This document shows positions 1 through 64,000 of a DNA stretch of 64,000 bases, piece after piece (position 1 is the first letter of the stretch; every line of letters begins with the position of its first letter). Made by a program: the position numbers and the translations under genes. Origin of the DNA: Glandiceps talaboti (lineage: Eukaryota > Hemichordata > Enteropneusta > Spengelidae); NCBI RefSeq assembly GCF_964340395.1, contig NC_135558.1, positions 13,841,501 to 13,905,500 on the forward strand, given 5' to 3'. The notes beneath the pieces were generated by a model, which saw only the letters and a list, made by a program, of their open reading frames with translations, searched no databases and was not told the origin of the DNA.

Positions 1-431
1 TGATTTTACATCACATCAATTTCAAGATTACAAACTGAGCTTTTGCCACTTGTCATGTACTGGAAGTTATCATTTAGTTTTTTTAATAAAGGCAAGTGGT
101 GCGGTACCTTTTTTCTCCCATCAGAGATTCAAATGTGATCCTGGATTATCAGGCTAAATTGACAGAAATCCCAGGAAAACAAACTGAGAATGATGTATGT
201 CTTTGAAATTCAAAACATGATATTTTCAGTGAAAGTCAGTCCTGTGAGTAGATGGAAAGAGTCACCATTGTATCCACTTGAATATAACCACAAGCTCCTA
301 TCATGGGTCATGGGTCATGGGTCGTGGGTCATAGGTCATGGGTTAGAGTTTGTGGTTACATAGGCAGAAACAATGATGACTCTGTCACAGTTCCAGTCTA
401 TCCTGCATGCTGTAAGTCAGAGTATGCTTAC

Positions 432-3232
432 CTGGACTTCAGTAGAATCAGTAACATCAGCAGGTAAGGTAAAGGCACCAACTACAATACTTTCTCTACT
501 GGCTCTAGGACCACCACCACTACTTGTTGAACTTGCAGTACTTGTACTTGTTGGTCTGGTGGTAGTAGAGGTCCTAGACTGAGGTGGTGGTCGCTGCACC
601 AAGTGGACAACCTTACCATCAACTTGGTATTCGGACAATTTTTTATCATCCTGTAGTACTCTGCCTTGGTAGATGAGTCGCTGTAAATTTGCTGGGATAT
701 TCTGGGATAGATAAGGAAATGTAACAGATTCATTTAGGAATTTCTGATGGACTGGAAGTGTACACATACAGGGCAGTGAAGTGAAGTACATGCAAATTTT
801 GTCCTAGAAGACTCAGTCACAGTGTACTTGTACTGTTAAATTTAAAATTGGACTGACTTAGGCAACTATATGTAAATTTGACCATTACACCAATACGGTG
901 CACTCAGGCAGTTCGTGATGGCTGGCTTGCACATACATTTTCCTATTCATAATTCTAGAAAACTCTGTATTTGTTATTCAAATTCATGCATCTCTGAGCA
1001 AAATTTATGAAATGTAGGCACTTCTTTGTTCTCCATATTTTGTTTACATTCAAGAATTGACGTTTTGAAGTTTTTTTCATTATTCTTGAAACTTTCTATA
1101 CAACATGGTTTTGTCCATTGGAACTATGTATATCTCAAATTGAAACGAGTAAATGTAATTTCAAAATTTTGGAATAAATCACATCTTTTACCACTGCTTA
1201 TTTACAAAAATTGTACAGTATCTTTGTTTAGGCTTACTAAACATAAATTACATCAGAAGCTTTTCAGTTTCAGTTTCAGTAGAAATATTCCCCAAAACAT
1301 ATAATCTCAACTTGTGCCCCTTTAATATGGGATGGTGGGGGTGGGGGTGGGGGTGGGGGTGGTCAGCTAATGGTATATACTTACCACATCTTTGGCTATC
1401 TTCTCTTTAAACTCCTTCACTGTTAACTGTGAAAACATACCGAAATCATAACATTGCTGTCAGAAATCGTATTCATTCAATGATTTTGTTGCATCTGCTA
1501 CAAACATGTTATTGTAATGAATGTATAGAGCATTAAGTCTTGTATTTACATGTCAGACATGTCAAGGCATAAAGATATAATTTATCTTGCTTTCTAAATT
1601 TACGACACATTTTTTTAATCAAAATAATAGCCCAGTGTCATCCTATTAGAAGTCTTTTGGCTGTGAACGGCGGTTGGGTTGAGTTACCGATTTAGGAAAC
1701 GATACACTTGTACTACATTTGTGCATGGTATTCATGGTTTAGAAATCAGAATTAGGCATTTACAAGTAATATGTATAACACTGCTACATGTAGGCTAGAA
1801 CTGCCCAACAAATAGTCATAAAAATACATCAATTTAATAGTAAATCTATAAGGTATGGCATGCCAGGGAACTCTAACGCATTGGCCAACCCCTTTTGGCT
1901 GAAGAGGGCTAAGTAACATGACGACGACGTAATTTTACAGTGTATCTAAAAGTATGTAGAAATATTACAAAGTATACAGTTGAGTTGGTACATTGTAAAT
2001 ACTTGCGTCTCAATGGTATCAACACTACGGTATCAACATTGCAAATTCCTCGACCACTGCAAACATCACTTCACTAAAATAGATTTATAATACCTACTGT
2101 AATCAGCCATTCATGGCTGTGATGAATACCAGCTAAAAGATTACAAACTACATGTATATGTATGTACCAGCTACATGATTTACAGTGCTTCATACAAGTA
2201 CATTGTACATATTCAATGTTGGATGAACTCTACTTGAGTCACCCAGTTTGTATTTTTAATGGGGTTCTCAACTTATTCATAATGCAATATGTTGAAATCT
2301 ATGCAAGTTTCATCAGATTTTACTCATTGTAATATTGGGTTTCCAAAATTTGCATATTGAAAGCCTTTCACTAGTCTTGCTGCTAGACGTTCGAGCTTTC
2401 TTTCGATGCTATAACAATAACAGTCTAGCGAATGTCATTTTCAGACCGGACATTCCATTGAGATTACATTGAGCGGTGGGTTGGGCCATCTATGCATATA
2501 TATATACTTTAATATATTCAATAACCTATGACCTCGGGGAATCTCTGCATGCAAGTGTTGACAAACACATTTACGTCATTACTATGGCTTATCGGTTTAT
2601 GGTAATTGTGTGTTTGATGAGTGTGTAGACGTTGTCATTCACACATTTCATTTAACGCATTGGTGGTTATTTATACAAGCCCCTCCTTAAGATGAATATG
2701 CATGAAAATTTAGCTATTGTCCTCTGTTTGTGTTTGTCGCTAATACGGTTCTCTGATTGGCAGTTATTTATATCCTGATGACATTCGCTAGACCTCGGAT
2801 GTTCCATCCTCGATAGCGTTGTTCGGCTGTGTGTCGTATTTTATCGGAAGAACATCCGAGGGCTAGCTGATAGACTAGCCTTTCACTTATTAAAGGGGGA
2901 AATGTACATGTATTATACATATAGCTAAAATACTAGCATGGGTTTCATGCTACTGTTCGATCATTATTTTTGTTTATACATATATGCAAATTTATCTTCC
3001 TGGTTTTTACATCAGAGAATACACCCTGGCAGGACTCACTCAATCCTTAACAAAATTTCTCTAATTCTCTCTCTAAGCTGGTCACTTTGTGAACATAATC
3101 TTTTTTTTTCATATGTGTTCCTACAGTCATCATTAATAATCATTTGCTAACCATAACGTATATACTTACATTATCAAGTACAGAAAATGACCTGGTCTGT
3201 GAATCCAGAGTTTTGATTGTAAGCTCAATCAT
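432..3232 (-). CDS. BAG6: BAG6 (BAT3/Scythe), N-terminal part, gene continues off the left edge
   Basis: Three phase-0 coding exons are visible, in transcript order 3232-3170 (ATG at 3232), 1426-1385 and 701-432, giving the first 125 residues. Each is flanked by good GT and AG signals. The product begins with a ubiquitin-like domain: [14 protein letters not shown], then [14 protein letters not shown], then [15 protein letters not shown], which is nearly identical to vertebrate BAG6. After it comes a Ser/Thr/Pro-rich linker and the conserved VVGAFTLP segment. BAG6 is a cytosolic and nuclear chaperone that holds hydrophobic clients for tail-anchored protein insertion and for ubiquitin-dependent degradation. 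The C-terminal BAG-like region lies outside the window; no further exon was found in 1-431. The start is chosen because the Ub-like fold begins directly at this Met, as in other short BAG6 N-termini. A 5' untranslated exon probably lies upstream near 9269. Confidence 0.88.
2372..2877. mobile_element. 506-bp non-autonomous DNA transposon with a perfect 9-bp target duplication
   Basis: It starts TAGTCTTGCTGCTAGACG and ends GGGCTAGCTGATAGACTA. GCCTTTCAC flanks it on both sides (2363-2371 and 2878-2886). A terminal hairpin, CCTCGGATGTTCC against GGAAGAACATCCGAGG, is shared with the 162-bp relative at 6824-6985. No transposase frame is present. Confidence 0.88.
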
Positions 3233-3354
3233 TATTCTTGTATTATTATTATAGTAACCTTTGGATCCAAATGACAGCTACCTGATGCCTGTTGATACAA
3301 ATACAAAGAATTCAGGAAATATTTTAGTTTCTGTAGTACAAGGGATTGAGGGGA

Positions 3355-3682
3355 TTACACCATGCACAAGCCAGGTTCTATGAAAAATATGGAATATATA
3401 CGCTCTATGTCACGACAACGTGTGTCTATGTCACCGGTTCTGCTGTCTTCGAAATATGAGACAAAATGTTCAAAATGGCCATTACCTTCCCCAATTTTTC
3501 TTTGATATTACTTGCGTAGGTATAATTACGTTATTCTCCAGTATTTTTCTTCATTCAATTGGAAAATACTCATGACCTAAGTGTTGTCACTTCGAGATGC
3601 TAGACAAGTAGTGACACAGCCCCCTTAGGTCACTTGTATTTTCCATGGATGAAGAAGACAAATATTGGTGAATGATATCTAA
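3355..3682. mobile_element. Family-B hairpin repeat, copy 1, in BAG6 intron 1
   Basis: It begins CACCATGCACAAGCCAGG and ends in a hairpin of GGAAAATACTCATGACCTAAG against CCTTAGGTCACTTGTATTTTCC. Related copies lie at 27592, 34138 and, truncated, 35993. Confidence 0.75.
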
Positions 3683-6600
3683 TTATGAATATGAGTAGTG
3701 ATAGATGTAGATATTTTAACACTGTTACAATCTAACTAAAACATAATACATACAAAATGTATTATGGAACTATAAAACCCTCTGCAGGTCAAGTATATGT
3801 AAAATACTGTGGCCGTGACAGGATAGGGTTAATACATGTACATGTACATGTATGCCCCAGTAATTACTTACACTGGCTGTACCTTACCAGTGTTCTCCCC
3901 ACGATAGATGGCAAGGATGGTGGCTTATTTGCATATTAATTTACATATACATATGGTAATTTGCATATTGGTTTGCAAAGTGATTAGCATATAATTAATA
4001 GCCATATCTTCAAAACTGGAACAAACTCTGACATGTTTATTTTAACACATACACACATTGTACATTAAGGATCAACCATTTCTCTTCAAATTAAAGTATT
4101 ATTATGATTTTGTTATTCAAAGATTACTAAAGCTCAAGGATGGTAGAATACTTCTGAAGCACTGGTAGAAACCTGCCAAGCATGGCAGCCTAGATGGTGT
4201 TTGCACCGTGCTTTCTCTATAGTGGGGAGAACACTACTTTACTACATTCATGAAACTCTGGTCGACGAGAATACAGAACACTTCTGCAAATATCCTGAAT
4301 ACACCCCACTTGCTAACACGTCACAGGGTTGTCGTATCATAAACAATGACATCAGTGTTTGTCATTTTAGAACATTCCGATACTGAATACAATGTACATG
4401 TACATGTGGTGTTTTGTTATGCATGAAAAATAGTAAATATTTACATGACTCAAATTATCAGTAGTCCAGGAAACAGACTTCTAAACATTGTACCGAGACT
4501 ACCAAATTTATAAGATGGTAGCCTGTTTAACTGTTAGACCAAAGGAAATCAATAGAAAATTGTAAGAGTACACTTGGCTAAATCTAACTACCAAGCGTAA
4601 AACTACTCAAAAGTTAAATTCAAACCTTGAATTCCACCACTGGTAGTTCACAAGTTCCAAGGTATTTTACCAGGGTTCCGACTTCCTCACTAAAATTATG
4701 GTCCTACCAGGCAATACAAATGTACAAGTACATTTTTTAGGTATACATGTAGAAAGCTATATGCAAATTTTACCAGACCCCCCCCCCCCCCCCCACCACA
4801 CACACACACACACACACACACTTTCACTCCTCTTAGCAGGGTTCACAAAACCTGAACAGAAGCACTAATACAAATGTACATGATAAACGGTATAATGTTG
4901 ATGTTGAACCAATATCAGATCTATCATCTTAAAACAAAATCCAATAACCTAGAAGTCAAATTAAAGAAACGAATTGAAGAACCAGAGAAGTATGATAATG
5001 TATATAAAAATAGAGCAGTAGACATGTATTGTACATGTACAATTGGTTATAAAAATATAAAACATCTGTGGTATGTAATCACGTTATACCCTACAGTAAC
5101 AAAAGTATTAAACACATAAAACTGATCTACAATGTGGGATATTGTTTTGAGTGACCTAGAATAATAGAATTCCATACCCTAACACTGTCCCACTGGGCTG
5201 ACATGGAATGTCTCACATACATGTAACCTAGAAATGTTTAGTCTTGCATTTACATGTACACAAAAACTGTAGTCTGTTTACAGGGCAAACTGAGTTACCT
5301 TAGTGTTCCACTCACACACAGTACATGTACATGTATTTTCCATAGAGACGAACAATAAATGACACACACACTAGCCTAGAATCCAGCTGGGCGGGAGTTT
5401 CGTTCTCATCTTTCCCCTACCACCACGTCTGGCAGTTTGCTAACGTCTTTCAATGAATATTTACTTTCAATGAATGTTTGGTCAGAGAGAAGTTACACAC
5501 AAATTCGGATGCGGTTTTAATTTTTCTGTGAGTTGACGTCTTTAGTTTCACAACGTGATTACAAGTATTGCAACCAACTTGAACATTGAGCTATTATACG
5601 AGGTAAACATAATTCAACATAAATTAATTACAGCCGATTCAAGAAATTAAAGAATGATAATGTTTACACAGATGTTGATAGATTAGTAGTGTTGGTTTCC
5701 AAGTTAGTCTCCAAGTTTACTTCACTTGTGGGAAGTGTACAGTAAATTACTTGCAGATTTTACATCTTATCACAGTTGGATACTGATAAGCAGTCAATGG
5801 GTTTGCCTCAATGAATAGACAACTTTATACAAGGAGTTTTCTGCTTTCCTTGACTAAATCTTGCTTTCTTTTCAGAGATACATGCTAATCAATTTTGTGT
5901 TTGAATGAGTCCATGTAAATACCTGCAAATCATAACTATGAAAAACTGCACGTTTAAAGTAGAATTACTTACTATTGTACGTAGAAGCTATATCATTCAA
6001 AAATACATGGGACTAGTATTTCCAGACAAGAAAATGTATATTTGTGAGTGCACCCTGGCACCCTGGTGTTTACTGCTGATATTATAACTAAATTTTAGTG
6101 TAACTTTAACAATGTCTGTCACTGTTGTAGCAAATGTTAAGACAAAGTTGGAAACAATACTAGTAATCTAACAATATCTATGTAAATATTATCTCTGCAG
6201 GAAATTGTAATTGAACACAATTAAATTGAGATTGAACGTCACTGCAGGAAATTGTAATCTAATTTTAGGTTTGAATAAATGGCTGCTAGCGAAATGCCAG
6301 GCATGGCCGTGAAATGCCAAGAGCCAAACCCCCCACAGGACTGTATTTGAGGCTAACATACCACACACACACACAGCAGGACCCTTCCTTATATCTAATC
6401 CCATTGAAGAATGATAAACATGGCTAATAATCTTTTACAACATGTATTAGCATGAGGCTTACGCTGAACCGATTAGACTCAGACTTGATGATTTTAATGG
6501 CTTCAACTGTTTACTTTCATACTGATAAGCAAAATAATTACTTGTCTGCTTCTAGGACACCTCTATAATTATTTACAGTGAATTTGAAGTTGTCTGAGTG

Positions 6601-6823
6601 AGTGTAACCATTTATATAACAACATCAGTGTTGGTAAGGCTTACACCCAATTTTGTTAAAGGGGCACAAGCTGAGTTTATAGGTTTTTGGGGTGTAACCG
6701 TTTGTCTTCATATTAAAAGTACTCATGATGTATACTTAATCATCACTTGCAATTAACTGAACTCAAACCTGGTATGAGGATATAACTTATAAATGATCTG
6801 ATTGGTTATAACAATGCTAGAAC

Positions 6824-6985
6824 TAGTCTTGCTGCTAGACGTTCAGGCTTTCTTTAGATACTATAAGCGAACGAAGTTTGCAGTGAGGGTTTGCCTAAAC
6901 ACTTGGATGTTCCATCCTCGATAGCGATGTTTGGTCGTGTGTCGTATTGTATCGGAAGAACATCTGAGGTCTAGCAGAAAGACTA
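6824..6985. mobile_element. 162-bp MITE, short relative of 2372-2877
   Basis: Ends TAGTCTTGCTGCTAGAC and GTCTAGCAGAAAGACTA are inverted repeats with one mismatch. Flanks TGCTAGAAC (6815-6823) and TGCTGGAAC (6986-6994) form a 9-bp target duplication with one change. Confidence 0.87.
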
Positions 6986-8280
6986 TGCTGGAACACAAAT
7001 TGTAAAGTCACAGAAAGCATGTACAATGTATCGATATATCATTATACCAGAATAGTTTTATTTAACTTTTTTGTAATAAGTGAAAAGTTTATAAACTCTG
7101 CTTGTGCCACATTAATATATGGTGTAGTTTAGAGTTATTAAATACTATCCCTGGAGTGAATTCCTGTTTACTCAGGGCAGTTTCTGTATGTAGAAACCCA
7201 ACATTCATTAATTTTGAATTTCTACATACAGAAACTTCCCACTTAAATTACACTACAGTCTGGAATTCATGTTTCACTACAGGATACAATGTAGTCATCA
7301 TAAAATGAATGAGCCCTGGATTCAAGGCTAGGCAAGGTACAAGTAATGAAGTACATGTATACAGGCACATGTAGGTACATGTACAACCTACATGTGTGTG
7401 AACTTACATGTACATTGCATCCCCTGGACCTTATCCTTTGACTTCCAAAGAAATTATCACACAAGTGAGATACATGTGTAAAGTTTTAAAACATATTTTA
7501 CCCACTGTCTCGAATTCTAGCACTATGGTCTTGAAAATTCATGGCAAGACTATGTTGAATGTTGAAAACCTACATGCATCTATATTAACATGCAGAGCTC
7601 TCCTGTTATACTGAAACACCCAGTGTGCCCTCTATACCAATTTGATGTGCCACTGACAGTCTCACAGACAGCAAATCTCTCTTGATCCACCAATATTTGA
7701 TGTTTGCCTATCTCACACTGTGTGTTAACACATTTGAAAAGCTGTTTTGTTTTATCATTTTGACCCACAATAAAAATGTTGTCTTTCATTAGAGGTTACA
7801 TACTGATTTTTATAAATTATACTTACGATTTTTGTCTGGTTGGATTGACAAAATATGAGAATATCTTGTAGAAATTGTAGTTTTTGATGAGGTAATATCT
7901 TTTCACATACATGTATACATGCATTGCCTGTTGGCAATTTAAATAATTCATAAGAAGATTAACTTGTCTGGCAAATATCCAAGAAGAGATGTTTCTGACA
8001 TAACACAAAGATGTACATGTACTATATTAAGCATATACATGTACAGGTACATATACATACAAATATACCAAGCTGAATAACAAATAATTTTTACTATAAA
8101 TGTACATCGAGACATGTATCCCTGAGTGGAATTTTGGCGCACATATTACAAATGTACATGTGCATTGTAGTTCTAAGTGACTATTTTGGATTAGCATCAA
8201 AATCTAGGTGTGAAATACAGGTCTCTTGCTTGTAGGGTTATACTAGGGTTAGGGCTTTCAAGGTTAGGATTATAATAGGG

Positions 8281-8555
8281 TTGTTGGTGGCCGAGTGGTT
8301 AAACCACTTGCCTCTTACCACTGCGGTCGGGGTTCGAACCATTTCAGGGTTTTATTAAATTTACCACACTGTAAGTAAGAAGAGTGTCGTTGTTCAGTTT
8401 GACTCTACCAAACAGCACAGGTTTTACCTGGGTACTCCAGTTCCTCCTGCATTAACACTGAACACAAGAGGTACGGCCCTCATGAGACTTCTTGGGAGAC
8501 AAGTGTTTATATACTTAAAGAACTATTCAGTATAAATAAAGATTAGTATTATATT
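8281..8555 (+). mobile_element. tRNA-derived SINE, copy 1
   Basis: The head is tRNA-Leu/Ser-like, with box A TGGCCGAGTGGTTAAACC and box B GGGGTTCGAACC. A tRNA-unrelated body and a TATAAATAAAGATTAG tail follow. It is not a functional tRNA gene: the sequence does not close an acceptor stem after box B. Confidence 0.88.
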
Positions 8556-8839
8556 ATTGGCAGAGCTATAGAAAAAAGTTGACTCACTCCTTTTTAAGAT
8601 AACGCAAATGTGATGGCCTGGGATTGAAACATGGCCCTTTAGTAGTTCCCTACTAACTCATAATAATCCAAGACCATTTACTAATCGGAATATTACATGT
8701 CAGATATAACCATACCATTCAAAAGTTTTTTATGCTAAAATGTAGTATTTAGAATTTTTACACTTGGAGTGCGATCCAGGTTATTTGGTTAAATTATGAC
8801 TGGTATTGCAATCAAACATTCAATTTCAAGTTCCTACCT

Positions 8840-8940
8840 CAGGCACTCAAATCAATCTGTATGATTTTGTAAAAAAAAAATTATAGTAAATATTTACTAT
8901 ACATTTAAAAAAAAATCATACAGATTGATTCGAGTGCCTG
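8840..8940. repeat. 101-bp near-perfect palindrome
   Basis: CAGGCACTCAAATCAATCTG at the left pairs with CAGATTGATTCGAGTGCCTG at the right, and the AT-rich centre is also self-complementary (AGTAAATATTTACT). It is probably a foldback transposon end pair. Confidence 0.9.
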
Positions 8941-9268
8941 TGGTTCCCACAACCTCTGTCTGCTCTACATGTAGCTCTGTGCCCCCCCCCCCCCCATCAC
9001 GTTTCCCCCAATGCTTCTAAATTCTAACCTGTATATATGTGTATTCACTATGAACGGATGTTAAATCAAGGAGCTCACCTCAATCATGTGTATTCCTACA
9101 CTATGCATTGTGATAGCGAAACACGTTTGTCGAATCCACGCACGATTCCACAATGAACACGAAACGAAAGCATAAAAAAACAGACTATAGACTCACAAAG
9201 TCATCGTCCACATTTCGAACATTTCTTGGTATTTCTGAGCAATTAAAAGATGTTTATGGTTGACTTAC

Positions 9269-9400
9269 CGTTAAGAGACGCCTTTATGGAGGCGATAAAC
9301 TGCAAAAGTTGCTTAAATTTAGCACATTTTCACAATTTTTTAAAATAACGTTCACGTTCCAAACACAGTTTACAATCTCACATACGTTCCTAAAAAATCA
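9269..9400 (-). other. Probable non-coding first exon of BAG6 (donor at 9268)
   Basis: Reading the minus strand there is a strong 5' splice donor (AACG then GTAAGT) with the exon side beginning at 9269. The BAG6 start codon exon at 3170-3232 is preceded by an AG after about 30 non-coding bases, so an upstream untranslated exon is expected. This position is inferred from the donor only; the right boundary (transcription start) is not defined and is given approximately. Confidence 0.35.
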
Positions 9401-9409
9401 AAGATGTCC

Positions 9410-10025
9410 GTCAGCCCAGTTTAGCCTTAGACTCATATTCCTTTTGTATCCATCAAACAACATAGTTGTCTCTGTTAGGGTTGTCATTTATCACACTAGT
9501 TTAATCGATTTGGTAATTTTTTAGAGTCATAACTGTTATAATAAACCTTATATTGACGGAAAAAGGTAAAACAATTGTTTTAATCTGCGCTATCGATTTC
9601 AACAGAAATACAAATGTGATTCTTGTGCTATTTTGACATTCCCCGAGGTCAGGTCAAATATTGAGGTAATAAAATGCAATTTAATTCGACCATTGCAACA
9701 ATGTAAGTATAAATAAATCTAAGAAAACACAGAAAAAATATAATCAAAATTTTACATTATAAAAGTGTTATATCAAATACATTAATTCACCATCTTTATT
9801 TTCCGAGAATATTCGAATCGGAAGCCCGAAATATAATATATTCAAGATGGCTGCGTACACAGGACGATAACAATTTCTGTCGCCAGAAAAATATTGCAGA
9901 TAACTCACCAATTGTCACCGAAACTAAATTTACCATTCAAATGAGAATATTCGATATAGAGTGAATTTATTTGATTTGGTTATCTAGAAAGAGATACACT
10001 GGGTAACGCAAGTTCCCGTACCACA
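9410..10025. promoter_or_regulatory. Divergent promoter region between BAG6 and UBAC1
   Basis: The UBAC1 start codon (plus strand, 10026) and the probable BAG6 first exon (minus strand, near 9269) point away from each other. The interval between them is free of recognised repeats and shows no clear TATA box. The region is called a shared promoter from gene orientation alone. Confidence 0.45.
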
Positions 10026-13000
10026 ATGGTAGTGACGGAGTCGAATCTGTTTGAGGGAAAGATGAAGCTGAGAATCAGTGATATGAAGGGAGACGAAGGT
10101 AAGTCACTCGTGATTATAATGAATTTTAATCATAATCATAGACCCTGTGACTTGCTAGAAATGTTCTATCAAAGGTTCATGTGATAATTAACATGTGTAT
10201 GTGTAGCATTCCTCGAGAAAACTACATATCGTTGTGGTTTTTTTTTGCAAGAAAGTGTTCCTTTTCGTTGACAATTTTGACCGGCAAATTTACTGGACTT
10301 GGGTCGACAGTAAACAACCCCCCCCCCCCCCCCCTTCCGCACACACCAGCACATTTTGTAGTTCCTGTTTTTAATCTCCATAAGAAAGGAAAGCGTCTAG
10401 TGTTTTGTACAAGTTCTGTCATGATAATGTACAACTTGTCAATGCTTATTCTTTTGTTTTCTTTTACCCCATTTCAGATTACAATGACGTCATTGTAGCA
10501 TAGATTTCCGTGTCAACTAGACACTAAAAATACTGTTTTCCTCTTTACTAGGTGTGATTGAAGTTGATCCAAGTACAACGTCAGAGAAAGTTATTGAAAG
10601 ATTTCTATTGGATCATGTGGCAAGTAAGTGAACTATTAAAATAATTTCCCCAAAACCACCATATTAATTTTTAAAAAGGCCAAGTTTAGTACCACTCTGG
10701 TCTCAATAGCCGATCCTGAGTGGAATGGCTATTTACCCCCACCCACAATATTATTTCTCTTCTTTGAACATTTTTTCTCAAATAAATGTGTAACTTTAGG
10801 GGTTAGGTTTGGACAAACATACCAAATAGTATACAAAATGTAGTCATGCTTGCAGACGGTGCACGGGTCTAGATTACTGACATGACCCTCAACATGTTTC
10901 ATGGCTGTCTCGTCGCAGGATGGAGAAGGGAGGGACAGTTGTCAGTATTAAGTCCCGAATTACTCAGCCTGCAAGCAGGACAAACCAAATGGTAGTAGTT
11001 TTCAATATTAGGATAGAAAATTTACATAACTTTATATACAAATTCCCTGTAATGTGGCTATGAAGTACGGGTACATATTAGTGACAGGCATATCAGATTC
11101 AGAGTCAATTTATTCATCCCACTAGGGGCAATTAAAATGACAGTTAACACAAATAAAAACACAAAAATAAAACTGCATAGTACAATGGTGAAAAATAAAT
11201 CCACAACAAGTTGCTACAAAGAACAATTGTGGTTGCTGTTAAGAACAGAGATAGCGGATAGGACAAAGTGGGATTTTAAATGGGTTGTTTTAGATACTGC
11301 AGTGTGGTATGTACCACTCCTAGAAATAAATCAGTTGTTGAATTCTGCATAGAGTGGATGCCATGGGAAGGGTCTTTCAGAACACTATGAGCCTTCAACG
11401 TCATGTGTTTTGTTGTAGATAGAAACTATACTTTTGCTTTGTTTACCAATAATTTGGCCATCATTTTTGATGATCTTATTGTTGTATAGGCCTTCATCAT
11501 ACCAAACCATACATGAGTGACCATTGCATTCATCTTGTTTATTTTTTATACATATATTGCTGTGTAATTCAAAAGTCATTTGTATTCGTGAAAGGTTGTG
11601 TAAAAATAGACTTTTGTTCTCAACACAGAAGAGAAAATTTCATGTTTTGTATTGGAATAATGGTAAATGTACACAATGTATTGCAGTCTATTCAGATTTC
11701 AAGAACATACTTATTTTTCAAACAGGTACAAACTGTTGTAAAGCCGTCAGATTTTTATTATGATTGCATATATGTTGATCAGATGGCTGAAGGTCTCACA
11801 TACATTTGTACCCAGAATGCTTCTCATTCACCTTGAAATTTACAGTGTTGTCACTAAACCATCTGGGTCATGCAGTGCACATCTTCTGGTGTATGTGTAC
11901 ACATGTTTTGGAAAGTTAACAAACAAGAGTTTGACACCAATACTCAAAAGATCCATGTTTTTTTTCTTCAAGCACGGTGTGTAATACCAAGGTATACACC
12001 AGTGTAATCTGTACCCTTCTACATATTTGCTCCTCTTTCTATGCCTTGTTGCACAGTAAAATGTTGAGGTCATCATCCAAGTCACATGCGCATGTTGGGT
12101 CCCCACGGCCACACAACAGAATGTTTACTAACCAAAACAGGACAAAAAAATGGAGCCAATTAGTACTGTACTATGATTAGGCACCCTTACATTATGTGTT
12201 TTCTTCAGTTGAAACAATGAACAATATTTGGGAATAATATATACATGTAGTTTTTCCAAACTACATGGGTGTATCCTCGATCTCTTAAAACTGTCTTAGA
12301 TCTTTTGTCAATTGATATTTAATTCTTTTACTTACAGTGACACGTCTTGAGGCAGCCAAGTCTGCCAAGTCTCTGCATTTCAGGTTAGTTCATGTATCTA
12401 CTGGTAACACATTACCTGAAAATGCTACACTGGGACAAGAAGGTGTGAAAGACGGTGGTAAGTAGTGTTGTTCTATGTTCTAGAAGCTAAGCTACAAGAT
12501 GCTACATATATTGGGTGTCAATATTACTGTTTTGGTGGAGGTAAACTGAAAGATGTTTAAATAGTCTTGTCATTTCTATAAAGGAGGGGGGGGGGGGGGG
12601 GGGGCTACATGCACATTTGTAGATTAGTGTTGTCCTGTTATATGGACAGTGATAATGTTTAGTAGAAGTTTTGAACTCTGAGCATAAATAAATTACCTCA
12701 AGTATATTTTGACAATAATTTATCTAGTATTTTCGACAATAATTTACCTAGTATATTTCAGCAATAATTTACCTTAGTAGTATATTTCCAACAATAATTT
12801 ATCTAGTATTTTTCGACAATAATTTACCTTTAAATTAGTAGTATATTTCAACAATAATTTATCTATATATTTCAACAATAAGTTATCTAGTATATTTCAA
12901 CAATAATTTACCTTAGTAGTATATTTCAACAATAATTTATCTAGTATATTTCAACAATAATTTATCTAGTATATTTTGGTTAAATCACTTAGCCTTCTCT

Positions 13001-16000
13001 CCATCTGTTATGCTAACCAATATAAACAAATTGAAGCTGATGTAATACATCACATGCAAATCAAATTGCAGCCAATGATTAATAATTATTTATTCATAAT
13101 TGCAATTTGCAGATGAATTAATACTGTTAAGGAGAAGACTTCCACCATCACCAATGTTAGCAACAGGAGATGTAAGTAATATTAGTTTGCCTAGATATTC
13201 AAATCCAACGTACAATGTATCTTTCCAAAATGTTCTAGTAAATTAAACTTTCTCTGTGCCACATGATATTGTTATCAGGCAAAATTATACTGTTGTATGT
13301 GATTGATACAATAGAAATTAATTGCTATGCTACCAGAAAATAACACCAAGATATGTGTAAAGGTGTGAAAATATTCAACCCAGCTGATCTGGTCAGTCAT
13401 ATACAAATTTATTAGCCCAAATATTCTATAATGTACATTGTATTTAAGATGATCTCATCAGTTGTATGCAAATGTATTGGCCCAAGTGTTCTTTGAAATA
13501 TATACTAAATCTCTGATCCAAATGATGCAACTTAGTGATATGCAAAGTCTTTGATCTAGGTGATCTTGTCAGCGATATGCATAGTTATTGACCCAAATGT
13601 TTTGATAGGCCTGTTGCTAATTGTTCAATCTAGGGGATGTGGTCAGTAACATGCAAATGTGTTGCTCCAAGTGTTCTTGTAATCAAAGTGTTTAATCCAA
13701 GTAATTTGGTCATGTAGACAAGAAATGTTCAATCATAGTGATTTGGTCAGGGATTTGCAAAATCCAAGTGTTCTGTCAAATCTTTTATTCCAGGTGATAA
13801 CATACTCTATATGCAAATTCAAATTGCCTTCCAGAAAGACAAGAATAAAGCACCTAATGCTGAAGCTATTGCAAAAGCCACAGAGGGAATACCAGCTAAA
13901 AATACAGAAAGAAAACCTGAGAATCCACCACCATCAACTGAAGTAGGTCACAGAACATCTATTACTATTATATTAAATAAAGAATGGTCAATGTAGTATG
14001 TTCAGTAAGACATTGAAGGTGCATATGGGTATCAGTCTCCAGCTTGTCAATTTATGGTTAAAAAATTTATATAGTGATAGCAGTATTGTAACTGTTAATG
14101 ATAATTTAGTACTACTCTGGCAATCGAGGTCTTAGTTTGCTAAGATAGACCATAGACCCTCCATCCACATTTATAGTAAAAATTATTTGGGTGGAGGGTC
14201 TATGGATAGACACAAACTAAAACTATTATTGCGACATGTGGATAGTAGCTATTGAATGGATGTTGGTTTACCGATAATTGTACTTGCAGCAACTGGAGCT
14301 GAAGCCTGAGTAGGATCCAACTGAAAGCATACATGTACATGCATCTAACAAAACAGGCAACAGATGTCATATTTTGCATTATTTCCTAACCAATCAAAAC
14401 AAACCTTACTGTTAGTACAGAAACTGCTTTTTACTACCAATCAGTGGCAATCTTCCAAGGGCTTCACATTGACCTACAATAAGACCAGCAGTTGTGATAA
14501 AATATACCAATAGATCACTTCAAGTTTAAATAATGAATGGCTGGCTATCCATCAGACGTATGGCTAATTCTTTCTGATCATTTCATATTTTCAACAACAG
14601 TTTTCCAAGGAATTGAGAAAGATTCTACTAACACTGACAGAGACTTCACACAGACTACTTTGTCTAAATCCAGATGCTGTAGAAATTATATCACAGGCCA
14701 GTGGTGAGTACTTCTTATATACACTTGAAGTAATATGTTTAATAAAATTTATTCATAGTTTTCATTGAAAATAGCTTACCATACTTTGTGTTGTCATATG
14801 GGAAATTATCCATAGTTTTCATCAAAAATGGCTTACAAAGTTTCGTGTTATGAGAAATTAAGAAGTTGTTGATTTACTTGAAAGCAGGGTTATTCACCCC
14901 ATATAATAATAATATTGATCCTGTGAGGGAAAATTTAGTCTTGTAGTAAGACCTTGAATCTGTACTTTGGGGGTTGCTGAATAAAGCTAACAGGTAATGA
15001 GTACCGCTGTCTGGGTGTTTGAATATATAGATAACTGAATATAAATGCTATGGCAAATAAGTACACATGTAGCTATGGCGTTCTTTTTGTCATAAGATTG
15101 AACTTAGCAATTTGTGAGTGGAGACTCTGATTCAATGATTGGTGTATTATAGCTGGTATATATTTGGTATTTCAGAAATTCTTGAGGATGAACAGACGTC
15201 AGCCAACAAGGTTGATGAGAAAGCATTACAACAGTTGAAAGATATGGGATTTCCAGAAAACAGAGCCACTAAAGCTCTACTGCTAAATCGGTAAGTGTCA
15301 ACATCAAAGGTATAATCGGACATAAATATAGGCTTTGATTTGGTTATTTAACTGATAAGATAACATGAATACTGTAAAAACCTGGTATTGTGAGAGAGCC
15401 ATGGACCTTTTACAATTTACGTCACCAGTATCTACATAACAGCATTATATGAAAATACAGGGAAATGTCTGTAGCAGAATGGAGTCACACAGTGAATAAG
15501 TTCTTTCCTCTAAGTTCAGACTGAAATTTTTAGTTTTTCCATGTCACAGCATACCAGCAATAGATTCAGTGGCAGGAATGAATACTGTCCTCTGAGTTCA
15601 GTCTTTGAAATCTTTTGTTTTTACCATGTCACAGCATGATGTCAGCAATAGATTCAATGGCGGGAATGAATACTGTGCTCAAAGTTCAGACTGTTAAATC
15701 GTTTGTTTTTTCATTGTCAAAGCATGTCTGTGCTGTAGATTCAATTGCAGATTGTGGGAATGAATACTTTCCTCCACTAAGTTTAGTCTTTGAAGTCTTG
15801 CTTTTCCATTCACAGCATACCTAGATTTGGTGGTGTGAATAAATACTGTCCCTAAAGTTCACATTCTATAATCATTTGTTTTTCCATGTTATAGCCTAGC
15901 ATGTTTGCAGGAGATTGAGTACAGGGAATGAATACTGTCCTCTAAGTTCAGACTGTGAAATCTTTTGTTTTTTCTCCCCCATATCATAGCATGTCTGCAG

Positions 16001-16763
16001 TAGATTCAATGGAGTGGCTACTGAAGCATCAGGATGACCCTGACATTGATAAACCACTGACAACTGCCGAGGAAAGTCAAATCACAGAAGACATTAAACC
16101 TAAACTTGAAGGTGCTACTGGTGGTAATCTTGATAGTGACCTTGCCATATTTACTCAATTTAGGAAAAGAACTTTCAAACCAAATCAAAGAGTAAGTTAG
16201 ATAAAAGAAACCTCTAAGCCATAAAACAATGTTTAGTGTAGACTACATTAACATTGAAAGTTAGTACTTGCCATTTTACCAAATATTTACACACAAGTAA
16301 CGTATGTGAGGAGGGGTTTCTTTTAAACCTGCACTGGTTGTAACTGGATTATTATTTTTTTCAAATTTACAACCGAAAATAGTTCCGTGAAAATTGTTGA
16401 AATACCAATATTTAGACATTGTACATGTTAATTAGAGGTTGATTTGTTCAAAAATAGTATGTAACAGGTTGAAATTGTGACCATAGTGGGGCACTGATTT
16501 TAGGGTTTCTACCCATAAATCAATTTGATTGGATTGATTTTACCATAGTATGCTTATTAAATACAGCAACACAACTATGTTTACCCACAGGTGATTCAAT
16601 ACTGTTCAGGATGTATGATATTATGAGTAAGTCATTATATCGTACAAAAAGAGTTTTATCAACTCTTCCAGTTTAGTGGAGATTTGATTAAGATAACACA
16701 ATCTTGATTTTGAAACCTCTTTGTACATACTCAATCACCTCTTGTCATGCCAAAGTCAGTCAG

Positions 16764-16798
<35 letters not shown>

Positions 16799-18087
16799 TC
16801 AATCAATTAGTCAATTAATCAATCAATCAATCAATCAATCAGTGAATTTAATCACTGGTTTCCACTATGATGTCGAGTTCAGAGGTGCTATGATACTGAA
16901 ATGCTCCTACGTAAATTGTAGCGTGTCTTAATACATGTGCATTTTTATTCCACAATGGGAGATACTAGATTGGATACTGTCCATCTGTTTACACATAACT
17001 ATATCTTTGACATGAACTGGTCAAATTCATTCATACTTGGTACAAACGTCATATGCCATACAGCAAACAGTATCAGAAAGAGCAAAAAGCCAATATTTCA
17101 TCTGACGGGGCACTATAACTTTAACTACTTTATTAGACATGATATTCAAGGTACACTTTGTATAACTATTGTATGTTTGATAGCTTGTACATCTTGCTTC
17201 ATGTTAAACAGGCATTCCTGAGGTTAAAAGAGATGGGATTTGATGAAAAGGATATCATTGATGCACTTAAAGTGAATGGAAATAATGAAAAGGCTGCTGT
17301 AAGTAAAACTTTCTGTCTAATGTTGTTTAGATTCTCCTGTTTACTACAAGGAAATTTTAATGCGATGTACTTAGCTTTCATTTCAACCATCTTTGAGCTA
17401 CGGAGGGTTTCATCTTGGACTAACAGACGTAAATGATAATGATTCAATGATAATGATGGTGATGATGATGGGGGGAGGGGGTGTTCAAGGTGGTGGTGGG
17501 GACGATGTCGTTGATGATGATGATGATGATAACAGCAATGGGATAAAAAATGATGACAAGGATGATGTTTTAGAAAAACCTAACAACCTGTTTCATTTGT
17601 CTCTTTCAGTGTGATTGGTTGCTAGGAGACAGAAAACCCAGTGTTGATGAACTGGAGATAGGATTGAACCAAAGTAGTCCATTATTTCATGCCATTGTCA
17701 ATGACCCTGTAGTTTTACTTGGTCTAAGTAACCCTAGAACTCTACTAGGTAAGTAATTTCATACCATTGTCAAAAACCCCATGTTTTACGTGGTTGTAAA
17801 AAGTTACATCGAAAATGATAATAAGATATGGAAACTCTCAATGAAGAGATGTGTGTGCAGTCATCTTTCACAGAGAATTATCAAGTCAGAAATTATTTAT
17901 TCATATGTACTTTGTTATGTCCGTCCACTTGTAAACTTTTTTTTGTATTTCCTTTCCAACAGCTTTTGAACACATACTAGAAAACCCGACCAGTAGTTCA
18001 GACTATTTAAATGATCCGGTAATTGGTCCAGTGTTGATACAAATATCCCGAATTTATCAGACAGAGAAACATACAATACAATCATGA
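10026..18087 (+). CDS. UBAC1: UBAC1 (KPC2), ubiquitin-associated domain protein 1, complete
   Basis: Eleven exons join in phase: 10026-10098, 10552-10623, 12338-12457, 13113-13171, 13835-13942, 14601-14703, 15176-15290, 15990-16191, 17212-17298, 17610-17748 and 17963-18087. They total 1203 nt and encode 400 residues, against about 405 in human. The protein has an N-terminal ubiquitin-like region (about 1-105), a linker, a first UBA domain at about 192-235 ([18 protein letters not shown]), and a second UBA at about 285-320 ([14 protein letters not shown] ... [12 protein letters not shown]). A conserved C-terminal segment follows ([15 protein letters not shown] ... VLIQISRI). UBAC1 is the non-catalytic subunit of the Kip1 ubiquitylation-promoting complex: it stabilises the RING subunit KPC1 (RNF123) and brings ubiquitylated cargo to the proteasome. 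All key UBA glycines and hydrophobics are present. It is divergent with BAG6. Confidence 0.95.
10624..12337 (+). other. UBAC1 intron 2
   Basis: No coding exon of UBAC1 or another gene is apparent. It contains one MITE-like element (10841-10982). The open frames at 11137-12180 have no recognisable domain and overlap on both strands, as expected by chance in AT-rich DNA. Confidence 0.55.
10841..10982. mobile_element. MITE with TAGTC-type terminal inverted repeats, copy in UBAC1 intron 2
   Basis: The element starts TAGTCATGCTTGCAGACGG and ends with the near-complement CCTGCAAGCAGGACA. It shares its ends and much of its body (GTGCACGGGTCTA; GGGAGGGACAGTTGTCAG) with the element at 47896-48004. 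The right end is mutated, and I saw no clean target duplication here. Confidence 0.65.
12690..12975. repeat. AT-rich minisatellite in UBAC1 intron 3
   Basis: About ten imperfect head-to-tail copies of a unit of 24-33 bp resembling TTTCAACAATAATTTATCTA, some separated by TTAGTAG inserts. A 17-base G run precedes it at about 12587-12604. Confidence 0.8.
13360..13805. repeat. Degenerate tandem repeat upstream of UBAC1 exon 5
   Basis: About four to five diverged copies of a unit near 90-120 bp, each with a GATxTxGTCAG string, then ATATGCAAAT, then GCCCAAGTGTTCT. The last copy runs to the acceptor of exon 5 at 13834. Confidence 0.6.
14133..14219. repeat. Imperfect hairpin in UBAC1 intron 5
   Basis: Arms of about 35 bases, each carrying CATAGACCCTCCA or its complement, flank a short AT-rich loop at about 14170-14187. 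It is probably a remnant foldback transposon. Confidence 0.6.
15520..15989 (+). repeat. Tandem array of copies of the UBAC1 exon 8 splice acceptor and exon start
   Basis: A unit of about 80-95 bp is repeated roughly five times before the true exon 8, which starts at 15990. Each unit holds a T-rich tract (TCTTTTGTTTTT), an AG followed by CATG, and a near copy of the first exon bases (GCAATAGATTCAATGG against the real GCAGTAGATTCAATGG). It then holds GAATGAATACTGTCCTCTAAGTTCAGAC, which is seen only in intronic units. The upstream copies break the reading frame or lack a downstream donor, so the last copy is taken as the real exon, as its protein matches UBAC1. Confidence 0.75.
16400..16570. repeat. 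Dispersed repeat, family shared with 41875-42080 and 58150-58525
   Basis: The segment with TTTAGACATTGTACATG, TAATTAGAGGT and GGGCACTGATTTTAG recurs at 41940-42040 in the same orientation. It recurs in reverse orientation at about 58320-58460. No coding capacity is seen; it is probably a short non-autonomous element. Confidence 0.6.
16757..16846. repeat. (AATC)n microsatellite in UBAC1 intron 8
   Basis: About twenty tetranucleotide units of AATC with a few interruptions. Confidence 0.9.
17443..17560. repeat. GATGAT-rich simple repeat in UBAC1 intron 9
   Basis: A low-complexity tract of GAT triplets and G runs. It creates an artificial Asp-rich open frame that ends before exon 10. Confidence 0.8.
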
Positions 18088-18351
18088 GGAGAACTTTTGA
18101 CTTTAAGTCTCTGCAGGGTGATTTACAACCACAATTTTCATCACATGAAGTTTTTTTTGAAAATTTGTAGTGCACGATTCAAGGACACTTAGAATTTACT
18201 TATGTTAATTAAATATGTTCATGAATATTGATTTATGTAAATTTTATGATAATGAATCATCAATTAAAGGGGAACATTGATGAAGTGGATTTCTTTCCTA
18301 GCTGTATTTCTGTATACTTAGAATGTATATCGTGATTTCTGATGTATTTCT

Positions 18352-18625
18352 CTATGCTTAAGGGGCCTGGAAAAGCCATTTTTCACCAACCCTGCATTGC
18401 ATAACTGCTCTGAAATAGAGTTATAAAAATTGGCCCAAAAAAGCAAACAAATAATACTGAGGCAATTGTTTCAAGTGGTATGAACCTCCTCATTTGTTTA
18501 TTTCCCATCATGCCACAGCGTAACATGTCTTTTCTAAGCTGCATTTGCCAATATCTGTATTTCAAAGAGGTTGCGTGATGCAGATTTGGTGAAAAATGAT
18601 TCTTCATGGCTTCCTAAGCATAACG
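18352..18625. mobile_element. Foldback element downstream of UBAC1
   Basis: The left arm (TATGCTTAAGG ... CATTTTTCACCAA ... TGCATTGC) is mirrored by the right arm (GATGCAGATTTGG TGAAAAATG ... CTTCCTAAGCATA). Arms are about 55 bases and the centre is about 160 bases. Outer flanks, TAAAGGGGAAC and its complement near 18640, suggest that the element may be longer. Confidence 0.6.
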
Positions 18626-19239
18626 AAATGTATTCTCACCTTTGCTCCTCTTTAATTACGAATATTCATTGACCTTGGATCTTGCACTGTATAGAAACTT
18701 TTTCAACTAGTCTAGAAGTAGACTTTTTGGCTGAAGGGGAGGTGCATCACAAATGTACAATCAAGGAATTACATAACTGTTTCTGTTCATGTTTTTTTTT
18801 TTTTTTGCATTGCATTTTACTTTATGCAATCAATGTATAAGTATAATTTTGTATTGCTTAATGTAATTTTGTATGATATTTTATTGATTCGTGTATATCC
18901 AGTGTTTATGAATTTATTTACAAAATGATGGGTTGTTTTTTTCATGAATAGTTAATGAAGCATTAAGGAATGGAAAGTCTGGAATATATAATGTCTTCAT
19001 TTTGTCCTCAGTTATGGTTTTGATTTGTATTTGATATTGTTACATTGTTTAATGTATAGTTTAGTTGTTTTCGCTGCACCAGCTTAGTTAAAGAATTTCA
19101 GTCAGGACACCCCTAAATTAGTTCATTTTTAGCAAAGAAAAAGAGTGACTGTGAAAGAAATGATATCAATTTTACTTGGAGCCTTAGGATTAAGATCTGC
19201 TTGTCATCGATGGATTTGAGTCTTTCTGTAACATAACTC

Positions 19240-19380
19240 AATGATGAGATGAGATCAATGTCTTTCCATTATTCAAGTAATGAAAATATTATTTCAAATG
19301 TAATAAAAGACAACAAACCAAAATGACGCCATCTGAAGCAATGTATCGTGGAACTAGTAATTTGACAACTGTACACAGGT
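19240..19380. repeat. Dispersed repeat carrying AATAAA, shared with 41430-41580
   Basis: The two copies share TCTTTCCAT ... ATTTCAAATGTAATAAA and an adjacent segment resembling GCAATGTATCGTGGAAC. The AATAAA at about 19299-19305 is the first I saw after the UBAC1 stop, so UBAC1 may borrow its poly(A) signal from this repeat. Confidence 0.5.
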
Positions 19381-20070
19381 AGACTTAATTAGCATTCAAA
19401 TATAGGTTACTCTGATATGCTGGTCACATTTAATGGTGTACATGTTCTTGTCTGTAATGTTACCACCAGAGGGCGCTCTTTATTGGAACAATGTAGTTGT
19501 TCCAGGATATTATCTACACTCCCGGTTTATCACAGTGTGCACTGGCTCAGTTTTGTGATACTTGTATGATCTGAGAATGATGAGTGCACCTCCTTTCAGA
19601 GATATCTGAATAGCACGTCCAATTATGTTTAGTTGAAGGTCAAACATGGCGGTGGGAAGTGTTAAAACAAAATCTCAGAGTTTGCATTTCTGGTAAATGT
19701 ATTAAGTTAGCAAAACAACGTATTTGTATATGAAGCAAATAATTGAAATATGATTTTTTTAAAGTTGTGTGCAAGTTTTACGTCATCTACAGGTCAAGGT
19801 GACGTGAAGTAAGTGAAGACTTGTCAATCTTGCCTTGATTGGATCCCACTGCTGAATCCAATGTGATGATGTAAACTGGTCCCCACCCTCAGTGTAATAG
19901 ACTGAAATATTTTAATCTCGTCTACCCAGTGTTAACATTTCATGACATTTTGTATTTTGGATGCATCCCAGTAAATAAATATAAATACCACCTGACCAGT
20001 ATTCACATTGATGTGTCTTATTCCACAGAATATATATAGTACAGTTGTGTGTGACTACATGTATACATAA

Positions 20071-20338
20071 TTTGCATATCACTTATGGGATCAGCATGTG
20101 ATGAATAATCCTTCATCTGCACATCCTCATGTACAACCCCCCCCCCCCCCCATACATGTGTGAATATACCTATTTTGCATATCACTTATGCAATCGTGAT
20201 GAATAATCCTTCTGCACATCCTGATGTACATGTACACCCCCCCCACACACACACACGATTACCTATTTGCATATCACTGATGGGATCATCATGTGATGAA
20301 TAATAATCCATCTGCATGTACATGTGCAACCCCCCCCC

Positions 20339-20372
<34 letters not shown>

Positions 20373-20690
20373 CACGTGACTACCCATTTGGCATGTCACT
20401 TATGGGAGCATGTGAGGAATAATCCTTTATCTGAACACCCCTATGTACATGATTGTATATATATACACACATACTCAAGGCCCCCCCCCCCCCCCCCCCA
20501 CACACACACACGTGACGATATTCTATTTTGCATTTCACTTACGAGATCATCATGTGATGAATAATCCTTCATCACATCCCTATGCACATGTACACTCCTC
20601 CCCCCCTCCCCCACACACATGTACACGTGGAAGTTCCCTACCAAAGCCTATGTGTCACTTCCACCTAGGGTCAGATTGATGTCAGCTCCA
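20071..20690. repeat. Tandem repeat of about 95-140 bp with poly-C and CA tracts
   Basis: Five copies start near 20071, 20173, 20268, 20388 and 20527. Each begins TTTGCATATCACTTATGGGA, followed by CATGTGATGAATAATCCTTC, a poly-C run, a CA run and a CGTGAC or CATGTG string. Confidence 0.85.
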
Positions 20691-20949
20691 TACTTTAATA
20701 AAAGTGATACATTTTACCCCATTTAACATACATTTCCCCTTTAAACATAGTCTACCACAAATGAAACATTCATCATGAGATAGTGTTATATATTCTTTAA
20801 TTAAAATTAAAACGTTATGCAATTTCAACATTTCATCGTAACCTGAGAAAGGAAAGTTCTATAATTTTTGTACATTTTTTGCATTACAAGTCCATAAGCT
20901 TTTAAAGAAAGCATTCTTTTGATTCATATCATACACATGTACATGTGAT

Positions 20950-21217
20950 AAGGCCATTCCAGACTGCAAACAGGAAATTAAGAATACAGCGCCCTCGCTC
21001 AAATTGGGGGTATCATCACCTCATCGTACTGTTTCTTAAGAGCTTTGTTCCTTGGTATTCTGTAGAAGTGTAAATCAAGGATGTTTTTCGTATTGTTCAG
21101 ACATCGAGTAAAGCAGCACTGCTCTATGATTAACTGAGTAACCTACACGATGTATACCCTCAAGGTAAATGCAGACAGGAAGAAGAGCGCCACCTATGGC
21201 AAATTTTGGAAAGCTTT
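20950..21217 (+). mobile_element. Family-A MITE-like element, copy 1
   Basis: About 268 bp, sharing nearly its whole length with 33775-34046 (reverse) and 57432-57704 (same strand). Landmarks are CAAACAGGAAATT, CAGCGCCCTCGCTCA, TTTCTTAAGAGCTT, ACATCGAGTAAAGCAGCA and GAGCGCCACCTATGGC. Ends are inverted: AGGCCATTCC against GGAAAGGCCT in the best copy. Confidence 0.8.
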
Positions 21218-21280
21218 GAGTATGACCAACAGTATGACAGCTCATCTGTGCAAACATTCAGTCAATGTTCATTAATTAAT

Positions 21281-21595
21281 TTAACTTCATTTTGCACCAA
21301 GAAATATTCGTACCTCACCAAAACGTTAATCAGATATCCACCATGGCTTTGTCAGTGTTTTCTGAAGTCAAGACACATGTGAATTCAGACAATTATCTCA
21401 AATTCTCAGGAGATTGCAATGTCCCTTATAAGGATTATACAGCCCTCAATGAACCATGATGGAGGATGTTACCAAATTCCAAGAATATCTGCATTGTCAT
21501 GATTTCAGAAAGAAAACACTGACAAATCCATGATGGATATACCTGGTGAAAGCTTTGGTAAGCTACAAGCATTTCTTGGTGCAATACGAAGTTAA
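21281..21595. mobile_element. 315-bp foldback element with arms of about 85 bases
   Basis: The left end TTAACTTCATTTTGCACCAA and right end TTGGTGCAATACGAAGTTAA are complementary. Complementarity continues inward through CCACCATGGCTTTGTCAGTG and its partner CACTGACAAATCCATGATGG. The centre has no open frame of note. Confidence 0.8.
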
Positions 21596-22545
21596 ATGTG
21601 TGAACAGGACCAGCAGTGATTTTATAAGAAAGGTTTCAATTGGCTGCTACAAGGGAATCACTTCACAAAAAGCCAATTGATGACAAATTTTTCAAATAAA
21701 GTGATATACATATACAATATATATAGTAGTAATTTAAAGAAAAAGTTATTTTATAAAAAAATCATTTTTTTTTTGTAATTCTTAAACTCAACTCTCCATT
21801 GAGCAAATGTTGTGTATTTTACAGATAAATGGCACAAACCCTATATTTGATATGCATTTTGAAGATTATCATTACAAATATATTTGTAACTAATAAAATT
21901 GTTTTAATTGTCTCGTAATATGAGACGATATTTGCAGTGAAGAAAACTGCAAAAAAATTAGTATTTTTGTGTTTGTGTAAACAATACAATTATTCTTTCA
22001 GAAAAAGTAGTGAAATATCCAAAAAGTAAGAACAAAACAAGAAACTGTTTAGTGACAGCATTATGTAAGAACTTGTAAACCAATCAAATTAATGGATAAT
22101 TTGACAAGAGCCCTCTATGTTCAATCATAAGAATTCTTCAACTTTTGTTTTTTGAGATTTCACTAGCAATTTACATTGTAGTAGTTGAACCTCTACTCAG
22201 TGCTCTATATAAAAGTCATGTCTCTGATTTTTGTTAATATTTTGTCAGAGACGAAGATAGAAATCATATACTTAAATATGTACACATAATCATTACAGAT
22301 ATACATTTCATATTTCAAATCATGTGAATAAAATATAATTTCAGAAATTATGCAAAAGTAAACAATTAAGGCAATACAGGTAGATACTCTACTCTAAAAT
22401 ACTACAGTACTGCACTGACTTGTACATAAATTAAATATGATGATGATAGGGGAAATGGAAAGAATTAGTTACGAACAAGTCTTTCTTGAATAGCACTGTG
22501 TGTACTCTGTAAGTATAAGTTTTTGAGAGGTGAAGACGTGTTTGG

Positions 22546-22850
22546 TTTAAAGCGGCCATTTGAATGACAAATTGGGATTTCTTTTTGATTTTTTACTCAT
22601 AAAACAATTCTACTATGTTTTCCTACTTGAGAAAAGAATTTGAAACAACATCCATCAAGTCCTTGTTTGTTACGCAATTAATTGCCAAAAAGCTAAAAAG
22701 TGTCCCAAAAAAAATGTTTGTTATTGTCCGTACAATAATAAACATTTTTACAAGAAATTTTGGTAATGGGTGAGTTTGACTATATCAAACTTAGTGCAGC
22801 CAATAAAATTCATAAAATACAAAAAAACCAAAAACTTTGGGTTTTATTTC
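22546..22850. mobile_element. Diverged family-C foldback element
   Basis: It shares GCGGCCATTTGAATGA, TTTTCCTACTTGAGAAAAG, AAGTCCTTGTTTGTTACGC and GTTATTGTCCGTACAATAA with the elements at 36371-36678 and 37545-37876. It is less symmetric than those two. Confidence 0.55.
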
Positions 22851-23173
22851 ATTATTAATTAATTTGAGTTTCTTACATGTACTTTTCTTAAGATGCAAAT
22901 ATAGTTGAATTCAGTACTTGATATGATGTTTACAACAACATAAATAGTATGAATATTTAAGTGATTCATTTAGTAAAAGTGAGTAAATTCTACGGTTAGA
23001 AAGAATACAAAAAATTTGAATTTTCCAGAAACAGAAAGATATATTTAAAAATTCATAATATCTTGATCAGACTCTTGGAGTCCTCAAACATTTCTTAAAA
23101 ATAAATAAAATGACATTAAAATATATTCTATACTTGGTATGTCATGAATCGGCTTCTCAATTTTCTGAAAATG

Positions 23174-23496
23174 GTTGCTATGGAAATAAACAACAGGCAA
23201 GTGTTTCATTACTATAGTAACCGACAGTCATTTGGTTACAATAGAAACACACACGATAGGATACAATGGAATTCACCATAGATGAGTTGCTAAGGAACTT
23301 ACACTGAGTTGCCATAGAAACTAAATGAGTTGCTATGGCAACCATTTATGGTTACTATAACAGCTAACAACAGACGGGTTACTACTGCAGCATTACATAC
23401 CATTGGGTTAGTTTCAACTTACAACTGATGGCTACTATAGCAACTTACAACAAATGGTTACTAGGGTAACTGACAACTAATGGTTACTATAGCAAC
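23174..23496. promoter_or_regulatory. Array of 11 RFX X-box-like palindromes
   Basis: Eleven 14-bp sites resemble the X-box consensus GTTRCCATRGNAAC. Starts are 23174, 23208, 23235, 23286, 23308, 23329, 23351, 23378, 23431, 23457 and 23483. The best are GTTGCTATGGCAAC (23329) and GTTGCCATAGAAAC (23308). Spacing is mostly 21-27 bp or about double that, so this can equally be called a degenerate minisatellite. It lies about 1.4 kb beyond the QSOX stop codon. A binding role is inference from motif likeness only. Confidence 0.5.
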
Positions 23497-24877
23497 AGAC
23501 AACTATTGAGATCAGACATTAGTGGCGTATGACTAATGGATAAATTTGACAAGCTACTTCATATAATAGAATACTTATCAGTTCATTTCAACAGAGCTGC
23601 GTTATTTGTCTGCTATCAGCTACCGTAGAATGTCACTGATAATGAATTATGTACACAGGGCTTCTTCTCTTTCCTAAAAACTGAGCAAAAACCTCTCTCC
23701 ATCTCCCTTTAATGATACTACATGTAACTTGACCATATGATGATTGTTTGCAGAGTGTTGAGCTAGCTAACCTGTGTTTTGGTTGAGCCATAAACTTAAT
23801 TATGTTTTCTCTCCCCAGTGGCTAAGGTTTGCAGTTTTACAACTTCGCCTTGATTGGTCGAGCAATGTGTTACTTTTGTTTTGCAGTGTTTTTTTTTAAG
23901 AACCATGCTATAATTGGTCAAGTAATGACTTTTGTTTATGTTTGCAGTATTTTAGATTTTTTTTCTTTTTTTGCAGTGTGATTTGGTCAAGATATGAGTG
24001 ACTTTTGTTTGTAGTCTTTCCAACCATACCTATAACCTTTAACCTTTCTAGTACTAGCTTGTATTGGCAGTTCTCTGAGACAGGGCCCATGATTGGTCAC
24101 GCAATGACTTTTACGTGAAGCATTTTAGACTAATGTCATATGATCGGTTAAACCATGCCTTTTGTTTGCAGAGTTTTGAAATCAATCCTGTCATTGGTCA
24201 AGCCACAATTTTTTTTGTAGTGTTTTGGAACGAGTTGCACGATTCCTCAAGTGCGCAGTGATTGGACAGGTCATAATATTTAACAATAAAATATCCAAGT
24301 CATTGTGGTTAATACATGGGCCAAAATTATAATAAATAAACAAATTTAAAAAAAAATATTAATATATTCTTAAAATAGATACTGGAAACCCCTGGGCTAG
24401 AGTACAGTCCTTGGAGTTTACACTAAAACATCCATTGAATAATTGAGTCTGTGTGTGAAGATTAGATGCCTTCAAGACTTGAATAATTTCAATGCTCAAT
24501 GTTGACTGTTCAAAGCTTTGTTGCTTGCTAAGCTAACCTGGTTTGCCGGTAATGAATACACTGAAAGTTTAAAGGGCCATGTTTCAATCCCAAGTCATTG
24601 CATTAGTGTTATCGTATCAGTGGAGCCATGCATATTACATGGAATCATATTTTTTTGTTCTGGATCATCTTTATCTACAACTTTTTTCACACTTAGAGTT
24701 TAATCCTAATCTAATCTGAAGCAGGCCTTTAAGGCAGTGAATATAAAATCCAAGCTAAAGCCAATAAACACACTATGGCTGATCTCACAGACAAATTTCT
24801 ACAGCTCTGTTGAGACGGTTATATACATGTGTATACCTTGCATTCTGAGTTGTCTCAGGTAATACTAATAGTACCGT

Positions 24878-24883
24878 TTTATT
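24878..24883 (-). terminator. Poly(A) signal of QSOX
   Basis: AATAAA on the minus strand begins about 19 bases after the QSOX stop codon (24904-24902). If used, the 3' untranslated region is very short. Confidence 0.45.
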
Positions 24884-24901
24884 TTTCGTAAATAAAGCTC
24901 A

Positions 24902-27900
24902 TCATACTATATGTTTCTGCACTTTCCTTTTCCTTCGTTTACAGAATATGATATAGAGTAGGAACACTAGGCCAATACAGAAACCATACAGTAGTACACA
25001 CATACTCATATCCAAGCCATTCATTCCAAGACCGAAAAATCCAGTTTTCACTGGCCTATCTTTGACGGATTGCAGTCGTCCATTCACAAACACTTGTCTC
25101 TGTTCTCGTCGGGAGTTATAACTCATGTTCGGGTCAATAGCTAGGTTGTTGTCGTCGTCGTCTCGTATCTTGTCGATATATCGACTGAGTTGGTCCAATC
25201 TGATGTTATTCACGTGGTAATATTCTTTTAGAAATTTCAGTACTTGATCTTCTAGCCATTCCGTATCCGTGTATTCCTGGCAAGATGGGCATAACTGCTT
25301 GGGTGGGAACTGGACTTTGGGATGTTGCGGATCTTCCGACGCATCTCCGTGTAATCTATTGTTGGCTTTGTTGTGAGATCTCCACAGCCATAATACTGCT
25401 TCGTCGGGCGTTTTCACAGAGGCGCTGATAGTAGCGGCCATTTTGTCAAAATTGTCGGCGCATTCTCGACATCCAAAGAACTGTATAATGTAGCCTCTCA
25501 TTGCAGGTAGCACCTCAAGTTTCTCTTCAAGAGTATCTAACATTTAAAGAAAAACATGATAATTATTATACACTTATTGCCTTTGATGTAGCCACTATTT
25601 CCCCTGACTGAAAGCCCGGGGGAAATCATCGTGTTAGTGCAATAAGGCCTATTATATTGTATAGCAGATACAATGTACAACCTTGTTGCACTGATGTGAC
25701 AAAATAGTTGCTACATAAAGCATGTGGGATAATATGACGTCAACTAGTGCCCAAACTAGGCAAGGCAATAAGTTTTTTTCACACATCACATTCTCAGGCA
25801 TACGTCCTTTCCAGAATCAAAGCAAATCACCTGTGCTATTGAAAGAGTGCCCTAGGGAAAAGAGAAAATGACTAATGCCCACTGTATGCAAATTGAGGTC
25901 ATTATGGGTCACTAGCTCATATCACCTGACATGGTCTAAGCCAATCACTGAAGGCTGTAAGAAAATGATGTGTTATATTAACAAGAATTGCATCATGTAG
26001 TCAAAGTGATGTGAACCTAGAAAAAAGTCAAAGATTAGACCTTGCACGCCACACTTGTCTAATCTCTGCTAAGGTGCTGCGATCACACACACGGACATCT
26101 ACTGTCTGCAATCATACAGCTGGGTTGACTGAAGCAAGTGCACGATCGAGGTTCAAATCTTGCTCAGCGGTTTTAACCATTCACAAACAAATGGCAGTGA
26201 CAATAAGCTTGAACCTGCAATCTACAGATTCAAAGCCTGATCATTCAACCATCATGACTCCATAAATGGCAGCAGCTCTGCTACAACCAGTATGCAGATT
26301 AAAATCTGACCACTCAAACCGAAACTCCACATCTTGGTATATACATTATACTTACAATATTTCTTAGTAGTAGCAGCTCTGACAGTAAGTGTATGAAATA
26401 ACGTCCACAGTCCACAAGGATAGCCTCGGTATATCTTACTACTGCCTTTACATCCAACCCACTTTAATCTAGTTGGTAAGTATGTATCTGGTGCCTGTAA
26501 GGGAAGTAACAGCAAAGTCCGAGATAGAAATTTGATTTCTCCTTGAAAATATATGATGAAGGAGTAAAATCGAGGTGTAAAAACTGGTTGGTTGGTTGGT
26601 TGGTTGGTTGGCAGAGCTATAGAAAAGTTGGTCCAGAACAAAAGAATAGTCCTATGTAATCCTTATTAAGATAACACTAATGTGATGACCAGGGATTGAA
26701 ACATAAGCCTTTAAATTATATGATTCAATGTTATGATCTAGAGTTCCTAGTCTGTAAGATATGACATGTTGTTCCTGGGGTTGGTGGATGCATGAGGGCG
26801 CCCTGTCACATGGCATACCTTACAGACGATAGCGCTCCATGTAGTACAAAACCTAGTCTATCTTCACAGTAGAGCCATAAGGATTAGATAGCTTGATGAT
26901 TTTTTTTGGTTTCTAGAACTCTGCCAGATAATGATTTTCTCACCTAAGTTTTAATCCTAATTTGACATGTGACTTTTTAAAGGCAAAGATAGTCTGACTG
27001 CAGTACTCAGAGTAAACCAGTCTGACAACTATCCGTGCCATAGACAGCAGTGATACCAGTTATACATTTTTTACATGAAGCTCATAACATGGAAGGGCAT
27101 TTTACACATTCGTGTCCCAGACCGGATGGTGGAGTTATCAAACCCTGATTAGAAGCAAAATGTATGAAATACCATGAAAAGCCTAATGTATAGTAACAGT
27201 ATGGTTTGCGCTCGTTCAAACTATTGAAGTGTACACATACTTACAACTACACGTCTGTTGCTTGTATTATTTTGAAGGTAACATATGGAAAGTATTTGTC
27301 CAACTATATATATCTCCAGTGCTAGTCATTGTGTTAGCTAACTAAGTGAATTGTTATGCAGTGATCAATTATTACATATCGATCGTCGCCTGTCCCTTTT
27401 CAAACTCTGATGCTAACATTTTATTTTTTCCTTTCCATAAGGAAGATAATGAAAACTAAAATTATATCACAACCTGAGATATAGACTCAACTGCTGTCTT
27501 TTACCCCCAAGATTATTTTAGGTGCCATCTGCCATCAAAGCATCTTTAAAATGTTTATTGGGACAGCTAGGGGACAGCGCTATCACATATTATACCATGC
27601 ACAAACTAAGTTGAACAAAAAATATGGATTTTATACCCTGGTCATTCTATGTCACCATTACTAGTTATGCTGTGTTCAAAATATGAGTCAAAATGTTCAC
27701 ATTACCATTACTTTCACAAACCTTTCTTTTTATATTACTGGTGATGGTATAATTATGTTATTCTTGAATATTTTTCTTCATTCAGCTGGAAAATACTTGT
27801 GAACTAAGGGTTTTGTCACTATCAGTCGCTAGACTTAGTGACAAAGACCCCTTAGGTCACTCTTATTTTGCTTGGCTGAACAGAGAAAAATATTGGGAAA

Positions 27901-30900
27901 TAACATCTAAGTATGAGAGACATCACCCACTGTTATTTGAGTATAATACCAGTAGGAATAGTTTTATGAACGTCAAGCGATTCTTATGTGCCATGTTCAT
28001 ATTAGAATTTCAAGTAAATTCAGGTGTACAAGTCTTCATAAGAGACACATAGACAACAAACTGAGATGGGAGAATAACACTGATATGATTTTACGTAAAG
28101 GTCAGCAGCGTTTATTTTTCTTAAGGAAGCTCAATTTCTTCAAAGTTGATAAAACGATGTTAAATCTTTTTTACAGATCATTTATTGAGAGTATTTTAAG
28201 TTTTTCACTAATCTGTTGGTTTGGTAATCTGAGTGTTTAAAACAAAAACAAGCTTGGTAGAATAGTTAATATCTGCAGTAAAATTATTGGTGTTCAACAA
28301 ACTAGCCTTAGCACACTGTACAGGAAACAAGTCCTGAACAAAGCCAATTCCATACTGAGGAATAGTCAGCACCCCCTTTACCAAGAGTTTGACATTTTAC
28401 CATCAGGACGGCGCTTTAGGGTTCCAAGGACTAGAACAAACAGAACAAAATATTCATTTATTCCAACAGCCATATCTTTTCTTAATCAAGTCAGGAATGC
28501 ATAGCAGCCCATTGTTTCAATGTTTTAATGTTACTGTACCTTATTTTTAGCCGTATTTATTGTATTTATTTTAATGTATCCTGTCACAGTATTTTAATAT
28601 TTTGTGTATAGTTTTTTTATACGTTTAACTGTCGCGCAAAGAATTGCCCATACTGGGATAATAAAGATCTATTGTATTGTATTGTAAACATCCCCCTTCA
28701 CTTCTCTATGATTTAATAGCATCATGACTTACGACTTCAAAGAAACTGGTACTGTAGCAAGAAATACTCCTATAACCTAGAAAGTAGCTATTGGTGTGCA
28801 AGAAATGGCTTGGTTTTGATACAAGAAAGCTTGTACACGATTATATGGGGTTAGACACTTGAATGGAGTTTCTATGTATTAATGTTTTTTTAAGTTATTC
28901 AGTAATATATTGATATGTTTCGACAAATATGGCTACCATTCAATAATAAGTGAGCACCTACACATTAATGCTTGTGTATATTTCTTGTGTTTTATATCAT
29001 CTGTAAACATGATTTTAAAAAAACTGGCAACAAGTAAATATTACTGAAGAATGGATGTGAAACAAGTTTTAATTTGGTTTTTCTTGGCAATTGTGTGAAA
29101 TTTATGAGATGTGAAATCATGAAATGACTCTCCAAAACCCAAGTTACGAAAATGCCCCCTTCCCCATCTGATTAAATTTGCTGTGGTGAATACAATTCTT
29201 TATTTACCTCTCTTTTTTTCATTTATTGTTGTCTATTTTCGATTTTGGGAAGAAGGCGGTCACTCTCAGAACAAAACAAATGACAACAAACGAATGAAAT
29301 AGAGGTAACTAAAGGAACAAAGCTGTATTCACCACATCAGATTTTAATCAGATTGCCCACGAGCCCCTGCATCCTTAGTAGATATGAATTTTAAAACATC
29401 CAAAGAAATATTTCGACAACTGGAGCGTATATTGTAAATGATGTATCTCATATAACACAGCCAAAATTTTAACAAGTATACTATAATTTACCTAAATGTT
29501 ATTTCTTAAACTGAAATAGAAATGCAATGTTTTTAGGTTTTGTAATTTGAAGAGAAATATTTCTACAGCTGGCATGTATATTGTAAACAACATATCTTCA
29601 TCATGCAATCAAAATTTTAACTAAATGTATTATAATTCACATCAATATTATTTCTAAAATTGAAAAAGAAATATATTTTTTTAGGTCTTAACATTTAAGA
29701 GAAATATTTCTACAGCTGGCATGTATATTGTAAACAACATATCTTCATCATGCAATCAAAATTTTAACTAAATGTATTATAATTCACATCAATATTATTT
29801 CTAAAATTGAAACAGAAATATATTTTTTTAAGGTCTTAACATTTAAGAGAAATATTTCTACAGCTGGCATGTATTAATGTGAATAAATATCTTACCTAGT
29901 ACAAGCAAAATTAGGACTAAGTATATCATAATTTACATAAATTTCATTTCTAAAATTCTAACAGCAATGGAATTTTTTTATTTTAAAATTTGAAGAGAAA
30001 TATTTCTACAGCTGGCATATATTAATGTGAATAAATATCTTAGTACAAACAAAATTAAAACTAGGTATGTTATAATTCACATCAATTTATTCTAAAATTC
30101 GGCCAGAAATGGATTTTTGTTGCTCTAATGTACACAGTGTCAACGTGTGTCTTTTGAGAGTCAGATATCCTGTTAATTGATCTCAAAAACATGTTAGTGG
30201 TGTAACAATAACTTGTAAATCAATTGAGGGCAACAGATGTGATTTATGTCAATATGTAAACTGTGTAATGAACAACAAACTACATTCATATGTAAATTAC
30301 TACCATCATATATGGGTTACTTTTCTAAAAAAGTGGACAAAATGGACTGCTGTTTATTTTTTTTACATTTTTTTTCAATTGATTGCCGTACCAGTAAATT
30401 TCACTCTTGCAAGCCTATTTCTAGCATAGTGTACTCATATTTCTGTTGTATGCAAAAAATGTAACTTTACACTATTAAAAAAAAGATAAATTTTCACTTA
30501 TTCTCTGTAGCATTGTGTGTGTTTGTGTGTATATATCTTTGCATGACTGAAAATCACTGGGAGCAATTTTCAGCACAAAAAAAAATTTAAAAAAAAACAA
30601 CCCCCCAAAAATAATTTCACCATTGTAGCCATTAAAATCATCAAGTACACTGTATTCATATCGGCAGAAGCCTGTTTCTACTGCACTGTAAAAGAATAGC
30701 ACTGCTTATCACTTTTCAATGTAATTGGGTAAAGGATCCTGCTGTGTGTACAGGTATGGTTTTTGTTATGGTTAGTCTGGTGTCTATCTTTATGTAAAAA
30801 AACATATCATGTCCCCCATGAGTAAAACACCAAGATAACCCAAATTACACTGTAAATAGCTAGTTTTAGATGGTTTGTACCATATTTATTTTTATTACAT

Positions 30901-33900
30901 ATGTACCTGAGATTACTTGCATTGGTGCACACACTTACTAGTAGTACTAGTAGTATGGCAGTGCAGTACCAAAAATGCATATACCTGTATGCAAATGATA
31001 TGTAAATGAGAATGTGATCATTCGTCCGTTCTACACAAAAACGGATGATAGCATAGCATCATTTTTACAAATGTGTAATAATATGTAATAATAACAGAAC
31101 CCCATGCCACGTGGTGAGTTCCAGTGTGGGAAACTCAGGTGTATTTGCACTTGTGTTTGCAGTGTTTTCTGCTGCACTTTCACTCACTACACTCATGAAA
31201 GTACTGCTACAGAAAACACTGCAAGCAATAATGTCAAAAACCCTGAGTACACCACACTTGCACTTATGTAATGGGTTCTGTCTTGTTATCTGTAGTAGAA
31301 CTTAAAGAACACAGACAGCTGGAATTTCCACTACCTGTAGCTTTATGAAGAAATTGTAGATTCAACACGTCTTCACTTTTATAGCATTCAAACCATTCTA
31401 AATATTGAAATATTTCCAATTCTTTTTTTTAAAGTTGTTACTTTTCTGATTGAAATATGTCATAATTTTACCTTTTCGGGGTCATATCTTTCGTTGACAA
31501 ATTCCAACCAATCATCAGAGGTAATTTTATAATCACCATTATCTTCCACCCAATAGTTTAACTCTTCTAAATAACTCATTATCTGTGGTCTACCTGGAAA
31601 AAACTGAACCCGATACAACTACGATTAAAGCAAATTCCTGTGTACAATAATTATACACATATTGTTATTTTGAAGGGGCACAAGCTGAGTTTACACATGT
31701 GTTGGCGTGGTTTATGTAGCATATTTTGTAAGGTACCCACAGTATTGTACTTACTGGAGCACTTGCAATTAACTGAACTCAAACCTGGTATCCCGGTATA
31801 ATTCAATAAACGATCCAACAATGTAATTTATCATAAGTATAAAAAATGTTCAAGAAATCCCTACAGTAACTATACAACTAACTGTTTTAACAATGTCAGA
31901 AGACAATCCTAATGTTATAGAAGGCAGGCATCGACATGAAAATCATCTACTCAAGGTTATAATGTAAGCATTTTCATAGGAAATCATTGTATCTAACAAA
32001 ACAGTTTCAAAACACGAACCATACTGCAGCTAGTGCAGCTTCAACTGCTGTATTCAAGTATTCAGACTTACTTTTGCTAAAACATCTACAAATTTTTTGA
32101 GAGCTTCCAACCTATCACCCTCTATAACATCATGTAGTGGTATCTCATGCCGGAATGAGTAATGGAGTGTACTTTCTAAGTCTTGCATATACACTGGTAA
32201 ACTGAAAAAAAAGAAGAAGTTATAAAGTGAATCATTTAGTAGTGTACAAAATTAAAGTGTAGTATCGAAATGAATTTTAGTTTCAAACACAAACTTGAAA
32301 ATTGCACCTTTGTGTGTTTAAAACAAAAGTTCAATTCGTTACTATGATTTACCATTGATAACAGATGAATTTCCATTTGAAGAAAGTTACAGTGTGTTTT
32401 TGGACAGGTTTTGAAACCCTGCTAAGAAGGGTAAATCTGATAAAATGTGACTGGATTTCAAACCTTGTAAGTTAAGCAGAGTTTTGGCAGGGAAGCTTAA
32501 ACATGTACAATACCTAAAGAATTGAACTAGAATAGATTTTATCTACTCACTGCCCTTAAATAACAACAATACAGCTTAAAGAAGCAAGAACAAGAATTCG
32601 CCGACTTGGAATCTGCAGGTTGCAGGTTCAAGCCTTGCTGCTGGCATTCATTTCTGAATAGCTAAAGTCCTTGGGTGAGATTTCAACCATGGTTGTGTCT
32701 CAGTCAACCCAGTTGAATAAATGAGGACCTGGTAGGATAGAGTTTGCAATGCGAATACTTTAATCCTATGTGCCTATGGAGACTGAAATAGACTGTATGC
32801 TCCTCAGAGAGTTGAGGAGGTAAATGGTCATTGTACCACTATAGGTCTGTGCCAGGGGTAAAAGTAGTGTTGTGTAGAGCACTATGAATACAACATCCAT
32901 TGCAGAAAGCGCTTTATAAATACTACAGAACTTGCGATGGTCAAGAAAAATAGTGAAATACTTTATAAACCAACAAAAAAATTGTTCAAAAAGTGTGTAA
33001 AAACCTGAAAGATGTGCATGTGCTTTATAAAAACAAATGCATGTATTTGCTTATTTTCATCAAGGATTGGTTTGCTTTAGAATATATTCTATCTCATTTG
33101 TATAGCCAGCAGTAAAAATACCGGTTTTATTTATGACTGTACATCAACGTACACAGTGGTACATATGTAATAAATAACATTATTAATATTTTAATTAAAA
33201 GAATATATCATTTCACAGTACAGAATATATCTATATTTTATATTTACATTTAAAAAAAAGGTAAAAGTTGATGGTACCTTGGATTTAAGAATTAATTTAC
33301 ACAAAGTCAATATGTTTAGTGTTTATTAAAAATGGTGTATACGTACTATGTTACAGTGAACTGGGTCGTTTTTTTATTTGAATTATCTTGTTCATCTTGT
33401 CCTTTATCCTGTGGTTGATTTGGTACTAAATCAGGCATCATTTCATTCTGATCTTGTTGCTGTTGACCTGTATCTTGCTGCTCCTGCGGCAGCCCACCAT
33501 TTTCTCCATGTAAAAACTTTCTTAGCATGTTGTCATTGTCTCCATTTTGTACAGCTTGTTCACCGTTATTAATACCTTGGACTCCTAGGTTTATCTCCCC
33601 TCCTCCCTGATCAGGTCCTGGTATGTTAAATGATTTTGCTGGTAATCCAATACTCAGGATGGAAATACGATAACTTTCCCTGGTTCCATCAACACTGAAA
33701 TAAACAAACATCAGCGATACTGTACTTTAGTAGATGAACCCAATCTGATAATCTGGTGTTGTGAATACAGCCATTAGGCCTTTCCAAACTTTGCCATGGT
33801 GGTGCTCTACTTCCTGTCTGTGTGTACCTTGGGGGTATACATGGTACATGTATAGATGACTCAGTTCATCATAGAGCACTGCTGCTTTCCTTGATGTCTG

Positions 33901-36900
33901 ACCAATGTGAAAAACATCCCTGATTTACACCTCGACAGAATACCAAGGGACAAAGCTCTTAAGAAACGTTACTATGTGGGATGATACCCCCAATTTGAGC
34001 GAGGGCGTGTATTCTCAATTTCCTGTTTGCAGTCTGGAATGGCCTATTTCTTTATTTTAAATATCTATATCCTTCATTTATTGTTGGTTGTTTTTCGTCA
34101 TCTTGATGTCACTGATTTTTAAAAATAAACAATACATTACACCAAGCACGAGCCAAGTTGAACAAAAAATATGGAGTATATACTCTGGTCATTCTATGTC
34201 ATGACAATGTGCCTCTTCACAACAATGCGTGTTTACGTCACTGGTTCTACTGTGTAAATATGAGTCAAAATGTTCAAAATTGCTATTACTTTCCCCGATT
34301 ATTCTTTGATATTACTGGCACTGGTATAATTATGTTATTCTCCAATGTTTTTCTTTATTCAGCCGGAAAATACTTGTGACCTAAGGGTTGTCAACTCGTG
34401 GTAACAGAGGCCCCTTAGGCCACTCGTATTTTCCACGGCTGAACGAAGAAAAATATTGGGGAATAACATCTCATTATATGTATATGAGCAAACAAAATAC
34501 TGGATATCAAATTAATTAAAGTCTGAAGCCAAGCTTAGGTGTTTAACGACATATTTCTAGGACATAAATACTGCTTGGTTTACTTACATTAGTCTTTTGT
34601 ATGTGTTATCTGGATGCATCACATAGAGTGACGGATATGTATCGACACTAAATTGTGACGTCAGCTTCTCATACTGCGCTTCATTACTAACTCGCCTGAC
34701 TAGTATTTCATCATAATTTTGTACATCAAGCATTACCTGTTGAAATAACAGAAATTAGTGGAAAATTACTGGAAAAGGGTTCTTCATTAATTGTAGCATG
34801 CACCCTAGAAATGAAGTTATTAAACATCTGGTGATCTTTTGTTCAAGAAAAAGCCAACCAATTCTCAGTTAAAATCAATATCAACCAGGTGTAAACTGAG
34901 TATTTTCTGTAACGAAAAACACAAGCCAATCAAATGTTTTTCCTCTACCCTTTGTTATCATTAACGTATGTACTGAATTATATAAATTTGAAGCATACAT
35001 TGTGAAGGTATAGGACATGTGTTTTGTCACTGTAAATGTAAATGCCAAGTCATATGAAATTTGAAGCATGCATTAAGATATTGCCTACTTACCCAAAATA
35101 AACAATTATGCAAATGACTAATTAATATTCAAAACTACATGAACTATCCAGTTGAAAATACCATGTACTCATGTTCTCCTTTCCGTTTACTTTAAACAAG
35201 GTAACATTCTCAAAAGGTTGCATCATAAATGTTGGAGATCACTCCTCTTATTTGACTATAACAGCATAAAATTCATTTGAATGTCACTCCAAGAAATAAA
35301 CTCATTTTGATAAACTTTGAGTTTTGGAGCATCATAGCATGATTTTACCACATTCGCTTACATTACATACAATATCAGAGAATACTAGTATTCAACACTC
35401 CTAAGTACTTATTACTTAAATATGAGGCAATGTGACCTACAACAACAATTCCTAAATGTGGCAAAACTTCAATTTGGTGTTTCTCTGAAATCCGGTGTAT
35501 AAATGTAGGTGATATCAAAATCCTGAAATGACACTCCATAACCAAAGCTCATGAAAATGCCTTTATTTCCTGGAGTGGTGTTCCCATTTAAGAAGATCTT
35601 GTTTATATTTATTCATTCAAGATTTACCTCTCTTCCTATGTATGATGTTGAATCTTCAAATATTAAAAATAAAACTTTTGTAGTGGGTTGATTTCCACTT
35701 GTAAATACACTATGAATCCATTCAAGGCTGTGAACAGAAAACAACAATAGAGAGAATTGTAAAATATAAAACAGCTATTGTATCACACAAATTTAGGAGC
35801 CGTGACTATACCAGTTATCAATTGCTGGAGGGTTGGAAAACATTCAAAATTTAAAATGCAACGGAGAGAATCTGATAATCCTTAAGTATTGTTTGTGATA
35901 TGATGTGAAATACAATGTCATCATTTCATCTTTCTATGCAATAACTGATTATGTACAAAAGTCATATTGATAATATAATTATAACACACACAAGCCAGGG
36001 TAAATGCATTCAAACAAAAAATATGGGTTCAATACCCTGGTTGTTATATATCACAACAACACTTAGGCAAGACCTCTTACTAGGTCACTTGTATTTTCGA
36101 TGGTGAAACACAGGAAAATATTGGAGAATAATATGTACTGGGTAAGTATACATTATGTGTATGTGTGCGTACACAGACATGTTCACACATGAATTGAAAA
36201 TTTTCAATACATTGTATATAGTAATCACACAAAAGATGCACCCATGGCTAGGAATTTGTGTTAGTCTGTGGAATTATACTCGGAGCATTATGATGTAAAA
36301 CTAACATTGCTTTTGTGGAATTGTAAAATAGACATATGTGAGTGTGTAAAACTATATGCTTGTGTTTTTAAAGTGGCCATATGGATGAGGATTGAGTATT
36401 TATTTTGGATTTATAATTTATAAAACAAGTTTATCATGGCTTCCTATTTGGAAAATCAGTGTGAAACGACATAGACCAAGTCTGTTTTTGAAACCCAGCA
36501 CATTGTAAAAAGTTTTGTTATTGTATGTACAATAACAACAATTTTACACATTTATTAATCTTTTGCAATAATATTGAGTTACAAACAAGGCCGCGTTGAT
36601 TTTTCAAGTAGGAAGCCATGATAAAATTGCTTGAAAAATCCAAAATAAATACCCAATTCTTATCCATATGACCACTAAAAAAAATTAAATAGACACACAA
36701 TGAAATAATACTTATTCCTATTTTGAAATTCTTGATATAGATTTTGATTAGAAAATAAAGTTATTCATTTCTTACCTTGGAATGGAGAAATCTGGCCATT
36801 GTGTTTTTTTAGCATTATATTGTTGTTCTATATAATTAACTATTCCATGTCTCATATCATCAATTACTCGCTTTCCTAAATTTAAAACAGATAGTTGAAG

Positions 36901-39900
36901 TCAAATGTTTGAATAGCTGCTAAGTATTTTAATTAAAACTTTGTACATGTATGTATTTCCGTTGCTTATTGTGGGGTGGGGTAGAGATGTTCTGTTCAAG
37001 GAGGTACAAATGGGACTTGGGCATATAATATGTCAACTCTTGACAGTGCAGTCAAAACAAGTAAGCCATCAATTTGATCAAACTGTTGTTTTTATATGTG
37101 GAACGGATGACCTTTAACCCCCAAGGTTCCTACAACTTTGGCACAAGCTGTGTAATATCGACAGCTGACCTCATGGTGAGGTTACTTGAGACACAGGGTC
37201 ATTGGTCCATATTGGAGTCACACATTTGAATAAATAGCATGACCTGTCTCAGACTTTGATTGAAAATGGCTGTCGGGCAGACCGCTAGAAAAAGGAAGTC
37301 CTGAACAAAAGAATGGTCCTATCATGTAATCCTATCACAAATGCGTTATCAATGTGAGAACCTGGGATTGAATCATGGGCCTTTATGGTGGGACAATACA
37401 GGGCTTTGGATAATAAGTTTAAAACACAGACAGACTGACCATATGTGTATATTCTGTACTAGTTTTCATCGTATAAATGACTGCATTTTCCAACATGAAA
37501 TATCTGAAGTATAGTGATTTCTAAAGACACAGCTTGGCTGTCATAACATGAATGAGGATTGGATATTTATTTTGGAAATTTAATTTATAAAACAATTTTA
37601 TCATGGTTTCCTATTTGAAAATCAGTGTAGAACAACATATACCAAGTCTGTGTTTGTAACTCAATAAATTGCAAAAGATTGATAAATATGTAAAATGTTT
37701 GTAATTGTACATACAATTTTACAAATTTTTTAGCTTTTTACAATATAATGACTTATAAACACAGACTTGGTCAATGTTGTTTCACGGTTATTTTTCAAAT
37801 AGGAAGCCATGATAAAATTGTTTTATAAATTAAAAAATCCATAATAAATACACAATTTTCATCCATATGGCCACTCTAAATATTAAAACAAATTTTATTC
37901 GTGGGATATTTCACAACTAAATGTGAATAAACCAACATAAGCAAATACAGGTACTGTGTGTGCAGTTGGAGATATCAACATGTAGGTTTGACCATTTAAC
38001 ATATACATGAGCATCAGCGAATGGACAAACAGACAGAAAGATTTGACCCAATGTAGCAGCATCCTTCAGGTTTCGCCTGAACCATGATATCATACGTTTA
38101 TTTATGCATTGTTTATTATTAGTTAGACTTGAGAATAATCATTGGCTTTCGAATCTGGCAATTATACTAAACGACCATGATGCGTTATTCTACACACAAG
38201 TCTAGCTAGACATTTATGCACAACAGCACATGTAGTAGTTCACAACAGCACATGTCGGTTAAGTACATGTAATCCATCAGGCATTGACAGGCAGTTGTAA
38301 TAGCCTACTTCATTCACACAATTGCTTATCTTTACGTCAATACCTTACTTTCGAACTCCACCTTTCAGTTTGAATGTACGTCATGTATGGACACACAATT
38401 ACATCATCCGTTTATATTAATGCTCCAATTGCATAAAATAAATTTAAATATACCTCTGAGTGATAATTTAAAATTCAGCACAAAAAGTCATGCTAAAAAA
38501 ATTGACTGATAAAATAATGCTAGATCTGAAAGCCAGCGACTAGTCTCTTATCAAATTATTAGTATAACTTTACATCAGTGAATCTTTACTTGCATTTTTG
38601 TGCAATTAAGCGCTGTTTAATTGTATTCTCTACTTTCATATCACCCATAACCCTTAGATTAATGTTTGAAATCAATCAAAACTCATAAGCATACACCTAA
38701 CCTATCCACCATGCCATTAGAGACTTACCATAAAAATCATCTTCATTTTCTATCTCATCTACTGTTTAGATAAATTGCAAAAACAAAAATTTGAACAAAA
38801 AAAAATATGAGAGGAAAAAAAGTAAATAACAACAAACAGAAACTATGACTGCATCAGAATATTATGCATCATGCACATGCATGTACACAATAGCTCAAAA
38901 TTAAATAACATTTTTTTTGCCACTGATGTGTTACTCTGATAGTTCTTGTACCCCACAGCTTTATCCTGCTTCCCATATCAAGTCATTATTAGGGTTTGAA
39001 AGCTGATTCAATAAGCAGCACCCCAAAACACCATTATCAGAATACCCTATAAGCTGATTGGTCACAGTGGGGAGTAATTATATACATCAGACTCAATATT
39101 CAAATTAAGTCATTATGTAAATGAACACGTGCAACTAGATGAACACAGGAGTTACACCGGTCAAAATCAAACAGGACATCACTTATCCAGCATTCCCTTC
39201 ATTTATCATCAAAGATGCATTTACAAGTGTTGTAAGTGATATTCAGAAACAGTAACACAGATGGCAGATATCACCAGGTGTCCATATTGGAATTGTGCCT
39301 TGACCCCTTTACATGTATGCAATGCATGTAACCCTATACATGTATGCAATGCATGAAGAATGATGATTTACATGTAATTTACATCTAATTATGTAAATCC
39401 AAATTATGCATATATTTTCAAACCATACTAACAATTTGTTATGGGAAGCAAGGTATTAAGTAAGCTGTGGAATAAAAGAGTTACTGGAGTACGTAATACA
39501 TCAGTGCAAAAAACAGGCTGGTTAAAAATAAAAGATACCTGCATCTTTTGAAACGGTAGTATTTGTGATTTTGACAGACGTACAGTTTCTACTGTTCTGT
39601 GTGTTGTTTGAGACATGTATTCGTGTATTTTTGTGTCTAATTTGTCTCAATATATTTGAGCATGTAGTAAGTGTACATCTCAACCGTAAAGAGGAATCTC
39701 ACTCACACAAAATAAATGCTTTTTCTCAACCGCTGAGTTCTGGTGAATTATTTTATCCTATGTTAACTCAAAATGTTGGTGACTGAAGTATCAATAATTT
39801 TCTTAACGTTTTCATAGATATTTATATGCAGATATATGAGGCAAGACAAAGTTGATTGTCAAGTTACACATTCTAACATTCACATGCGCATGCTAAAATG

Positions 39901-42900
39901 AAAGTAAAGTGTGTGCCCTTCTGCTATAAAAATCTTTAAAATTAAATTTCGAGTATAGGATGTGTTTTTAAGATGACAGATATCAGACACACCTGCCAAG
40001 TACATGTACATCATGTTACTGCACTTATAGTTTTGTAAGTGGTCAACACAATTTTTATAAATCGAGTACAGAGTAGGTAGGTTTGTGAAACCCTCAAGGT
40101 GAAAATGCAAAGTGCATGTACATGTGTGTGTATTTCAGCAAGGATAAAAATGTGCCACCAATTTCTAATTTTTCAGGATGGAATGGGAATATTAGTCTCC
40201 TGGATCAGGTGACATTACTGCTGCCCTAAACTGTATAGGCCCTCATGCACAACCAATCTTAATACTGAGATAAAAGTTGAAAGTACGTGAAACAGGGCGG
40301 TATCGCATCATCATATTGATATGGTTACATATATATGAATTTAGGTTACATTGTATAACACACAGGCAATTCTTTAAAAGAGTCATTAAGAGTATGATTG
40401 ATTTGCAAATCCTTATTAAACTGACTAAATCCCTACTTACATAAGTACTTGATTCACTGTGTGTTATAACCTTGTAGTACTTTGCCATATTCCGGTTGTC
40501 ACGGAGATGAAACATTTCATGATTTGGTCACTAGTATAGGTGCACTGTTTGTAAACCATGGGGGGAGGGGGTCCCAAGTGGAGGTCCAGAAGTGTTCAGT
40601 ATTGTAGTGTAAAGAGACCAAACATGCTCTTGCTGTTCCTTTTATTAGTGACTACCAGTTATTAAAACTTGCCTAACCACACCTGTATTGCACATTCAAG
40701 AACACAGAGTTCTTTACACACATTTTGTTCATGGTGTTGTGTATGACCAAATTTTAGCCCTCACTTTGCCCTACTACTGTGATCCTTACTGAAGTGGCGT
40801 GAACTTTGGTAACCAGAATACAGCATAGTAATTCAAGATCTACCAGGTTGAAGAACAATTTTGTTCACGAACATGGTTATAAATCATATCGTGATTAAAA
40901 TCAAACTCTAGAAGTGAAAAAAAAGTATTCCTACCTTTATAAAATTCTCCCATACCACTACTTGTTGATGCATTGTAAAACTGCCAAAGAAAAGAAAACA
41001 GGCACATGTTAAACTATACAGATTGTTATAAAAGTATTTATAATCTCAGAGGCTAGCTAACATCTCACTACCCTTGTCACGGGAGTACACTGAACACTGC
41101 ATCATAACATTACTTATCGGTTCCTGTGATACCACAGATATAAATTGCCATCCCTGGATGCACCATATTCAAGTATACATGTAATATACAACACTTTATA
41201 TACCAGTATATGCGTGTACATGTCATTCCCACAATTCATTACTATTGATAGACTTGTTGCCGGTTCCAAGATGCATTGCATGTCTCTCCATACAATACCA
41301 TGTATTGTGTATGTAATGAGGTGCTACCCAGGGCAATGGTTGTCACCTGACTGTACCCTGGGTTCACCTATAAAATCCCTCTCTATCATTGATTGTGTTT
41401 AGTCTTTGTTATATGAAATCACTCATAATCAAAGAGGTTAACATGTCTTTCCATCATTTCCTGATGAAAATGTTATTTCAAATGTAATAAAGACAAAACA
41501 AGACTAAATGTAACAACATAAGCGACGTCCTCTCGCACAATGCATCTTGGAACCGGAAAATTGACTATTGTCAGATCCTCTCAGCCAATGAGAATGAGAC
41601 GACAATTACTAGTTACCTGCATATGAATGCGATGCATATATATATGGACCAACAAAGGGTGTACTAAAGGTACTACCAGATTACACTAAGAGGACAAAAT
41701 TTCAAATAAGTATTTTTATAGTTTAGGAAGACCAATAACAAAGAAAGGTGAAATCCTGAATAATTTCTACTGCTTCTTACTCAGGTGTACCTTTACTTAA
41801 AAAAGCTGTATTTGTAACAACATATAAATTTCTAAATTTGTGCTTCTCACCCTTAAAGCTGCACTCTACTCATCTGTCTGCTGTAACGAGAGCATACTTT
41901 TTTGACTAGACTATTTACTGAAATGGTTGAAATACAATTAATTAGACATTGTACATGATGTTAACTAGAGGTCTATTGTGTCTATAAGTAGAACAGTAAC
42001 AGGTGATCAAGTTGAGGGCACTGATTTTAAAGTGTGGACCAAAAAACTCCAATTTTGATTGAATTTATTGTACATGTGCCACGGCAGAAGTTCGATGTTT
42101 AGTGTGAGTTGCACTTCTGTTATTATTTTCAACAGGTGGTGTTAAACTTAATTGTCTGTTAAATATAATATTAATGGCCGCAAATCACTTTTGGATGTTA
42201 TCATTTATTTCTTTTCTGTATGTTTATTTCTTGTGGGGAATAAATTTCAATTCAATTCAATTCAATTCAAATCACTATATACCTATATCTTCTTCTTTAT
42301 TACCAACTTATTAAATTTTACATTTGTAGACAAAATAAAATAATACATGTTTTGAGGTACATAAAAGGAGACCAGAAAAAATAGCTACTTGCTAATCAAG
42401 TCTGTCTCATTAGACATTGTACATAAAATTTAAAATTTATAAATAAATACATGACAAAGTATAAAGAGGGCAGTGAAAAAAAACCAACTAAATATCTATG
42501 AAAATATATACATTATACATCAACATGAGTTGCAGTATATTCATATCAGGTGAAGAGAATCTTTTAGTGAGTTACAAAAAAACATTTCTTGATGATTTGG
42601 ACCTAACATCAAGAGGTAGGGTGTTCCAGTGTCCAATAAACATTTAATTTGTCACGTACCTAATCTAATAATTACATTATGAAGCACATGATTAGAAGTC
42701 GGACATTTATTCCAGGCCTACTTTACAGTCAAAAAAACTACGACAGACATGAGTGCTTATAATCTCTTTTCAAAAGCAAACAACATAGCATTATCATCAC
42801 TTTAATGATAACATACACGTATCTCTTCTGTTGCAAAATTTTTTGTTTGTTTGTTAATAACGACGTACATGTAATTTGAAACATATGTTACAGCATTATT

Positions 42901-44076
42901 ATTTATTTGAATCTTTTGTGTACTAGCATTTGCAATTTACTTGCTGTGAATGTTATCACCTGTATACATTTTAGATAACAAACAACACACAATAGAGACT
43001 AACAAATTCTCTAAAAAAAAAAATTCAATTTTTCAATTCAATATTAATCTTCATGAACATGTTTTAGCAAAGGCCTTACATGTTTTATTTATATTTCGTT
43101 TCCCTCCCACTAAAAGGGCATTTTTTGTGTGGTTATTTCCTACACGTCTTTTCTCACTGTATTTCAATATGAAAAACAAGATAGTATCATTTTTAATAAC
43201 GATTAGAAATATAATTTTCAATTTTGATATTATTTGAAAAGGGTATTCACAGATACATGCTTTAGTTCAAATTTACTAAAGTCTTTCAGATTTTTGCAAT
43301 CTTTTTCCATATTTAGCCTTAATTAAATTTTGTCAAAAGGTGATATTTTCTTCTTACGTAAATATTGCTTGTAAATGTAGGATGCAAATATCAAATACTC
43401 AGGAAACATCACAGATATATTTCTCAGTCCCTATGGAAACATCACAGCTATTTTTCTCAGTCTCCATGGAAACATCACAGCTGTCTCAGTCTCCATGGAA
43501 ACATTACAGTGATGTCTCAGTCTCCATGGAAACATCACAGCTGTCTCAGTCTCCATGGAAACATCACAGCTGTCTCAGTCTCCATGGAAACATGACAGCT
43601 ATGTCTCAGTCTCCACGGAAACAACACAACTATTTCTCTTACCTTAAAAGATGGATATCCTCCAATTCCATAGTCTCGACATGTCTTCAGGTTTATTTCT
43701 TCTGAACAATCTATTGCTCCTAGTTTTATAACATTATGCCAACCTTAAAAAAAAACCAATAAAACAAACCGCAATGACACTAATACTCCAAAGAAGAAAT
43801 TATCCAGGTCATGGTTGCTATGACAATGGTGACAATTTTTTAATATCAAAATTCAATAATTATGACATTCTATAAGATTTTGCTCATTAATTTTTTGAAT
43901 GTAGAGGAGTTCAAAACTGACCATAGTAAATGGACTTTGTAAGAAATGATTTTTTCCATCACATCATGACATGTACATGTTGACTGAAAATTCTTATGAT
44001 TTGATTTTCCCTCCAAAGGACAAGTGTAACATTTTGTTACATTTATAGATTTGTTTATTTATAGATAAATAAACAG

Positions 44077-44112
<36 letters not shown>

Positions 44113-45379
44113 AAATAACTTAAAATAACAAATAAGTAAATGAATGAATGAATGAATGAATGAATGGATGGATGGATGAATGAATGAATGAATGAATGAA
44201 TGAATGAATGAATGAATGAATGAAAAATTAAATAAACTTCAAGAATGCACATTTTGTATCTATATGCTGCAGTACTTCATTGTTCAAAGTTGGATTACAA
44301 CCAGTAACACTAAAGTAAAGTACTTTCTTTATGTGCTACACTCGTTTATAGCATTCATATCAAGTGTCAAAGTATACTATTTCAATTGGTTTATTTACAA
44401 GCTTATAGCATTGTGGCCTTTCTAATGTGGACAATTAGCAAATGAAACAGTATACTTTTACACTTGATATGGATGTTTTGAATGACTGGTACAGCTGTAC
44501 ATACAGAAAAACGCTTTACTTTGGTGTTATGGGTTGTAATACATGTAGTCTAGTTGGTGAATGTAGTAGTAGTAGTACATTCATGATCTGGTCTTTGAAG
44601 ATACACCCACCCACCCGCGGCGCTAATAGCAACAATTTAATTAGTATATTTTGACGTGGCTTATTTCACTACCCTTTGTTATTTAGCCACATGTAACATC
44701 TGTGCATGCTAAATATCATTATTTGTCAATTATTTCTGACACTTGACCGGGTCGCAACCTCAAATGAGCTTTCACGCTGTTATCTTGAAAATATGCGGCA
44801 ATGAACGGTTGGCTAGGCTGGGCACAGTTACGTTCGCCATATCTGCTAATTCTTATAGTCGGAAGTAGTTGTGTATTTTCACACGTCGTATAAGACGAAT
44901 CACACTACGTGGGCGACGCATTGTGTGTCATTCGATTCCCGTTGCACGTAGCCACCCGGCTTATTGATTTCCGCAAACTTGACCTGAAACGGCTCGTAAA
45001 GTATCGAACCACAAAACAGGTGTTCGTTGTTTTGACTTGGCGGTATATCTACATTACATGATAAAGGATATATCCCAGAGACGAAACAGTCAGTACTTTG
45101 AACACGAAGATGTTAACACATACCTTTTATGTCTTGCGCTAACGCCTTCCAGTTCGGGGCAAAACGTACACAGTGTCCGCACCAGCTGGAATAAAATTCG
45201 ATCATCCACGCATTTTTTGTATCAAAAATATTTTTCTCAATGTTATTACCATCTAGTAGAACTAAGCCGTCTGCCTCTTTGTAAAGTTTATGCTCTGATA
45301 AAGATAATTGGAATAAATGTAAAAGTATGAGATAGCGGAGACTAGCGATCAGCATGTTGTTGACGCTGACAGCCGCCAT
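24902..45379 (-). CDS. QSOX1: Quiescin sulfhydryl oxidase (QSOX), complete
   Basis: Twelve exons in transcript order: 45379-45124, 43743-43643, 40980-40935, 38761-38729, 36875-36776, 35727-35628, 34736-34588, 33694-33347, 32201-32072, 31603-31472, 26494-26356 and 25536-24902. Together 2169 nt, 722 residues. A signal peptide (about 1-28) leads a thioredoxin domain with CGHC at 67-70. A second thioredoxin-like segment has no CxxC. Then come a Gln/Asp-rich linker in exon 8, a helical module (FFPGRPQ), and the Erv/ALR FAD domain with catalytic CREC at 534-537, the FAD-contacting SHNKANNRL, and CPSC at 594-597. A single membrane helix (about 686-709) ends in a basic tail. QSOX oxidises thiols of secretory proteins to disulfides and passes electrons via FAD to oxygen, in Golgi or outside the cell. 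An invertebrate single-copy QSOX is pre-duplication, so the symbol is shared by convention with QSOX1/QSOX2. Exon 4 is a 33-nt microexon. Confidence 0.94.
25581..25720. mobile_element. 140-bp nested hairpin MITE in QSOX intron 11
   Basis: Inverted ends CTTTGATGTAGCCACTATTT and AAAATAGTTGCTACATAAAG enclose a second hairpin, TTAGTGCAATAAGG against CCTTGTTGCACTGA. A related hairpin lies just after the zinc-finger gene stop (50474-50576). Confidence 0.7.
26355..26710. repeat. SINE-like fragment and (GGTT)n tract near QSOX exon 11
   Basis: A (GGTT)n run at about 26586-26611 is followed by GCAGAGCTATAGAAAA and GGGATTGAAACATAAGCCTTT. The latter strings recur at 8562-8660 and 37270-37400, so they belong to a dispersed family. 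Part of this interval (26356-26494) is QSOX exon 11. Confidence 0.55.
27592..27917. mobile_element. Family-B hairpin repeat, copy 2
   Basis: About 326 bp related to 3355-3682 and 34138-34473. Shared strings are ACCATGCACAA, AAAAATATGG, AAAATGTTCA, GGTATAATTATGTTATTC and a terminal hairpin in which TTTTTCTTCATTCAGC, GGAAAATAC and CTAAGGG are mirrored by CCCTTAGGTCAC and GGCTGAACAGAGAAAAA. Confidence 0.75.
28005..28684 (+). pseudogene. 5'-truncated non-LTR retrotransposon (LINE), reverse transcriptase C-terminal remnant
   Basis: The translated frame has strings typical of the end of an L2/CR1-like reverse transcriptase [33 protein letters not shown], then an in-frame stop at 28238-28240, then [34 protein letters not shown] and KYSFIPTAI, ending at a stop near 28502. 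A 3' untranslated part ends in a short ATTGT repeat (about 28663-28684), which is usual for this group of elements. It sits antisense inside QSOX intron 10. It is dead: the 5' part is missing and the frame is broken. Confidence 0.85.
29165..29365. mobile_element. Foldback element, short member of the 56735-57235 family
   Basis: Left arm ATCTGATTAAA ... GTGGTGAATACA ... TTTATTTACCTCT is mirrored by AGAGGTAACTAAAGGAAC ... TGTATTCACCACA TCAGATTTTAATCAGAT. The centre contains GGCGGTCACTCTCAGAACAAAACAAATGACAAC, shared with the longer relative at 57130-57160. Confidence 0.75.
29400..30115. repeat. Tandem repeat of about 148 bp, five copies, in QSOX intron 10
   Basis: Copies start near 29405, 29551, 29699, 29850 and 29998. 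Each begins GAGAAATATTTCTACAGCTGGCATGTAT (the first copy diverged), then AACATATCTTCATCATGCAA, then a TTATAATTCACATCAATATTATTTCTAAAATT block. Copies two and three are almost identical. Confidence 0.9.
31675..31805. repeat. Dispersed repeat (GGGGCACAAGCTGAGTTTA family)
   Basis: The two strings AGGGGCACAAGCTGAGTTTA and CACTTGCAATTAACTGAACTCAAACC bracket this copy. The same pair brackets 6660-6780, and in reverse 56500-56652; a lone end lies at 1305-1322. Confidence 0.7.
32595..32935 (+). mobile_element. Probable tRNA-derived SINE in QSOX intron 8
   Basis: A box-B-like GGTTGCAGGTTCAAGCC lies near the start. A long body follows, then a 3' segment with GAGCACTATGAATACAACATCC and AAAGCGCTTTATAAATAC, the kind of end seen in several invertebrate SINEs. 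No clear box A was found, so the boundaries are approximate. Confidence 0.5.
33775..34046 (-). mobile_element. Family-A MITE-like element, copy 2, in QSOX intron 7
   Basis: Reverse-oriented copy of 20950-21217 and 57432-57704. It starts TAGGCCTTTCCAAA and ends TGGAATGGCCTA, so its ends are inverted repeats of about 12 bp with mismatches. It stops 80 bases beyond QSOX exon 8. Confidence 0.8.
34138..34473. mobile_element. Family-B hairpin repeat, copy 3, in QSOX intron 7
   Basis: Follows the family-A element directly. It keeps the best version of the 3' hairpin: TTTTTCTTTATTCAGCCGG ... GACCTAAGGG mirrored by CCCTTAGGCCAC ... CGGCTGAACGAAGAAAAA. Confidence 0.75.
35993..36135. mobile_element. 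Family-B hairpin repeat, truncated copy 4
   Basis: It keeps ACACAAGCCAGG and AAAAATATGGGTTCAATACCCTGG from the left end, then jumps to TAGGTCACTTGTATTTTCGATGG and GGAAAATATTGGAGAATAA from the right. The middle is deleted. Confidence 0.65.
36371..36678. mobile_element. Family-C foldback element, copy 1, in QSOX intron 5
   Basis: Almost the whole element is two inverted arms of about 120-150 bases. AGTGGCCATATGGATGAGG pairs with TTCTTATCCATATGACCACT, and TTTATCATGGCTTCCTA with TAGGAAGCCATGATAAA. A smaller hairpin, TTATTGTATGTACAATAA, sits at the centre. Its right end lies about 97 bases from QSOX exon 5 (36776). Confidence 0.8.
37545..37876. mobile_element. Family-C foldback element, copy 2, in QSOX intron 4
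   Basis: Same design as 36371-36678: ATTTATTTTGGAAATTTAATTTATAAAACAATTTTATCATGG pairs with its complement near 37800-37850. The centre carries GTAATTGTACATACAATTT. Confidence 0.8.
41430..41580. repeat. Dispersed repeat, second copy of 19240-19380
   Basis: Shares TGTCTTTCCAT and TTATTTCAAATGTAATAAAGACAA plus the GCAATGCATCTTGGAACCGG segment with the copy downstream of UBAC1. It lies in QSOX intron 2. Confidence 0.5.
43415..43630. repeat. Minisatellite of about 30 bp containing X-box-like GTCTCCATGGAAAC
   Basis: Seven copies of GTCTCCATGGAAACATCACA plus GCTGTCTCA, with the outer ones diverged (CCCTATGGAAAC, GTCTCCACGGAAAC). On the QSOX strand the array begins about 13 bases after the exon 2 donor (43642). 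Each unit holds a 14-mer resembling an RFX X-box. It produces two artificial open frames. Confidence 0.9.
44079..44224. repeat. (AAAT)n and (AATG)n microsatellites in QSOX intron 1
   Basis: A run of AAAT units (44079-44112) is followed by AATG units (about 44138-44223). The latter reads as a false Phe-Ile-His-Ser open frame on the minus strand. Confidence 0.95.
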
Positions 45380-45903
45380 AACTGCCCTTTTAAGCTACTG
45401 AATATTGTTAATCATCGACTCCCTAGACCAGTAAAGCGAATAAACCGGGTACATTTTACATGGGAACACATTCACGAACACAATCACTAACATATATTAA
45501 AGGGCAACAATAACAACAACAACAACAACAACAACAACACAAAATGGGTTATGGAGTCATGATTGCATATCACATAAATTTCGCGTGATGAACCTTGTAG
45601 TCCAGCAGTGGTCCACCTCATGGAAGCACAGTACGAATATTAAAATAATTTTTTTCTCTCCAGATTTTTAACGTTATTTCTTTATTTTCTCTATATTCCA
45701 AATTTATCAGAGTTTACCAGCTTTGCATTAATTTGTAGATTGCTAATCCTTGCACAAACTCACGGACTATTTGCTCAGTTTAATACACATTATACGCAGT
45801 GAGTGGATCTACTGATCACGATTCGACTAACGGTGTACTGCCATGATTAGTCGGAACACACAGGGCCGGCACTCGGGTTTATTTTGTATGTTTACGAAAA
45901 CAA

Positions 45904-45970
<67 letters not shown>

Positions 45971-45971
45971 G
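45904..45971. repeat. (AGAC)n microsatellite
   Basis: About sixteen perfect AGAC units. A shorter run of the same motif lies at about 52644-52670. Confidence 0.95.
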
Positions 45972-46606
45972 CAAATCATTATCAACTACAAGAATTACCG
46001 AATAATACCTATATATTTTCCTATATGTAAAATGGCCACAACATGTATAATATGGGTGGATTTAGATGAACTTTAATAGTGGAAAAAGATTTCATAATAT
46101 ATGTTTACCTATCATGTAGTGGTCATAGTTTATTTAATTATATCACATAACAGAATGTATAATGATGTATAATGATGCTTCTTATTATTTTAGGTAAAAT
46201 ACAAATTGGAGTAAGCTCTGAATATATATGCTACGAAGTTCGACACGTCTTAAAGAGGTCACTAGTAATGTTCATTTTAAATTCACGAGATCAAATCATA
46301 GGGTCTATGATCAAATCATGGATAAAGCTGAGAATCTGATTGAATTGTGTTTTAGATCAAATGAACATTATTATTTACTGTGAATGGAATACCCTGTGTT
46401 ACGATCCAAAATATCGCATTTAGGAATTATGGGAATAAATTCTACATTTCGGCATTGTACATGTAGGCCATAGGTCAGAAATAGACTGGCGATTACGAAT
46501 CTGGGCAAACATGATGTAATTGAAATTCACATGATTGGTTAGAGAAAAGTACATAATAACTTTTATGATGCCATGATCTTATGGTGTGATTTATGGTGTC
46601 TTATAG

Positions 46607-46884
46607 CTGCAATAATTGTAGCGTCTTGTTGCGGTTTTGTGGGTTTTTTCGTCTGTTTTGGTGACTTTTAAGTTTTTGTGTTTAACCCGCACCTAACGCG
46701 GTTAGGTGCGGGTTAAACACAAAAACTTAAAAAGTCACCAAAACAGACGAAAAAAACCACAAAACCGCAACAAGACGCTACAATTATTGCAGTTAGGTGC
46801 GGGTTAAACACAAAAACTTAAAAAGTCACCAAAACAGACGAAAAAACCCACAAAACCGCAACAAGACGCTACAATTATTGCAGC
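46607..46884. repeat. Near-perfect 90-bp hairpin with its right arm tandemly duplicated
   Basis: The left arm 46607-46697 and right arm 46701-46792 are almost exact complements around a 3-base spacer (key string GGTTAGGTGCGGGTTAAACA). A second copy of the right arm follows directly at 46793-46884 in the same direction. Downstream is AAGGCGCTTTGAGATG and an (ATT)n tail, a typical SINE end, so the structure may be a rearranged SINE. Confidence 0.9.
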
Positions 46885-47200
46885 TAGGTGTCTTAGTACT
46901 GTAAGGCGCTTTGAGATGTTTTTACATGGAAAGCGTTTGTCTTTTTAAGAAATAAATATTATTATTATTATTATTATTATTATAGACACGGATAGACAGT
47001 CAGACACTCAAAATACAATTTTTGTTGTATTTAATAGCACAGACATGTAAACTCAGTTATTTGTCTGTATTACTCGTAATAGTATGCCATCAACGACAGC
47101 ATATACATAAGAGGTCAAAGGTTACAGGGTTTGTTATCATACACAGCAGGGGATGAGCTGATCCTGGTCGCTGTTCCTTGTGTAGCGTGGCGTGGACATC

Positions 47201-50200
47201 ATGGAAGAGCAGACAAACACAGGCGTTGACCCAGTAGCTGACAAAACGATACAGACATTATTTAGAACAGTAAGTAATATTATAAAATAATGCATGTGTA
47301 CTGTAATCCGTTTTTTTAGTCCTCTCTCAAGAGTACGTTGCCAGGGTTTGTGTGCACACGTGAAATACTGTATAAGAACTAACGCCTCGTTTTATCACAG
47401 TGTTGTGGTGAATCATGGCTGAATGTACTTTATGTGTAATATTCTCATGGTCACAGGATCGATAGACAACGACTTTATGAAGGGTCGACTAGTACTACTG
47501 TTGCCATCACTTCCAGATGAGTGCCACACACAGAGTTTCAATATCGCTGGCAGAATCTAGTTTTCGACTGATTATAATTTTTATCAGGGCAGCGGTTCAC
47601 TACACAAGAGGTTCATTTCGATTTGTTGTCGGCAATATTTCGTAGTTCACAGGCTCTTCGCGTGATTCAAGGATGGCCGTGGTCCGACTCCCAGACTGAC
47701 AGATCAGCCGTTGTGGGCGTGGTCTGGTCTTATCCCTTTCCCCAGAGGTCAGCTCAGGCAGATAAGCCCAGACCGATGACGTCATTACAGTCCAGGGGGG
47801 TCCTTGTCTGTAAAATAACTCAGACCACTTCTGAGTGAATACAAAGTGTCGTGCCACGTCAGAACTGAAAGAGAAGAGCCATGCTGGAAAGGCCCTAGTC
47901 CTGCTTACAGACGGTGCACGAGTCTATATTACTGACTTGATAGGAGATAGGAGGGACAATTGTCAGAATCGAGTCCCGGATTACTCCGTATGCAAGCAGG
48001 ACTAGAAAGGCCCCTCCCGTTTGATTAGCTCTAGCTCTGGGTGTATATGCTACAAGGTTCGACACGTCTTTGTATATTTTAAATGCTGTACATGTGCCAA
48101 TCTCAAGTAGTCTGGATGCCAACTGCGGACGTTTTAATAATGGTAACGATAATGTACAGGAACTAGACTAAATCTCAAGCAACATACAGGATACAAGAAA
48201 CAACACATTGTGAAATACCGGTGAAGTTTTCACTTGGAATGGATTGTCACAATTTTTGGTGGGAGTGATTTTTTTCCACTAAAATAAACTTCCTTGAAAA
48301 AACTTTTTATTCATAGATACCATGTATTCTAGTCCATGATGGGAGCATGCATTGGATAATGTAATTACTACCCCTCTCACAGATAGAGCAGGCTGCAGGG
48401 CAGAGCAAAATGATGTATCTTCCAGTCCATATGCATACCTTCCTAACTTAATGAAAATTATGTTCAGGCAATTTCTCTTTTCAGTTCCATAAAAATATTA
48501 TATTTGACAGTATAACCTAATTTTCTGTTTCTGTTTTCCAGGGTCAGGAATTGATTGAAGCCGTTGGATGCAGTGTATTCATCATTGTTTCTGAAGATGG
48601 TCATTCTTCTCATTATATGGGAAGTGAAGACTACCTCAGAGAATTTTATACTAGTGGTTTGAAAGTGAAGTCACAGGATTTCTCTATAAATGAAATTGAA
48701 AACAATTATTCAAGACAGCACTGGGTGGTAGGAGGAGGAAGCCCACATATTCAGAGCATCCCATCTCAGAAGTACTTTGCAGTTAAAGATGAAAGTGTCT
48801 TTGATATCCCTGGAATGAATACTGTGGATACCGAAAACACACATGGATATTTCCATGCAAATGTTTACTCTAAGACTATCAAAGATCACGCTGGTGATGA
48901 TCTTGTTACCATAACAACCAAAGGAAAATGTACAGTAGCATCTGAGCTGAAAGAAAGCAAGGATAAATCACATAACCTCAGTAACATGAGAAGTGTGATG
49001 GAGAGTGAAACCATAAAAATAGAGCAATGTATGAAAGTTGAACCATTTGAGGAGGAGTATTATGTTGCTATGGTAACCGGTCCTTTCAGTGATGAAGACT
49101 GCATGAACAACAGAACACATTTACCATTGAGATGGTCTCATAGCAACCAGTGCAGGGATGGAGAAGAACTAAGTGATGATGTAGAGAGAGCTAAAAGAGT
49201 TATCATGGATGACAGTAATGATGGGACAGAAGAGCAAAAAGACAAAGTTGAATTGAAGAGTGTGGTTGTCTCACTATCAGTGGGAAAGAAGAAAGAGAGG
49301 AAAAGAAAACGTCCAGATCTTGGTCAGAAAAATCGAACCTGTAAAAAAAAGAAACCAGATGGCGAAACAAGTGACGAAAAGCAACAGCAGAAGAACAGAG
49401 ACATTAACATGATTAAGAAGGTAGATACACATAGACCTAAAGGGTGGACCAGAAAGCCAAGAGTACGGAAAGTAGAAAATGACGAAGATTTACAAAAACT
49501 GAAAGTACTTATAAGACGTATTATGGATGAAGCTGATGAAGGGAAACCATTCAAGTGTGAAAAATGTGGTATGGCCTTTGAGAAGATTAACAACCAAGAA
49601 TTACATGTACTGACAGGTGTTTGTCAAAAACGTCAGTGCAGATTTTGTCGCATTGATTTCCTTATGAAAGACTGGCAGCAACATCTAATAGACAACCACG
49701 CACACCAGATACCCATCTATAACTGCGAAGTGTGTGAGAAGCATTTTCTACATCGTGCGAAATTCCGTCTTCATAAAGAAGAACACGGTGAGAAAAAGAT
49801 CTACCAGTGTGACCTTTGCGGCAAGATTTTGAAGTGGGGAAAATCACTGAAGGCACATAAACGATTGCATGGAGAGAAAACCCTGAAATGCAAATTTTGT
49901 GATCGAACTTTCTTTAGGTTGTATTATTTAAAAAAACATGAAGAGACACACTCGCGTGGATTTGATTGTCAAACCTGTGGCAAAATTATGTCAAATTCAA
50001 ACAGTTTACGCTGTCATATTGAGCGTTTTCATGCCAAAAGCAGATATACTTGTGAGGTTTGTGGAAGGAATTTTATAAGGTTATCAGAACTGAAAACTCA
50101 TAAACTAATGCATAGTGACAACCCTAATCAATACATTTGTGAAAAGTGCGGGAAAGGGTTTGTAGGTAAGTATCGTTTGGAAAACCATCTACGATACACT

Positions 50201-50470
50201 CATTCAGAGAACACTGTGCAATGCCATGTATGTGGTAAAGCGTTCAAACACAAATATAAACTTCGAACACACTTAAATGTCCATTTTCGCACGAAAACAT
50301 TCAAATGTACGATTTGTTCGAAGGAATTTCTGGATAGGTCAAAAGTGAGGGTGCATATGATTTCATCGCATTCGGACGAACGACCTTTTAAGTGCGAAGT
50401 TTGTGAGTATACTTGTAAATTAAAAGGAAACCTCACAAAACACATGAGGATTCACTTTAAAGGGCGTTAA
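47201..50470 (+). CDS. C2H2 zinc-finger protein, 11 fingers, two exons
   Basis: Exon 1 is 47201-47269 (ATG in ATCATGGAAG) and exon 2 is 48542-50470; both junctions are phase 0 and give 665 residues. An N-terminal block of about 60 residues (17-75: TIQTLFRTGQELIEA, GCSVFIIVSEDGH) is followed by an acidic, disordered stretch. A basic patch at about 270-300 (KKKERKRKRP, KKKKP) is a likely nuclear signal. The fingers run from about 360 to 662: the first ends in Cys instead of the last His (CEKCGMAF ... HVLTGVC), then ten CxxC...H...H fingers. Linkers are mostly not TGEKP. It is therefore a probable sequence-specific DNA-binding nuclear factor; the target is unknown. No KRAB, BTB or ZAD domain is visible. 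I could not assign a specific orthologue. It is divergent with QSOX. Confidence 0.88.
47896..48004. mobile_element. 109-bp MITE with 19-bp terminal repeats and a perfect 9-bp target duplication
   Basis: The ends are TAGTCCTGCTTACAGACGG and CCGTATGCAAGCAGGACTA, matching as inverted repeats except for one to two bases. GAAAGGCCC flanks it on both sides (47887-47895 and 48005-48013). It lies in the zinc-finger gene's only intron. A relative lies at 10841-10982. Confidence 0.88.
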
Positions 50471-50473
50471 AGT

Positions 50474-50576
50474 TTGTCATATTTTGTCACGTCAGTGCCG
50501 TAAGGTCGTATCTACCTATGCGATTGCATAGCAGATATGATCTTACTGCACTGGCGCTACAATTTATGTAAAACAA
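50474..50576. repeat. Hairpin in the 3' region of the zinc-finger gene
   Basis: GTCAGTGCCGTAAGGTCGTATCT pairs with AGATATGATCTTACTGCACTGGC around TATGCGATTGCATA. It resembles the inner hairpin of the MITE at 25581-25720, so it is probably a related element that is transcribed in the 3' untranslated region. Confidence 0.65.
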
Positions 50577-50925
50577 TGGTCCACTTTGAAGGTATTGCCC
50601 AGGTGACAACGCGTATAATATGCAGTGGTCAAAACCACGATTTTATCATCCCCTGGCATGGTGATGTATTGCTGTTGTACTATACCAGTATACTGAAATT
50701 TGCAATAAATGTTTTTCTTGTATTAAATGGAAACACAAACAACAATTGTGGGTGGAATCTGTGTGACATGATAAATACAGTGACTGCATCAGTAAGCTTA
50801 CACTTTTGAACAAAAGGTTTTTCACTACAGTGCAGAGAATAAATCCAGTTTTGTTTATTTCTGCATTGTAGTTTATGACAGGTGTAAGCTTATGGTCTGA
50901 TGTTAGACATGCTTCTGCATCAGGA

Positions 50926-51062
<137 letters not shown>

Positions 51063-52796
51063 ATGAAAGAAAGAGAGCATGGTGATACTTCCATGGTGTG
51101 AATGTGTTTGTTTTATTAGATTATGAAACTTTGACCAAACATTAAGATACATGTAATACTAAAATGACAGAATGACATAAAATTTTGATTACTAATAAAA
51201 TACCAAACATCACTACAGTTTCGATTGCCAAGCCTCTTCATATGTGTACCGCGTACCTAAATTATGCCAATGTACCTCAGTGCCGAAACTACAAGTTTTT
51301 GCTGTGTATAATATATGTTTATTTTATGCACTGACTTTTGAGTGGAATATTAGATCCATGTCACAGACTGTGTCACTTTAATATGAACGTAACCATTTAC
51401 CTTTTAATGTCTGGTGATCATACAACCCTGTGGTAATTTCATTTTTGAGTAAAAGTGGTCAGAAAAGGATTCCTGCAAACAGTGCGATAGTATCATTAAC
51501 GGTACTTTGAGTTCCAAACACGACTACGGTCAAAACTACACTCTACTGAGCAAGGTTAAAGGTACAACACAAAGATAAAAAAAAAACATTAACTAAATTG
51601 TAGTAAAAATCGTCTTGGAGCTGATCTGTCCACAAAACATATCATTTTTCTCCAAATGGTAAGAATGCCCTTATTTTTATTTTCGTTTCGTTATTATGGT
51701 GTACAGTGTTTCTACGCTATATTCGACATTTATGCATAACCTTTTGGAATAGCGAAAACCACGAAGCGTAAGTACACTCTCTGGGGTGGTACCAGTGGCC
51801 AGCTCTGGTAGGAGTGTGTAGCCAGTGCTGGAAACCCCAAGTCCCATTTTAGACCCACTTTGACCAAAAATCCACACCCCATTTTAGACCATTACAGGTT
51901 TCTAAAAGATGAAAGTTTTACATTTTCGTTAGGAGGCAACACTGTGCGGCAATTAATGACAGTAATGATTTGATAAAAGGATAATGGACCACATTTCAGA
52001 CCAAGCAAATAAAACAAATAACGCAAAGTGGACGATAATTTAGACTCTTCAGCTAAAAAAAAAACAGACCCCATTTTAGGCCAAAGGGCTAGAAAGCACA
52101 CACGTACTCCCCAAATGGCGGCACAAATACATATATTCAAATAAGGGGAGTATCCCCCCCTCCCCCGATTGCACTCTGTCGTGTAGATTTGTCGGCTAAG
52201 ATATGCCGTATCTTAGTTCGTCAAATGTTTATCAGTCAGTTGAAATTTACAAGATGTGAACTTTGCCCTTTGCGCCAGTCAACGAAAGGAAAGTCCGATG
52301 GTCAAAATGCTGCTTCGGTAAACGTCGGATACATGAAAACATTCTTTGGCAATCTGTTATCAACGCCTGTTAATCCTCAACTTTTTTCTGGCAAGGAATA
52401 GTTGTTGAATGTTGTTGTTCTTTAAAAAAATGTATCCACGTAGTTTCAAGATACATAGGAAAGGGCAAGCCTTCTATTCACATCCCTAGGATTCACAGCC
52501 ATAGTCGTGAAACCACTACACCTCTTTACGGCAATGATGGAACAACACCATTTTATAGTCGATTTGAAGCCTGCGTAAATTTAAAGTTCATGACAAAACT
52601 ACTCAAAATGAAGCTTTGGAAAATATCCGATCCTCAACATTCAGTCAGACAGACAGACAGACAGACAGACACATACACACAGACACATACTCACTCCACA
52701 CATAAGTTATTGTCATCATACAGTTGAATCACAAAAAAGTAAAAACTTACACAATTGAAAACGACACTAGTTTTTCAATCATAATTAAACCAATAT

Positions 52797-52802
52797 TTTA
52801 TT
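52797..52802 (-). terminator. Poly(A) signal overlapping the coiled-coil gene stop codon
   Basis: Minus-strand AATAAA contains the TAA stop (52800-52798). If used, the 3' untranslated region would be only 10-30 bases. No other good hexamer was noted nearby. Confidence 0.45.
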
Positions 52803-54515
52803 TTTCAAACTTGTTCAAACTGACCGGTATCCAAACATCCTCTTCCACTTTTTCCTCACGTTGTTGTTTACGTACTTCTTGGCAACCATACCTTGCCTTC
52901 ATCTGATAGAACCACTGCATCAGTTCACTTTCTCTTGATCTCAAGAGACACTCATTAAAATAAACATGAGCTTCTCGTCTGTGTAGTGCAATTTCTCTTT
53001 CTTCTACAAAATCAATTTTTGACATCATTTCAATTTCATTATCACGAGCATTTCTCTGTCTTTCTTCTTCAAGCTTTCCCTCTCTATTCTCAATTTCCCG
53101 TTCTCTGTCTCCCATCACCGTCTCTCTTATCTCTATCTTTAGTATCTCCTTTTCAATTATCTGTATTTCTTCTTCAATATTTCCTTCTCCTTTCTCGACC
53201 TCTGCCTGTCTAGCAGCTAACACTGTCTCTCTTCCAGCTAACTGTAATACCTCCTTTTCCATTCTCTGTCTTTCTTCTTTAATCTTCCCTTCTCTCTTCT
53301 CAATTGCTACTTCTCTTTCTCTCAACATCGTCTCTCTTCCTTCAAACTTAAGTCTCTCCTTTTCCATTCTCTGTCTCAATTCTTCAATCTCTTCTTCTCT
53401 CTTCGCAACTGCTACTTCTCTGTCTGTCAACACTGTCTCTCTTCCTGCTAACTGTAATATCTCCTTTTCCGTTCTCTCTCTTTCTTCTTCAATCTTTCGT
53501 TCTCTTCGCTCTATTTCCCGCGTTCTATCTGTCAACACCGTCTCTCTTGCCGCTAAATTTAATATCTCCTTTTCCATTCTCTGTCTTTCCTCTTCAAACT
53601 TTCCTTCTCTCTGCTCCACTTCTCGCTTCGTCGCTGCCAACACCGTCTTGCTTCCCGCTAACTTTAATCTTTCAATTTCGAATCTTTGTCTTTCTACTTC
53701 AATATTTCCCTCTCTTCTATCTACTATTCCCTCTCTATCTGCTAACACCCTCTCTCTTACCACTAACTTTAGAATATCCTTTTCCAATCTTTGTCTTTCT
53801 TTTTCAATCTTTCCTTCTCTCTGCTCTACTTCTCGCTTGCTAGTTGTCAACATCGACTCTCTTCTCTCTAACTTTAGCAACTCCTTTTCAAATCTCTGTG
53901 TTTCTTCTTCAATCTTTCTTCGTCTTATCTCTACTTCTCGCCGCATGGTATCTTTCATATCTTCAACTCCCTTTTCTCTTCGTTCAACTTCTTTCCTTAA
54001 CCTTCTTACTTCGTTTGCTTCATTTCGTAAACTTCTCTCTCTATTTTCTAGTTTAAAGAGAGAATAATTATAATTCATATTGATATTGTCGTGTACTGTA
54101 TTAGTATGTAGGGCCTTTTTATCTCGTTCGTTACTATTATGATAGCTTTTATTTCGAGATGAGATGGAAAGGTCTTGTGATTTTTCTTAATTAACAAAAA
54201 AAAACTGTAATACTATATATAGAGCATTTCAGTCATGACACATAGATCGTTGTAAGTGTTGCATTAACTAGCATTGCCAGATACAACAAGCGACTCAGTG
54301 GTCCAATCATCGAAACCAAACTCTTGATAAACATCGCGTAAAGTTGATATCTTACCTTGATATACTCTCCTAGATACCAATCCAGGTGTGCAAAGGAATA
54401 CCTCAATACTCGACAACATGATTATTTCTTCATAGATACAGCAAGAGCAAAAGCCGCAAGCACGTCTGTCTATGTCTAACAGATGGTCTGTGTTAATGTT
54501 TGTGAATTCGATCAT
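52798..54515 (-). CDS. Unknown coiled-coil protein made of 35-residue repeats
   Basis: Two exons: 54515-54356 and 54047-52798, joined in phase 1 (donor CAAG/GTAAGA, acceptor TTTAAACTAG) to give 469 residues. The alternative is a single exon starting at Met 54078. The first 53 residues include a Cys cluster (ACGFCSCCIYEE). From about residue 85 to 370 there are eight to nine tandem repeats of exactly 35 residues, consensus like REGKIEEERQRMEKEIL then LAGRETVLTDREVEVE. Thirty-five residues is five heptads, so a long uninterrupted alpha-helical coiled coil is predicted. The DNA repeats are 105 bp. The C-terminus (YFNECLLRSRESELMQWFYQMKARYG) is non-repetitive. I do not recognise a family; likeness to trichohyalin-type or centrosomal proteins would be expected from composition alone. 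The stop codon lies within the AATAAA signal at 52797-52802. Confidence 0.72.
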
Positions 54516-55775
54516 GTGAAGAACGTAGGAACGTTTACTAGTATGACGTAGACTCTTTCGAACTTCTCAGGTTAAGATCTCGCATGCTGAGACCGTGCCC
54601 GGTCATCGCGCGAGATTATTTCATTGCGCTGTGCAAAACGTTATTCCGGGCATCGCAGCTGAACAGAATATATATTAACTGTACTGCATTGATCAATTGA
54701 TTGATTATTTTGTGTAACTACCTACAACCAAAAGTATCAAAAGGGTTTATTCGTACTGAAAGCCAAATACTTCACTGATAAAAATCTGGAATCAATTGTT
54801 TTAATGATTTGGGTTATAATACGCGACATGTAAGCACGAGCCAAAAGATTTGTGTTATATGGAGAGAAATGTAAGGTAAAGGCAATCTAGTCACCACTGT
54901 TGTGGGGTTATTGCCACATTACGCTATATATAAACATTCCATGTATCTTCTTCGACTTTGAAAAGGTCCGTAAAATCACAGCATGGAGGTACAGTAACAG
55001 TTGTTCATCTCGCTCGAATGGCGAACACATTTGGCCTATGGTGGCCCTTGATATTTTTAACTAACTAAAGATCGGTTTGAATTATCTTGAACAACGTTGT
55101 GTTTTTTTCTAAATCAATTTTACCTGTTCTTTTGGCTTTCAAATTGGCTACTAGTAGTACTACTACTACCACCACCACCACCACCACCACCACCACCACC
55201 ACCACAGGGGCACGTATTATTGCTTAGATTGCCGCCCTTGATTGCCGTTTTCTTAGGAAAATATCGTACAAATCCTACTGCTACAAATGTATCAATCTCT
55301 ATACTAGTAGAAATATATATATAGTCAAAATGTTGTTATATTTAGTCTGTAGACCAGGAAAACAACAATCTAAGAAATATTACACGCCCCTATGACTACT
55401 ACTGGTTGTAGGCAAGACTTGTTGACTCGTCGCGCCAGTGACTCGATTGACTGGACTTTTTTACTGCTACATAGCGCCCTCAAGTGGCGACCCTTAGGGG
55501 ATGTCGGCGACCCCTGTACAAAGTAGAATGTTTACCTTGTACCCGTATACAGAGCGAGATGTGATGGTATAGTATGATAATTTGGGTCTGGGACAGTCTA
55601 AGCATGGTGGTTTATACTTCCATAGTCTAAGTCATTCGAGGTCCTCCACCTGTGTGCCATTTTTATGTCACTTGCTAGTCTTACGCAGGCATGGAAGTAC
55701 ATGTACTCTGAAATTACGTAACGTAGTGTTATTCAAGTAATTGCTCTTTACACGTTCGATCACCGATCCGTCGCC
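54516..55775. promoter_or_regulatory. Divergent intergenic region between the coiled-coil gene and FOXRED1
   Basis: The start codons at 54515 (minus) and 55776 (plus) face away across 1.26 kb. The coiled-coil gene start is next to a small GC-richer patch (54570-54660, with GCGCGAGAT). A (CCA)n tract lies at 55163-55205. No gene was seen. Confidence 0.45.
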
Positions 55776-58700
55776 ATGCATCGCAGTGCAAATGTGATAC
55801 GTTGTGGAGTAAAAACATACACTGTCTCACGACGAATTCTCTGCCAACGCGTACCAAGCACGACCTTTCAACATCAAGTGACAAGATGTATGAGTTTTCT
55901 GAAAGACTTTAGGGACGGTCTTAAAACGGACAAAGCATTTTCGCCGTACGACTTTGGATGGAGAGAAGGCCCACTGCCAAACCAAGCAGACGTTGTCATC
56001 ATTGGTGGAGGGGTGATTGGCTCAAGCATAGCGTACTTTTTGAAAAGGAGAGATCCGCGAGATTTGAAGGTCGTGGTAGTTGAACGCGATCCCTCAGTAA
56101 GTGTTGCGCCCTCTATCTATATAATAGCATGAGATTGGCAAAAGTGTAACTTGAAGTCTTTAATCAGATTCATAGTACGGTATTGTATGTGTAGGATGTC
56201 TTCATTGACAACAATGACATAAACGGCTATGGCAGGAAATACGTCCCTGGTTATGGTCACATATATATAGGCTGAAGTGGCACGAGCTGAGTGTATGAAC
56301 TTTTCATTCAAGTGAAAATACTTATAAAAAGCTTCATCTAGATTATTCTAGTATATTGTTAATGTCGATGCATATTTTCCATGACATTACAATTTGTGTT
56401 CTTACATTACAGAACTGTTGATTATATAGTAGGGAGTTTCTGTACATTTTGTGATATGTATAATGAATTATGTCATCGGATAGTTTACAAGTTATATCCT
56501 CATACCAGGTTTGAGTTCAGTTAATTGCAAGTGATGGCTAAGTTTGCTTCAGTAGGTACAATAATGTGAGTACCTTTTAAATATGTTCGTGTAGGGTCTA
56601 TGGTTAAAACTACACCTATACACATATGTACTCAGCTTGTACCCCTTTAAGGTTATGACAACACCTCACCCTTGATAGAATTTTGAAAAGTTGTTTATAA
56701 TTATTTACTCATTTCAACAGACTTTGTTGTGATTTACTAGCCTACCTCTCAATCTGATTAAAATCTGATGTGGTGAAAGAGGCTAGATGTCTTTATTTAC
56801 CTCTATTTCCATCGTGTTGTGATATTTGTTTTGTTCCGAGTGATCACTGCCATCCCGACGTCTGACTCTGTGTAATAGACAATCCCGTTTGAATCTCAAG
56901 GACCTTGTAAGGTTTCTACAACCAATCAGCATGCTTCTTTCAAAATCATTCACAGAGTATGTGTTGAACTTCACGTGACTGTAAGGGTGGTTCGTTTGCT
57001 TGTTTTTTCAATTTCAACAGTGTGCGCACATGCCAATGTAATGCTCATCCTGATTGGCTACTCTAAAGCGCGAGATCTTTGAGATTCAAATGGGATTGTC
57101 TATTACACAAGGTCAGATGTGGGATGGCCGCGATCACTTGGAACAAAACAAATGTCACAACACTATGGAAATAGAAGTAAATAAAGTCATCTAGCCGCTT
57201 TCACAACAACAGATTTTAATCAGATTGCCTACCTATATAAGGCTTGAAGGACTAACTCTATCACACCACTTCAGCTATCCTATTAACCGCCATTTCATTG
57301 TCTTCAAATGGGGTATAATTTTCACTTACAATGTATAAAGTATAAATCCACTCTGCAAGAAACAGACATATGCAACAATCGCATTGCAATGCATACGATA
57401 TGAAGCACCCACTTTAAGACACCAACAAGAATAGGCCATTACCAATACTCCAAACAGGAAATTGAGAAAACAGCGCCCTCGCTCAGATTATGAGTATCAT
57501 CGATTCATCGTACCATTTCTTAAGAGCTTCATCCCATGGTAATATTCTGTAGAAGTGTAAATCAGGGATGTTTTTCATATTGTTCAGACATCAAGGAAAG
57601 CAGCAGTGCTCTATGATTAACCAAGTAACCTATACCATGTATACCCCCAAGGTACACACAGACAGGAAGTAGAGCGCCACTATGGCAAATTTTGGAAAGG
57701 CCTATTGTATCCGTTCTGACTTTTGTTCCTTCACAGCTTACTTCTTAAATTCTTCTGTTATATTTTGAGTAAGCATAACAAAAATAATGATGATAATTTT
57801 TTCTAGTACACAAGAGCTTCCACAGTGTTATCAATTGGTGGAATCCGACAACAGTTCTCACTACAAGAAAATATTCTCCTCTCCAAGTTCAGTTGTGAGT
57901 TTTTACACAATGTAAGGGAATATTTGACGGTGGATTATGAAGACCCTCCGGATGTCCAATTTCATCCCCAAGGTTACCTCTTTCTAGCCTCTGCAGAAGG
58001 TGCACAAACTTTGAAAGAAAATCATGCAGTACAAAGGTAGTAATTTTAACAGATTAATACATTAAAGTAACACAGGTCAAGTTTACAAAATTTCTTTTTT
58101 TTATTCAGGTGGTTTACAAAAAATCTCTATTGTGTACATCAAACATAAAGCTGCAGTATTAAAGTTGTACTATCTTGAACATTTTTTGAGACTTTAAAAA
58201 AAAATATAGATATAATGACTTACTTGTAATATTGTACACCCTGAACAGTAATGAACCACTTGTGGGTAATTATATTTGTGTAGCTGTACACATAGTATGG
58301 TACAATAAATGCAATCAAATCAATTTTGGGTCCATACCCAAAAATCAGCACCCCATCATGATTGCAGCCTACATGTATTTCTGCACTATGTGTATTGGTA
58401 AATAAAATCAACCGCTAATTAACATGTACACTATCTAATTATTGGTATTTTCTGTCAATATACATGTATTGTTGGTTGTCCAATCCAAAAAATAATATTC
58501 CAGTTACAGCCAGTGTAGCTTTAATAAATGCATGTAATAAAAAAATCATCTTGTTTCCACAGTTGATGTCATGCAATGAGGTTCTTTTTATATTTTTATA
58601 TACACATTTGAATTTAATATCCTTTTAATTTAGTCATCAATTTATTTAGCTATTATGCGGCTTTACGCCCTACTACCAGGTTCTAGTTCTGCTTCTAGCA

Positions 58701-61700
58701 AGTAAATATGTTCCAGGAAGAAATACAAGTGCCTATTAATACTCTGTGAAAATGTACCTCCTCAAAAAAAAAGACAACAAATGAACAAAAAGACAAACAA
58801 AAGAAAACCTCCAAAACCAAAACAAAATAAAAACAAACAAACAAACAAACAAAAACATATAACTTATTAGTTATACCCCTTTCATATGAACTGACATACT
58901 GTGAATTAAAAAAAATGGAATTTCATTTTATCAGGAGCACACACATGAACATTATTAGCAATATTAGCAGTTGTTTTATTCAGGACGATTACTTGGATTA
59001 TTCATGTATATATCAAAGAATCCAAGAATTGCATTTTAAATGTTATTCTTGACTGTTTTGTTGTCCTAAGGGAATGTAATGCCAACATTGAATTGTTAAG
59101 TAAAGCAAAGCTGAAAGAAAGGTTTCCATGGCTGAATACCAAAGATATTGAACTTGGTGCATGTGGTAAGTTTATTTTATCATTTGTGAAATTTAGAAAG
59201 TAATCACGAAAATAGATTAGCTGCATTCCAAATACATGTATGTCAAAGTGCTTGTTAGCACAACTGAACTGAGGTGAGATAGTATTATGTGCATTTAAAA
59301 TGATCGTGCGTGTGTGTGTATGCATGTGTGTTGTGTGTGTGCACATGTGAGTGAGTGTGCGAGTGTGCTGTGCATGTGTGTGCACATGCACGAGTATATG
59401 TGTGGTGTGGTACACGTGCATGTGCACAAGTGTGTTTGTGTTGTGTGTGTGTGTGCACACGCATGAGCGAGTGTGTGTATACATGATTCACTCATAATGA
59501 AAAAATGCTGGGCAGATTAAGTGAAATTTGATGGGTATGCCACTTTTGAGGTGCAGAGGGTAGGTTGTTCAAAGATAAATGATCCTATCAAAAATATGCA
59601 AATTGGGTCCAAGAATGTTATGCTTTGGTAACAAATCTTACATTGTAACTGGGTCTAAGCATTGTAAGGATGTTCCTAAGGATGACTGGATGACGAAGTG
59701 TGCAAGACAACATGATCCCATCATGAAAATGCAAATTATGGCCAAACTTAAAAACTACCGAGCAGTGGAAGTTTGTGAATAAATATAGCGATTTTGGTAA
59801 GAACTTCACCATGTAGATTGGTCTAGAATTATATTTGTAAATACTTTTTTTTGGTTCATCTTGTCTTCTGATCCTCTGACTTATACTCCATATCCCAAAG
59901 ACACTTGTTAATGATCTCTTGCAGGTGTTGGAAGTGAAGGCTGGTTTGACCCATGGACCTTATTGGACGCTTTCAAACGTAAAGCAATCTCATTGGGTGT
60001 CAAATATATTCATGGTGAAGTGTCAGGGTTTAAACTTAAACAAGAGAAATTAGTGAGCAGTGACAAAGTCAATAACCCTGAACATGGCAGTAAAATTAAG
60101 TATATTGAGGTAAAGAAAATCATATTTTTTCTTTCAAGAAAGAGTTAGAACACACAACAATAACATTAAATTTATGATGTCAACAAAAAAGTGTTTTTTG
60201 GAATTTCAAAGAGAAAGAAAGCAAAATTGGTAACAAACAGTTTGAAACAAATGAAAATTTCTACAGAGTGTCAAAATATTTTTTGGAATTGAATCCTAAT
60301 GTTCGCTCACCACCATTATGTTAGCCGTAACAAAGTTTGTTTATTACGCTTGTGTGATGTACATTGTGCGATCATCCATAACTAGAGATGCTAAAACAAA
60401 GTGTTATCTCCAGGCAGGATTTTCCTTGATTTATGACAGAATTTCAGCCCAAGAGTAGTTTGACATTATGCTAATAAATTGAATTCAAAATGGCCGTTGG
60501 GACTTGAGATGAGTGGAAGTTTACAAAGCAATCAAAAATGTGATGTATCCAAAAAATAAAATACATTTTACTCGGACATGCAGTCTAACAACCACTTTTA
60601 AATCATTTATTACTTCCGCAGCTTTCTTTGCCAAATAGTGACGAGGTCATTCCGTTATCCTGTAGTACTGTTATCAATGCTGCTGGAGCCAATGCTAGTG
60701 AGATTGCCAGACTTGTATCGATAGGTTTAGGTCCCGGAGTACTGGCTACACCATTACCAGTAGAAGCAAAGAAGAGATACGTTTTTCTCTTTCACTGTGT
60801 CAATGGACCGGACTGTGGAAGTCCTTTAGTTATAGACAGAAGTGGAACTTATTTCAGACAAGAGGGGATGTCTGGAAATTTCTTAGCTGGACTTTCACCA
60901 CAGGTTTTTGTCATTTTTTTTTCTTTGATTTTAATACACATTTTGACTCGTACAGGGTTGTCGGTGCCTAAAATTTAATCCACTTGCCTCGGTATTTTTG
61001 CCATTTTTCCTGCAACTACCCAAACGAAAAACTGATTGATTATTTTACAGTTATGTTTCCGAACTTTGATATAAAAAATACGACATTTAATAGAGGAAAA
61101 ATGACAAAAAACTTCACACGTATTTACAGTAACGTGTAGACTGCCCATATGATGTAACAGTGTCTGCTACAGAACATATGGACGTAGTCTTCGAATCATG
61201 TGACTATGGTGTGACGCGTAGAGCACACACATAAATATGTGCATCTAAAAATTTATTGTCTATGAACAAGACCCTGCTTCTAACTTTAGATTATCTCATT
61301 TCAGGAAGATGAGGAGCCTAGTGTAGAAGACCTTGAAGTTGACTATGATTGGTTCGAGGACAAAATATGGCCAACCTTAGCATATAGAGTTCCATCATTT
61401 GAAGCTTTGAAGGTAAGCATAATTGTGATAACCTAAGGGGTCAAATTATAGAACAGAATTCTGATAAACTAAGGGGTCAAATTATAGAACAGAATTCTCA
61501 TAACCTAAGGGGTCAAATTATAGAACAGAATGCTGATAAACTAAGGGGTAAATTATAGAACAGAGGGGTCAAATTATAGAACAGAATTCTGATAAACTAA
61601 GGGGTAAATTATAGAACAGACTTCTGATAACCTAAGGGATCGTTATAAAACAATTCTGATAAACTAATGATCAGATTATATAACAGAATTCTGATAACCT

Positions 61701-62607
61701 AAGGGGTCAAATTATAGAACAGAATTCTGATAACCTAAGGGGTAAATTATAGAACAGACTTCTGATAACCTAAGGGGTCATTATAAAACAATTCTGATAA
61801 ACATGATCAGATTATATAACAGAATTCTGATAAACTAAGGGGTCAGATTATAGAACAGAATTCTGATAAACTAAGGGGTCAAATTATAGAACAGAATTCT
61901 GATAACCTAAGGGGTCAAATTATAGAACTTAATTTTTTATAACCTAAGGGGTAACATATAGAACTTGCAAATCTAAAAGAGTCAAAAATTTTATCTGACC
62001 TAAAAAAGATAGGGGCTATATATTATAACATAGTACTCCAAAAGGAGATTTCCAAAATGGGAGAATGACATGACGATTGGTTGAGGTGTCCTCTAGGGGT
62101 CATGTGATCTCAAATGTGTATGCAAATCAAGGAGTACATTGTCAAGCATTTCTAAGCAGGGACAGCAATCCAATAATGACCAAGCCGTTAACAACAGCTT
62201 AATTGTGGGGTCTGTTTACTCTACAAAGACTTGTTTCTGAGTAAGAATTTACATTATTTATGCACTCAGAACAGTTTGATGATACCTGAATACTGTAGTT
62301 GGGTGCGGTTTCTTCCACAAAGATTTACCTGTGTTCTTCTTTTTTTTTACAGGTAAAAAGTGCTTGGGCTGGATATTATGACTACAACACAGTTGATCAG
62401 AATGCCATCGTTGGACAACATCCTATTATTTCTAATTTCTACTTTGCCAATGGTTTCAGCGGCCATGGATTACAACATTCACCAGCTATTGGTCGAGCAA
62501 TGAGTGAACTGATTTTAGATGGTGCTTTCACCACCATTGATTTATCCAGGTTTAGTTTCAATAGATTCATAGACAATCAACCAATCTTTGAAAGAAACAT
62601 CATTTAA
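55776..62607 (+). CDS. FOXRED1: FOXRED1, FAD-dependent oxidoreductase domain protein 1, complete
   Basis: Seven exons in phase: 55776-56096, 57807-58036, 59071-59165, 59925-60109, 60622-60903, 61305-61412 and 62353-62607. They give 491 residues, against 486 in human. The N-terminus is rich in Arg, Ser and hydrophobics without acids (about 1-40), as in a mitochondrial targeting peptide. A Rossmann FAD motif follows, [18 protein letters not shown] (73-89), ending in the ribose-binding Glu of VVVERD. Conserved family strings are [54 protein letters not shown] and GFSGHGLQ, with ILE-type NII at the C-terminus as in human. It belongs to the DAO family; human FOXRED1 is a mitochondrial inner-membrane-associated assembly factor of complex I. 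FAD-binding residues look intact. It is divergent with the coiled-coil gene. Confidence 0.95.
56275..56652. repeat. Palindrome-like pair of GGGGCACAAGCTGAG repeats in FOXRED1 intron 1
   Basis: The left end reads GGCACGAGCTGAGTGTATGAAC and the right end CTCAGCTTGTACCCCTTTAA. GGTTTGAGTTCAGTTAATTGCAAGTG near 56510 is the reverse of the other copies' CACTTGCAATTAACTGAACTCAAACC. Confidence 0.65.
56735..57235. mobile_element. 500-bp foldback element with arms of about 150 bases in FOXRED1 intron 1
   Basis: Left: CAATCTGATTAAAATCTG, AGGCTAGATG, TTTATTTACCTCTATTTCCA, TTGTTTTGTTCCGAGTGATC and TGTGTAATAGACAATCCC. Each is met by its complement on the right: GGGATTGTCTATTACACA, GATCACTTGGAACAAAACAA, TGGAAATAGAAGTAAATAAA, CATCTAGCCG and CAGATTTTAATCAGATTG. 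A short relative lies at 29165-29365. Confidence 0.88.
57432..57704 (+). mobile_element. Family-A MITE-like element, copy 3, in FOXRED1 intron 1
   Basis: Same orientation as 20950-21217. It keeps the best ends: AATAGGCCATT on the left and AAAGGCCTATT on the right. It stops about 100 bases before exon 2. Confidence 0.82.
59300..59480. repeat. TG-rich low-complexity tract in FOXRED1 intron 3
   Basis: Interrupted TG, TGTGCA and GAGTGTG units. On the minus strand it reads as false His/Thr-rich open frames. Confidence 0.9.
61425..61975. repeat. Minisatellite of about 36 bp in FOXRED1 intron 6
   Basis: About fifteen copies of a unit like TTCTGATAACCTAAGGGGTC plus AAATTATAGAACAGAA, with shorter variants (GGGTAAATTATAGAACAG). 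The array starts 12 bases after the exon 6 donor at 61413. Confidence 0.92.
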
Positions 62608-64000
62608 TGATCTGTCTGATTTTAAATTTATGTCAAGGATGGGACATTGGTTGCACTGCCCACATTTGACTATAGGGATGTAGATAAGGGCCGGTAGCCA
62701 GCAAAAACCAACTGGCTACTTTGCAAACTTTTGGCAGCTACTTTTTAAGGAACTTGTTGAAAAATATTCTGTTTCAACCAGTATATTTCAATAATTAATA
62801 ATTAATAATATTTATTTATTATGGATAGTTCTTTAAGTATATAAATATTTGTCTCCCAAGAAGTCCAGTGAGGGCCATCCCTCATGGGTTCAGTGTTAGT
62901 GCAGGAGGAAACCGGAGTACCCAGGGAAAACCTGTGTTGTTTGGTAGAGTCAAACTGAATGACACTCTTCTTACTTACAGCGTGGTAAATTTAATCCAAC
63001 CCAGAATGAGTTCAAACCCTAACCGCACTAAGAGGCAAGTGGTTTAACCACTCGGCCACCGACAACCCTAGGTAGATTTATGATTCTCATTCCTTCACGT
63101 TTTACAGGTTTTACGTTCCAAATTAATTAACTACAGCCCTAATGAATATATATACTAAGAGAAGTGTATGTTTCTTAAACACATTGGTTTAAAATGGGGT
63201 GTGAGTATTTCAGGTGAAAGAATCTAAAATGCAGATCCACTGTACTACTGTAGTCTAAATTATTGTTTGGTCTATAATAAGGTATACTTTCCTTAATCTC
63301 AATCCATAAATCATTCCTTGACTTGACATGGCAAGTGTACAATTCATCACATTATGCCATGCGTTAATGAATCGATTGACAGGGAATAAAGCTTTGATCA
63401 AAAGACTGTAAATAAACCTGGACATTTGGGCTATTAAAGACTTATTTTCGTTATTCGACTTGACAACAGAAATAAGGGGTGACTAAAATGCCTTCATGTA
63501 CATGAACACAAGGTACCAGTCTAGTAATTAGTAATGATTAGTCTTTGAGAACTAGCTGAAGACTGTAAAAATGCAAAATTTTGTAGCAGCAAAAATATGT
63601 AGGTTTACTGTAGGTGTAAAAGGGGTTTTTAGAGGTTGATGGATGGGCAGATTCAGGAATTTATACTCAGGGTTTTAATTGTGATAGTTATGATAGTAAC
63701 AGGATTAAGTGGCTTTTAACAGTGTTATAACCACTAGTGGTTGTTTGTGTGGAGGGAGGGAAGGGGTGGAGGGGGGTGGTCTGGGGGGGGGAGATGAGTT
63801 GTAAGTTTAAGTTTAAGTTTATTTATTTTCTAAAGCGCCTCTCCTATTTAAAATATTCAAAAGCGCTGCACATAAAATACAAAAACATAAATAAGGTGAA
63901 TGCTACAAAAACAAGTATACCGTTAACACCCTTAAAATGTCAAATGTTAAAAGGATAGTGAATGGTCATTAAAATTATAGACTGAGACTTGTTATAAAAG
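62608..64000. other. Region after FOXRED1
   Basis: It holds the SINE copy 2, possible poly(A) signals near 63383 and 63411 (AATAAA), a G-rich tract (63750-63795) and a SINE-tail-like stretch with AAAGCGC at 63795-63880. No gene was found before the window ends. Confidence 0.55.
62798..63068 (-). mobile_element. tRNA-derived SINE, copy 2
   Basis: Read on the minus strand it begins TTGTCGGTGGCCGAGTGGTT (box A region), has a decayed box B (GGGTTTGAACTCA), and follows the copy at 8281-8555 through TTTACCACGCTGTAAGTAAGAAGAGTGTCATT, ACTCTACCAAACAACACAGG and CTTCTTGGGAGACAAATATTTATATACTTAAAGAAC. It lies 190 bases after the FOXRED1 stop, so it may be in the 3' untranslated region. Confidence 0.88.

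Follow-up and report, generated by a model that had tools for sequence, protein, structure and literature searches.

The close packing of BAG6, UBAC1 and QSOX in the DNA analysed here, a stretch of 64 kb that we refer to as the window, raises the question of whether these genes are a fragment of the proto-MHC block, preserved since before the vertebrate genome duplications as the original prediction held, or an ordinary neighbourhood. The window has 0 N and a G+C content of about 31 to 39% (in 4 kb steps), and its genes are spliced and animal-like. From left to right these are BAG6 (- strand), UBAC1 (+), QSOX (-), a C2H2 zinc-finger open reading frame (ORF; +), a coiled-coil-like ORF (-) and FOXRED1 (+). 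Thus, BAG6, UBAC1 and QSOX are consecutive recognisable genes, and the claim that they are neighbours within 45 kb was borne out by gene models together with Pfam and structure matches, both ends of the interval 432-45379 coinciding with exon ends. The start codons of BAG6 and UBAC1, which stand head to head, are separated by 6.8 kb, and the stop codons of UBAC1 and QSOX, a convergent pair, likewise by 6.8 kb. Because of the distance between the start codons, a short two-way promoter shared by BAG6 and UBAC1 was set aside.

To obtain the gene models we used a script that forces GT-AG junctions, guided by human protein sequences. The exact splice junctions are therefore provisional, with poor sites at introns 2 and 5 of both QSOX and FOXRED1. 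Compared with the human proteins, only about 44 to 57% of residues are identical, and for this reason a vertebrate origin of the window was set aside; judged from the alignments, the identities of BAG6, UBAC1 and QSOX are not due to chance. In the case of BAG6, the window holds the ubiquitin-like N-terminal part only, namely, the first three coding exons (3232-3170, 1426-1385 and 701-432, - strand), which encode the ubiquitin-like domain plus the next segment and are separated by introns of 1743 and 683 bases. The donor of the third exon, after base 432, was read from the sequence, and the remainder of the gene lies past the left window end. This part is identical to the N-terminus of human BAG6 at 65 of 115 aligned residues, and the ORF of its third exon matches the Pfam ubiquitin family (2.1e-12). 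Among solved structures, two BAG6/BAT3 chains (around 5e-16) are the best matches to this exon in which a single stretch passes on its own; five poly-ubiquitin chains outrank them by summing weak repeats, but no single repeat among these passes. Accordingly, both the human sequence and the solved structures place the N-terminal ubiquitin-like domain closest to BAG6.

UBAC1 is complete (10026-18087, + strand), with 11 exons encoding 422 residues, 189 of which, over 388 aligned, are identical to human UBAC1. The joined protein shows the domain layout of this family in Pfam, that is, UBL_UBAC1 (PF23326, 2.6e-12) followed by two stretches of UBA (PF00627). All ten of its introns have GT-AG borders, which were imposed by the script and thus do not represent an independent finding. 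A minisatellite with units of 25-139 bases is located in one UBAC1 intron (12701-12976).

QSOX is nearly complete (45379 to 24902, - strand), with 10 exons found, encoding 689 residues; a small exon was probably missed between 43643 and 36870. It has two thioredoxin-type domains, FAD_SOX, Evr1_Alr and a hydrophobic segment close to the C-terminus. In the script-joined protein, Thioredoxin (PF00085), QSOX_Trx1 (PF18108), FAD_SOX (PF18371) and Evr1_Alr (PF04777) all score above the Pfam cut-off, such that the four domains occur in one chain. The best solved relatives of the last exon are chains named 'Sulfhydryl oxidase 1', and searches with this C-terminal exon in collections of non-animal genomes and viral contigs gave 13 pattern matches and 1 pattern match, respectively, none of which was confirmed. 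By pairwise comparison with the human sequences, the window protein is identical to QSOX1 at 216 of 494 residues and to QSOX2 at 197 of 482, and the two human proteins are identical to each other at 237 of 527. It is therefore nearly equidistant from QSOX1 and QSOX2, and may be outgroup-like, by a small margin, in these pairwise comparisons. The description of the window as invertebrate-like is based on this near-equidistance together with the moderate identity to the human proteins. Human QSOX1 is located at 1q25, where LHX4 adjoins it.

Several features of the QSOX locus were recorded in passing. A provisional exon (33347-33679, - strand) encodes a linker of some 100 residues, rich in Gln, Asn and Asp, that precedes the FAD_SOX domain and is longer than that of human QSOX1. 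Two minisatellites fall in QSOX introns, one with a unit of about 149 bases (29404-30118) and one with units of 29-89 bases (43402-43628). An intronic ORF on the opposite strand (27965-28240, +) matches the Pfam model ALKBH8_N (1.9e-12); since this model frequently matches the end of LINE reverse-transcriptase ORFs, the ORF is probably a retrotransposon remnant.

To the right of these genes lies a fourth recognisable conserved gene, FOXRED1, which was absent from the original prediction (55890-62607, + strand; 7 exons found, 453 residues, with the start codon and some junctions uncertain). Its name rests on the human sequence, with 222 of 422 aligned residues identical, and on its first and last exons, both of which match Pfam DAO. 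FOXRED1 belongs to a family of mitochondrial complex I assembly factors, and in human it is found at 11q24, outside the four MHC-paralogous regions. One of its introns contains a minisatellite with units of 36-172 bases (61421-61964). Between QSOX and FOXRED1 are the C2H2 zinc-finger ORF (48521-50470, +; 649 residues from stop to stop), downstream of which there is a perfect GA dinucleotide run of 59.5 copies (50943-51061), and the coiled-coil-like ORF (52798-54186, -; 462 residues from stop to stop), made of Glu/Arg-rich repeat units. The DNA of the latter is a tandem array of a 105-base unit (8.5 copies, 74% matches), and the opposite strand carries an ORF of 365 residues. The coiled-coil-like ORF has no Pfam match and one NCBIfam match below cut-off (24 versus 110 bits). 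Across the window, a scan with Rfam gave 0 families at gathering score and a tRNA scan gave 0 tRNAs, and Pfam searches of 20 further intergenic ORFs yielded 0 matches above the curated cut-off and four weak ones below it.

How much of this arrangement is old can be judged by comparison with human 9q34.3. In the window, UBAC1 and QSOX are direct recognisable neighbours in convergent orientation, whereas human UBAC1 and QSOX2 are on one strand. None of the 11 ORFs scanned, out of the 15 of 60 residues or more that lie wholly between the two genes, passes the Pfam cut-off, and therefore NACC2 and LHX3 were unrecognised in this interval. The human region tabulated as 138,727,320-139,162,389 contains CAMSAP1, UBAC1, NACC2, LHX3 and QSOX2 (PMC4433918), so that UBAC1 and QSOX share one short stretch there too, and the assertion that human UBAC1 and QSOX2 are close to each other in 9q34.3 holds within these 435 kb. 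A 2.188 Mb deletion of 9q34.3 spans UBAC1, NACC2, LHX3 and QSOX2, and also NOTCH1 (PMC4766673), and both UBAC1 and QSOX are named in two further papers (PMC7205035; PMC5867598). That the two genes are paired in the invertebrate-like DNA of the window and are also found within 435 kb in human is good evidence that their linkage is old, and the UBAC1-QSOX association is thus probably ancient. What the window adds to the human arrangement is BAG6.

BAT3, which is the same gene as BAG6 (PMC3396635), appears in the list of human MHC class III genes (PMC1309616), in agreement with the original prediction. The same source lists 6p21.3, 9q33-q34, 1q21-q25/1p11-p32 and 19p13.1-p13.4 as MHC-paralogous regions (PMC1309616), and the predicted membership of 6p21, 9q34 and 1q was therefore correct. 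Kinship between 6p21 and 9q34 has been argued in a study that, like the work cited there, takes the proto-MHC as one chromosome region, and that gives rxr, notch, pbx, brd, psmb5,6,7-like and c3-like as framework genes of the ancestral complex (PMC10751288). The idea of such a linkage is not new, as a title among the references of another paper (PMC2756280) already argues that 9q34 was organised ancestrally as part of the proto-MHC, and background is available for the chromosome 1 paralogon (PMC1945033). However, one reconstruction, based on 18 proto-vertebrate chromosomes (Pvc), regards the proto-MHC chromosome as an artefact of later fusions and splits its putative content among seven of them (PMC8302630). 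Moreover, comparison of amphioxus and scallop, with 17 CLGs, depicts conserved linkage with a largely scrambled gene order (PMC7269912); the arrangement in the window would resemble this description, in that linkage is kept while order changes. Since order is scrambled inside linkage groups, the close packing of three genes from the same chromosome can arise late.

When set against the MHC paralogon and the amphioxus proto-MHC, the window shares BAG6, as a class III gene, and UBAC1 and QSOX, as genes of 9q34. Given this class III membership and the MHC-paralogous nature of 6p21 and 9q34, the position of BAG6 beside UBAC1-QSOX is compatible with one ancestral linkage group, a fit that falls short of proof. 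The window differs in that NOTCH, PBX, RXR, BRD, PSMB5-7-like and C3-like genes were not recognised in a partial search, in which 40 ORFs were inspected visually and Pfam was run on 40 ORFs or exons, the window having 1299 open stretches of at least 28 residues, and in that FOXRED1 maps outside the paralogous regions. We also estimated how readily such a fit arises by chance, on our own assumption that 5 to 12% of human genes lie in the four regions. Treated as independent draws, at least three of the four genes would fit with a probability of 0.0005 to 0.006, a figure to be read bearing in mind that UBAC1 and QSOX2 are not independent. Given the UBAC1-QSOX pair, the probability that BAG6, FOXRED1 or both fall in the four regions is 0.10 to 0.23, and BAG6 alone is therefore weak evidence. 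Among the matches listed, judged by titles and abstract openings, there was no report of BAG6-UBAC1-QSOX linkage; a centipede genome paper was rejected as a BAG6 report, as 'BAG6' occurs there merely within an accession number.

With these data at hand, the ancestral-block hypothesis can be upheld in part: UBAC1-QSOX is probably ancient and BAG6 fits, but a preserved fragment of the block is unsupported, since one species cannot tell kept order from later intrachromosomal shuffling. That the tight three-gene order is a surviving piece of the proto-MHC block, in place since before the vertebrate duplications, seems to us improbable, even though all three genes map to human MHC-paralogous regions, when QSOX1 at 1q25 is considered. 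FOXRED1 is out of keeping with this proposal, no framework gene was recognised in the partial search of the window, and the convergence of UBAC1 and QSOX is at odds with their common strand in human. The same proposal has to accommodate the scrambling of order within ancestral linkage groups (PMC7269912), as well as the division of the putative chromosome among seven proto-vertebrate chromosomes (PMC8302630).

A different history, in which UBAC1-QSOX is ancient and BAG6 came from another ancestral chromosome through a lineage-specific translocation, is rather unlikely but deserves some weight. The human location of FOXRED1 shows that another gene of the window likewise maps elsewhere, and under our assumed shares a chance fit of BAG6, FOXRED1 or both is expected in 10 to 23% of cases. 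The placement of putative proto-MHC pieces on several ancestral chromosomes (PMC8302630) points in the same direction. Nevertheless, 6p21 and 9q34 have long been named as paralogous regions (PMC10751288; PMC1309616), which makes common origin the simpler prior. Finally, it is very improbable that the whole arrangement reflects chance or an assembly join. It is known from one window, but this window is without N, the exons of UBAC1 and of QSOX follow one another in uninterrupted order, and UBAC1 and QSOX2 also lie within 435 kb of each other in human (PMC4433918).

We therefore favour, with moderate confidence, an ordinary neighbourhood consisting of a bilaterian UBAC1-QSOX linkage and of BAG6 as a most likely member of the same ancestral linkage group. 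According to this explanation, UBAC1 and QSOX would have been linked already in the bilaterian ancestor, and this linkage would survive in human 9q34.3. The vertebrate genome duplications may then have led from one copy of the group to 6p21 and from another to 9q34, with loss of the extra copies. The position of BAG6 beside UBAC1 could be old, or else the product of shuffling inside that chromosome. The identities, order and strands of the genes are shown by the window itself, whereas the human UBAC1-QSOX2 linkage is taken from papers, and we infer the common descent of the linkage and the share of BAG6 in it. Two observations count against the favoured explanation: FOXRED1 of the window is at 11q24 in human, and the fit of BAG6 is subject to the chance level given above. 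The three proteins act separately, BAG6 being a chaperone in ubiquitin-dependent quality control and UBAC1 a ubiquitin-ligase partner, while QSOX forms disulfides in the secretory route. Altogether, the locus is best described as ordinary deep synteny, for which the proto-MHC label is plausible but unproven.

The three-gene order bears on the debate between a proto-MHC that was one region (PMC10751288) and one that is a fusion artefact (PMC8302630), for which a single window is indecisive. Should this order prove widespread in invertebrates, it would connect a class III MHC gene with one particular part of 9q34 before the genome duplications.
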